A DNA stretch of 64,000 nucleotides from Tetradesmus obliquus (lineage: Eukaryota > Chlorophyta > Chlorophyceae > Sphaeropleales > Scenedesmaceae), in assembly GCA_030272155.1 (NCBI GenBank), contig CP126194.1, positions 6,811,501-6,875,500 on the forward strand, given 5' to 3'. The translations under genes were made by a program, and so were the position numbers. Below are positions 1-64,000 of the stretch, piece by piece. Position 1 is the stretch's first letter; each line of letters begins with the position of its first letter. The notes under the pieces were generated by a model that saw only the letters and a program-made list of their open reading frames with translations, was not told the origin of the DNA and ran no database searches.

Positions 1-3
1 CTC

Positions 4-6
<3 letters not shown>

Positions 7-63
<57 letters not shown>
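7..63 (+). repeat. (CTG)19 run leading into a TOR 3' splice site
   Basis: Nineteen CTG units, followed by CCGCTGCAG, which forms the acceptor of the first TOR exon in the window. The run is in the sense orientation of the gene. It gives open frames of poly-Leu/poly-Cys/poly-Ala that are not proteins. Confidence 0.95.
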
Positions 64-65
<2 letters not shown>

Positions 66-72
66 GCTGCAG

Positions 73-3000
73 TGTCGCACTGGGCCAGGCAGCAGGCGAC
101 CGCACCGGCAACCTGCAGGACATCCTGCGGCTGCTCACGCTGTGGTTCACCTGGGGCAGCGCACCCGATGTGGAGGCTGCGCTGCAGGAGGGCTTTGGCC
201 TGGTCAGCATCGACACCTGGCTGGTGGTCATCCCGCAGATCATCGCGCGCATCCACACCAACAACCCGCAGGTGCGGCGCTGCGGACTGAGTGCTGGGAA
301 CTGTATGAGTATGGTCTGTCCATCCTCGTGGATGCCTGCTGAACTCGCAAACGTATGCAAAGTAAGGCTGCCAGCTACTCTGCCATGCGTCTGAGTGGCT
401 GTTAGATAATCGCACTCCCTGCAAATCATTGCGCGCATCCACACGAATAAGCCGCAGGCGCGGCGCTGCGGCGCACAGGGCTGGAAACGCAGCAGCGCCT
501 CGTCATCCTTGTTTGACCAGGTTTGACTTTTTGGTTTCTATTGTTTTTCAACCTCCTGCAGGTGCGCAGCCTCATCCACAGCCTGCTGGTGCGCATCGGG
601 CGGCACCACCCTCAGGCGCTGATGTACCCCCCACTTGTTTGACTCGTTTGACCACCTTTGACCGTAACATGTTCTGTTTGACCGTGCTGCTGCAGGTGCG
701 CAGCCTCATCCACAGCCTGCTGGTGCGCATCGGGCGGCACCACCCTCAGGCGCTGATGTACCCGCTGCTGGTTGCTGCCAAGAGCCAGAGCCCCAGCAGG
801 CGGCAGGCAGCCTATGCGGTGCTGGATGTGGTGCGCACACACTCTGCGACACTGGTGGAGCAGGCGCAGGTAGGTTGGGAGTTCGAGTTTGTTTTTTAAG
901 TCTGGGAGTGAGGCTGGGACCAAATGCATAACTTGCTGCTTACTGCTTGTTAAGAAAAGGGCTAGCTGCATTGGGGTTGATTTGCAGTTCTGGATGGTGA
1001 GCCGCCAAGGCAGTAAACAGTATCATGCCATGCACTCACGGCACACCCAGTGAATAGCATGCGGTGCTGGATGTTGTACGCACACACTCCGCCACGCTGG
1101 TGGAGCAGGCGCAGGTGCTGAGTAGTTTGTGTGTGGTTTGCCAAAGCGCTGTGGAGTGTGGAGGGACATCGAGACAGTGGAATGCACGTTCCGCTGCTCG
1201 CCTGCGTGTATGTTGCTGCAGTCGCCCGCTAGAATGGCAGCCCACCCAGGACTAATGGCATGCACTCACTGCTCAGCACGTGGCTCAGCTTGTGCGAGAG
1301 AGAGGAATCACCTCGCAACCAACCCGCCGCACCTGTCGCTGCATCCTGCTGTACCCCTTGCCCGCGTACCCTGCTGCAGCTGGTGAGCCAGGAGCTGATC
1401 CGCATCCCCTCATATTACAAAGCAGTCTTACAGCCCGTACTGCTGCACCTGCTGCTGCCCACTGCTGCTGCTCCTCACACCTGCGCCCTTGCAGCTTGTG
1501 AGCCAGGAGCTGATCCGCATCGCCATCCTGTGGCACGAGATGTGGCACGAAGCCCTAGAAGAAGCATCCCGGCTGTACTTTGGCGAGTCCAATGTTGAGG
1601 CCATGCTGGGCGTGCTGCTGCCGCTGCACGAGCTCATGGACAAGACGGGGCCCAGCACGCTCAAGGAGATCGCGTTCGTGCAGGTGCGGCCGGCGGGCTG
1701 GCGTTTGGTTGTTGGTGGGCGCGGGTGGGAGGTGCCGTCGTGCTGTTCAGCTGCTTGTCGTGTGTATGCAATGCAGCTTATCAGGGCATGCAACACAGCA
1801 CTTATGACATTTCTCGCTGACAGGGCTGTAAGGTATCATCAAGACGCACGCGCGCACGCACGCACGGTGAATGATGTAATCTATGTAACACTCCGCTGAC
1901 AAACACACGCGCATGCTGTGTTGATTGTATCGATACACGAAACCGTGCCTGCAGGCGTACGGGCGCGAGCTGTCTGAGGCGTACGAGTGGCTGTCCAAGT
2001 ACCGCGGCTCCCGCAAGGAGGCGGAGCTGCACCAGGCCTGGGACCTGTACTACCACGTGTTCAAGCGCATCAACAAGCAGCTGCACAGCCTCACCACGCT
2101 GGAGCTGCAGTACGTGGCGCCAGCACTGGTGAGTTTGCCTTCAACTTCAGAGATGCCATGTACAAACCAGAGTGTGCGGAGAGCCTGTCTTTTGCATGAA
2201 CAGGATGCTTTGGGAGTGTGGGTGCGGTCGCCGCACATTGCGTGGTTGCTGCATGTTTTCAGCATTGTGGGCATGGGTCGTCGTGCTAGGATGTTGGTGT
2301 GTTTGCTGAGACCTGTGGGCCTTGATTTAGTATACGTGCAGCCGCACCACGCTGGAGCTGCAGTTCGTGGCGCCAGCACTGGTGAGCCTTTGCGGGGTTG
2401 TCTGTCAAGCTGTGTGTGTGTACAGCAGTGCTGCACAGCAGTAGTGATTTATGATCTTGGCATGCGTTTTAAACACGTTGGCGATCATGCTTCTTTCGCC
2501 CATGTGCTGTTCAATTGCAGGGGTGTGCGCAAGGCATGGAGTAGGCAGTGCCGCACCTACACCACATTGTGATGGGGTTGTTTTGATACATCTTCATCTG
2601 ACATATTTTTACCGCTGTGCTGTGCTCTTGCAGGTGCGTGCGCAAGGCATGGAGCTGGCAGTGCCAGGCACCTACATCGCTTACTCAACTCACTCAATCT
2701 TACTTTGTCGTCCATGTGCTGTGCTGTGCTCTTGCAGGTGCGTGCGCAAGGCATGGAGCTGGCAGTGCCGGGCACCTACATTGCAGGAGAGCCGCTGGTG
2801 ACCATAGCAGCCTTTGCCCCCCAGCTGCAGGTCATCAGCAGCAAGCAGCGCCCGCGCAAGCTGACCATCCATGGCGGGGATGGAGCCGAGTACATGTTCC
2901 TGCTCAAGGGCCACGAGGTGCGGCGTTACTTTGAGGTGTTACTTTGTTGATTTTTTGTTATTTTGTTACTGCCTTTTGCCATCCATGGAGGGGATGGCGC

Positions 3001-6000
3001 CGAGTACATGTTCCTGCTCAAGGGCCACGAGGTGCGGCAGCAGGGTGTTACGCGTTGCTTATCAAAGCGTTCAAATCTATGTTCTGTACTGCAATGGTGC
3101 AACAGAAAGTGCTCACAGCAATGTGCAGAACATCAGCTGCACGGGACCTCACACAGGCTAGCAGCATTCAACTACTTGACGCGATCCGTGAAGACTACAA
3201 GGCACGTGCAAGAGCACGCAGCGTACGTCTATCCTGCACAGAAGCTCACACGCTGTTTTTCGTCTTCTGTCAATCTACTCGCAGGACCTGCGCCAGGATG
3301 AGCGCGTGATGCAGCTCTTTGGCCTGGTCAACTCCATGCTGAGCGCGGAGCGCAGCACAGCGGAGCGCGACCTGTCCATTGCTCGCTACGCTGTCATCCC
3401 GCTGAGCCCCAACAGCGGTCTGATCGGCTGGGTGCCCAACTGCGACACGCTGCACGCGCTGATTCGGTGAGTGCTGAGTGTCTTGAGTGGGTTGTAATAG
3501 GGGATGCAAGCATTTGTGGCGGACGCGCAGCCATGCGGCTGTCTGAGATAGCACAATCTGCAGCATGTGCGGCATGCATGTATGCGTCATGTATGTTGCA
3601 GCTGCTGCTTGCGGTGGGGAGGGGGGTCCTGCTTATATTGCAATGCATTGCATTTGGGATCCCTCTGAGCCCCAACAGTGGCCTCATCTGCTGGGTGCCC
3701 AACTGCGACACGCTGCATGCACTGATCCGGTGAGGGCTGGGGTGGGTAAAATGACAGATTTAGGCATGGTACATGCACAACCGTTCACCTGCAAGCAATG
3801 CTGGTGTGGTGTGGTTTACAGGGTAGTGTGGGACTGCAGGCGAGGGTATGGCTGCAGGATTGCTGGGTTGTGTTGGGTGCGTGTGCGGCTGCCTGCGGCA
3901 GCAAGTCCTGCAGTCTATCTTCAACACGAATGCATGTCTCATGTATGCTGATGCTTGCTGGTTGCCCTTGCAACCCACATCCTTTCTAAACCTTGCAGCA
4001 ATTAACCTGTTGTATTTGCTATCTCAACCGGGCACGCAGCTAGTACCGCGAGAGCTGCAAGATCCAGTCTTGCTTGCGCTTGCCATCCCTTGCAACCCAC
4101 ATCCTTTTCTACACCTTGCCGTACTTGATCCATTGTTTGCTTTAACTGATCCGCCACGCAGCGAGTACCGTGAAAGCCGCAAGATCCCGCTCAACTGGGA
4201 GCACCGGCTGATGCTCAGCATGGCCCCGGATTATGACCACCTGCCTGTCATCAACAAGGTGGAGGTCTTTGAGTACGCGCTCGACTCCACCAGCGGCGAG
4301 GACCTGCACAAGGTGAGTGGGTTGCTGACTATGTTTGACCAGGTTTGACCAAGATTGACTGAGGTTGACCAGGTGCGACCTGCCTGTCATCAAAAAGGTG
4401 GAGGTCTTTGGGTACGCGCTCGACTCCACCAGCGGCGAGGACCTGCACAAGGTGAGTGGGATGCTGCTTGGTTTGACCAGGGTTGACCAAGGTTGACTGG
4501 GTTTGACCAGGTGCGACCTGCCTGTCATCAACAAGGTGGAGGTCTTCGAGTACGCGCTTGACCCCACCAGCGGCGAGGACCTGCACAAGGTGAGTGGGGT
4601 GCTGACTAGGTTTGACCAGGTTTGACCAAGTTTGACCAGGTTTGACCAGGTGCAATTTGCCTGTCATCAACAAGGTGGAGATTTAGGAGTGCGCGCTCGA
4701 CTCCACCAGCGGCGAGGACCTGCACAAGGTGAGCTGCTTCATGTTTGACCAGGTTTGACCAGGTTTGGCTGGTGTGTCTCTGCTCTCACCTCGCCTCTGC
4801 TGACACTGCCAAATCCTGTATGCCACTTCCTGCAGGTGCTGTGGCTGAAGAGCCGCAACAGCGAGATCTAGCTGCTGCCTTGCCCCATACCCTGAAGCTC
4901 CCTCCGCTGCTGCTGCTGCTGCTGCTGCGTGCTCCTAAACCTTTTGCAGGTGCTGTGTCGCAACAGCCGCAACAGCGAGATCTGCCAATGCTGACACTGC
5001 TGAACCCTGATTGCCACTGCGCAGGTGTTGTGGCTCAAGAGCCGCAACAGCGAGATCTGGCTGGACCGGCGCACCACCTACACGCGCAGCACTGCCGTGA
5101 TGAGCATGGTGGGCTACCTGCTGGGGCTGGGTGACAGGCACCCCAGCAACCTCATGCTGGACAGGTACAGCGGCAAGCTGCTGCACATCGACTTCGGGGA
5201 CTGCTTCGAGGCCAGCATGAACCGCGACAAGTTCCCGGAGAAGGTGAGGGGGCTGTTATGTTGTTGTGTTGATTGTCATGTAACGTGTTGTGTTGTTTGT
5301 ACGCATACATGGCCTTTTGCAGCGGCAAGCTGCTGCACATCGACTTCGGGGACTGCTTCGAGGCCAGCATGAACCGCGACAAGTTCCCGGAAAAGATGAG
5401 GCGGTTGTTATGTTGTTATGTTACTTGTCATGTGACGTGTTGAGTTGTTTGTAAGCAGGCATGGCATTTTGCAGCGGCAAGCTGCTGCACATTGACTTCG
5501 GGGACTGCTTCGAGGCCAGCATGAACCGCGACAAGTTCCCGGAGAAGGTGAGGAGGTTGTTATTTTGTTAGGTTTAATTTTCATGTAACATGTCATGTTG
5601 TTTGTCAGCAACCTCATGCTGGACAGGTACAGTGGCAAGCTGCTGCACATCGGGACTGCTTCGAGGCTAGCATGAACCGCGACAAGTTCCCGGAGAAGGT
5701 GAGGAGGTTGTGATGTTGTTATGTTACTTGTCATGTGACGTGTTGTGTTGTTTGTCAGCAGACATGTCCTTTCGCAGCGGCAAGCTGCTACATATTTACT
5801 TTGACGACTTCTGCGAGGCCAGCATGAACCGCGACAAGTTCCCGGAGAAGGTGAGGGGGCTGTCATGTTATGTCGTCAACCATGTGTTGCATGTCTGTTA
5901 TGTGTACGGGTGGGGTCCCCATGAACTGGTGCTTTGTGTACTGTTCTTTTGGGTGCCCCAGGCCCAGCCAGCATGCGTGCCGCTGCTGACACACACTCTC

Positions 6001-8215
6001 CCAGCTTTCACAAGAGCTGGATGCATGATCACACATCTGGCGCAAGTGGCCCTTCGCTGCTACTTGCATCGACCTGCTGCCAGGTGCTGTTCCAGCTGAC
6101 GCGCATGATACTCAAGGCCATGGAGGTGTCAGACTTCATCCCCTGCACTCAACTGTCTCTTTGCTGCTGTGTGTCTGTGCCTTTCCTCTGGCCTGCTACA
6201 GGTGCCGTTCCGGCTCACGCGCATGATGATCAAGGCCATGGAGGTGTCAGGCATCGAGGGCAACTTCCGCACCACCTGCGAGGCGGTGCTGCGCGTGCTG
6301 CGGCAGCACAAGGACAGCCTCATGGTGCGCGCACGCCAGCGCACGTAGTCGTCTTGTGGTTGTTTCTCTTGACAGCAAAAAGGCTGACAAAGCGCGGCGC
6401 GGCAGCTGCCAATCAAACAATTTGCCCATGTCATACATCCTGCCGTTGCTGTGCACTCTTTGACCTGCAGCCCATGCTGGAGGCCTGATACAGCCTGCAA
6501 CGCTGTTTTTGCAATCCCTTCACATCATCTGCTGCTGCATACTCTTGTCCTGCAGGCCATGCTTGAGGCCTTTGTGCACGACCCGCTCATCAACTGGCGC
6601 CTGCTCAACACCACAGAGGCAGCCACAGAGGCAGCACTGGCCCGAGAGTCCCAGGAGGCAGCAGCAGCCGGCGGGGGCGGGGCTGGCGCGGCGGGCGGCG
6701 TGGCCGTCGGCGGCGCTGCTGCTGTGGGCGGGCCGGGAGCAGTGCTCACAAGTGGGGCTGGGCAGCAGGTGTGTGGGGTTGAGCCAAGTGTTTAGGAGCT
6801 GTTGTCAACAGACAGGCGGGCCTGTTAACAATTGTGCGAATGCCTGCTCCAAAGCGCACTTTTAAGTCCAAGTCTCTTTAACCAACAGCTGCGCTGGCCA
6901 GATCTAAGCAGGTGTCCAGCTGCACTGTTTGCCAACACAGCGCGTCTCCGACAGTGCTCCTGCCTCCTCTCCTCATTGTCACTTCTAGCATACGTAGTTT
7001 ACGCACAACTGTCCCGTCCTGTGCACAACTGCGTGGCGACTGCCTGCAGGGCGAGATGCCGTCGCCGCCGCAGCGTGGCGCGCGGGAGCGGGAGCTGCGG
7101 GAGGCCCGCGACCAGCTGCGGGACCAGCTGGGTGAGTGACAGCAGCACACTGCTGCGCTGTTTGGTTGGACTGCTTTCTTGGCGCTTGGTGTTAGCTTGA
7201 GTTTGAAGGTTGTGTTTTGTCAGTGCTTGCAGCCAGCAGTGGCACCAGCTGGGTGGCACGACACTGCACACAGCACTGAGCTGCACTGCCATGCTGTTAT
7301 CAACATTCGCTTGGTTTGCTGGTGCCAGTATCGTGGCTTCCATGTGTTGCCAGGGCATGCACCCACACCATGCCACCTGTGTATCGTGGCTTCCATGTGT
7401 TGCCAGGGCATGCACCCACACCATGCCACCTGTGTGCGCTGCCACTGACACACTCCATTGCTGCCTGCACACTGCCTTCTGCATTGCCCGCTGCCCACCT
7501 CTCCTGCCCAACGGACCAACAACAACCGCAACTGCACACCACCGCCAACCACCGCACTTGTCAACGTGTATACACACAAACACAGCCGGCGATGCTAGCG
7601 AGGTGCTGAATGAGAGGGCCATGGCAGTCATGCGCCGCATGACTGACAAGCTCATGGGCAGGGACCACATTCTTGAAGGCAGCAGCGCAGCAGCAGAGTG
7701 CGACAGCGTGCCAGCGCAGGTGCAGCGGCTGATCGCGCAGGCCATCAGCCACGAGAACCTCTGCCAGAGCTACATCGGCTGGTGCCCCTTCGTGAGTGAT
7801 GCGGCGCTGCTTGTGTCTGGTTTGGCTGCACAGTTGTTGTTAGTGCAGCATGTTGGGTTGAGACCTTGTGCCAGAGCTACATCGGCTGGTGCCCCTTTGT
7901 GAGTGCCAATTTGTTTGCTGTTTGGTGGAGACGTTGCGCAGGTGTCGGCGCTGCTGCATGTTGTGCGGCTGGTGCAGCGATGGAATGTCTGTGGCTGCCA
8001 TGCTGCTTGCATCGCACACACCGCTGTGCATGCTTTTCTTGAATGTGCTGTTCGCTTGGCAGAGTGATGGCAAAGTGAGTTGAATCGCCAGTGGTGTACA
8101 TAGCCTTTGGCTGCTTGACCTGCTCCATTCCTACCAACAACTGCTGCTGCTGCTGCTGCTGCTCCTGCTGCTGCTGCCCGCTCACCTGCTGCCGTTCTGC
8201 GTGCTGCAGTGGTGA
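73..8215 (+). CDS. TOR: TOR (target of rapamycin) kinase, 3' part
   Basis: Serine/threonine kinase of the PIKK family, the catalytic core of TOR complexes that couple nutrients to growth. The 5' part lies outside the window. Exons: 73-271, 696-869, 1495-1683, 1955-2128, 2738-2917, 3285-3466, 4162-4312, 5025-5243, 6202-6324, 6556-6768, 7050-7131, 7586-7791 and 8210-8215; reading phases agree at every junction, giving about 698 residues. In order they encode the end of the FAT domain ([15 protein letters not shown]), the FRB domain ([20 protein letters not shown] to [12 protein letters not shown]), the kinase domain ([19 protein letters not shown], catalytic loop [14 protein letters not shown], metal-binding HIDFGDCFE) and FATC ([13 protein letters not shown] plus W). 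A low-complexity Gly/Ala insert sits between kinase and FATC, where other TORs have their variable linker. Introns are crowded with partial copies of neighbouring exons. Identity is clear from near-colinear match to remembered mTOR; exact exon ends are inferred. Confidence 0.96.
424..4732 (+). repeat. Partial exon-junction copies in TOR introns (first half)
   Basis: Copies of exon edges, each with its splice site, lie in the introns: end of exon 73-271 at 424-471; start of exon 696-869 at 562-629; its end at about 1055-1114; start of exon 1495 at about 1376-1412; end of exon 1955-2128 at about 2338-2391; start of exon 2738 at about 2519-2560 and 2634-2672; its end at about 2980-3033; end of exon 3285-3466 at about 3655-3733; end of exon 4162-4312 three times at about 4376-4456, 4511-4595 and 4650-4732. 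Copies differ from the parent by a few substitutions. They are not part of the conserved protein, because each repeats residues already present once. Confidence 0.88.
4833..7902 (+). repeat. Partial exon-junction copies in TOR introns (second half)
   Basis: The pattern continues: start of exon 5025 copied at about 4833-4870 and 4948-4984; end of exon 5025-5243, carrying the [20 protein letters not shown] region of the kinase, copied four times at about 5322-5398, 5474-5551, 5606-5703 and 5777-5854; start of exon 6202 at about 6080-6132; start of exon 6556 at about 6470-6488; end of exon 7586-7791 (SYIGWCPF) at about 7868-7902. Start copies always lie upstream and end copies downstream of the parent, as expected for local tandem duplications across a splice junction. 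Confidence 0.88.
7329..7434 (+). repeat. 53-bp tandem duplication in a TOR intron
   Basis: Two back-to-back, apparently identical copies of a 53-bp unit (7329-7381 and 7382-7434) beginning TATCGTGGCTTCCATG, inside the intron between exons 7050-7131 and 7586-7791. Identity of the copies points to a recent event. No coding similarity was recognised. Confidence 0.85.
8210..8215 (+). CDS. TOR: TOR terminal coding exon: one Trp codon plus stop
   Basis: Exon 7586-7791 ends in TTC after YIGWCPF, directly before a GTGAGT donor. All TOR proteins end in ...WCPFW. The next place where an AG acceptor is followed by TGG-TGA is CTGCAG|TGG TGA at 8205-8215, which restores the invariant C-terminal Trp. The final coding exon therefore contributes only six bases before the 3' UTR. 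Without this splice the frame would read into the intron as WCPFVSDAA, losing the FATC terminus. This is inferred from the family's invariant end and the splice consensus. Confidence 0.8.
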   Translation, partial: W

Positions 8216-10323
8216 GGCCCCTCTGTGTGGCTGCCTGCCATGCCCTTCACAGCAATGCCGGCGGCTTCGCTGCAGCTCGGCGCCTATGCAGCAGTGGCTT
8301 TTGACCTGCTCGGCACATATGCTGCAGTGGATTGAGCCACACAACCTGGGGAACCTCGGACATGCCATATGCAGCAGCGGCTGTTGTGTGCAGCCAGCCG
8401 AAGCTGCATGTGGTGCCTTGCGCTCAGCAACTGCCTCGCCAGCACGACTCCTGCAGCACTTGGCCGGGGCGCTTTCATAAGCTCGTAGCCATAAGCTAAG
8501 TAGGCAGCAGCTGCGAGATGATGTGCACGTATCATCGCTGCGTGGTGATGGTTGGGGTATGTCCATAAATGTTCTGAATGATGTTCGCTGCTGAGTCGTC
8601 AGCGTCGCACACGTGTACCGATTGCACATGCTTCATGCGCCCTGTGGCGCTTTGCTAGGCAGGCCAGTCGCAGCTGCTGAGATTGTCTTTTCTTGATGTT
8701 CTAGTGTCCCAGCATACGCGCGCTAGCTAGTGTCTGTAAGCGCTGCATGTGTGGTGCGCTGCAGTTGTGTTGCCAGTACAGCTGCACTGCTGTGACTATC
8801 AAAGAGCGGCGTAGACTGTTCAGCGGCATGTGCATCTGCACGCTGCATGTTGCAGTCGTTGCGTGCAGCGTGCTGTGTGCTTCGAGGTGTTTGCACCGCA
8901 TGCGTGCATGTGTTGTCGACATGTGTGACTCCGTGCTGCTGGTTGCTGAGCAGCAGTTCAGTGTGACAGTGTCGGCAGCAGACACTGCAGGTATTCTCTG
9001 TCGTGTGCACATCCCAGGGCCGCCACTTTAGACACAATGTAGGGTACTGTTGTGAGCAGCAGAATTGCCAGTGACTCTTTCAGCTGCAGTGGATTTCTGG
9101 GCGCAACCAGAGCATAGATACAGCCTGCTGCTGAGGCTGCCACTTGCCTGCTGTGGCCGACCCTCCACAGCAGCGTGGTGTTTGTGATTCATGCATTGGT
9201 TTTCTGTGGTTCAAGCACCTTTGAAATGTGGAACGGGGTGACACACCAGCAGCCAGATATATGGATCTGGTGCATATATGTGCTCCTCAGCAACGATGGT
9301 GCTGTGGCACACTCGATGCACCGCCTGCATGCACGCTGTAACTCTTTCACCGAACGCACTGTACTAGTGTTGACCAGCTGCAGCTTGTGATGAATTCAAT
9401 CGGCAACTTCCTTTATATGCAGCTGCACACTGCCAGTTCATCATTGACTGGTGGAGCATGACTGCCTGGTAAGCCATCCCATGTGGTCTTCACGGAGGAT
9501 CATACACTGCATTGATTGCGTGCGTTGATTTCTTTTAGATATTTCCTTCCAGCTGCATTCACAGGCGCAAACTTGCAAACTGTCAAACTTCTGGCAAACT
9601 TCTGCTTGCAGGAGCTGCCGCAACTGCGGCAGCCGGTGTCCTGCGCAGGCCCTAAACACGGCCACAGCAAACAAAGTGAACTTACGAGATACTTTTACTC
9701 AAATTCAGCAACAAGGAGGAGAAGCCAGTCGCAGCAAGATCGGGGGACACGATTCTAGCCCGGGGGGACAAGTTATTCTGGCCTCAACACCTGTAGTAGG
9801 CAACGAGTTGTTGTATATCGGTCAACGAGCGCGCCTTACACAGCCAATGTGGTACTATTTATACTGTATGTTGCTAGTTCTCAACAGCCAGCGTCCCAAC
9901 TGGACCTGGCCATATAGTAGCTGCTGGGCTTTTTACACCGGGCGCCTCACGGCAACAATCTCCTTGAAAAGTCCCAGGGCATCTTCTAACTAGTATTTTG
10001 TTGATGCGCTGTGGTGTACTGGCGCCTACTCCTGTTCGCCAGGCTTCTTTCAGCACGGGCGGGTGTGCCGGGCAGCAGCCTTGTGCCGTTCTCAGCCAGA
10101 ACAACAATCAAAACCATGTTCAAGGTACTTATATGCTTGAATCGGCGGCCGCAAGTGCGTGTGTGTCTGGCAGCAACGCGCGGCACTACCCACATGAACA
10201 CAGCCTCAGTACAGTTGCTCACAAGCAGCCTGCGAAACCGCCGCGGGCAGAAACGCGTCGAGTCAGAATGTAGCTCAAATCAAACCAATCGCTGACCATA
10301 CCTCGTTTGGTGTCGCCTTGCAG
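8216..10323. other. TOR 3' UTR and intergenic / promoter stretch
   Basis: No protein family was recognised on either strand. The first part is probably TOR 3' UTR. An open frame at 9676-9993 (105 codons) has no recognisable domain and unremarkable composition. A possible tiny first exon of the next gene, ATG TTC AAG before a GTACTT donor, lies at 10116-10124. Confidence 0.5.
8735..8739 (+). terminator. TGTAA, possible polyadenylation signal of TOR
   Basis: TGTAA is the usual poly(A) signal in volvocine and related chlorophycean algae. This copy lies about 520 bases after the TOR stop. The pentamer is short and occurs by chance, so support is weak. Confidence 0.3.
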
Positions 10324-11114
10324 TGCCGCAGCTGCCCCAACCTGGCTGAGTTGGTCAAGAAGGCCAACAGCAGCAGCAGCAGTGGAGCCTCTGCTAGCAG
10401 CAGCAGTGGCAACAGTAGCAGCAGCAGCACCAGCAACCGCCGTGCTGGTCGTGTCAAGCGGCAAGTATCATGCTCAGCGCTGCTTGTTCCTGTGGACATT
10501 CCTGTGGTAGACATGTGGGACACAGCGCGCCAGTCCATCACCCATGAGCTGCAAGTCGAGTCAGCTCTGCACGTGTCAGCCGTGCAGCGCTTCGAGTGCT
10601 TGCAGCGGCACTACAGCGGCAGCGCAGACGACTCTGTAGCGACGGCCATGCTCACAGCGCCTGATGTGGCGCACCACAGCAGCAGCCTGGTGACGATAAC
10701 AGCAGCAGCGGCAGTGCCAGAAGTTGCGGCCTGCTACGCCACTCCCTCTGAGGGTGTAGAGCAGCTCAGGAATGCTGCAGAGGAGCTTGCGATTGGGAAA
10801 GGGGCAAAGGAGGTGTCAGCAGCTGCTTCAACCACACAGAGGTGAGCGGCTGCCATCCTGCCATCCATGCTGACGTAACAATCATCACCCAGCCTTTTCC
10901 CATTGTTGTCAGCCTGAAACCGCAGCTGCAGACACGATTAGAGTTACACCAGTCAAGCAGCGACTGTCAAATCAGCTCATGCCCTGGAGCACAGCTGTGG
11001 TGAGGTTGAAGCAGGAACACCCTTGTTACACGCTGGCAAACGCCAAAGCTATTAGCTCCTCCTGTCATGCACTGCCTGCCTGCAGCACAACGCTGCCAAC
11101 CCCTGCTAACCACA

Positions 11115-11147
<33 letters not shown>

Positions 11148-11420
11148 TGCTGCTGCAGGAACACCCTTGTTACACGCCTGGCAAACGCCGAAGCCATCAG
11201 TCCCTCCTGCCAGCGCACAGCCGCCAGCTTCGAGCTGCTGTCTGCTGAGATGGAGGCAGCAATGGATGCTGCCCGCAGGCGCCGCAAGCGTGCTGCCAGA
11301 CGCACCATGATCAGCCTGTTGCGCAGCAGCAAGTGGCTGCTGGAGAAAATGCCGGCTGCAGCAAGCCTGGACTCTGCGCTGCGCGCTGGGGGTGCCTTTC
11401 AGGAGGTTGTTAGCGGCTGA
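10324..11420 (+). CDS. Unknown protein with Ser-rich N-terminus and basic C-terminal helix
   Basis: Not recognised. Three exons join in phase: 10324-10841, 10913-10999 and 11159-11420 (TGA), giving at least 288 residues. The acceptor CTTGCAG precedes TGC-CGC (CRSCPNLAELVKK); a Ser tract follows, then a mixed middle (VDMWDTARQSITHELQVE), a short central exon (LKPQLQTRLELHQ) and an Ala/Arg/Lys-rich C-terminus (AAMDAARRRRKRAARRTM, then SLLRSSKWLLEKM) that looks helical and could bind nucleic acid or enter a nucleus. The start is unresolved: a 9-base first exon ATG TTC AAG at 10116-10124 would fit the phase, but an upstream exon is equally possible. A copy of the last exon's start lies at about 11013-11060, the same pattern as in the other genes. 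Confidence 0.6.
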
Positions 11421-14400
11421 TGGTGCTGCGTTTGTTAGCGGCTGATGGTGCTGGCTTGCAAAATGTGGCGGTTACGTGTGCCGGCAAAGGTGACTGCTGT
11501 TAGCTTGATATGAATGCGCGTGTGTAGCAGTGTTGGCAAACGTGCATAGGGTTGATGTGATTACTTACGTATTCTTGCATGTATATGCTCTACCCTAGAT
11601 TGTGGTGGGAGCCAGGTCGAATGTGACAAGGAGAGCATGAATGGGTTGGTGCATGGCGTCGCATATATTGGTTATAAGTTGGAAACACAACAGAGCGATG
11701 CGCATCCTCGCAGCCACAGCGATGGTCTGCCCAGTATCACATCTGTGGTCGCATCTGTGAGCAAAAGAGTGAGAGCAGCGGCAAGCCTGACGCAACACCA
11801 TCTTGCAGTCAGCACAGCATGGTGTTGAATGTACCCCACCAAACACAGCATGTGCATGTGGTGTGGGGCCCCAAGGCAACACGCATGGCAGATGCTTTTG
11901 GTGAATGCTGCTGTGTCTTGCTGCAGGCCGGGAGTGATGCAACATATTACTGGTGCATCCACAACCTTTTGACAAGCTGGTGGCGGCATGCGGCCTGCAT
12001 GTTTCACGAGAGCGGCCCGCATGTATTTGTTTTAGGTGAAGCTGTAGAAAGCATGTTGGATGTGTAAGTGGCTGGTCAGCGTTATCTGCCGCTGTGTGCA
12101 CTTCACGCAGGCATGCATGTTGTTGGCATGTGCAAAACAGCTGCAGTTCAGCACTAGGATGTTCTGCGGCTGCATGCCAGCCAGCTTGAGGATCATGCAA
12201 CACACTGTGTGTATGCAAGCAAAGATACAAAAGAGGGGTGGCAGTGAGCCGCTGATGTGCAGCTGCTGCGCTCGTGTACAACAGTGACGCATGTGTGATG
12301 GGAGGGAAGTTGGGACTCTGCGGCGGCTTGTATGGTGTTGCAGTTACAGTAGCCGCTGATGAGCAGCTGTTGATCCACCTGCCACATGTGTTGCCTGTAT
12401 GTGGGGCCAACTGTGCCCACATCTGTCTCAGTGAGTCGGTGAGTCAGTGGTAGGTCGTGTCCAGTGAATCCATGGACTGTTCGTTGCCAGCTGATGATGG
12501 TCGTAGTTCTAGCCTGTTTGACGTCTGCATATGCTGCTTCACCGAGTGCGTCAGCCGCATGTGTCTTGCATCAATGCATTGCAGAGCAGCTACAGGATGT
12601 TCCAAGCAGTAGATATGGCTGGCGTGCGATAGTATTCATGGAATTGTTTTGTGTGTTGCATCAGCTGTGACTGCCTATGCTGCGGCAAGGCCTCAAGGCT
12701 TAGCAAATCAGTGCACTCCTCCATGCGCCGGCAGCATAGCTGTGCCGCACCTTGTGATTTGACAGGGGTTTGAAAGGCCGCCTGGCGGGGTGAGGCGTGT
12801 GCCTTTTGCATTCTTGGTAGGGTTTGGCACACTTGCCAACAACAGCCGTACGTTTGTGTGCTCATTACCAGCTCAGCAGCCAGCAGTTGAAGGCGCCAGA
12901 GAGGCCCTGCCAGCTGCTGCTGCTTGTAGCCAAGCACGTGTTGCAGGGAGGGAATTGTGGCTGTTCAGGGGTATCGGACAGTTTGAGCGTGATTCGACAG
13001 GCATAGAATGCTCTGCTGTCCACGTTGCAGTGGTGTGCAGCTCAGGGGTATGGCGAGAGGCAAACACAATTTGAACGTAGCTGGCATGTCCTGTGGTATG
13101 CGCGGTTGACGGCTGATGCAGTACCAGATGTCAGCTGGCAGTGCCTGTGTGCCCTTGATTGTGCGCTGATCCTCGTGTGTTGACCACACGTCGGTGCATG
13201 GCAATCTAGGAGGCAGGGAGTTGAGTGAGAGTTGCTAGCTTTTCAGTGTCAGCCGCTTGCATAGCTGGCAGATTCAGTCCTTGAGGATACAGGCGGCGTT
13301 GATTTGGACAATTCTGTGCTGATATTGACTCTTCCAAGCTACTGTGCAAATGGTCAGGAAATGGGTTGCAGATGACCAGATGTGTGTCATCAGCTGTACA
13401 GAAGGTCATGATATGGCTGGCGCATGGCCAGATTTGTGTTGTTCATCTGCAGGCGTCCTTATGCGGGCTTCTGTTGCAGTCTCTCATCAGTTGCCATGAG
13501 AAGCAGCAAATCAGGAAATGTTGACTTAAGAAGTGGCTGCAGCGGATTGATTGCTCTCTGCTGTGTGTTTATGCCTGTACGTCACATGCAGCAGTGCTGC
13601 CAAACGCACATGCGCATGTCAAATGTTACTCGGCCAGAGATGCATGCCGTACAGCTGATACAGCTGTGCCACAATGCCTCGTTGTGGCTCACTGTCCACT
13701 TCTTGGGGTGACAGTGCAAGCAGATGGGCTAGTGCTGAGTCAGAGCACGCGTGCATTTGCGCATTATGCCGCATTGCATTGTGTGCTGGCAGCAACCAGG
13801 CAGGGAACGAGTCAGCTGGCGTGGGCTTGTACAGTCACCATGACTGGCAGACAGTGTCAGGGCAATTATGTTAGCAGTGTTATGCAAACAGTTTGACTAG
13901 CGGCGTATGTTGCGGCGCATGAGCACCGCCGAACAGCCGGGCTGACGTCCAAGCATTTCTAGCTGAATTATAGCTGCGCGCAAGCAGAACGCATGTCGTA
14001 TGCAAGCGGCGAGCGATATCGTGTTGGTGGGTGGGCTGTGCGGCATGTTTTTGCTGTGCTCCTGCCGGAATAGAAAGGCAGGAGGTGGTCCCAGATTGTG
14101 ATCTCCCTTATTTATCTTTCGGGCGGTTGACTGCCCTACACATTCTGAAGGCGAGGTCACTGCTTCTTACTTTGAAGAGAGAGTTTCCTGTGATTGCTTG
14201 CACCATGTGCGCATATATATGGTAGCATGCATGCTGCGCGTCGCTGAGGAGAGGATTAGCTGTTGCTTGTGTACCTTCCCCGAAGGGCGCTTGCTGACAG
14301 AGATTGTTTGCTGACTGCTTTGTACCTTGGCGCCGGCCTCTGCCATATTGGCAAGGCGTGCAGGCCGCAACTGCTTACTAAATTGCCAATAAATATGGCT

Positions 14401-14966
14401 GCCGCAGCGCGGCGCTCCTGCTGCGCACCTGCCTGCCGTGCATGGCCGGCTGCACCTATTGCAGCTGTGCAGCTGCGCTGCTCCCTGCTTGACTTTGGCT
14501 GCAGCTTGTCTGCGCAATGCCTGCAACATTGTGCCAAGGGCACAAAGAGACTCTTGAGTTTGGTCAGATGCACTTTGTTATTGCAATGGCAATATCTGGC
14601 CTGCATGAGGACACGCCATGACATGCAGCGCTGCTGCTGCAGGAAGCTCCCAAAGCCTCAGCAAATGCTGTTTTGCTTCCGTGTGCTTTGCTGTCAATGC
14701 AGCAGGCAGCTGTTGTCACAGCAGTTTGTGCCGGGCATTACTGCCAGATCCAAGCATTGTCAAATACTGATACTTCAGTCAAGCTCTTACGTGTCAGGTA
14801 GCTCTTGTGCTTAGGAGTGAGCCGTGCAGAGCCGGCTGCCACAGGTTACCCTTTTCCGACTGTGCCTGGCTGCAGCGGCTCCCCCTTGACATATATGTAG
14901 ATCTATTTGTAGATATGCATGCATGCATACGCACCCGCGTGCGCTGGCCACCTGGCGTTGCCTTCA

Positions 14967-15000
14967 TGCTCTAGAGCTCTAGAGCAAGAGATCTCTTGCT
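14967..15000. repeat. Two overlapping perfect palindromes
   Basis: A 20-bp perfect palindrome at 14967-14986 (centre AGAGCTCT) overlaps an 18-bp perfect palindrome at 14983-15000 (centre GAGATCTC). They share AGCA. Each could be a cruciform or a binding site for a dimeric protein; no function is known. Confidence 0.85.
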
Positions 15001-15318
15001 GCCGCGCATTGACATGGACGGAGCAAGTGGCTGCTCGTTCCGCTGCTGCAACTAGATTTGACAGCGTGTTCATTGGCAAGATTTGGCAGTTGGAAGGGCA
15101 TGAGCCTCCCTACACTTGTATGGCATGTATGCCCGTCAGTTATCATCACAATACAACAGTGCTCTGCATGGGAGTTGATTAGTGGCTTGATTGGTTCTGA
15201 CGGTAATTTTTGGTGTTGATTGTTTAGCATCACTGCGTGCTGGCAGTTCTTCTTCTGCTGCTGCTCTCAAGCAGGCTCAAGCTTGAGCACACCTATGTAA
15301 CGGTTCCTTGTTTCTTCT

Positions 15319-15407
15319 GTTAGCCTGCATCATCATCATCATGTTACCCATCAAGCCATAGCATCAACGCCATCGGCCCCGCGCCCCAATGGAGCGTTAG
15401 CCTGCAT
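15319..15407 (-). mobile_element. Very short 5'-truncated LINE 3' end with target-site duplication
   Basis: Bases 15331-15395 match the 3' end of the LINE at 28079-28561, including the CATCGGCCCCGCGCCCC block and the terminal trinucleotide tail (ATG/TGA repeats on the element's sense strand). The fragment is flanked by perfect 12-bp direct repeats GTTAGCCTGCAT at 15319-15330 and 15396-15407. About 65 bp remain, so this is an extreme 5' truncation, as expected from target-primed reverse transcription that aborted early. It carries no coding capacity. Confidence 0.85.
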
Positions 15408-16535
15408 GCATCAACAGACACCAACAGACAGCAGCACGACAAGCCGCAGCAGCGGGCTGCTCTAAATATTTAAATAACTTGAAGTTGTTACGCCACAAGT
15501 TGTTGCGCCACAACAACTGCCAACGGCTGCTTAAACCCGCCAGACAACGCAGCACAGCAAAGTGGCACAAGGTATGCGCCCAGCACGCGCCATGCCGCCT
15601 ACTACGCGGCAGCCATGCATGCAAAGACCACAGCGCCACTTAAGGTTGTCACATGCCATGGACTGGCTTGTGACCATGCTGCGCAGAACAGGACCACTGC
15701 ATTGAACAGTACACATGCTGTACAGCGGCAGCAACTCAAACCTCTGGCGTGCCATCATGTGGGTCTGTACAAACAAACAGCTGTTTTGTAGCACACAGTG
15801 GGACGTACTGTTTGCCCCCATACTCACGCAAACCGATGCAAGCGCTGTAGCCATGCGGCAAAAAGCGTAACGAGCGGCACACTGCACTCACCATATCGTG
15901 CGTGCTGGTTGGCTAACACATGCCATGCGTGCACCTCTGTGCAGTCTGCAGCACTCGCGTGAGGCATGGCTGAGCGCAAGCACCATGCAAAATCTAATGC
16001 TCATGGTGCAGTACGCAAAACAAATCCCGCCGCAGTACCAGCGCGCAGGAGCCGGTCATAACAGTCGTAATCATGCTAAAACATGATGCATGCTGTGTAT
16101 GCCACACGCATGGTCGCAGCGTGCTGCCTCAGCGTTGTCTGCTGCAGTAGTGCTGCTGCACTACCGTACCGCAGCATGTGCAGCCTGGCACGCTGCATCA
16201 TTTGGAATGACCACACTACACCAGAACAACTGCTGACAATGCAGGAACTTTCACAGCAGATGCGCAGCAGGCATCTGAACGCAATAAACAGCACTGTACC
16301 ACATTAGAGGCTGCGTCACTGTGTGCAACGTACACGGCCGCAATCCCGACGGCCGCTGCTGCTGCCTTCTCGCACTTGCGTAGGTCATTGCGCGTTGGTG
16401 CGTGCGCCACCGCTGTGCAAAGCTCCCGCGCCATTTCCACAAAGCGTTCCAGCCACATGCTGCGGTCTGGAAGCTTGTTGGCGCGCTACGCTACTGCTGC
16501 TGCTGCTGCTGCTGCTGCAGCTGCTCAGACAAACT

Positions 16536-17031
16536 TTACTGCGGCTTGGAGAGCTCGTTCGCGCGCTGCGTTGCTGCCACCACTGCATTGATGCATGCCG
16601 CCCTGAAGCCAGCCTTCTCCAGCTCATGCACGCCTGCAATGGTGGTGCCGCCTGGGCTGGTGACCATGTCCTTCAGCGCACCCGGGTGTCTGCGGCAGCA
16701 GCAGCAGCAGCGGCGGCGGGTGCGATGCATGGATCAGTTCGTGTGCATGCTGTTGGGTTGTTGTCACAGCAGAGCTGCCTCATGGTGCAGCTTCTCATAT
16801 AAGCCGCAGTGGACAGGCTGTGCAGTCCTGACCTATGTGCCACACTCGCTTCCTCTGTTGCACAATGCTGCTTGCTGTTGCTGGAGTGGCGCCAGGCAAA
16901 GCAGCAAGGGATCAGCAATGCACCCGTGTTATATGTTACTATCGCCCCACCTTCCGGTCTCCAGCACCATCTTTGCGCTGCCCAGCACCGTCTGCGCAGC
17001 CAGGCCCTGAGCCACGTCACGCGGCAAGCCT

Positions 17032-17076
<45 letters not shown>

Positions 17077-18631
17077 CAACAGCATGGGCGGCAGCAGCAG
17101 ATTGTGTATAGACGTAGCTAGCAGCACTTGCAGGTTTGCCCCAGATCATTGTGTACCACGCGCTGCAAGCACAATGCGATGCGGCGTAATAACCCGAAAA
17201 AAACTTAACCTTTCTACCCTCACCTGCGCGCACGCCGCCGTCGGCCAGTGCCTCAATGAGCATGTAGATGTATGCTGGCCCGCTGCCGCTGAGCCCCGTT
17301 ACTGCTGCCAGCAGCTTCTCATCCAGCTGGTAGATCTTGCCGACTGCGCTGAACAGCGACACAACTGTCTCGCCATCATCGGATGTGGCCTGCAGCAGGA
17401 TTAAACACAACATCATGATGTTCAGTTGATGGCCGCTACGAGTAGCTTCTCATCCAGCTGGTGGATCTTGCCAGCTGCGCAAAACAGCGACTGCACACAT
17501 GTGCTGCACCACTGTCGTACACGCAGCAGAATCAAACAAGCATACTGCTGAGGGTGTGTTCGCCTGCTCGCTACACCTGCATACATTTGCTGTTGTGTCC
17601 CAGTCTGCGCTGCGATGCAGCAAGGCGCATGCACCTCTGCGTGTGGTCATATGCATCATAGCAGGATGCATTACTAGCCTGCCTGCATGCAACTGGTGGT
17701 ATTATCTCTGTCAACATCCCAGCTGTGCTGCAAACGCAAAAAATCAGCCGCACCTTGCCTCCAGGCACATGGCTGGTAATGCAGCAACACACATGCATCT
17801 ATGCTTATCTATGCTTGTGATCACACTCATCCCAGCTGCTTTGTACTGCAAACCCAGCCCCTCCTGCCGCACCTTGCCTCCCAGGCACATGGCTGCTGCT
17901 GTCTCTCCCACCAGGCAGGGAGTGTTAGGCATGACCCTGCACACGCGTGCATTTGGGCCAGCGGCCTCCAGCAGCTGTGCCACTGTGATGCCTGCTGCTA
18001 TGCTGATGACAAGGGTGTCTTCTTTCAGCACGGGGCGCGCCTCTGTGAGCACGGTGTGCACGTACTGCGGCTTGACTGACACAAACACCACATCACAGTT
18101 CTTGGCGACCTGCACGCATGTGATATGAGAGATGCAGCAAGTGCAGGAAGGCAAGTTATGTGTGTTGGCGTGTTTTGTTTTGTGACAATGGCAGCAGGGA
18201 TCTGGGCAGAGAGTGCAGCAGTAGAGGTGAAGTGGCTGGGTGGGTGCAGCAGTGACAGGCGCAGGTGGTGGCTGAGGAAGCTGTGACACATTGGCATTGG
18301 ACGTTATGCAAAGGGTCTCTTTGGCGCTGTAGAGGGAATTTGGCACTGCAGTACTGCCCAATGGGCTGTGCAAGATGTCAGCGCCTGTCTGCCTGCAGCG
18401 CTGTACGGCTGCTGCCGCTTCTGCTGCTGCTGTTTGCTGTGTCCGACCTACCTCGAAGTTTGTGTCGTAAGGGGTGCAACCTAGGCTTCTGAACAGCTCT
18501 TTCCGAGCAGGTGCCGGGTCAGAGCAGCAGATCTGCGAAGCCTGCACTACTCCCCGGTCGATGAGGCCCCTTGCAAGTGCCTCTGCCATCTGGCCCGAGC
18601 CCATGAAACCGATCCTCTTGTTCAGAGACAT
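16536..18631 (-). CDS. P5CR: Pyrroline-5-carboxylate reductase
   Basis: Reduces 1-pyrroline-5-carboxylate to proline with NAD(P)H, the last step of proline synthesis. Exons on the minus strand: 18631-18452, 18109-17873, 17389-17224, 17029-16951 and 16689-16536; phases agree and the product is 271 residues, the usual length for ProC/P5CR. Visible motifs are the N-terminal Rossmann nucleotide loop [36 protein letters not shown], the family signature [20 protein letters not shown] and [14 protein letters not shown] chose the ATG at 18631 (MSLNKRIGF) because it matches the family start. An in-frame ATG at 18799 would add 56 residues rich in Ser, Ala and Arg, which could be an organelle presequence. 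Partial copies of exon 2's end (about 17750-17770) and exon 3 (about 17440-17475) lie in the introns. Confidence 0.94.
17033..17074 (-). repeat. (CTG)14 on the P5CR sense strand before exon 4
   Basis: Reads as CAG on the plus strand, so CTG in the sense of P5CR. It ends in CTGCAG, which is the acceptor of exon 17029-16951. It is the same arrangement as in the plus-strand genes. Confidence 0.9.
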
Positions 18632-20681
18632 TGTGGATTCGACTATGATGCTATATCGTCGATTTATGGAGGATGGTGCACAGCACCTGTTGGCCAAACG
18701 AACTCTGCAGGCTGCAGCAAGTATGCTGGGTGTCGAGTGCTTATGTATGCCGCTGCTCAGTGCTTGCATCCCCAGTTGAGCAAAAGCAAACAAACGCATG
18801 TGATGGCATGAGCTGGTAGCGACAGGCGCTTGGGTTCGAAACTGACGATGGACGGCTAGGCTGTGCCCGACAGACAGAGAATGTCAGACAGGGAATGCAC
18901 AACAGAGAGTGAATGTGCCGATCAGGAAGCAATAGCTGTCAATCACGTGTGTTCTACCGATGCCCTACATCACTGTTCCGTTTGAAAACGTCGAGATGGT
19001 GCCGAGAACCCTGTTTTCACCGGATCCCGACTATCGTGCAGTACATGATCACCTCCACTGATTGTTTTCTAAAGCAGTGTTATTCGTATGCGGGCCGGCT
19101 GGCAGTGGTGCTGGCCGCTGTGTGGCCTGGTGTCACCAGGCTGTAGCAGCATGCACATGGGCTGTACAGCAGGCTGCCAGTGGTGGGTTGACCCGGTGAG
19201 TCCTGCAAGACGAGTTTGCAAGGGCATAGGCCGAAAGAAACCCATGTACGCTGCAATCATACCAACATCTTTCCAGCGTCTTTGATAGCAGGCTGAGCTT
19301 CCCTACCAGCTATCAATTATGCATGCATTGATGCAAAGCAATCCTTTTGCAAACCATCCTGCGCAGCTGCATCAATGCAGAACATCCTGCATCCTCCAGA
19401 CCCTGCAGTGTGATGTACGCGTCCTTACATGCTTTGTCAGCTTGATTCGTGTGGTCAGCTTCTTTCGCTGCAGCTGCTATGTGCGGGTACTCATATCAGA
19501 TGATTGCCATCAGATATGAATACATGAACAGTGCCGGGCAGCTGCGGCAGCTAGCTCAGTCTTGCAGCTGAAGGTGGCATTCCGAATCCAAGTCGTCGTT
19601 GCGCATGCTTCTGTGTGCGTTGGGAGATCAGCTGCAGCTGCTGCTGAAGACGCTGATGACAAACTGCTGCTGCAGGTGCCTGGCACGTGCATCAACCACA
19701 CTAGCAGCCGCTGCTGCTACTGTAGCAGGCTGCGGCAGTAGTGGCAGTAGTGCCGCAGCAACACAGCACAAAATGCGATATCTCTGTCAACAGCAGCCTT
19801 GGTCCAGCCGATTCAATGAGCTGCCAGCGTGCCGCGCATCATGCACTGCGCAGTGCTGGCATGCCAGCCTGACCGCCACTGGCAGTGGCATGATGCCGCT
19901 GGGCCAGCGGCATGCAATGTGGTGACGCTGATTGAATGACGAAGGCGCGGGCAGCATGCGGACAGATTCGGAGTTTGCCTTTAGGTTGCATTCCGTCAGG
20001 ATGGTATATGCACAACCAGCAATCGCATGTGCTGTCCTGCATCATGCTGTCGCAGCAGCAAAATTCAAGTTTTGCAGCGCCAGCCGTGGCACCAGCAGAC
20101 TGCTGCAGCTGCAGAGGCACTGTCACCAGCACCGCGCGAAATAAAATGCACTTTTCGGAAGATGCGCAAGCGTTTCATACCTTTCAACCTGCGCTTTGCG
20201 AGACCTGCGAGACCTGCGTTTCAAGGTTTGACCTGCGCACTGCTGCTGAGGAAGCTGTCCAAAACCTTGGCCTTTAGCAACTTCACGCCGCTCCACTCAG
20301 GGGTTACTAAGTCGGACATAGTACAAAACCCAGGAAGTTATAGCTTCTCTCGTTTCAACGGCGTCAATTTTCGACAGCGGCTGTAAAAAGTGACTGTGAC
20401 AGTGTCTGCCAGTCTCTTGCGTGCTCTGATCACATACACAAAGCAACTATTTGTTTTCACGCCTTTCTACACGCGCAATCATGTCGTTGTCTACTTCATC
20501 GCAACTGCACCGACATGCTAGACATCTGTTCTGATAATGAGTAGCATGAGCCGTCTCTGTGTATCGCTAGGTTCTAAACTATCTATTGTTTTACTAATGA
20601 GCGTTTAAAGTGTATAGTGTGTGTCACCGGATCCAGGCTGCGAGCCTCGTACTTACACCGGGATAGCATCGCAGCATCGCC
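18632..20681. promoter_or_regulatory. Divergent intergenic region P5CR / ABCG
   Basis: About 2 kb between two divergently oriented starts, so both promoters and 5' UTRs must lie here. The P5CR-proximal end may be coding if the 18799 start is used. I saw no TATA box or element I can name. Open frames within it, such as 20027-20386 (+), have no recognisable domain. Confidence 0.45.
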
Positions 20682-23600
20682 ATGTCTGCACCTGGCAACG
20701 ACCCGAGTGCATCATTCGGTCTCGTGATCGAGCCAGCGGGGCAGCTGCTGACGCTATGGGTCACCACGTTCGTCGTGGCCAATGTCTTTGCTGGTTTCTG
20801 GTTAGTGAAGGCCTTCATCAACGCCCTGCCCAGCATAGCATACCGCCTAAGCAAAGTGTCTTCGGCGATTAAGCTGCACATGCCCAAGGGAAGCAGCGGC
20901 AGCCACAGCAGCAGCAGGAGCAGCAGCTCCAGCAGCCTGCCTGTGCAGAGCCTAGACCCCCTGGGCAGGGCGTCAGAAGATATCAAGAAGCACAGGCAGC
21001 AGATGCAGCCCGTGGTGTTTGAATGGCGCAACATGGGCTGCACCGTGGACACTGCCAGTGGCAGCAGGGCGATCCTGCAGGTGGGTTGGTGGGGGTGCAG
21101 TACATTTTTCAAGCAGTACAACGTCAATTCTGCTCAGCAAACAATGATGTAGAGACAATGCTGCTTGCGCCGCAATGCATGGCATGTGCTTGGTGATGGA
21201 ATTAAGCATGCATGCATGTTGGTGCGACCTATTCCTGCACTGCAGCAGCCACCTTCGTGTGCTCTATTCACAGCTGCAACTGCACAGGCGCCGAGCCCAC
21301 TAGCTTCATTCAATCCATACTTTCATCCTACACAGTCCTGTAACCAGTCCTCAAGTCACACGGTGTGCTGTGTCTTCTTCCCGCCAATTTTCCCGCCATA
21401 TTTCCTGCAAGCAGGGTGTGTGGGGCTGTGCCCGCCCCAGGCAGCTGCACGGCCTGCTGGGGCCCTCGGGTGCAGGAAAGTCCACGCTGCTCGACCTGCT
21501 GACGATGCGCCTGCACAACGAGAACTGCACGGGGCAGTTGCACATCAACGGCTGCCCCATCACGCAGCAGCAGCTGGCCAACAGCAGCGTGTATGTGCCG
21601 CAGGTGGGCTGTGATTTCATGACGGTGTGGGGTTAGCACAACTAAAGGTTGTTGTGGCCAGTGGCTGGAATAACAGAGCTGGGGTGGCTCCATCTAGGCT
21701 GCAGAGTCCTGCAAGCACACGCGGGGTCATGCATGCGTCCAAACAGCAGCAGCTACAAGCCATGCCTGGCTGATGATGATGTTTAAATGGACTACGCTGA
21801 AGTGGCAGCGTATAAGCCTTACAGGCGAGGCGGGCGCTCCAGCAGGCAAGCAGGTATAGGCGCGCTCGCAGCTGCAGCCACACGCAGCTGCCCGCCCCAG
21901 CCTCCCAACAACAGCAGTTGGTGTAACCTGACTTTGAAGTCAACTGCTTTCTCCTCTTTCATCTGCTGCTGCAGTTTGACAGCCTGGTGCCTGTCATGAC
22001 GGCGCGCGAGTCTGTCGAGTTTGCGGCAGCAGTGCGGCTGCCTCGCGGCACCACGCGTGACGAGGCAGCTGCGCGTGTGGACCTGGTGCTGCAGCTCATG
22101 GGCCTGGCAGAGCAGCAGCACATGCTGGTGAGCAATAAGCATGTTGTCAATCGCTTTCATTGCTAGCAATGGCTTTCAAATGCTTTGAGCTGATGGGCCT
22201 GGCAGAGCAGCAGCACATGCTGGTGAGCAAGCATGTTGTCAATCGCTTTATTGCTGGAAAATGCTTTCAAATGCTTTCAGCTGATGGGCCTGGCAGAGCA
22301 GCAGCACATGCTGGTGGCAATAAGCATGCGTGCATGCACCCTATGTAGCTCTCTGCAATGCGTTACTCAGCAGCTGGCACTGTGCTCTGAGTGCTGCGTG
22401 GATCTCAGACCGTGGCAGGCACCTCCATCTGCAGGTGGCAGGGGCGTCTGCCCAAACTCAGAATGCTCAAAGTATGTTGTTGTATGCTGCTTGATTGTCC
22501 GGCTGACTACTCCCCTGTTACAGCCACAACTTGTGTTGAACATTGCTGCGTGCTGCTGTCTGCTTTACAAACCACAGGTAGGCGGGCCCCTGCCAGGCGG
22601 CCTGGTCCTGCCTGGCATGTCAGGCAGCGAGCGCAAGCAGCTGCACATTGCATGTGGCGTGGTGGCAGGCGCCAGCCTGGTGTTTCTAGATGAGCCCACC
22701 ACAGGCCTTGACAGCTGCTCCGCGCTGAGCATCATGCTGTTTCTGAAGGGCATGGCTACGCAGCAGGGCGCTACATTGTTGGCGTCTGTGCATCAGCCGA
22801 GAGCAGTGATCTGGAGCCAGCTTGATCAGGTGGGGGGGCCGGGAGGGAGAGGAAGGGGAAGCAACGAGTTTGCAGGAACGCGTGCTTGCAGGAAAGTGTG
22901 CATGCAGGCACCGGGTTGAAGCAGATGCTGCAGCTGCTGCAGCCATTGTTCTGGCGTGTGTGTTTGCCGGTGTTGCTGGGCGAGATGTCCATGCCACGTA
23001 TTTCTTGCACACGGCACAACATGCAAAACAGCATTACATTAGCATGGATTTGTAGCAGGCTCTTTGTTCCCAAACATCTTCCGTTTGCACCCTTGTATCC
23101 TCACTGTGCCTGCTGCTGCTGCTTCTTGGTGTGTCGCAGGTCACCCTTCTAGCCAGCGGCCGCCTCATGTACACCGGCCCAACTGAAGAGCTAGTGCCGT
23201 GGTTTAACAGCCTGGGATACCCCTACAACCCTAAGGTTCAGGGTACAACACCCGACTGGGCCCTGGACCTCGTGTCCCTGGGCTTTGACAAGGCAGCCCA
23301 GCCGCTACCACACCTGCAGCAGCAGCAGCAGACGCGCAAGGACTCCTTGCAGGAAAGCTTGCAGGAAAGCCTGCAGCAGCTTCCTGCAGTGCCTAGGAAG
23401 CTCAGCAAGGGGTCTGCAGGAGGCCTGTCGCATGGCAAGGGCAGCCATGGCTTTGCCACTGCTGTCCTTGCGTCAGCAGGAGCAGCAGCTGGGCCCTTTG
23501 ATGCATCGGATGGTGACCAGGGCTTGCAGGATTCCTGCAGCTTGTATGGCAGCTGCAGCAGCGGCAGCTTCAGCACAATTCCTGCGCTCAGCATAGCTGG

Positions 23601-26041
23601 GGAGCAGCTGCCGCTGATGACAACTAAGGAGCAGCTGGAAGATGCTGCTGCGGCATTCAAGCAGCACCTGCACAAGCAGCACCCGGGCTTGTTTGTGCCA
23701 GCAGCAGTAACAGGCAAGGATGTGCTTGCTGCAGCACCTGGCGCAGGGATGGAGAAAGGTGCAGCAGCAGCAGTGGCTGTGCCGACAGCAGGAGCCAGTT
23801 CTTGGGCCAAGTATAAGGCGCTGCTTTCGAGGGAGATGCTGGTCATGACAAGGTGCGCCACAGCAGCCGCTGCTGTTTTGGTAAGATGGCTGATGCTTGC
23901 TTTGGAGTGACTGCTGACTTTGATCTCCTTTGATCTCCCACCTATATGCAGCTTCGGTGCTGACTTGGGCAGCTGCTGCTTGATGAAGCAACTGCCGTTG
24001 CTTGCACGAACCACCAGCAGCCTCCAGGTTTGGATGTGGGCGGGCGCCTGCTGGTGTTCACCTACCTGGGCTTGCTCTGCTTGCTGGGTCTACTGCTGGT
24101 CTACTGCTGTTTGTTGCCAACCGCTGTGGCTTTGGCCTGCATCGGCTTGCAGGAACCCGCTGGATGTGGGCGGGCGCATGCTAGTGTTCACCTACCTGGG
24201 CTTGCTCTGCTTACATGGGGTGCGTTTGTTTGTCACCTACCGTTTGTAACCTCTAGGAAATGCATGACATCCTTGTTGCTTGCAGGAACCCGCTGGATGT
24301 GGGCGGGCGCATGCTGGTGTTCACCTACCTGGGCTTGCTGTGGGGCCTGGTGTGCTTCGACCTGCCTGGCGATGCATCAGGCATCTACGCACGCACCATG
24401 GTGAGCAGCAGACCCTGCACCTGCTGAACTGCAGCAGTAAGCACAGTAGCTTGCAGGCATACAGCCCTACTGCTGCAACTTCTCGTGATGTCCCTGCAGT
24501 ATGTCTGGCTGCACTGTGTGTGTGGCATGGCGTTTCTTGCAACAGTACATGCAGCACACGTACTACTAGCAAAGACATGCACAACACTGGTCCAACAAAC
24601 AATCTCTCACACTTGTCAACACTGTTTTACTATCCGTCATGCCACTGCAGGTGGCTTATGTGACTGTGGCATTCTACCTGCTCATGCCGTATGTATCCAT
24701 GTCGCTGTTCTCAGCTGATAAGGGCCTCTTTGCAGAAGATGTGGCAGGCAGGCTGTACCACCCGCTGCAGTACTACGCTGCAAAGCTCAGCCTGTCGCTG
24801 CCATTCAATGGGGCACTGGCCATCGCCTTCCAGCTGATATTCTATGGTATGGCGGGGATGCGGCATGGCGCAGGCGTGATGGTGCAGAGCACGGTCATCA
24901 GCCTGCTGTCTGGCCTGATCGGCATGCAGGTGGGTTTGGTGTGCTGCTGTTTATGAAGCGCTAGTGGTTTGGTGTTGCACATGCGCAGGCGGATGTATGC
25001 GCAGGACACTCTGCTGTGTGACTGCTGACAGGCACATATGTCACATTGACCAAGAGCTTCGCAGCAGGCAGCAAAATGTGGCCTGACACTTACTGCATGC
25101 TGCTGCAGCAGCAGCCCTGCCCTCCATGCCTCGCCACTGTGCTGCGCAAGCACAAACATACCATCAGTCACTACTCTGCCAACGATGCATCTTGTACCCT
25201 TACGTCTCTGCTGCCGCAGGCCGTCTACTGCTGTGCTGTGCTGGCCAGTAGTCAGGACCTGGCATTCGTGCTAGCCATTGCGTGGACCTGCCCCAACATG
25301 TTTGTCACCAGCTTCATGCAGCCCTTTCAAAACTACCGCCTGGGCTGGGGCATCAGCTGGATGCGTTATATCAGTCCTGCAGGCTTTGCATGGCAGGCGC
25401 TGATGCAGCTGGAGTTGGGGGGCAGGGCCTTTGATTGCTCGAAGGGAGCAGGGCTGCGCGCACTGGGCCTCGTTGAAGGTGAGCTACTGTAACACATTAT
25501 GTTGTTTTTTATGAGCAAAGAGCTTGTTGCTCCATGTGTCTGCTTGTGATTCAGGCGTGCCTGTGTGCTGCTTTTTGACCAACACCCATGCAGCTGGCAG
25601 GCAGCAGAGGCTGCTCCTGCAGCTGCTGTTGCATTTCGTGTGGCATTGAGATCCTGATATGTTGCTGCTGCTGCTGCTGCTGCTGTCCTTGCTGCATGCA
25701 GACCTCGTGCCTGACACTGGCTCGCTGCAGCTGCTGAAGCAGTGCCTGAACCGCTTTGGCACCACCTGCTGGGTGACTTGCTGACACGCTGCTGCTGCTG
25801 CTGCTGCTACTGCTGCCTGCTGCATGCAGACCTCGTGCCCGACACTGGCTCGCTGCGGCTGCTCAAGCAGGGCTTAAGCCGCCTGGGCCCTACCTGCATC
25901 GCCAGCGGTGACGCTGTCATAGCCATGAACATGACACCACTACCGTATGCAGCCTCCATCTTCATCCTGCTTGGCTACTTTGTGCTGCTGCTGGGGCTGA
26001 CTTATTGGGGCATCTGGCGCATCAGCAAAAGGAAGCACTGA
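20682..26041 (+). CDS. ABCG-family half-transporter
   Basis: ATP-driven membrane exporter of the ABCG (white/WBC) type: nucleotide-binding domain first, then one membrane domain; such half-transporters dimerise. Exons: 20682-21080, 21415-21603, 21975-22127, 22578-22829, 23140-23852, 24286-24400, 24651-24929, 25220-25478 and 25830-26041, all in phase, 856 residues. A hydrophobic helix occurs near the N-terminus (WVTTFVVANVFAGFWLV). Walker A GPSGAGKST is at about 149-157, the signature-like MSGSERKQ at about 261-268, Walker B LVFLDEPTTGLDS from about 282, and the H-loop SVHQP follows. A Gln/Ser/Ala-rich linker of roughly 170 residues, encoded in exon 5, separates the NBD from the membrane helices. 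The C-terminal half has several hydrophobic segments (VAYVTVAFYLLMPYVSM, SIFILLGYFVLLLGLTYWG). The substrate cannot be told. Introns hold copies of exon 3's end and of exon 6's and exon 9's starts. Confidence 0.93.
22175..25755 (+). repeat. Partial exon-junction copies in ABCG introns
   Basis: The end of exon 21975-22127 (LMGLAEQQHML plus donor) is repeated at about 22179-22230 and 22270-22320. The start of exon 24286-24400 (GLDVGGRMLVFTYLGLL region with acceptor) is repeated at about 24028-24090 and 24145-24220. The start of exon 25830 is copied at about 25695-25755, preceded like its parent by a CTG run and GCATGCAG. Only the last listed version of each start, or the first of each end, gives a continuous conserved protein. 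Confidence 0.88.
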
Positions 26042-29000
26042 GTGCGCTCAGCTGCTAGCAGCTGTGGTTTGTCGACAAATTCTTTGTCAGCAGCAAGGGG
26101 CAGCCGCTGCAGATCAGCTCAGGGGGTTGCTTTGTGTGCTGGCATAGTACAGCCGGCGGCTCAACATGTGTTGATTAGCCAGCGCATCAGGTGTAGCCAG
26201 GCTGGCTAGCATCATCTTATGAGTTAAGGCTACTCTGGGATGGCAGGGAAGCTTGAAAAGCTGCGTCAGCAGCTGCAGGTGATGTTTGGGTGCACGCTGC
26301 AATGCTTGCACTATGTTTTCGTGCTGTTGCGGGTCATGCTGGCGCTCAGAGGAATCATTGTGTGCAGCCTCTTATCTCTAGGTGTGCCGGCAGTTGCCTT
26401 CAGCTCAGACTGTCTTGCGCATTCAGTGTGTGGGTTTTGAGGACAGTCTTATGGTTGGTCATTAGTAACTGGACTCTGGCTTGAGCGTTACGACATCTCA
26501 GTGGTTGCCGTATCGGCACTAGACGCAGTGCTGCTAGCCGCAGGCATGTGCAGGCCTGCATGGTGCGGCGGATGCTTCAATTTTATGTTTCTGTTGTGCT
26601 TTTCATCAGAGTAGTATGTGGGATAGGTATGGCAGACAGTTGTAGTGTTGAGTTGCCCTTGGTATTTTTGCTGCGTTTACGTAGTCTATAAGTGCAGTGT
26701 TCTTGGGGGCTGGCTGTGTACCCATTTGCAGTGTGGGGTTTTTTTTAGGAAAGGCTGTGGCTGGAAAGGCACATGCCTGAGCAGCTGCAACCACAGATCT
26801 CAGCTGCTCTGTGAGCGCTCAGCCGTTACATCAGCAGCACCGACTGCTGGTAAGCGGCTGATGCAAGCTGCCGTTCAGTGTTCTAAAGTGGCACCTGCAC
26901 AGTTCTGGTGAAGTCTGCGGCATCATGTTGTTAAGATAACATCAGCAACACAGTAGTGCTCAGGTGCTGTACATGCTTCATACAGGGCGCCAACAGGCTG
27001 TGCGCACACATCTCTATCATCTGTTTGTCGGGGCGTGTGGTGGTTGCTGCACAGATTGAGAGCCCCATTCACACAAGGCGCCAGCAGAGACTTCACGGCG
27101 TTTTTTGTACTGCAGCAGCCCGCGCCATGCTACAGTCTTTGTGATTCAATGCATAATGGCATGTGCCACTGATGCGACAGGAGCTACGTTCAGAAATGTG
27201 TCGTTTGCTGGTTGCATGCCCAACCACAATAGCAGCACGGCACAATGCTGCAGGTGCGTCGGCTGTCTCCAGGCGACCTTTAGGTTTGCTGTGATGCTGC
27301 ACAGTGCAGGGTTGTGCATGACTGTTTGGCTGCGTTTTGCTGTGCTTAGGCCGGGGTGCAGCCGTCACAGATCTGGCTCCCAGCAAGCCAGAATAGAATT
27401 GTCATTGCACCTGTGGTGCAGCAACCACCGCTGGCATTGTTCGCCTGTGAGCCACAGAAGACAGCGTATGTATCAAAGGCTGTTGGCAGCCTGGAGTTGT
27501 TGTTGGTTGCATCGGCTGCTGGCATCATGCATCATGTATGTATGCTGCTTGCATCGTGCATCATGTCTGATGCTATGGTAGCTGGCCAGCTCATAGCTGT
27601 TGGCTGGTGATGGGGTGGTGGTGAGCTGACCAAAGCTGTGTATGGCTGATGAACATGTGCACTTGTTTGAATCTTTGTAGTTGGCAGCATGGTAGCTGGA
27701 CTGCTGTTGCAGGTTGATTCTCGGTGGAGTTACACGTGTTTGGGACAGTGATATGCTGAGTGCCGCTGTTTCTGCTGCTGCGCTTGCTGTACATGCTTTG
27801 GTGGTACCGGTGCCAGCTGCATTGATGTGTCCCTTGTACAGTATGCAGTAGTTGTGAGTCAGCATGTCACCGGTATAGTGTGTTGTTGCAGAGAGCAGAG
27901 TACACAGTACATGACAACTGCTGTGGTGGTGACAGCCGCGCACACGCGCCAACACCGTGGCTGCATGCGTACCAGAGAATTAGCGGCAGCTGGCTTCATA
28001 AGCCAGGCGCGTGTTTGTCTTCATGGGTATAGCTCTACATATGTTGACACTGCCGCAATGCAGTAACGGCACTCTATTCATCATCATGTTACCATTTAAG
28101 CCATAGCAACGTCGCCATCGGCCCCGCGCCCCACAGGAGCGGCTGAATGAACAGGCGAAGGGGGAAGGGGAGGGAGCACTATTTCATTATCCCGCTTGCA
28201 GACATTCCTGTGATTCCAGGCAAGAACAAGGTAGTCAGCAATCAGCCGAGCAGCCAACCTGCAAACACCAGATCCACCCCAAACATCGTCATAAACAAAA
28301 CGCAACACCATGGCAGAGGGGTCAGTCATGGCCAATAAAGCACGCAGTTTTTCAGCGCAACCTGGCAGCCTTCGCAGCTCTGCGTACATAGATTCCCTCA
28401 AATCAGCGGTATCAAGACACCCCAAAACAAAGTGGGACAAAGTCTCAGTAGCAGAACCGCATGCAGGACAGACAATGGTAGGATTGGCCCGACGGCCACC
28501 ATATTTGCTTGTACGTGCATGCACACACAAGCAGCGCAGACGAACTCGCATCAGGAGCTCAAACGGCACTCTATTGTGTGGTTTTGTGTGGAAAGCAGCA
28601 TGCTTTGGCATCTTTTTGCGCAGGCAAAGGGCCCCCGCCAATGTGGTGGCAACCACATGCCGCATGTGGTTACCACCGTAGCCGCTGCGGCACTGCCTTT
28701 GACAGGCTGTCACAGCAGTGCTGTACTGCAACTGCTGGGGGGTGACATGGGCTGCTGCCTTGTGATTGGTAGCTTGCGGTGTATAGACTTTTACTCGATT
28801 TGACAAGCAAGCGTTTGAGCGTAACATCAAACCTTCAAAGCGCCCCTGCGGCCCAGCACCACATACGGCCCCACTTGGTGCTGTCATGACAGTCTTGATC
28901 ATCTGTGCCATCAGGCCTGCAAGCACCAGCTGCGTGCTACATGACAGCAACATTCGGTGGTGGCAGAGTGTTTTCGGTGGGTCTTGATGTCACATCTTGC

Positions 29001-29506
29001 GTGTGACCAAACTCCTTGGTCTGTCCGTACGATTCGACCCTTTTCGCCACAGACAGCATACACAAGACCGTGTTTGCCTGAAACACACATTTTTAGCTGC
29101 AAACTACTATGTTAGCATCTCTGAATGGGCTCGGCGCTGCTGGCGGATGCTGTAGTGGGAGGGCTTTGCAAAGCATGCGGTGAGCAGCGCGTGTGCACGC
29201 GGTACGCAGCTTCAGAACCTTATTGAGAAACCTTCTAGTAACACGACACTTCTGAATAGCGATGAAACTGCATGTCTTGCTGGTGAACCGAACAGGGGTC
29301 ACCTGCCGATAGTGCTGTTGAGGGGTGTGAACAGCTTGGCCACTGCGTGCAGCGTTAAATAAAGGGTCGCATACGATCCACAAAACATGGATCTAAGCAA
29401 ATGTTGAGTCCAACTCAGCGTCACGTGGCTGTAGGCCTTCAACATGGCAGGGCCCAGCTGCTGTACCAGCCTGCCCAGCCTGTGAAGGTGCTGGGGGTGA
29501 CACATC
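26042..29506. other. Intergenic region with LINE fragment
   Basis: Between the ABCG stop and the lyase start. Apart from the LINE fragment at 28079-28561 no gene was recognised on either strand. The first several hundred bases are probably ABCG 3' UTR, and the last part probably holds the promoter and 5' end of the lyase gene. Confidence 0.5.
28065..28575 (-). mobile_element. 5'-truncated non-LTR retrotransposon (LINE) with target-site duplication
   Basis: On the minus strand 28561-28079 encodes the C-terminal end of a LINE ORF2. It has a zinc-knuckle-like segment (PTIVCPACGSATETLSHFVL, followed by GC) of the kind that ends many LINE reverse transcriptases, and a ~90-residue tail ending GDVAMA-stop. 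The 3' end carries a short ATG/TGA repeat tail. Perfect 14-bp direct repeats AACGGCACTCTATT at 28065-28078 and 28562-28575 define the target-site duplication and show the 5' truncation point. No reverse-transcriptase or endonuclease domain is left, so the copy cannot move by itself. The perfect duplication and open frame suggest a fairly young insertion. The open frame continues upstream past the duplication only by chance. Confidence 0.88.
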
Positions 29507-35118
<5,612 letters not shown>

Positions 35119-36312
35119 CTGTATGAAACCAATACCATCAATACCAAAGTATAGGAGGGACCTACCTCAAGCACAAGCCCAGCGAGCCAATTCACCGCAT
35201 CTATAAGAACAAATTTAGACACCCACCGAGTCCTGAGGACTACCTTGATGGCGTAGCTGTTGCCAGTGATGGGCGCTGCCAGCAGCCAGAGCTCGAGCAG
35301 CAGCTTGCGGCGCGGCGCTGATGCTAGCACTCAGTGCTGGCGTGTCGCTGCGTAGTGCAGTGTGCTTGGCTTGTATGCATGTCGCACCATCATGGTGCGT
35401 TACATGATGTAACGGGTTTACATAAATGGTATACCGGTTTCACCAGGAGAGTGCGGCATGAGATGCTGGGCCGGGGTTGAGGAACGCACTGCCGCCAGCA
35501 AGCTGGGTGTTTGTTGCACGCTGACAGCATTCAGAGCAGCAACGTGCCGCTGCAGCGCTTGGTGCTGGTGTGCTACTGCGCAGTGCAGTGTTTTCCGCTG
35601 CATGTGTGCCGCACCATGTAAGCGGCTGTGTACGGTGACGGTGTGGACTATATTAGGTGCTGAGCATGTGTCTATATGACGGTGTTGCTAGCAGCGCTGG
35701 TGGCTTCGCCACCAGGCCTAATCGCAAAGCGCTGGGCCGGGATTGCTGAGCAACACTGGGGCCAACAACATGATGTCGGTGGATCCATGTATACTCATTC
35801 AGTTGAGATCATGTTCATTTGATATATTTGACGCATCCATCAATAGAGAACACATGCAATTCAATTGAGAATTTCAAATGGCCAGCACTGGCTAGCTGGC
35901 AAGTAGTAAGACGTTCTGAGGCCATACAGCTGTATTGCCTCATGACACACAGGCTACCGCTGCAGCGGCCGCTGGCAACACAGCGATGATCATGATGAGT
36001 CAACCACAGCAGCCCTTGATCAAAAGGCACTCTGCAACATAAGAGGATCTTTTCATGGCGTCATGACGCACAGGCTACCACTTGGCCGTCAAGTGTGTGA
36101 CGCCCACGATCACAGTCGCAAGCAAATACTACAAGAGATCACATAGATCTACTAAATCTAGTGGCTAGAGATCCAGTCATGTTGCCATGCCACAACAGCC
36201 TGCAGTCACACACAGATTGCAGGATACTCGCGCTGAATAGTCAGCCCCTGACACCTGAGGTGGCCGCCCACCGCTGCCGCTGCTGCTGACGCTGCCACTC
36301 AGAAGTCAAGAT
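35119..36312. other. Convergent 3' region, lyase / JMJD6
   Basis: 3' UTRs of two converging genes. TGTAA occurs at about 35406 and 35616, possible poly(A) signals for the lyase. The 35.8-36.2 kb part is more AT-rich than its surroundings. No gene was recognised. Confidence 0.45.
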
Positions 36313-39300
36313 TCAAGGCTGCTGCTGCAGCTGCTGCTGCAGCTGCTCCTGCCGCTGCTCCTGCCGCTGCTCCTGCCGCTGCTCCTGCAGCGGTTGCTGC
36401 AGCAGCTGCTGCTGCGCTTGCTGCTGCTCCTGAAGCGGCTGCTGCTGCTCCTGCTGCTGCTCCTGAAGCGGCTGCTGCTGCTCCTGCTGCTGTTCCTGAT
36501 GCTGCTCCTGAAGCGGCTGCTGCTGCTTTTGTGCTACTGCCGCATCAGCACCAGCAGCCGAATCACCAACTTGGTCCTTGCTGCCATCAGCAGCGGCCTT
36601 CCGCCGCTTAGCCTGCCTGCTGCTGCCGCCATCCCCCGCCTCACTATCCGAGCTGCTGCTGCTGCTGCTGCTCCCGCTGCTGCTACTACTGCTGCTACTG
36701 CTGCTGCTACTGCTGTTGCTGAGCTGCGCCGCCCCCTGCGCATCTACTGCGTCAGCAATCGCCGCCAAATCCGGCCGCTGCTGCCGCAGCGCAGCCAGCA
36801 GCTTAGCACTCATCTTGGGCCGGCCTTTCCGCGTATGCCTCCAAGCCGTCTCAAAGTTGCTGCTGCTCACATAATTATGTGTAACTGCAATTGTGAGGTC
36901 AATATTCAGCACTGCGTGCCACCAGCCATGCGGTACAAACACGGTTTCACCAGGCCGTTGAATGAGGTCTAGGGGTTTAGCGGTTGGCCAGTCCAGCTGC
37001 TGCGTGCGCGGGTAGACTTTGCTGAACCAGCTGACTGCTTCTCGCTCCAGGCCGGGCTCCTTGGGCAGTATGTGCTGCACGGGTTGATGTGGATGGATGT
37101 GTTGGTGGCGGTGGGGAGATGCAAGGAAATGTGGTGTCAGAACAAGCAAGAATGATTGCTAATTACTCTGGCACGTGAGGCCGGGCTCCTTTGGGAGTAT
37201 GTGCTGCAGCGGTGGATGTGTGGCGGTCGGAAGACGTGCAGAAAAGAACAGGACATGTAAGTTGAGATGGCTCTTCACTGGTTGATGGGAAGTAACTGCT
37301 GCCACTACTGCCGCTGCCGCTGCTGTCGCCGCTGCTGCCGCTGCCACTGCTGCTGCTGCTGCTACCACTGCTGCTGCTGCCGGCCTCACCTCTCTTGGTG
37401 TGCCTGGCGGGAACAGCGCCCAGCGCTTGTGCCCAGCCAGCAGCGCATTCCAGGCGCTGGTGGCCAGCGGGTCTACATGCAGGCCTGTGCCGCTGCGAGC
37501 CGGTCCCATCACAAACCACCTGCAAGTGCAGCGCAGGAGTGTAGCACAGCGCAACATGCTGTGGGATGGAGTGGCACGCATGTAGTCAGCCTCCGCATTG
37601 CAGCATGTCACAGCTGCGTCTTGACGACTCGCAGCTCAGCATTGGCATAGTCTAAAAACACCAATCAGCGATGCACAGAACCTATCATTACAACCTGCTG
37701 CTGCCAAGCACAGCGTCCACAAACATGTACGGCGGCTGCCGCAGCTGCCCTGCCGGCTGGAACAGATCCTCCGGAAACAGTCTCGTCGCAGCATACTGCG
37801 TTGCCAGCACTTGGACAGACAGCAAACAACACCCACAGTAACAGCAGCAGCGACATCACTGCCACCACCACCGCTACCAGCAATGACCGGTTGTGAAGGT
37901 TTTGTTGTAGCTGCTGCACTTTGCGGCAGCTACAACAAAACCTTCACAACCAGTCATTGCCAACAAACACATCAAACTTCCGCTCAAGTGCAAGCACTGC
38001 AGCAATTGCCACTAACCTACACGGCGGCCGCCGCCGCTCCCCTGCCAGCTGGAAGAGGTCTTCTTAGAACAGCCCTGGCACACCGTACTGGCGCTTCATT
38101 GCTTCAACAGAAAGCAAACAACACACCCAGTAACAGCAGCAGCAACACCGCCGCCACCGCTAGCACCTGGTGCAAAGCGTAACAGCCACAGCAGCACCCC
38201 AACAACCAGATCCTGCCAGCAGAAACACGAGTCTGTACACACGAGGTCAATCACTGCAGAATTTGCACCAACCTGTATGGTGGCCGCCGTCGCTCCCCTG
38301 CCAGCTGGAAGAGGTCTTCTTGGAACAGCCCTGGCACACTGTACTGCTGCTTCATTGCTGCGCTGCCGCTGCGGTCAGCAAAGGTGCCATCGAATATGTA
38401 CAGGGGGCTGTCATCTGCGCCTGCGTGGTGGGGGTAGGCGCAGTAGCGCAGGAAGTGCTCAAAGCGCAGTCGCACTGCGTAGCCGTCATCGTCGGAGCCG
38501 ACCTGCGTGTTATAACATGCATGCGACATTGCAAGGTCACAGTTTATGACTGAGGCCAATCAAGGCATGCACAAGTGTGTTTTGCAGATGCAGCGGTGTC
38601 TGTGTGTGGTACAATGATCGCCAGCGTTTGGAAGGGTATGGTAAATGAAGGCAGCCAATTCACCAAAACCACGCATGGACTCTTTCAAGTAGAATTTTAG
38701 CCTATCAGGAGTGAGGGTGATACAGGCGGACGGGATAAGATGTTGCAAGAATTACACTGTTGCAGTAACATAGGAGGAGCACATCTGACCATGCAAACTC
38801 GGCCCGCACGGCAGCTGACACAGCAGCAATTACAAATCTCTTCCTGCAAACCACCCACCTTGAACTTGTGGTCCCGGAACTGCTGCAGCAGCGCCTGCGG
38901 CGTCCACTGCTGCGCTGCCGGCCACGCTTCTGTCAGGCCTGTTATGACAACCGGCTGCCGCGGCGCCTCAAAGAGCTCGATGAAGCGCTCTGAGGTGAGG
39001 TCCTGTGGCCAGCAAAGTAACAGCAGAGCAAAAAACCAGAAGCAGGAACATCCCAGCCAGAGGAAAGCCAGCAGTGAAGTCCTGTGGGCAACAAAACGAC
39101 AGTAATACTATGAAACAAGTGACGGAGCAGCATGCTGCAGTTGCAGTTCAATGAAGCGCTCTGAGGTGAGGTCCTGTGGACAGCAAAACAACAACATGGC
39201 ATGAAACAACAAGCAGGAGCATCCCAGCCAGTGGGAAGCCTCTCTGTCCCTCCCCCTCAGGCAGATGCTGTTTAGGCACAGCCACCACTGCCACAGCCGC

Positions 39301-39715
39301 GGTACCACAAAGTGTCACTCACAGAGATGTGTATGCGCGGCACGCTGTCCTGCAAGCCCTCTAGGCTGAGGATGTCCGACTGCGCGTTCTGCACAACAGC
39401 ACATTGCTACTAGGTTTGCTGCAATTGGCCGTCCAGCTGCACTACAGGACTGCAGGTCACATGTCCTGCTGCCTTGCAGCTTCTCCCCTCCTCACACAGA
39501 GCAATTGCTGTTTAGGCACAGCCACCAATGCCACAGCCGCCGCACCACAATTATATGCACTCACGGAGATGTGTATGCGAGGCACGCTGTCCTGCAAGCC
39601 TTCTAGGCTGAGGATGTCTGACTGTGCGTACTGCTGCCGCTGCCACTCGCCGCGGCTCACGCTCAGCTCGCTGCGCGCTGCGCGCTTGGCGCTGCGGATC
39701 TTGTGCTGCACGTAG
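36313..39715 (-). CDS. JMJD6: JMJD6-type JmjC oxygenase (5' end not found)
   Basis: Fe(II)/2-oxoglutarate oxygenase; animal JMJD6 hydroxylates lysines of splicing factors in the nucleus and has been reported to demethylate arginines. Minus-strand exons: 39715-39565, 39002-38859, 38502-38273, 37519-37390 and 37074-36313, in phase, 471 residues without the first exon. Colinear with human JMJD6: [15 protein letters not shown] (human KKRIREAKRSARPEL), [39 protein letters not shown], then [20 protein letters not shown] with the HxD iron ligands, [17 protein letters not shown] with the distal His, and [20 protein letters not shown] poly-Ser tract follows, as in animal JMJD6, then a KRRK basic patch and a long Gln/Glu/Leu tail encoded by degenerate CTG/CAG repeats. 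The first exon, ending in phase 2 upstream of 39715, was not identified. Introns hold exon copies and a long hairpin. Confidence 0.93.
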
Positions 39716-39860
39716 CTGCGGGCAGGGCAGGCAGCAGTATGTTTGGTTGCAACGCGTGTGTGTTTGGTTGCGGCGCATGCGCATAAGTTCAATTACGAAT
39801 CCTGTGCTGCATGTAGCTGCAGGTAGGGCAGGATAAAGGCAAGCAACCAGCGCACTCACA
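37150..39860 (-). repeat. Partial exon-junction copies in JMJD6 introns
   Basis: Examples: the start of exon 37074 (LPKEPGL) is copied at about 37170-37210. The end of exon 38502-38273 ([18 protein letters not shown] region) is copied at about 38020-38090 and more diverged at about 37735-37805. The start of exon 39002 ([10 protein letters not shown]) is copied at about 39140-39180. The end of exon 39715-39565 is copied at about 39320-39375. The start of exon 39715 is copied at about 39800-39830 before the exon. Orientation rules are the same as in plus-strand genes. Confidence 0.82.
37880..37960 (-). ncRNA. Long hairpin inside a JMJD6 intron, candidate small-RNA precursor
   Basis: Arms 37880-37914 and 37926-37960 (35 nt each) are complementary except at one position, with an 11-nt loop. 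On the JMJD6 sense (minus) strand the single non-match becomes a G-U pair, so the stem is fully paired in the transcript; on the plus strand it would be a C-A mismatch. It lies in the intron between exons 38502-38273 and 37519-37390. Long, well-paired hairpins in introns are typical sources of miRNAs in Chlamydomonas. No expression evidence exists here. Confidence 0.5.
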
Positions 39861-41578
39861 CACATGTGTGTGTTGTCAGGGCAGGCAGAGGGGCACATGA
39901 AGAGGCATGCCTATGAGACGACAGGAGTATAGCTGGGAGAGTCAGAAGCTGACTGCTGCAATGTGTCGTACAGGCTGTAGGACAGGGAATTTTGCGGCAG
40001 GATGTGAGTTCAGACCGTGCAGCAGCACTGGCAAGGGCATAGCAGATGGACCTGCTGTTGCATGCCTGGGCTGCACACCATGCACCATGATTTTACGACG
40101 TTGGACCCGCAGCAATACAAGACCTTGAACTATCATTATCACTGAGAAAAGCAAGGGCTCTGCCAACATGTGCCTCTACTGCTGCTACTGCTTGTCTGCT
40201 GCTGCTGCTGCCGCTGCTGTTTGCTCACTCGTCTTCCTCGGCTGAAAGAGGTGGCAGAATGGACGACAGAGTTTGAAGCGAGGGATCTATGCACATGCTT
40301 GAACTTTGGCGTACAGTTGTGCCTGCTTTTGAAGCATTCAAGCTTTCAGGCGCCAAGCGTGCAGCAAGTTCTGTAGAGTCCAGTCGAGTCCCGCATAGCC
40401 AGAAACATACTCAGTCTAATAACGGGATGTGCCAATGATTCAATGCTGAACGATTGGCCGGTCAGAGCTGCCAGAACCGCGGCAGGGCGCAGGTCTCAAC
40501 TCAAACGGCCAGAAGAGCTCTACTCGCCTTGAGGCGGGCCACTTGCGTACAGGTCGTGCATGCCTCGCACAGTCTAAATACTTGAGCTCCTGTTACAACG
40601 TATGTCGGCCTCGGCGCTGCTTCACTGTGCACCACCAAGCTGCTGCACCACCATCGTAGTGCGAGATCCCAAACATACACCAATGTACATGAACCAGGCC
40701 ACTACTGCTTTAAACCAGCCTACTTTCACACACTCGCTTGTCAAGGCTGTGCTGTAGTCTCAAACTGATATGCAGGTGTTATCTGACTGCATGTCAACAG
40801 TCAACGCGTGCATGTGTTTGTGCTTGCCAGCTGCATGTACAGGAACTTAACACATGGCTGGATGGCCAACTGATGGACACAAAAAGGTCCAGCAATGCCC
40901 TGTGTGCACGCTGTGCTGTGGTAGCGCCAGGACGCACACACCAACTCCAGATGTCCGCTACCCACAATAAGAGTACAAACCAAGCCATGCAGAGCCATGC
41001 AAGAGGCGTGCAAAAACCTGCAGAGCACCTTGTCCGCAACTAGCCCACAATGACTCGCACAAGACATGAACAGCAACTGCAAACATGGCAGATGCCCCGA
41101 GTACGCATGGCTGGTCGCCTGCTGCTCAACAAAATTGTAACAGCTCCTGCTGCTTCCCTCTGCCAGTCAAGAGCCTACACTCTACTGCACAAACAATGAT
41201 GCACACGACTTGCTAACAGATGCACAAAGCTGCCTGCAGTGCAAGCCTGCCCGCCAAACAAACTACGCCAGCAACTGCAGGAGGGCACTGCTAAACAGTC
41301 CGCTGACAAGTCCCGCTGACAAGTCCACTAGACACATGCCAACAGGCGACACACAAGCCGGTGATACGGGCAAAGGGCCCAAACACGGCATTCCTCAGCA
41401 GCATGTCAAACGCAAAAAAAATTCGGCACCTGCTTCACATTGCAGGAGCCATCCAGCTGCAACTGTCCCCAGCTGCTCAATTTCAAGCATACACTCCTCA
41501 AAATTGCCCTCGCACACAAGACCTTCATCAGGCTTCAAAGCACCACAGCAGTACATAGCACCGCAGCAGCACGAGTGT
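39716..41578. other. JMJD6 5' region and malate synthase 3' region
   Basis: Should contain the first exon and promoter of JMJD6 and the 3' UTR of malate synthase. Both genes lie on the minus strand. I could not identify the missing JMJD6 start. No other gene was recognised. Confidence 0.4.
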
Positions 41579-44500
41579 TTACATGCGCGGGCTAGCCCCT
41601 GCTGCCACCACGTGGTCGTAGCAGAGCGTGGTGAGGAAGTCGCTGTAGTCGCCTCCGCTGATGGTGCCAGCCAGCAGCCGCTTCGCCAGGTCAAACTTGG
41701 AGGCAGAGAACTTGGCCTCGCCCAGTTGGCTGCTGCAGCAGCAGCAGCACAGGGCACAGGTCAGAAGGGGACATGGCGTGTGCTGTATTATGACATCCGC
41801 TGCAGACAACGGCCACACACAGGCCAACCCACACCAGGACGGATCTGTTGCCTCCAAGCAGCTTCCTGCAAGCAGCTTCCTACAAGCAGCTTCCTGCAAG
41901 CAGCTTCCTGCAAGCAGCTTCCTGCAAGCAGCTTCCTACAAGCAGCTTCCTGCACGCAGCTTCCTGCAAGCAGAATCCTGCAAGCAGCTTCCTGCAAGCA
42001 CTTTCCTGCAAGCACTTTCCTGCAAGCACTTTCCTGCAAGCGGTTTCCTGCAAGCCCGCCGCCCACCTCCTGAACTTGGCCACCTCCTCCTCCAGGCACT
42101 GCGCCACCCACTCCTTGGTGATCACGCGGCCATTGCTTGTGCGCGCGTTGTGGCGCACCCACTGCCACAGCTGGCTGCGGCTGATCTCTGCTGTGGCCGC
42201 GTCCTCCATGAGGTTGTGGATGGGCACGCAGCCCACGCCGCTGCAGGACAGAACAGACCGGCGGGCAGATGCATGGTGAGGATTGTAAACAGCTGCGAAC
42301 TTGAGTGGTTATATCCAATGTGGCTGCATCATCCATGCAGTTGTGGATCGGAACGCAGCCGACGCCGCTGCAGGACAGAACAGATGGGCAAGCAGAAGCA
42401 GGATGGTAATAGAAGTGAAATGAAGCGGCACTATGCCAGCGCTCCATGTTAGCCAGCCACGTTGGAAGTCGCCTCTACCACATCAACATAAGCATGACAA
42501 AAGTAACAGAATTCCAACGCACCTGAGCCAGCTCTCCATGTAGGCCAGCGCCACGTTGAGGTTGCCCCTCACACCCTCCTCAGTGATGCTGCCAGGGAAG
42601 TTGATGTTGAGCAGGTCTGCTGCGCTCACGCTCACGTCCTCGCGCCGCTTGAACAGTTGGTTGCACTGCAGGAATGGCGAGGCGACAGCAGGGCAGCAGA
42701 GTCAGGCACATGAAAACCTGACATCATGGGTGCTGCCGGTTCTTCTGCATAGCTGTGCCGAGCTAGCACACCCAAAGGGACAGTAAACACTGCTCGCTTG
42801 ACATCCTGCACCGACCTCATGCACCTGCTGCGCCTGTCACATTGCTGCTGGAATCCGGGCAGCACTGCAGTAACACTTTTGTAACAGCGTTTGAATTTCG
42901 CCCCCACCTGTGGCATGTACTTGTTGTACTGCTCCATGGCGATGCCCACCAGGGCGGGGTGTGCCACCCATGAGCCGTCATGGCCCGCAATGGCCTCCCG
43001 CTGCTTGTCAGCACGCACCTACAAACACGCCACATGTTCATCAATACCACAACACAATTGTAAGCCAAGCTCCTGTCTGCCGTGTACAACCCTCACATCT
43101 CAGCAACTAGAGCTGTGCACAAGCACATGCGCACATGCATATGTAGTACAGGCGGCAGCAAATATCGGTGTGGTGGACAGCAGCAGCGCCGCACCTTGGC
43201 CAGTGCCGCCTCGTTGGCTGCTGGGTCTCCCTTGATGGGGATCTGTGCTGCCATGCCGCCCATGGCGTGCACGCCGCGCTTGTGGCAGGTCTTGATCAGC
43301 AGCCGCACATACGAGTCCATGAAGGGGCTCGCCATCGTCACGTCAACCCTGCGCGCAGTTGTGTGTTCATCTGTTTGTTATGCAACAGACATCGTAGCCG
43401 TTGCGATGCACAGCAAGGCACACAAGCAGAGCAGATGCCACTTGCAGGTCCTTGCAAGGAGCAAGAAGCGGCCGTATGCGTCCATGAAGGGGCTGGTCAT
43501 CGTCACATCCACCCTGCAAAGGATTAGGCAACACGAGACGCATTTGTAAAAGCCGTTGCCATGCACAGCGGCGCACAAAAGATAGCATGCACAACAATGC
43601 ATAGAGCACGCCGCTCCTACCAAAACACATCAGCATCAACGCATCGAAGCACACCTCAAAACGCTCCCCGCCCAGAAAACCACCGCTGCGCACCTGTTGG
43701 GCAGCACCTTGTCCGGGTGGTTCCTGAACTTCTTGATGAATGAGAAAATGTAGTCCCAGCGCCCGCAGTTGAGCCCGCTGCTGTGCTGGCGCAGCTCGTA
43801 GATGATCTCCTCCATCTCAAAAGCAGCGGTGATGGTCTCAATCAGCACCGTGGCGCGAATGGTGCCCCGCGGGATGGACAGCATGTCTGCAGGCGGAGCA
43901 CAGGACACAGTGAATAATGGTGCTTCAAGCGCTGCAGTAGTGTGCACGGCCAGCGCCATAGCTGCAGACCGCACGCAGCAACTGCTGCCGCTGCTACTGC
44001 TGCACACCATTAAACCAAACACCCACCCTGTGCCATATTAAACACAATGTTCCGCCGCCGCTGCTGCTGCGGCTGCTGCGGTGCACCCATTCCTCTCCCT
44101 GTTCACCAGCCACCCCGCCTGTGCCAGGCTGAAGGCATCATTCCATAGACAGCTCAACGGGGTCATAGAGCTGCAGACAGCAGGCTGCTGCTGCTGCTGC
44201 TTTGCCCCACTGCAGCGGACCCAATGCAGCGAGGCCTCACCCTGTGCCAGGTTGAAGGCGTCATTCCACAGCCGCGCCTCTAGGTGGCTCTCTGTTTCGA
44301 GCAGTCGAACATACTGCAAGCGATGCTGTGATCATACAGCTGCTCCATCCGCTCCTGCTGCCTGTATCATTCATTCAGTGTACCACTTTCATATGTGTTA
44401 ATTAACCAGCCACTCACCCTGTGCCAGGTTGAAGGCGTCGTTCCACAGCCGCGCTTCCAGGTGGCTCTCCATCTTGGGCAGGTAGAAGTAGGGGCCGATG

Positions 44501-46426
44501 CCCGCAGCCAGGCTCTGGCGCGCATTGTGGAAGAAGTAGAGCCCAAAGTCAAACAGGCTGGCGCTGGCCGGCTCGCCGTCAACCATCAGGTGCTTCTCCT
44601 CCATGTGCCAGCCGCGCGGCCGCACCTGCGCGGGCAAGCAAGCAATGTTACCAGCAAGCAACAGAGAATATGGTCAGCGTTGGGGTGCGATCAGTACACA
44701 GTAGCTGACAGCAGCAGATGCTTCTCCTCCATGTGCCAGCGGCGCAGGCGCACCTGCGAGGGCAAGCAAGCAACAATAGAGCAAGCAGCAGAGAGAATGA
44801 ATAAACTTGGGGCGCGTACATACTACACAGCTGCTGACGGCAGCGGGTGCTTCTCCTGCATGTGCCGGCAGCGCGGGCGCACCTGCGCGGGCAAGCAAGC
44901 AAACAATAGCAGGAGGAGGCCAAGCTTGTGGAGGGACTGCGGTTGGTTGCTGATCGGGTGGTGCTGCATGTAGAACGCCATTCCTGCAGCAACCTGCAAC
45001 ACGAATGCACTTGCACAGCTGCACCAGCAACACCGCTGCTGACCTCAGCAGCAGCAGGGGTGCAGCAACGCCAGCAGCTGCGTCAACAGCACACAGCAGG
45101 TCAGCAGGGCAACGCCTCCCCGGCCACAGCACCAACAGCACACGACAGAACCCCACATACGCTATGCGACACAGCAGCAGCATCGCCAGCTCACCAGCAG
45201 TGTTGCCAGCTGGTTCTCTGGGCCCAGGCGGTACTGCTTGCCGTTGGGTGCATCGAAGACGATGGTGCGGCGGTTAGCGTCTCTCAGGTTGACCTGGCCA
45301 TCCATGTTGTTGGCCCAGGTGGGCGCGTTGGAGTCTGTTGTGTGGGGCGTGTTTGGGGTTTGCAGGTGCAGTGAGGCAGGGGTGAGTGAGGCAGGGATGA
45401 GTGTGTGATGTGTGGAGGTGCTGCTGTGAGCAAAATCAACTGCTGCTGGGTTCCTGGTAGCACTTGCTAGGCATGCAGCAGGGGTGTGTCAGGTCAAAAC
45501 AGATGCAGGTCAACAGAAGGTCACTTTGTGCTATTTGACCCAACAATTCAAGTGCCAAAATAAGATCAGACGTGCTCAAAGAGTGGTAAGTTTAGCTGCT
45601 GCTGCAAGTGCCTAGGGGCTTCCTGCGTGTGCGTTGACAGTGTGTGGGTTGCTGCTAGCCAGACACCCAGGGCGCCTCTTCTGCAGCAGCAATGCCAGCC
45701 GCTCCGGCAATCAGGCAGCATGCGCACTGGCGTAGAGCTTCCCATTTGCTTCCTCAACCTCTACTGCACGTTGTCTGTGCCTGGCCTGACCGTTGCCTTG
45801 TCACCAACATGGCTGATTCGGCCGTTCGCTGCCGTTTGGCTGACGTACTACTGCTGTGCTGCGGGCTCACCCTCGAAGTCTGCCATGAAGCAGGATGCAC
45901 CGCTGTTGAGTGCGTTAATAACCATCTTGCGGTCCACTGGGCCCGTAATCTCCACACGACGATCCACAAGGCCGGGAGCTGGCGGTGCTCCCTGCCACGT
46001 CGGATCATCGCGGATGTTGGCTGTCTGGGGCAGGAAGTCTGCAACGTAAATGTATAAGTTTGACTTAATGATTGGTGCGCATCTGCTGCTGGCGATCAGG
46101 CTGCCACCAACAGAGTGCCAGGTTGACAAACAGTCATCAGCAGTAATGCACGTGTATTCTAAGCCATGTCTTGTCCCTGCCGACTCCGAGATGCAATAAA
46201 ACTGATCTGAGTTTATCTGGTTTGCCCTTGCTGTCTTACCTGGCAGCTGCCCAGCATCGATTTCATACTGGCGCATCACCCTGCGGTGCAGCAGCTCCTT
46301 GCGCCTGCCATTGAAGCAGCGGTGCAATGTAGCCACGAAGCGCTGTGCCTCGACCGTCAAGATCTCTGCATGCTCAGCTGTGCAGGTCCCGAGCACCTGA
46401 ACTCCCGGAGCACACTGGATAGGCAT
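41579..46426 (-). CDS. MS: Malate synthase (A type, glyoxylate cycle)
   Basis: Condenses glyoxylate and acetyl-CoA to malate, allowing growth on acetate or lipids. Minus-strand exons: 46426-46240, 46038-45871, 45334-45195, 44625-44418, 43886-43694, 43348-43195, 43018-42908, 42665-42523, 42240-42067 and 41729-41579; phases agree, 542 residues, close to E. coli MS-A (533). Diagnostic segments are [94 protein letters not shown] and [21 protein letters not shown] prefer the ATG at 46426 ([13 protein letters not shown]), where family similarity begins; the in-frame ATG at 46594 would add 56 residues. The protein ends ASPRM, a tripeptide resembling but not identical to common PTS1 signals. The last acceptor is a NAGNAG pair (41729 or 41732). 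Introns are full of exon copies. Confidence 0.96.
41855..42058 (-). repeat. 14-bp minisatellite in the last malate synthase intron
   Basis: About 14 units of a 14-bp repeat (CAGCTTCCTGCAAG on the plus strand, a few variants) fill most of the intron 41730-42066. On the sense strand each unit reads CTTGCAGGAAGCTG, that is a potential TTGCAG|G acceptor every 14 bases. There are no spacers, so it is not a CRISPR array. Confidence 0.92.
42290..44900 (-). repeat. Partial exon-junction copies in malate synthase introns
   Basis: The start of exon 42240 (GVGCVPIHN region plus acceptor) is copied at about 42330-42385. The start of exon 43348 ([13 protein letters not shown]) is copied at about 43478-43520. 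The end of exon 44625-44418 ([17 protein letters not shown]) is copied at about 44238-44310 and, more diverged, 44110-44165. The start of exon 44625 ([13 protein letters not shown]) is copied at about 44715-44760 and 44840-44890, each preceded by the same GGGCAAGCAAGC stretch on the plus strand. Confidence 0.87.
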
Positions 46427-46594
46427 GGCTGCTGTCTGAGTGTGCTGCACAGTGTCTGTCCAGCTTGTTTGCGTGCTCGATAATACCTCGGATGCCACGG
46501 CCGTCTCAGGCTTTGGAGGCTCAGCCTGAGTGTGTAACAGTGGGTGCGAGGGAGTCGAACAGACACTACCAGTTCTCATGTGATGAAATAGCAT

Positions 46595-47862
46595 AATTCA
46601 TCACTTCTTCGCACGCTGATGGCTTGAAACCCCGTTCAATGAGGCATTTCTGATGAGTCGCTAAAAATTGTGAAGGAGCACGAAGGATCAACCCAGCCCA
46701 TTGGGTAATTCTGGCATTGACCGATGTCTGCTTACCAGGGCAGATCCTCTGAGACTGGACATGCAGACACGGCGGTCATTACTGATTTTTGATGACTGTT
46801 TCATGGGTGTTGCCTTGAGCTGTGGCTGGTGCGATCGCCTAGAGGACAGCACTACCCTGTTGCTGCTGCAGCTGTTGATAAGAGCAAACATCTTCTCCTG
46901 AACTTGCGATTCGTAGTAAAAATGGTGGTTATAGTACTTTGGTGCGTGTAACTCAGCTATTCTAGGTAGTACACGATGGTGGGCGTTTTTGTCATTGTCA
47001 CACTTATCTTGAGATATGTACAGCAAGTCTGCTCCCGCTCAGCGGTTATCGTACCTACATGTTTTATCCATAAGTTGTGGTTTTCAGTCTCCGCATCCAT
47101 GAGGCGCCAGTGGTGTGACCCTGTCAGGGAAGAATGGCGCGCTTTTGACACCGCGGAAGCCCTCCGCCCATCAGCCTTCCGTGGGCCAGTGGAGGCCAAA
47201 ACTTGCAATTCAACGGCATCAGTTAAACTTGTTGCAGGCCCTGCTCAACACAAGTCCAGGTCCGGCATGCACCACAACAGCAACTTGGCAGCAGCTGCTG
47301 TGACAATTGATTGCAAGTTCCAACTTGGCAGCATGCATTCGGCTGCCTTGATGCTGCCGCCAGCCCTGGGTCTGCTGCTGCGCTGAGCGCTGTGCAGGCA
47401 CATGCCTTGTCTAGAATTCGTCATTTTGTTTGTTTAGAATTCGTCATTTTACATGCAGGCATCCACACACCGCCAAGGTTCAGCGGTGTCAAACTTTGTG
47501 GCACAACGTGTAAAGTGAAAACTCCCCCTTTACAACTGTGTCAACGTTCAGCACATTGCGCAGCACGCGTTGCACTGCTCTGTCAGAACGTGATAAGGCG
47601 CATGGCTCGCCATGCGCTTCAGCGAACAGCTGCGGCCCCACTGCTGCCTCTCCCCTGGTGGCACAACCAGACATGCATGGCTCGCACCAAAGACAGGTTG
47701 GCGGATGACTGACCCCAGCATCACGTTCCCGAATGAGGCAATCTCTTTTTTTGTTACCAGGGGTGATCCTACTGTCGCTCGCTATGTCAAATTCCCAGCA
47801 AAAGCTGCAGGTAAGAAAATGTATAGTACAGAAAAGCTGCATTTCTGCGGCGCAGCTGTTGC
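46595..47862. other. Malate synthase promoter and GST 3' region
   Basis: Head of the malate synthase gene facing the tail of the GST gene, both on the minus strand. TTACA (minus-strand TGTAA) occurs at about 47528 and 47448, possible GST poly(A) signals. Open frames here have no recognisable domain. Confidence 0.4.
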
Positions 47863-49098
47863 TCACAGGCGGGCGGCTGGCTTTGCCGCTGCTGCTGCTG
47901 CTAGCCGAGCTACAGCCGCAGCCAGCTTGCCGTGCGCCTCATCATACAGCGCCGGCACCACCGCTGCCCGCACTGCCGCCATCCACTGGCGCACTATGGG
48001 GTGTGGCGCCAGCAGCTGCTCCAGCTGCGGTTGACTGGGCTCAGCCACCATCATCCTGCAACAAGTAAGTGTGCATATGCGCAGGCAGCGAGCGCGACAT
48101 CAAATTACGGGGCTCGTGCATAGCAATCGGGTGTAACATGATGAATTCTATACAAAGCCAGGATAGCCAGGAGGCGGGTGTGGCGCCAGCAGCTGCTGCA
48201 GCCACCATCATCCTGCAACAACAGCGCGCACACACTAGAAGATCTACCATGTGTTTGTGCTTGATAGTGGAGTATGGAGTAGCATGTGTGTGGGGAGCCA
48301 GCAGCTGCTCCAGTTGAGGCTGGCTGGGCTCAGCCACCATCATCCTGCAACAAGTAAGTGTTCATACGCCCAGGCAGCAAGCGCGACATCAAATGATGGG
48401 GCTCGTGGACAGCAATCGGGTGTGGCGCCAGCAGCTGCTGCAGCCACCATCGTCCTGCAACAACAGCGCACACACACCGAAATATCTACCATGTGTTTGT
48501 GCTTGATAGTGGCGTATGAATTCGCATGTGGGTGGGGCGCTGGCAGCTGCTCCAGCTGAGGCTGACTGGGCTCAGCCACCATCATCCTGCAGCGACAACA
48601 GCGTGAACAACTGTGCAGCCAGCGAGCAGGATACTGCAGGATGTGTCTTTGACTATGGTGATCTCAGCGCTGGTCTTGTTACGACGCAAAAAGATCGGTG
48701 GTGTGTTTGTGCTCAATACTGTGAACACTGGGTTGGCAATTGGGTGGGGCGCCAGCAGCTGCTCCAGCTGCGGCGGACTAGGCTCAGCCACCATCATCCT
48801 GCAAACACATTGTGCACAAATGCGCAGCAAGCCAGCAGGGAGTTTGTGGTGTAGATCAAAGGTGTTATTGACAGACGTTTTTGACATGCGTAACTGCTCA
48901 AGGATGCACTATATTGTTATTTGTTAGCTGACCAAGGCATGCTGCGTCCGTGCAATCAACAGCTATCCCACCTCAACTGCTCCAGGTCACACACGCACAG
49001 CAGGTCTGGCGTTGACACCTGCTGCCCTGTCATGAAGGGCCGGCTGCCACCCCCCAGCCAGTAGGACTCCAGGTCCTTCAGTGCCTGCTGCAGCACCT

Positions 49099-49149
<51 letters not shown>

Positions 49150-49472
49150 GCGGCAGCAGCAGCGGGGGCGGCGCGTTGCAGCTTGGGAGTGCCATGCTGT
49201 GATGCAACAGTGTTGGACACTTGACCACAGTCTCGCGTTGCTGTGTCAGGCAGAGGCCTCTGCACAGCCGCATAGCTTTGATTCCTTCTGCAGCTGCAGC
49301 ACGCGTGGCTGTGAATAAATGTTTGCTTGAAGGGTGCCATGCTGCTTTTGCACATCTGCACGCATGCATGCTGGCCCCTGGGCAGGAAGCAGCGCTGCTG
49401 CTGCTGCTGCCGCCCACCTTGAGTCCATCTGCAGCAACCTGCGGCACCGCAGGCACCTTGAACACGCGGGGG

Positions 49473-49518
<46 letters not shown>

Positions 49519-50075
49519 CCACAGGCAGCCGGGACCTAGTAGGTGTTTGTGATGCAATGCATGCGAGGTAAACAGCTTCACGGCAGCTGCAGCCTGCCAC
49601 ACTGCATTGCCCCGGCTAATTATACCATAGCTTGTCAATTGTCCAGTAAAGCAGCGGCAAACAAAGTTACATCGGCAACAGCAGAACCGTAGACACTCGC
49701 CATGTATGGGTGCGGGACTTATTTGATTTGCATTCACCCTCTGCAAGTCGTCCACACAGGTATGTTAACCTTTACTTTACTTTTACAGCAAGTTAGCTTT
49801 GAACACAGCACCCACACACGATCTCTCACCTATCACTGTGTGGAACACCAGCCGCATGCATCCAGCTCGAATGTTCAGGTGCTGCCAGTGCACCGCAGAC
49901 TCATACACCGCCCTGCGCTGCTGCTCCTGCTGCTGCTGGTGTGCTGCCGCCTGGCCACTGCTGCTGCTGCTGCTGCCCGGGTGCCAGTTGTCTGGCAGGC
50001 TGTACTTGTCACAAAGATAAGCCATGATGGCTGCTGACTCTGGCAGGCGCAAATCGCCATCCACCAGGAACGGCA

Positions 50076-50145
<70 letters not shown>

Positions 50146-51296
50146 ACAGCAGCAGCAGCAACAACAGGATATTGAGACGGCACCAAAGCCTAGGGATGAG
50201 AGGTACCAAGCAATAGTGGACAGTAAAATGCAGTCGAGAAGTTGCGGAGAGGGGGCATGAGGGGGTGCAAGTATCTATTTCCGAGTGCTGAATGCAGTGC
50301 TAGCTTGCGGCAGCAGGACAAGTGCAGCATGCAATGCGCCTGCCAGGGTGCACCATGGCGCTGCTGCCAGCCGTGCTGCTGTTGCTGCTGCTGGTAAGGC
50401 ACAGCTCTGGCGAGAAGGCTCAGAGACCAGCTACAGACTTCAATGCACATGCTGCAAGTGGGCGTGCATTGCGTCATCTGCTGTCACCTACCTCTGCTGC
50501 CACAGCCCGTCCTGAGCACACTGCACATGCCTTCACTGCTTGCTTCATTGTGCAATTCTTAATACTATCAGCTGCAGGCTGGCTGAGCCGCTTGCTGCTG
50601 CTGCTGCTGCCAGCAGCGCCCACATTGCCATGAGAATGGTAATCTAGGTATAGGTGACGCATTACCACCAGTGCACTACGGCTATTTCACACGATGCAGT
50701 GTCTGCTGCTGTTGACACTCTTGGAGAGTTCAAAGAGTACTGCTTACCTTGCCCAGGGGGTTGATGTGCAGGTAGGCTGGCTTCTTGTGCTCCCCTTTGT
50801 CAAGCCGGATCATCTGCACATCCACTGGCAGGCCATGCTTCCTGCAAGAGCGGGAAAAATGCTTGAAAATGGCGCTTGTGTAGCTCATGGCACTAGCAGA
50901 GTGCACTGCAAAGACAGCAAAAATGCACACCTAGTAACTGTGTAGCACTGTCTGATGCGTGTGTCGGCAGTTGGAATGAGGCTGCGCTGATAATGCACGC
51001 CATGTTGGGGAGTGTGCAGATCCACAGCCAATACTGCCTCCCTGCAGGACATCAGGCTGCAGCGATGCAGCCCCTGAGCTGCTGATCTTGTGATATCAAC
51101 CTTGCTGTTACATAATTTTAAGCACTGTGTGCTCTAACTGGGCGTGCTGGTGGCTGCTGCTGTGATGCTGCAGCATTGCAACAGCTGCCCATGTGCACGC
51201 ACATGGGCAGCCTGGCAGGCAGCAGCTGGCTCACTTGCAAAGGATGTAGCAGGCCCGGCTGGGCTGGCTCATCAAGTCTATGTACAGCGTAGGCAT
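47863..51296 (-). CDS. GSTT: Glutathione S-transferase, theta class
   Basis: Conjugates glutathione to electrophiles, probably cytosolic. Minus-strand exons: 51296-51235, 50841-50748, 50076-49830, 49473-49418, 49096-48972 and 48055-47863, in phase, 258 residues. The short first exon MPTLYIDLMSQPSRACYILC was found by looking for the class motif; Ser10 in MSQPSRA aligns with the catalytic Ser of theta GSTs. The thioredoxin-fold domain continues with KKHGLPVDV, INPLGKVPFLVDGD and ESAAIMAYL. The helical domain has SAVHWQHLNIRAGCMRLVF, LKDLESYWLGGGSRPFMTG and LLCVCDLEQLR. The C-terminal exon is Ala-rich. A Ser/Gln-rich insert (SSSSSSGQAAAHQQQQEQQ) replaces part of the usual link before the helical domain. 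CTG runs precede three acceptors. Copies of the last exon's start fill the last intron. Confidence 0.92.
48170..48805 (-). repeat. Copies of the GST last-exon start in its upstream intron
   Basis: Segments matching the start of exon 48055 (acceptor, MMVAEPSQPQLEQLLAPHP) recur at about 48300-48350, 48535-48595 and 48750-48800, with partial versions at about 48178-48220 and 48420-48465. Some are linked to a longer duplicated block (the AGGCAGCGAGCGCGACATC region near 48080 and 48375), so larger units were duplicated. Only the copy at 48055 continues into the rest of the C-terminal domain. Confidence 0.87.
49100..49147 (-). repeat. (CTG)16 on the GST sense strand before exon 49096
   Basis: CAG on the plus strand. 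It ends at the acceptor CTGCAG of exon 49096-48972. A further CTG (sense) run at about 49478-49515 precedes exon 49473. Confidence 0.92.
50081..50166 (-). repeat. Interrupted CTG run before GST exon 50076
   Basis: Plus-strand CAG run with a few CAA interruptions, hence CTG/TTG on the GST sense strand, ending in the GCCAG acceptor of exon 50076-49830. Confidence 0.92.
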
Positions 51297-51736
51297 CGTG
51301 TAAATAGTCTGGCTGTTGCTGCGGACAGTCGTGTACAGGCCTGTAGCTCAGATGGGGCTCCTTTGCTGTGTCAGCAAACTAGCTGGTCGAAAGCCTGCTT
51401 TGTCGATCCTATGGCAACACCTGCGCTTATCCAGAAGATATTGCTGCGGTGCAGCTACGCTCAACGTGCAGCAGATGCAGCGAACGAAGCACCTTTGCCC
51501 GTGTTCGCACTGTTAAGTAACAAGGCAGTACTCATCTCACGTCGATCTTTGTAATTGTGCGTATAGTCGCATATGCACAAAACCTGCTGATAGCTATCTG
51601 CTCATTGTTTCGCACTTCTAGATCTTGAACATTGCCCACTCTCTGCACCTGCCACTGCTGTTGTTGCTGTCGACGTGTCCGCAGCTTCGTGCCGTGCGAG
51701 ATTTTGACGACATAAGCAGCACACAAACATAAAACA
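51297..51736. promoter_or_regulatory. Compact divergent promoter region, GSTT / UROS
   Basis: Only about 440 bases separate the two inferred start codons on opposite strands, so both promoters and 5' UTRs must share this space. No named element was recognised. Confidence 0.55.
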
Positions 51737-52366
51737 ATGCAGTGCTTGCGGCAGCAAACATTGCAGCCCTTCCGGGCGCACAGGCAGACCAGCAGCAGAG
51801 CAGTAGCAGGTACTGCAGTGGAGCATGCTGCCCATTACCTCCTACCCTACTGATGCTGATGCACTGCATCTTACAAACTGCGGAAACTCTATCTTAAACA
51901 TTCAATCATTATATGTCTCGATACCTTGGTCGTTTTGCAGTGCGGGTGCGCTGTGCAGCTGGCGCGCCAACAGTGGTGGTGACGCGTGAGCATGGCAAGA
52001 ATGGCAAACTCATGGCAGCCCTCAGCAAGCACAGCATCCAGTGTGTGGAGCTGCCGCTGATAGAACACGCCCCAGGGCCCGACAGGTGAGCAGCAGCAGC
52101 AGCAGGAAGAGGAACCAGTGCTGCACCTGGCAAGTGCCTGTGCTTTGTGCCATTTTGCAGACACGCAGCTCAGCACAGCAGTTGAGTGACACATTGCAGC
52201 GTTGAAGCAGCATGTTGCAGCCTCGTATCTGGAGTGTCGGCTGGTCAGGCATTGCAGTGCACAGCCCTGTCAGCAGCTGCTTGCTTGAGACACGGGTAGG
52301 CCGCGTATGCCAGTGCTCAGCATGTATCCTTGCTAGCAACTCGGCTGCTGCCATGTACCATATAGC

Positions 52367-52398
<32 letters not shown>

Positions 52399-52532
52399 AT
52401 CTGCTGCTGCAGGGACCGGCTGCCTGGTCTGCTGCAGGCTGGCGCGTTTGACTGGGTGGCCTGCACCTCGCCTGAGTCAGCAGCAGTGTTCCTGGAGGGA
52501 TGGAGGGCAGCAGGCTCACCAAAGGTGAGGCA

Positions 52533-52574
<42 letters not shown>

Positions 52575-52747
52575 GGGTATCAGTTGCAGTGGCAGCAGCA
52601 GTGTTCTTGGAGGGCTGGAGGGCAGCAGGCTCGCCAAAGGTGAGGCAGCAGCAGCAGCAGCAGCAGCAGCCGTAGGGTATCGGTTGTGAAGCGGCAGCAG
52701 TGTTCTTGGAGGGCTGGAGGGCAGCAGGCTCGCCACAGGTGAGGCCA

Positions 52748-52807
<60 letters not shown>

Positions 52808-53770
52808 GTTTCAATTGCAGTGGCCGCAGCAGTGTTCCTGGAGGGCTGGAGGGCAGCTGGCTCGCCAAAGGTGAGGCAGGCAGCAGCAGCAGCAACAGCA
52901 GCAGCAGCCGCAGGGTGTTGGTTGTGAAGCGGCAGCAGTGCTCCTTGAGGGCAGCAGGCTCGCCTAAGGTGAGGCCAGGAAGCAGCAGCGCCATCACCAG
53001 CAGCAGCAGCGACAGCAGCAGTTCTCTTGCTTGACTTGGTGGCAGCAGTGTTCCTGGAGGGCTGGAGGGCAGCAGGCTGAGGCGGCAGCAGCACCAGCAG
53101 CAGCAGCACCAGCAGCAACTACTGGACGATGTGTCAGCAAGTGGCATCTAACATATGCTGTTGTGCTGTTGTTATGTGCAGGTGCGGGTGGCTGTGGTGG
53201 GTGGCGGCACTGGCGAGGTGCTGGCAGCAGCAGGCGTCACGCCGGAGTTCACAGCCACCAAGGTGGGCGGCGGTGAATTGACTGTTATACTTTCTGTTAC
53301 AAGTCATTGTGCCAGCAGCTGGTGCCCGGACAGCTCTAACTGCCACCAAGGTGGGCGCAGCCGCCAAAAGACTGCTTTGAATTTCAACGCGTTGGACATC
53401 TGGGTGTCAGCAAGTAGTGCCCATGCTTATTACATCACAGCCTAAGTCGTAGCAGTACAGAACAATTGCCCCTCAGCCCACTCACGTGACGCCGAGCTTG
53501 GGCTACTGCTGTTTGTTTCTCATACACCTGCATGTCTCACACAGTTAGTGTCCAATACCCTGTGCACAACTGCTACTCATTGCAGCTTGTAATTGCATGG
53601 GCTCCGCAGTGGAAAAGGAACTTTCACAATGAAAACCTGACCCTGTGCTGCTGCTGCTGCTGCTGCTGCTGCAGGCGCTGGGCAAGGTGATGGGTGCTGA
53701 GCTGCCTCACAGCCCAGGTGGCAGCGATGTGGTGCTGTTGTGAGCCAATCATAAATCTATGTTTTGAACC

Positions 53771-53841
<71 letters not shown>

Positions 53842-55404
53842 CGCAGGCGCTGGGCAAGGTGATGGGTGCTGAGCTGCCGCACATCCCAGGTGGCAGCGAC
53901 GTGGTGCTGTACCCTGCCAGTGTGAAGGCCTCAACTGACCTGCAGGACAGCCTGGCAGCAGCAGGCTTCAGCGTGCAGCGCATCAACACCTACAACACGG
54001 TAAGGGGTGTGAAGCTGCCAATGTAACGTGATGGGGTCTATAGGCCGGAATCGAGGCTCAGAGGCATCGCCTTTTGGGGTATCGTTACAGCCAACTTGCA
54101 GCACTGCGCATAAGTAACACAGACAACCCTCGATAGCTTGGTACACAACTGAATCAGTTCACCATATAGCAGAGCCTCATGCTCCCTGCCTGCAGTGCAC
54201 TACCCTGCTGGTTGCTGGCACCGACTGCCGATGTGGCTGCACTGCTGCTGCTGCTCCCTGCTTGGCTGCAGCAGATTGGCATCAGCACTGTGGATCAGGC
54301 GCTGCTGCAGCAGGCGCTGGCTGCTGACGTGGTCACCTTTGGCTCGCCCTCGGCAGTCAAGTGAGTAGCAAGAAGGTGTTTGTTTTGCGGTTTATGGTTA
54401 AGCTTGGGTGCCAGGTGTAGGTGTAGCTGCTGACGTGGTCACCTTCGGCTTACCCTCTGCAGTCAAGTGAGTAGCATACTGTTACATGTACAGTTGAACT
54501 TATGGCTGTAGCTGCTGGCGTAGCATTAGGTGAAGCTGAAGGTGAAGCTTAGGTGAAGGTGTGGGTCTGGCTGCTGGCGTGGTCACCTTCGGCTCGCCCT
54601 CCGCAGTCAAGTGAGTAGCAAACAGGTGTTAGTTTTGCATGTTATGGTTTTAGCTTGGGTGCCAGGTGTGGGTGCAGCTGCTGATGTGGTCACCTTCGGC
54701 TCACCCTCCGCAGTCAAGTGAGTAGCAAACCCGGTTGGTATTTGCAGATTTGGATCTAGGCTGGCTGTCAGGTGTAGGTGTAGCTGCTGACACCGCCACC
54801 TTCGGCTCGCCCTCCGCAGTCAAGTGAGTGGCAGACATGAGGGTTTTGATTCCTTGAACAGCCAGCAGGCGCTTTCACTTCTGAAGCTGCTACTCCATCA
54901 GTCAGTGGTGAACTTGCTGACGTATCCACAAGGTTGCCGATGCCTACAGTATGGTTAGGACAGCCAAGCTTGGTGGGCCTGCCAGCGCACAGCATGCTTT
55001 TTATGGCATGTTGAATACACCTGCTCATGATTCTAACACCCTGTTGCCACAAGTTTTGCAAATTGGTGCTGCGCCGACACTGCAGGGCCTGGGTGGCGCT
55101 GGTGGGCCTGCAAGCAGCCGCACAGCACATACTGTGTACACGTTGTAACAGCCTGCTGCCACTTCTTTCCTCATACTGCTGCTGCGCCGCACACTGCAGG
55201 GCCTGGGTGGCGCTGGTGGGCCTGCAAGCAGCCGCACAGAAGATGAATGTGTGCATCGGCTCCACATCAGCGCGGGCTTGTGGCAACGTGGGGCTGCCTG
55301 CAGACACAGTCATCTTCCCGGATGCGCCGGGCATCGATGAGTGGGCCCGCTGCGTGCTGCAAGGGCTGCAGAAGATCGGCAAGCTGCCTGCGGTGGTGGC
55401 GTGA
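51737..55404 (+). CDS. UROS: Uroporphyrinogen-III synthase, plastid-targeted
   Basis: Closes and rearranges hydroxymethylbilane to uroporphyrinogen III, the branch point to chlorophyll, haem and sirohaem. Exons: 51737-51809, 51941-52085, 52413-52524, 53182-53262, 53847-53999, 54272-54360 and 55200-55404, in phase, 285 residues. The first exon plus the start of the second give [20 protein letters not shown] then [12 protein letters not shown], a basic, Ser/Gln-rich plastid transit peptide with a VRCA-type cleavage site at about residue 29. The mature protein shows the usual two-lobe pattern: [98 protein letters not shown] and [20 protein letters not shown] is poorly conserved in all lineages, so identity rests on motif order. 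Introns contain large arrays of exon-end copies with CAG runs. Confidence 0.9.
52595..53090 (+). repeat. Array of UROS exon-3 ends, each with donor and CAG run
   Basis: The end of exon 52413-52524 (GTGTTC..GGAGGG, coding [13 protein letters not shown]) with its GTGAGG donor is repeated five more times at about 52600-52645, 52700-52745, 52828-52873, 52935-52970 and 53045-53085. Between them lie CAG runs of different lengths, including (CAG)19 at 52750-52806. The parent exon is also followed by such a run at about 52535-52572. The unit is therefore [exon end + donor + CAG run]. Confidence 0.93.
53330..55125 (+). repeat. Further exon-junction copies in UROS introns
   Basis: The end of exon 53182-53262 is copied at about 53335-53355. 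The start of exon 53847 is copied at about 53674-53740 behind its own CTG run. The end of exon 54272-54360 ([13 protein letters not shown] plus GTGAGT) is repeated four times at about 54425-54475, 54570-54620, 54675-54725 and 54780-54830. The start of exon 55200 is copied at about 55078-55125. Copies of the last exon's end also lie downstream of the stop, at about 55505-55560. Confidence 0.9.
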
Positions 55405-58266
55405 GCTGTCAGTTTCGACAGCAGTCTTATTGCAGTAGGCAGTGCATTTGCGCGCGTGTTGGTCAGTGGTTGCAGCGGTGGCTGGGTTGCAGCGGTGGCT
55501 GGTGGCGCTGGAAGGACTGCAGAAGATTGGCAAGCTGTCCGTTGCAGTGGTGGCCTGTGTGCTGTGTAGCACAGCCTCAGGCTGTTACACTGAGCTACAT
55601 TTTTGAGGAGTGGCTGTTGGTGGCTGTAGTGGTTGGCCAGCTATGGGTAGTGCTGCAGCTGCAGCTGCAGAGGCTGAGCAAGTATAAGCTGCCTGCAGTG
55701 CTGGCCTGGAGTGCTTGTGGTGGATGGAGCTTGTGGGCAAGAGGGGACTAGCATGGCTGCAATGCGGCCCAGCGGGGGTGAGGTTGAGAGTCAGCCTGGC
55801 TGCTGCATGCTTGCACAGAGGGGTGCATTGCCAGCAGCAGTGAGTGCTTTGGTGCACTTTGCGCTTTTGAGGAACTCAATCAGCACGCACTTCATATACC
55901 TGTATTGTATCAGTATCAGTAGCTGTAGCTACGCATGATGGAGGCATAACGGCAGGATCTGGCTTGGGGTGTGGATGAGCAGTACTCAACCCATGTGTGC
56001 GCCTGGCGATTGTGCAGTTGCACTGCAACTGGTAGCCACACAACCCAAATTCTGAAAACTCCATGTTAACAACAGCCTTTTTGTCTAGAAGTGTTGATTT
56101 CATAGTTGTCAAAGGCTTTGTCACACCTACTTCTGGGCTGGTTTGGGTGGTTCTGGGCAACAGACTGCAGTCCATGATGCAGCAGCTGCATGCTGCCTGA
56201 AGTCACGGCAGCGCTGGTTGAGGACTGTCTTCAAGACGGCAGTGCAGCAATTGGCGCAGCTGTCGGCCGCAGTATGTACAGCGCCGCACACAAGCGTTAT
56301 CATGGTGATGGGTGCAGTGGGGGCTTGTCGTGTGGCCTTCCAAGCCGCCGTGTACGCTGGCATGCAGCAATCTATGAGGCACAACTTGGCGCGGCACCAA
56401 GTTGTGCCTCATAGATTGCTGCATGCCACGGTAAACGGCGGCTTGGCAGGCCACAAACGAAAAGCCCCACTGCATCACCATGCTTTCAAAAAGCAGGCCA
56501 CCTGTAAGACCTCTTCAGCAGCACACGCAAGCAGCATGTGAAGGTCCATACATGCAGCCTTGCCTCAAAAGCTGCAGGCCATGGCATGCGGGGTGGGCCA
56601 CCGGCCACACTGAGTACGCATTATATTGCATTGTCCTTTGCAATGTATGCGTGACCTGCAATTCTTTGTACTTCCACCTAGTCAGCTCGCCGCTGGCCTG
56701 CCAATGAAGCCATGCAAAGCCAAAGCGTGCCTCCCCAAGAGCATAGGCAAAACCTCTAGTGGTGAACAGCAACTGCTTGCGGATGAAACGACTTGTACCA
56801 GCAGCAGCAGCAGCAGCAGCAGCAGAGGATCTGCGAAGCAACACTGTGTAGCAGCTGCGGGTGCGTGGCGCTTGGGCGCGGCAGTGCGCTGCTGCTACTG
56901 CGGTGCTTGCGGACGCAAGCGCCACTACGTTGCTCTGCTGCTGCTGCTGATGCTGATGCCAGCTGCAGTGGGGCATGCTGCAGGAAGTGCTATACAGTGC
57001 ATCTGTGAAAGAACTGATCCTCTGGGAGCAGCGCTGCAGATCCATTGAGGCTGCCGAGCTGCATGACGGGTGAAAGACCGCCGCTGTTCGGCTGGGGATA
57101 GACCTGCACGGGGTTCCTGCAAGGCGCAAGACAGGCACAGCAGCAGTGGTCAGCAACTGCTTCCTAAAAACTTCAAATGTGCAGCAGTTGTGACGTTAGC
57201 GTAGACGACACAAGCAGCACAACAGCGCTTGGCACGCAAGACATCACACAACTGCAGCAGCACAGGCCTCAGAAGCTAATGCTCGGCAAGCCCAAAGGCT
57301 TACGGTGGTTGATCCTTTGTAATAGCACTTCATCAAAGGCCATGAAGACATGTCAACATGCTCTGAAAGTAATGTTGCCCAAAAGATGCAGAAAGCTTTC
57401 AGACCAAAGAAGATGACAAGCGCTGGACACACGAGACACTTACTAGCAAGCAGGCATCAGTTTGTCAGAGGTGAATTTTTTCTACAAGGCCTTTGGCCAT
57501 TCAGTAGAACGAAAGTTTCATGTGAACATCATCTGCCTGCACAGGTTCAACACATGCACAGCAGCACGCACTTCAACTGCTGCTGCAACAGCAGCAGCAC
57601 CTTCAAGGCGGCACCAGCTGTGCAGCACCCCGGAAACAGGTACAAACGACCTTGAAACTGTTTAAAATCCTCTACATTTAACGGCACGCGGCACGCGACT
57701 GCAGAACACGCCTCAAGCTCACCTGGCAAAAAGGCGCCTCCTTCAGCTTGTCCTGCTCTCATGAGGTCCCGAGTTCAAACTGCAGTTTGCTGTTCGCAAC
57801 GCTGAGGAAGTGAACAAGGTATAGCATCGGCAGAACAAGTGCAAGCAATGCCTGGACGGCGGTGGGCGCCGCGTGCAGTGTTGCAATGCTGCGTTGCACA
57901 ACGATGGAAGTGCAGATGGCTTGTCAGCAGACATCATAATATGGCAACAGCCACCAGTTGACGATCAAGCAGCTGGGCGCTATAAGGTGGCTGCGCTTGT
58001 GCAGACAGCACCCAACCCTTCCTGCCAGAACCCTCACGTAACCAGACACGCTAAGCACTGATCAAAGGCGCTACAACTCAATTGGAAACTGTTTGTTGTT
58101 GATTAAACACTGGGTGCCAACGACCCACACGTCACTGCACACGTCGGACCTCCTGTAATCACATACACTCGCACAGCTTCGAACGCACCAACAAGCTCGA
58201 GGAGTTGTTTGTGACCTGCGTTTCTTAACACGGTTGCGTGGTGATCCGTTGTCATCACCCTGCATC
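55405..58266. other. UROS 3' region, unknown stretch and TRX promoter
   Basis: No protein family was recognised. A 213-codon minus-strand open frame at 57156-56515 is the longest; its N-terminal part and an alternative frame (near 57110-57005) have protein-like composition, but no domain, start or splice pattern could be confirmed. A long hairpin lies at 56301-56482. Confidence 0.45.
56301..56482. ncRNA. Long near-perfect inverted repeat, candidate small-RNA hairpin
   Basis: Arms 56301-56389 and 56397-56482 fold on each other around a 7-nt loop. The inner 29 bp (56361-56389 with 56397-56425, beginning CATGCAGCAATCTATGAGG) are perfectly paired. The outer part, to CATGGTGATG / CATCACCATG, has scattered mismatches and small bulges. 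This gradient from perfect to imperfect pairing is like algal miRNA precursors and young inverted duplications of gene fragments. No terminal repeats or target duplication were seen, so a MITE is less likely. The producing strand cannot be told. Confidence 0.55.
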
Positions 58267-59261
58267 ATGTTGTCAGCAGCAACATCAGCAGTCAGGCAGA
58301 GCTTACCCAGCACATGTGCAGCAGCTTTGCTAGCAAGCAGCAGCTGGCGTACTGCTTGGAGCTCAGGGATACGTGGATATGCGTCAGGTGAAAGCTGCAC
58401 TCGTGCAGAAATACAGACTTGCTCGATCAGCAGCGCATGGAGCCAAGCCCTAACCGGTTTTGCTGTTGCTTTGCCTGCAGAGGGCTCCGCAGTGCATGAA
58501 GTGCAGTCAACAGCAGAGTTCAATAGCGTCCGCAAGCAGATAGCAGGTGTGTGACATTCAGCCTGTTGCGTGTGGTGCCTGCCCTGCTGTGACGCCAGAG
58601 TGTTGGTCCAGCAGCTACGGTTGGTGCTCTCCATGCAACCTGGTTCTGCCGCAATGTTTGCCTGCCTAGAGTCAGGTCCCACCACACTTCACTTGGTAGC
58701 ATCTGCTCAATCTCAGCATTTCTGACTGGAGCCTGCAACGATAGCCATGTAGTTTAATGATCCAATTCACTTTACTGAGGCGCAGTGCGGGCACCATAGC
58801 AGCACATGCAGCCACCTGCAGCTGGTAGCGGGTGTTGTCGACACTGCAGCGCCTGTGTGCTCACAGCTGCCCGATATACATCACCAGCACCAAGCAATGC
58901 TTTGCAAGTGCGCCGCAGTCCGTTTGCAAGCTCAGCAAGACCTGTCAAGTGCATGGCCTGCAAACATGTATCGATTCCCCAACTCTGCAATTGTGTGCTG
59001 CATGTGCTGCCTGTGCTGCCTGTGCTGCCTCATGCAGACGACCCCAATGCAGTCGCCATCATCGACTTTACAGCCAAGTGGTGTGGCCCATGTGAGCAGC
59101 AGCAGCAGCAGCAGCAGCAGTAAATTGCTCGAGGTACCGATGTTTAGTTGCACACTTGCCGCTGGTCCAGCCTGCATCTTCGCAGCAGCGCAGTTCTGTT
59201 CTGCAAATACTGTGTTGCAGCCAGCTCAGATCGCTCACCCGTCGACTATCATCAAGCCTGG

Positions 59262-59335
<74 letters not shown>

Positions 59336-60218
59336 GATCGCGCGTCACACAGGCAAGGCCATCGCGCCAATCTACGAGCAGCTAGCGCAGCAGTACCCGG
59401 GCGTGAAGTTTCTGAAGGTGGACATTGACAATGAGGGCTTGATGGAGGTGGTGCAGGAGCACGGCATCACAGGCGTGGTGAGGGGGCTGGCTGAGGTGTA
59501 AGCATAAGAATGCTTGTTACAATTGGTGTCAAGCAAAGACATTTGCAAAGTGCAATGCAAGGCCTAGGGCTGGCTGCGGGTTGTAAGTACCATGTTTTGT
59601 TTTGATGTGAACCTGATGTGAACCTGATGTGAATCCACCTTTTAATCAGCATGCTATCAGGGCTTGATGGAGGTGGTGCAGGGGGAGCACGGCATCACGG
59701 GCGTGGTGAGGCAGGCAATCATGACATTTGATGCAGAAGGGCAGGGGCAGTGCTGCTGTGTGAGCAGCGGCAGGCGGCTGCCTCTGCACAACTGCTGCGC
59801 TCAAGCATTTCATCGCGTAGAACGCAGGTTTTTAGGTTCCTGTTGTTGTTTGTCTCAGCTGCTGCATGCCGTCGGCTGGCTGCCTGGGTTATCCAGGCTG
59901 CAACAAGCAGCAATAGAAACCTTGAAACATTGTTTTTTTGCGAGATGGACTTTTCACTGCCCACCAGCGCACCATCCTACTTCCCAGGGCATAATGTGCA
60001 AGGCCCCGCACAAGGCGGAGGTGTCCACTGTGGAAGTAGCCCTCAAGAGCAACAGTATGCCCTGCATCCAGCTGAAATCTGCTGCTGCATGTCGCCTGTG
60101 TGTTCTGCTGCCGCGCCAGCCCACCTTCACGATGTACAAGGGCCCCCGCAAGGTTGAGAACTTCACCGGGGCGCGCATTGACCTGCTGCGCAAGGTGCTG
60201 CAGCAGCACGCCAGCTGA
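58267..60218 (+). CDS. TRXo: Mitochondrial thioredoxin (o type)
   Basis: Small dithiol oxidoreductase that reduces target disulfides. Exons: 58267-58387, 58481-58546, 59038-59091, 59353-59477 and 60120-60218, in phase, 154 residues. The first exon encodes a typical mitochondrial presequence: MLSAATSAVRQSLPSTCAAA then LLASSSWRTAWSSGIRGYAS, Arg/Ser/Ala-rich without acids and with a likely cleavage near RGYAS. The thioredoxin fold follows: AVAIIDFTAKWCGPCKAIAP with the redox centre WCGPC at about 77-81, FLKVDIDNEGLMEVVQEHGI, then TGVPTFTMYKG with the cis-Pro at about 123. Trx o is assigned from the presequence and overall match; an h-type with a fortuitous leader is the alternative. The in-frame ATG at 58234 is less likely because it adds acidic and proline residues. 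Intron 3 has CAG after the donor and (CTG)22 before the acceptor. Confidence 0.9.
59097..59333 (+). repeat. CAG run after donor and (CTG)22 before acceptor in one TRX intron
   Basis: The intron 59092-59352 starts GTGAGCAGCAG and continues as a CAG run to about 59120, then has (CTG)22 at 59268-59333 just before the acceptor. The two runs are complementary, so the intron ends could pair in the transcript. A copy of the next exon's end (LMEVVQ..HGITGV plus donor) lies in the following intron at about 59662-59708. Confidence 0.9.
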
Positions 60219-61242
60219 GGCGGCTTGCAGCAGCAGCACGCCAGCTGAGTCGGCTGCAGCAGCAGGCCTTTGAAGGGGCTTCGGCTGCTGGAGATGCGTG
60301 CAGCTGCACCAGCGCGGGCGGCGGCAGGCGGCGGCAGGCGGCAGCAGCAGCAGCAGGTCAGATGACTGACTGTCAGGAGCTGCAGCCGGCAGTGCTGTTG
60401 ATCGCAGCAGCCGCAGCAGCTGCAGCACCTGGTGTTGCATTTGGTTCTGGCAGCTACGCAAGGCCGTGCTGCGGTGGCAGCAAACAATTTCACGTGCCTG
60501 CACACTTGGGCGCCAGGTGTTTGACGTGGCTGTTGCATTCAGCAACATGCAAGCCACTTATTGCTGGCTTGCTGCGTGATGTGCAACTGTGCGGAGCATC
60601 GTGCCGCAACAACATGGTTGCTGAAGCTTGCTTGGTGTGGGTGCTGGACGCTGCTGCCGCAGCGGCTGTGCTTGGCAGCATCTATGCCTGGTGTCGAATC
60701 AGCTACAGTTATGAGTGGCTCTGCTCTTGGCTGGCGGTTGTGGCTGCTTTGCAGCTGACTAGATGCCGCAGTGGTTGCAGCTAATGCAGATGGCGCCCCC
60801 ATAGTGCCTGCAGCAGGCGGTAGCCGTTTTACCTGCACCTTTTACTGTCATTTGTTGACTTGGCGGGTGCCACCTTTCTGGATACATCACTGGGCTTGAT
60901 GTGTTTTTGGGAGGGCTTAATGATTGGGCAGTTGAGCTGTGAACAAGATGTCGGGGGCCTGGATTAGGGGCAGAGACCAGGGATGAGCAGCTGGCAGTCG
61001 TGACAGGCAGAGTAGGGTTTGGCAGGAGCAGCCCCTGTTGAGCTGTCTGTACATACTCATGGTGTGCGGTGCGGTTAACCTGGAGCGCTGCATTGATACG
61101 AGCATGTTCCTGATGGCCAGCTGCGTTTCACATGCCTTCAAGACATCCGCGAAACTTTCTCTGGGTCAGCACTGCTGTGAATTTTCGCTGATCGTGCGAT
61201 GCTAGCTCTTCTGCTCTGTATTCACAACCAATTTCTGCTTGT
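60219..61242. other. TRX 3' UTR and spacer to NYN gene
   Basis: Starts with a short duplicated copy of the TRX end (CAGCAGCACGCCAGCTGAG at about 60228-60248) just after the stop, again the copying pattern, then GCA/CAG-rich sequence. No gene was recognised. Confidence 0.5.
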
Positions 61243-62521
61243 ATGGCAATGATTTTACGGCAACACCTACCCTGTTGCTCAGGACGCACAGCAATGACGA
61301 GCAGTCGCCTGACTCGAGCGCACCGGCACACAGCGCACAGCAACGCTATCTGCTTGCAAGGCAAACACTCGGCGAGTCATATAATTGCCTCCAACTTCAC
61401 CCGGCGTCAGCCCAAGGTGGCAGCCGAAGCACATCCTTTGGAGCCTCAGCAGCAGCAGCAGCAGCAGCACGGCATCCCGCTGCGCCTGAACGGCCGAGCT
61501 GTGTCAATATTATGGGACCTGGACAACACGGCTCCATCATCTCTGCAGCTGGACTTGCTGCCAGCAGTGCAGGAGCTGCAGGTGGGCAGCTTGGTGCTTT
61601 CAAAACACTGGCAGATGCTCCAGTGGGGCGCGGGGGGCCGATGGCCTTATTACTTTGGATTGATGGGTAATTTGATCACGAACATTGTCACCTGATGTGG
61701 CGCCATGCCCAGCGTAAGCAGTAGCACCTTGACAAGACGCATGTGACGTGTGTCCGCTGTGGCAGGTGCTTCTGACGCGCCTGGGCGGCTGCGTGTCCCA
61801 CACGGCACTGTACGCCAACCCTGCGACATGCAGGAGGCTGGGTGAGTCATTGCACTGCTGAGTAGCTGGCGCGACTGCCTGCATAGCTCCCGCATAATGC
61901 CTCTGTGTGTGAAGCTGCTTGCTGCAGCCTGCAGCACACCAGAAATCGCCATCTTTTGAATGAAGAAGAACCCTCAATGCCTGACAAGGTGATATGGGCT
62001 AGTGCAGCTAGAGCATGGCAGTGCTGTGTGCCATCAGACAATGCGACTCCATCATCGCTGCAGCTGGCCAGTGACAGCAGGCCATGGGCTGCATGCACCA
62101 CCACATACACATTGGCTTGCTTCACAACTCTCTTTCAACAACCCAGAGGATAGATTTTGATCGCCTCTGCCATTCAGTGCGTGCCAGCCTGGTAGTAAGC
62201 AAGGACATCAGCTCGTAACAAGTTGGGCAGCCTCAGGTAGCGCAGTGGAGAATCAAATAGCTCGTCACAGCTAGGCAGCACCTGGTGGCTAGATCTGCAC
62301 GCCATGTTGCAGGCTTGATTGATTTGTAAGGCCAGATTTCTGTGCCTTGTTCCACTGCGCAGGGGCCTCCCTGCAGCAGCAGCTGGCTGCCGCAGGTGTG
62401 CAGCTGGTGCAGGTGCCCCTCAGGAACCAGGCAGCAGACATGCAGCTGGCTGCAGATGCGTATGCGTTTGCGCGGCAGCAGCAGCGCCAGGGCTGCATCG
62501 TGTGCGTCTCCGGTGACACAG
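61243..62521 (+). CDS. NYN/PIN-like domain protein, 5' part
   Basis: Probable member of the NYN (LabA/MARF1-like) family of PIN-fold RNases, which use acidic residues to bind metal and cut RNA. Three exons are well supported and in phase: 61243-61581, 61766-61841 and 62363-62521. The N-terminus is basic and Ser/His-rich (organelle leader possible); the ATG at 61294 is an alternative start. The domain begins at VSILWDLDNTAPSSLQLDLL (DxDN motif), continues with VLLTRLGGCVSHTALYANPA, and has AADMQLAADAYAFARQQQRQ then GCIVCVSGDT, fitting the conserved strand that normally ends SGDxDF. Where the protein continues is uncertain: an acceptor at 63782-63783 would give SGDTGFSHSF, but this is tentative. 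The gene probably runs beyond the window. Confidence 0.72.
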
Positions 62522-64000
62522 GTGGGCACAGCAGCAGCAGCAGCAGCAGCTGCTGCAGAAGGGTGCACAGTCTGCTGCTTTGCCACAACCAGATTACAGC
62601 TGCTGCTGCTGCTGCTGCTGCCAAATAGCTTGCAAGCTGAATGCCGTTGTTTCCAACTGCACATGAGCATTCTACTGCACAAAATTCCCGCTTGCCTTTC
62701 TCCAGCTGTGTTGTGCAGCTGCTTGATTGATTAAACCTTCACCTCTGCAGAAAGTGGACTTGCAAGCATACCTACGCTAGCATCAGGAACAGCACCCACC
62801 ATCTGCCGGCCCTGCCCCTGCTGAAACTGCGCTGCAGACTTTGCTCCTATCCTCAGCTACGTTGCCGGCCAAGGCGCTGTTGCTATCAGCATGTCTGCTG
62901 TTGCCTCTTCCAAGCGGCTGCCCCACCTGCTGCCCGACTTGAGGCAGCAGGCGCTGCCACAAGCATGCCATGCAGTGCTGGCGTGGCAGCCAGCAGCAGG
63001 AGCAGCCGCCAGGAAGCAGCAGCAGCAGCAGCAGATTGCCAGCAGCCAAGTAAAGCATCATATGGTGGTCAGCACCACCACCAGCAGCAGCAGCAGCAGC
63101 AGCAGCGGCAGCAGCCCAGGTGTCACCACGAGTGCTGGCAGGGTGATCCTTGCTGGGTCAGGATGGCATGCAGTAGCAGCAGCAGGCGAAGCAGCAGCAG
63201 CAGTGGACGCCCAAGGAGGCCCTGCTCAGTTCATTGAAGCAGCCTGGATAAATCCAAATAAGGCACTTGAGCAGCAGCAGCAGCAGCACTTGAGCCAACT
63301 TCCTGGCTAGGGTGCTTGTGTTTCCGCCAAGTTCCTTGCGCCTTGCGTTGTCCTGCAAGCACCACTGCGAACAGCACAGCGGTTGGCTTCAGGCTGTGCG
63401 CTATGCTGCAGCAGCAGGTCAGGGTGGCACGCAGCACTTGATTGCAGGTGAACGGTCGTGCATTTACCATGCCTAAAACTGTCATATTACTTGAGCTGGC
63501 TCTGTGGCTGCCCTGTGCTCTTGCTGTAGCAGCAGAAGAGCTACTTGCAGCAGCCGTGGGAGTCCATGTCAGATGGATGCTGCAGCAGCTGCAGCTGCTG
63601 CTGCTGCTGCGCCCCTCACGTGGCAAGCATGAATTCCGAAAGTCTTATGCTGTGTGCGCGTGACGGAGCAGAGGTGAGTGGAGGGTGGCCTGCTGGCAGC
63701 ATTGGCTGAGAGTGGGGCTCCTGCATGTGCAGTTGCAGGCTTTGTTGCACCTGCTGCGCTGTGCTGCACATTTGCTGACGTAGGGTTTTCTCATTCTTTC
63801 TGTTTGATCAGGCGCTTGCTGTTAGCTCTGCCCAGGCTTGCTGCAGGTGCCATGCCGCCTGCTGTTGACAGACAGTTTGCATGTTGCATGTGAGCAATCT
63901 GTGCTGTGGTGCCATGCTGTGCGTGTTTGCGGCTGAAGGTCATCAGCATGCGTGTTGTGCTGTGCAGGTCGCCGCAGGTGGCAACAGCATCATGCAGGGG
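62522..64000 (+). other. Downstream part of the NYN gene, unresolved
   Basis: Contains an open frame at 62891-63310 (139 codons, Ala/Gln/Ser-rich, repeat-derived), a possible exon from 63784 to about 63889 with a GTGAGC donor, and a possible acceptor CTGTGCAG at about 63961-63968 near the window edge. None could be tied securely to a conserved protein. CAG and CTG runs are frequent. Confidence 0.35.

Follow-up and report, generated by a model that had tools for sequence, protein, structure and literature searches.

In a potato RdRp gene, a tandem duplication running from the 3′ part of an intron into the 5′ part of an exon carried with it the branch site, polypyrimidine tract and acceptor, created a new intron and added exon sequence; the same account also records an 83-bp tandem duplication within an intron (PMC4974935). 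That paper further retells how introns were gained when an exon segment containing AGGT was duplicated (Rogers 1989; Hellsten 2011), and in polyubiquitin genes tandem repeats that are coding and alternatively spliced carry dual-specific splice sites (PMC10809524). The exon-edge copies that we report here from Tetradesmus obliquus resemble the potato case in being junction-spanning tandem duplications with an inherited acceptor, but there is no sign of a new intron, the outer copy is apparently skipped in full, about 12% of tested exon edges are affected, and the exon halves outlast the intron halves. As in the AGGT intron gains outlined there, duplication is local and in tandem and its effect on the protein is cancelled by splicing; in contrast to them, the copies are embedded in longer introns, no closer than 76 bp to their own exon edge, and the inner site is used. 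New introns bounded by two copies of an exon segment were not found, as exon starts had no match in the downstream intron (0/184) and exon ends none in the upstream intron (0/187). Tandem repeat borders coincide with splice-site motifs here as they do in polyubiquitin genes, whereas our outer copies look like unconstrained decoys.

The window, a stretch of 64,000 nt (contig CP126194.1, positions 6,811,501 to 6,875,500), was analysed within a sample of 314 kb on six contigs out of the 104.66-Mb genome. Gene models were predicted from genomic sequence alone by a purpose-written, self-trained gene finder; some fuse neighbours (malate synthase with JmjC, GST with the N-terminus of malate synthase, thioredoxin with NYN), and the models contain frame breaks (four in TOR, one in HemD). 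From 541 predicted exons we removed 58 shorter than 20 bp and 49 resembling a larger neighbour, which left 434. Exon-edge 50-mers, with low-complexity queries removed, were then compared with the introns of their own gene (60-2500 bp only; score at least 40), the controls being the reverse strand, length-matched introns from other genes, far edges and exon middles.

Across the 314 kb, the adjoining downstream intron held a copy for 43 of 343 exon ends and the adjoining upstream intron held one for 41 of 353 exon starts, while for both edge classes inverted copies and matches in length-matched introns of other genes numbered zero. Self-BLAST blind to junctions, with low-complexity pairs removed, likewise gave 206 direct local pairs against one inverted. 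The duplicated exon edges noticed in a preliminary description of the window are therefore real and extend beyond it, and the constant geometry, the occurrence on both strands and the differing ages of the copies that it recorded were borne out by the edge test, the identity of exon edge to copy ranging from 81 to 100%. Its statement that exon interiors are not copied on their own holds in so far as such copies are rare, but a few matches exist (exon middles, 5/172 with 1 in the control, and 2/181 with 1 on the reverse strand). It went too far in attributing copies to every gene and to nearly all introns: 18 of the 40 genes having a counted intron carry them, and so do 72 of 385 introns overall (about one in five) and 25 of 67 in the window. 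Copies are strongly clustered by gene (heterogeneity chi2 118, df 25), with copy-rich genes adjoining copy-free ones. Arrays reach 5-7 copies, and adjacent copies are spaced at a median of 129 bp (IQR 115-158; 73% of 146 within 90-160). Extra exon copies number 79 and 66 in the two adjacent introns, against 6 in the other introns of the gene. Donor and acceptor copies do not arise as a single paired event, since 12 introns hold both against 11.6 expected given the gene. Median intron length is 540 bp with copies and 270 bp without.

The TOR kinase gene, which starts upstream of the window and whose 3′ part is modelled at 73..8335 (+ strand), has a product with Pfam FRB_dom and PI3_PI4_kinase. 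Twelve of its introns begin in the window and eight of them carry exon-edge copies, at 8 donor-type and 5 acceptor-type edges; the 20 copies at these 13 edges agree with an earlier count of about 20, and the whole model has 34. Once decoys are removed, the TOR model (547 aa) and human mTOR align across 538 residues, interrupted by one gap of one residue, and the inner copy is for this reason taken as the real exon edge. Self-BLAST finds downstream copies, all on the + strand, of the exon ends at 271 (232..471, copy 418-471), 869 (814..1116, copy 1059-1116), 2128 (2086..2393), 3466 (3396..3739) and, as modelled, 7819 (7753..7905), together with a 152-bp tandem array of four decoys behind the exon end at 5243 (5168..5869). 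The exon end at 2917 shares 53 bp of exon and 7 bp of intron with its downstream copy (2865..3038, +), and that at 4312 is followed by a 139-bp tandem array of three decoys in which exon and intron parts are both repeated (4239..4772, +). Exon starts, again by self-BLAST on the + strand, have a single upstream copy at 696 (553..763, copy 553-629), 1495 (1326..1524) and 6202 (6073..6250), and two at 2738 (2503..2784) and 5025 (4798..5063); in the pair at 553..763 the exon part is identical at 68/68 positions and the intron flank retains merely residual likeness.

Elsewhere in the window, the ABC transporter gene (+) has an exon end at 22127 followed by two decoys with a unit of about 91-95 bp (22092..22328) and an exon start at 24286 preceded by two copies (24031..24342). 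In the HemD gene (+), exon ends at 52524 and 54360 are followed by an array of decoys (52478..53119) and by four decoys (54317..54837), respectively. Three donor-type exon-end copies belong to an alginate-lyase-like gene (PF05426; 30524..33966, +), and the fused malate synthase and JmjC/cupin model (36313..45305, −) has copies at three donor-type and four acceptor-type edges. An exon start of the GST gene has several upstream copies (47996..48839, −), an exon end of the thioredoxin gene has a downstream copy (59431..59711, +) that is the sole one found in the window in the fused thioredoxin/NYN model, and the P5CR gene holds, in the upstream intron, an old copy of a segment proximal to an exon start (17304..17491, −) that scores below the cut of the edge test. 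Stop codons are also crossed: a 128-bp tandem duplication spans that of the ABC transporter gene, with the copy in the 3′ flank (25663..25897, +; TRF and alignment), and a copy of the CDS end lies 3′ of the stop codon in the last exon of HemD (55356..55565, +). A scored screen, whose hits do not include the ABC transporter case, found stop-codon-spanning copies in 3 of 25 genes at a score of at least 34 and in 2 at a score of at least 40, with one more seen by eye; start codons had none (0/27).

Several arrays (4239-4767, 5168-5869 and one upstream at -9912) plainly hold exon and intron sequence in the same duplicated unit, and with the tight spacing they support the local tandem duplication proposed earlier. 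At junctions with a single copy, the flanks are residually homologous at the same offset in 18/45 cases from 12 bp beyond the junction (p<0.05, with same-intron shifted and same-gene controls), the other 27 being individually non-significant, and in 11/41 from 30 bp beyond it; terminal copies of multi-copy arrays have weaker flank homology (9/32, and 3/27 farther out). This residual homology weakens the idea that the spacers are inserted filler. Mobile elements are likewise a weakened candidate, as the two spacers searched genome-wide, out of about 84 nearest spacers, both match just their own place and the local copy. As regards introner elements, comparison of introns between genes produced 298 BLAST hits; the six longest of these are duplicate genes, and the next matches listed (71-79% over 77-103 bp) mostly involve one intron. 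Intron length, taken at one stage as proof that whole units were added, is equivocal: compared with all copy-free introns, copy-bearing introns come near to normal after whole units are taken off (KS D 0.18, p 0.04), which taking off just the exon letters does not achieve (D 0.42), but against copy-free introns of the same genes both differences are significant and the models barely separate (D 0.26 and 0.30), and within genes intron length rises by 76 ± 21 bp for each copy, a slope that falls between exon letters and the whole unit.

The two halves of the unit have fared differently. Among 144 copies, exon parts range by class from 77 to 97% identity and intron flanks stay at 63-70% throughout; among the 25 copies with exon identity of at least 95%, flank identity is below 70% in 15 and reaches at least 85% in 4. 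At donor junctions, exon identity of 0.93-0.98 gives way sharply to 0.49 by +9..12 (control 0.25). Mismatches in the exon parts have an almost flat profile with slight clustering (longest mismatch-free run, mean z 0.33, SE 0.10), and give no clear sign of mosaic tracts (p<0.05 in 5% of 109 pairs). When conversion that depends on divergence was roughly simulated, pairs with conservation confined to the exon part never became as frequent as those conserved throughout (at best 0.037 against 0.090), unlike the 15 against 4 seen among the actual copies. Concerted evolution by gene conversion or unequal exchange makes tandem repeats more alike than their flanks. Here too the copies are more alike than the flanks linked to them, but homogenisation appears confined to the exon-derived half of the unit, and the asymmetry suggests that it is exon-biased. 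A bolder version, which we regard as doubtful, is that an exon-limited, possibly RNA-templated conversion rewrites the decoys time and again from the coding sequence of their own gene; extrapolated from 314 kb, thousands of introns genome-wide would then hold fresh echoes within old, decayed flanks.

The same asymmetry might mean that the exon edge alone is copied, up to the splice site, into the adjacent intron, from a spliced RNA or cDNA template or at a splice-coupled break, or that decoys are rewritten from RNA. Of 16 junction pairs with at least 94% identity in the junction-blind search (a set that omits one 82-bp satellite region), 14 comprise 29-105 bp of exon and merely 3-25 bp of intron, and intron homology is 20 bp or less in 11 of the 15 pairs whose exon parts match best (over 97%); the abrupt fall at the junction, the nearly flat mismatch profile, the two spacers absent elsewhere in the genome and the intermediate slope point the same way. 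We nevertheless consider exon-limited copying rather unlikely, in view of the residual flank homology in many pairs, the near confinement of extra copies to two adjacent introns (79 and 66 against 6) and the four aligned stop-codon copies, in which the coding side is better kept than a 3′ side presumably transcribed together with the exon. Spliced retro-copies were also sought: 102 of 688 cDNA hits cross an exon-exon junction by at least 10 bases, many looking like self-match run-over or low complexity, and none of nine candidates aligned by eye was a spliced exon-exon copy, C12 having exon-end and exon-start copies about 40 bp apart and unjoined. It also seems unlikely that the duplications are born preferentially at exon-intron borders through transcription, chromatin or exon-GC boundaries, even though exon edges are touched by 87 of the 102 repeat clusters, where uniform duplication with tolerance would predict 10-35%, in classes that depend on the predicted models and count exon-intron pairs off any modelled junction as junction. 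Intergenic DNA, with 6 clusters in 75 kb and little or no excess of weak local self-similarity, also fits such targeting. However, some arrays are wholly intronic or intergenic, and an informal tally of arrays with clearly repeated flanks (about 12 at junctions, 8 intron-only and 5 intergenic) is closer to uniform. Stop codons are spanned by such copies about as often, which makes it probable that the target is not splicing as such; together with the intron-only and intergenic arrays, these copies make a splice-specific mutational target unnecessary. Of the two options offered at the outset, a process that favours splice junctions holds numerically for what is visible, with no need for a specific target, and one that is only tolerated there accounts for the geometry.

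The outer copies look like decoys lacking coding constraint. Nearly all of the best ones bring an extra splice site (GT in 38/43, AG in 37/41), in keeping with the decoy or alternative sites first envisaged, but these show no sign of being useful: periods are spread evenly modulo 3 (25/30/29), and a reading frame extended as far as the decoy runs into a stop in 39/43 cases of donor type and 20/41 of acceptor type, four acceptor-type copies being in frame without a stop. Retention by selection for splicing regulation or alternative isoforms would be in line with the good splice-site context overall (donor score 2.96 in copies, 2.74 in real and −2.21 in random sites; acceptor 2.30, 3.49 and −2.64). 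It is highly improbable, however, given that acceptor context weakens in older copies (−0.41 in pairs under 90% identity), that periods are not multiples of 3, that frameshifts and stops accumulate (84 pairs, 17 frame-breaking against 2 frame-keeping indels, and 4 stops), and that decoy-decoy divergence is spacer-like (0.079 against 0.097 in 14 pairs chosen for alike spacers). The frameshifts, the stops and the codon pattern between decoys also set the copies apart from the coding constraint of tandem (mutually exclusive) exon duplication. An assembly artefact in which haplotypes or overlapping contig ends were laid in tandem is very unlikely. Exon-limited identity and differences rich in third positions (exon-copy mismatches 76:59:221 by codon position) would suit joined haplotypes, but much of this excess recurs between decoys (25:28:51 and 48:67:119), so that a divergent haplotype is unnecessary, and we dropped the excess as a sign of either such a haplotype or coding constraint on decoys. 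The copies also form a graded age series with frameshifts and stops, arrays of 5-7 copies include some with a common period, and copy-rich and copy-free genes lie side by side.

We think it rather probable that the echoes are local head-to-tail tandem duplications, filtered by whether the mRNA is unchanged, whose exon halves have since remained alike or been made so. Units, in most cases 90-160 bp long, would be duplicated head to tail, and those crossing a border between coding and non-coding sequence would persist where the mature mRNA is unaltered, the inner splice site (or first stop codon) remaining in use and the outer copy being lost with the intron or left in the 3′ flank. To judge from the anatomy, this filter alone could explain why the geometry is constant and why exon interiors are seldom copied by themselves. 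Outer copies do decay under little or no coding constraint, while the functional exon copy is presumably maintained by purifying selection, and the pair would therefore remain recognisable. Exon-derived halves have stayed or become alike later than the intron flanks. The likeliest agent is gene conversion over a short range, or else unequal exchange, acting between exon and decoy and anchored in the exon, whose sequence is conserved and richer in GC. A ratchet is possible, in that deletion of an array by exchange between an exon and a decayed decoy would bring damaged sequence into the exon, and arrays may be held in this way. Several results run counter to this account: repeat clusters lie at junctions far more often than uniform duplication with tolerance predicts, intergenic DNA has hardly any excess of weak self-similarity, the same-gene length comparison and the slope per copy fall short of whole units, the conversion simulation gives the opposite balance of pairs, mosaic tracts have left no clear sign, terminal copies have weaker flank homology, start codons have no copies, and genes differ strongly in their share of copies.

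On a practical level, gene finders are liable to call decoys as exons, as the present one did for 49 predicted exons. Because exon and intron halves are decoupled, local gene conversion, or rewriting templated by RNA, can be put to a direct test. More broadly, these loci form a dense natural archive of tandem duplications of gene parts that have passed through the filter of splicing, and such duplications may lengthen introns and load genes with many decoy splice sites.

The sequence read came to 314 kb, comprising the window (C4, 6811501-6875500) with 10 kb on either side and blocks of contigs C1, C2, C6, C7 and C12 from an assembly of 104.66 Mb in 17 contigs. The window has a GC content of 56% and its genes are intron-rich; a published Tetradesmus (Scenedesmus) obliquus genome is described as 108 Mb with 57% GC, a mean intron of 462 bp and 7.8 introns per gene (PMC5966456), and a different S. 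obliquus strain as 172.3 Mb, with the lowest GC in that paper's table (PMC7590803). Gene models were produced with a purpose-written, two-strand hidden Markov gene finder that was self-trained, reaching the splice consensus CAG|GTGAG for donors and CTGCAG|G for acceptors. It returned 42 genes across the 314 kb and mis-called echoes (intronic near-copies of adjacent exon edges) as additional exons, 49 of which were taken out. The cleaned TOR protein aligned with human mTOR over residues 10 to 547 with a single one-residue gap, and for this aligned part the inner copy is therefore the functional one. Further genes in the window encode P5C reductase, an ABC transporter, an alginate-lyase-like protein, malate synthase, a JmjC/cupin protein, GST, HemD, thioredoxin and NYN. 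Runs of Q and A are abundant in many predicted proteins, and long GCA/TGC triplet runs are common outside exons (window 17032-17100, 32626-32732, 34929-35011, 50080-50160 and others).

Across the 314 kb, the downstream intron held a copy of the exon end at 43 of 343 edges tested, and the upstream one held a copy of the exon start at 41 of 353, with no inverted copies of these edges and no matches in length-matched introns of other genes. Copies of the far edge were absent (0/184 and 0/187), and exon middles matched introns in 5/172 (control 1) and 2/181 (reverse 1) cases. Self-BLAST blind to junctions, with low complexity excluded, gave 206 direct local pairs versus 1 inverted. Copies occupied 72 of 385 introns at a rate that differed from gene to gene (chi2 118.4, df 25); TOR has 22 edges with copies (20 TOR copies fall inside the window), and genes having 28, 33 and 37 introns have none. 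Donor-type and acceptor-type copies shared an intron 12 times against 11.6 expected given the gene. One copy was present at 48 of 84 edges and two to seven at 36.

Several observations bear on a tandem origin. Adjacent copies are spaced at a median of 129 bp (IQR 115-158, n = 146), and arrays of whole units are evident in TOR. When exon flank and copy flank were compared at equal offsets past the junction, flanks at single-copy junctions beat controls in 18/45 cases from 12 bp out and 11/41 from 30 bp out, with about 2 expected; terminal copies of larger arrays did so in 9/32 and 3/27 cases, respectively. Intron length is equivocal as evidence on whole-unit addition: copy-bearing introns have a median of 540 bp versus 270 bp for those without a copy, and removing whole units rather than exon letters gave a much better fit to all copy-free introns (D 0.18 versus 0.42), but the two fits were close against copy-free introns of the same genes (D 0.26 versus 0.30), and the gain per copy within genes (slope 76 ± 21 bp) is less than one unit.

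The identity of the exon part is uncoupled from that of its flank. Exon identity classes with means of 77, 83, 88, 92 and 97% had flank means of 63, 65, 66, 69 and 70%, unrelated control flanks giving 57-59%. Mismatches are spread almost flat through the exon part as far as the junction, past which identity drops over a few bases. Sixteen of the 23 local pairs of at least 94% identity and 30 bp or longer (one satellite excluded) were junction pairs; 14 of these combined 29-105 bp of exon with just 3-25 bp of intron, one was a plain tandem with an intron part of 145 bp, and in the last, whose copies lie 1.3 kb apart, the exon contributed 17 bp and the intron 36 bp. Of the seven other pairs, six were intron-only (five in the part of TOR that precedes the window) and one fell a little way inside an exon.

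The copies have a donor or acceptor context that looks authentic, and splicing at a decoy site would usually break the protein. Over 84 exon-copy pairs, mismatches fell at codon positions 76:59:221, with 191 synonymous and 125 nonsynonymous codon changes, 4 stops, and 17 frame-breaking versus 2 frame-keeping indels. Decoys compared with one another gave 25:28:51 where flanks were alike and 48:67:119 where they were unlike, a pattern that shows a high third-position baseline; given this, by simple arithmetic, the exon-decoy differences fit an exon under constraint paired with an equally old decoy that is free to change. Divergence was 0.079 for decoys and 0.097 for spacers in 14 pairs picked for clearly similar spacers, and in arrays with unlike flanks decoys appear star-like about the exon (d ratio 0.60; 0.52 with alike flanks).

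Other duplications were also present. A perfect 53-bp duplication in a TOR intron (window 7328-7435; two copies, 100%) lies away from modelled junctions and is apparently very recent, and a TGACCAGGTT/GTTTGACC minisatellite recurs between echoes across TOR introns (window 4603-4651 and neighbouring introns). Short dispersed repeats, direct and inverted and 82-90% identical (window 15333-15396, 28078-28141 and 61617-61676; 3746-3803 and 63432-63490), are not part of the exon-edge system. An 82-bp satellite of about 18 copies at 98-99% identity occupies a predicted intron on C12 (L025:211-1735). On C2, two genes whose introns are identical lie about 4.4 kb from each other (L011:7209-8827 and L012:1608-3226); we take them from their protein to encode ARL-like GTPases, and either the gene was duplicated in tandem very recently or the assembly has duplicated it. 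A tandem pair on C7, also with identical introns (L018:5919-8029 and L019:144-2609), looks like two copies of a ribosomal protein L6 gene.

Repeat clusters touched an exon edge in 87 of 102 cases, with nine confined to introns (three like a neighbouring exon) and six intergenic, whereas uniform tandem duplication of 60-200 bp units with tolerance predicts a junction share of 10-35%. Outside detected repeats, local self-similarity showed a weak excess in intron windows (11.15 versus 10.40 and 10.32) and little or none in intergenic windows (10.29 versus 9.91 and 10.25). The cause is therefore either gene-biased births, a much longer visibility of exon-linked duplicates, or both. The end of the coding sequence was likewise copied 3′ of the stop codon in 3/25 genes at a score of at least 34 (reverse 0, control 0) and in 2/25 at the splice-edge cut-off of at least 40, the weakest of the three being P5CR (score 35, in CAG-rich sequence); a fourth, the ABC transporter, came from a tandem repeat finder, outside the score-based matches. 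Start codons had no copies (0/27). In all four aligned cases the coding side had been preserved better, with coding-side and 3′-side values of 0.80/0.60, 0.80/0.72, 0.72/0.54 and 0.64/0.51. These few cases suggest that the splice site is not what counts, but rather the presence of coding sequence to one side of the border and tolerance to the other.

No description of this pattern was found in the open literature searched, as judged by titles and the start of abstracts. The nearest cases there are potato intron gain through tandem duplication crossing a junction (PMC4974935) and tandem repeat genes with dual-specific sites (PMC10809524).

For the likeness of the exon halves, the simplest known agent would be gene conversion, or else unequal exchange, with its anchor in the exon (GC is 62% in copies and 52% in their flanks). 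However, a rough simulation of conversion always made conservation of the exon part alone rarer than that of both parts, the opposite of the real data (15 versus 4, among 25 copies), and mosaics are not evident in the exon parts. Templating by spliced RNA would limit rewriting to the exon part, but none of nine aligned candidates was a spliced copy, and such templating is unnecessary for the stop-codon cases. We favour a process in which tandem duplication would make units of about 130 bp, filtered by survival of the mRNA, after which decoys would decay freely while some homogenising or preserving influence may hold the exon halves alike.
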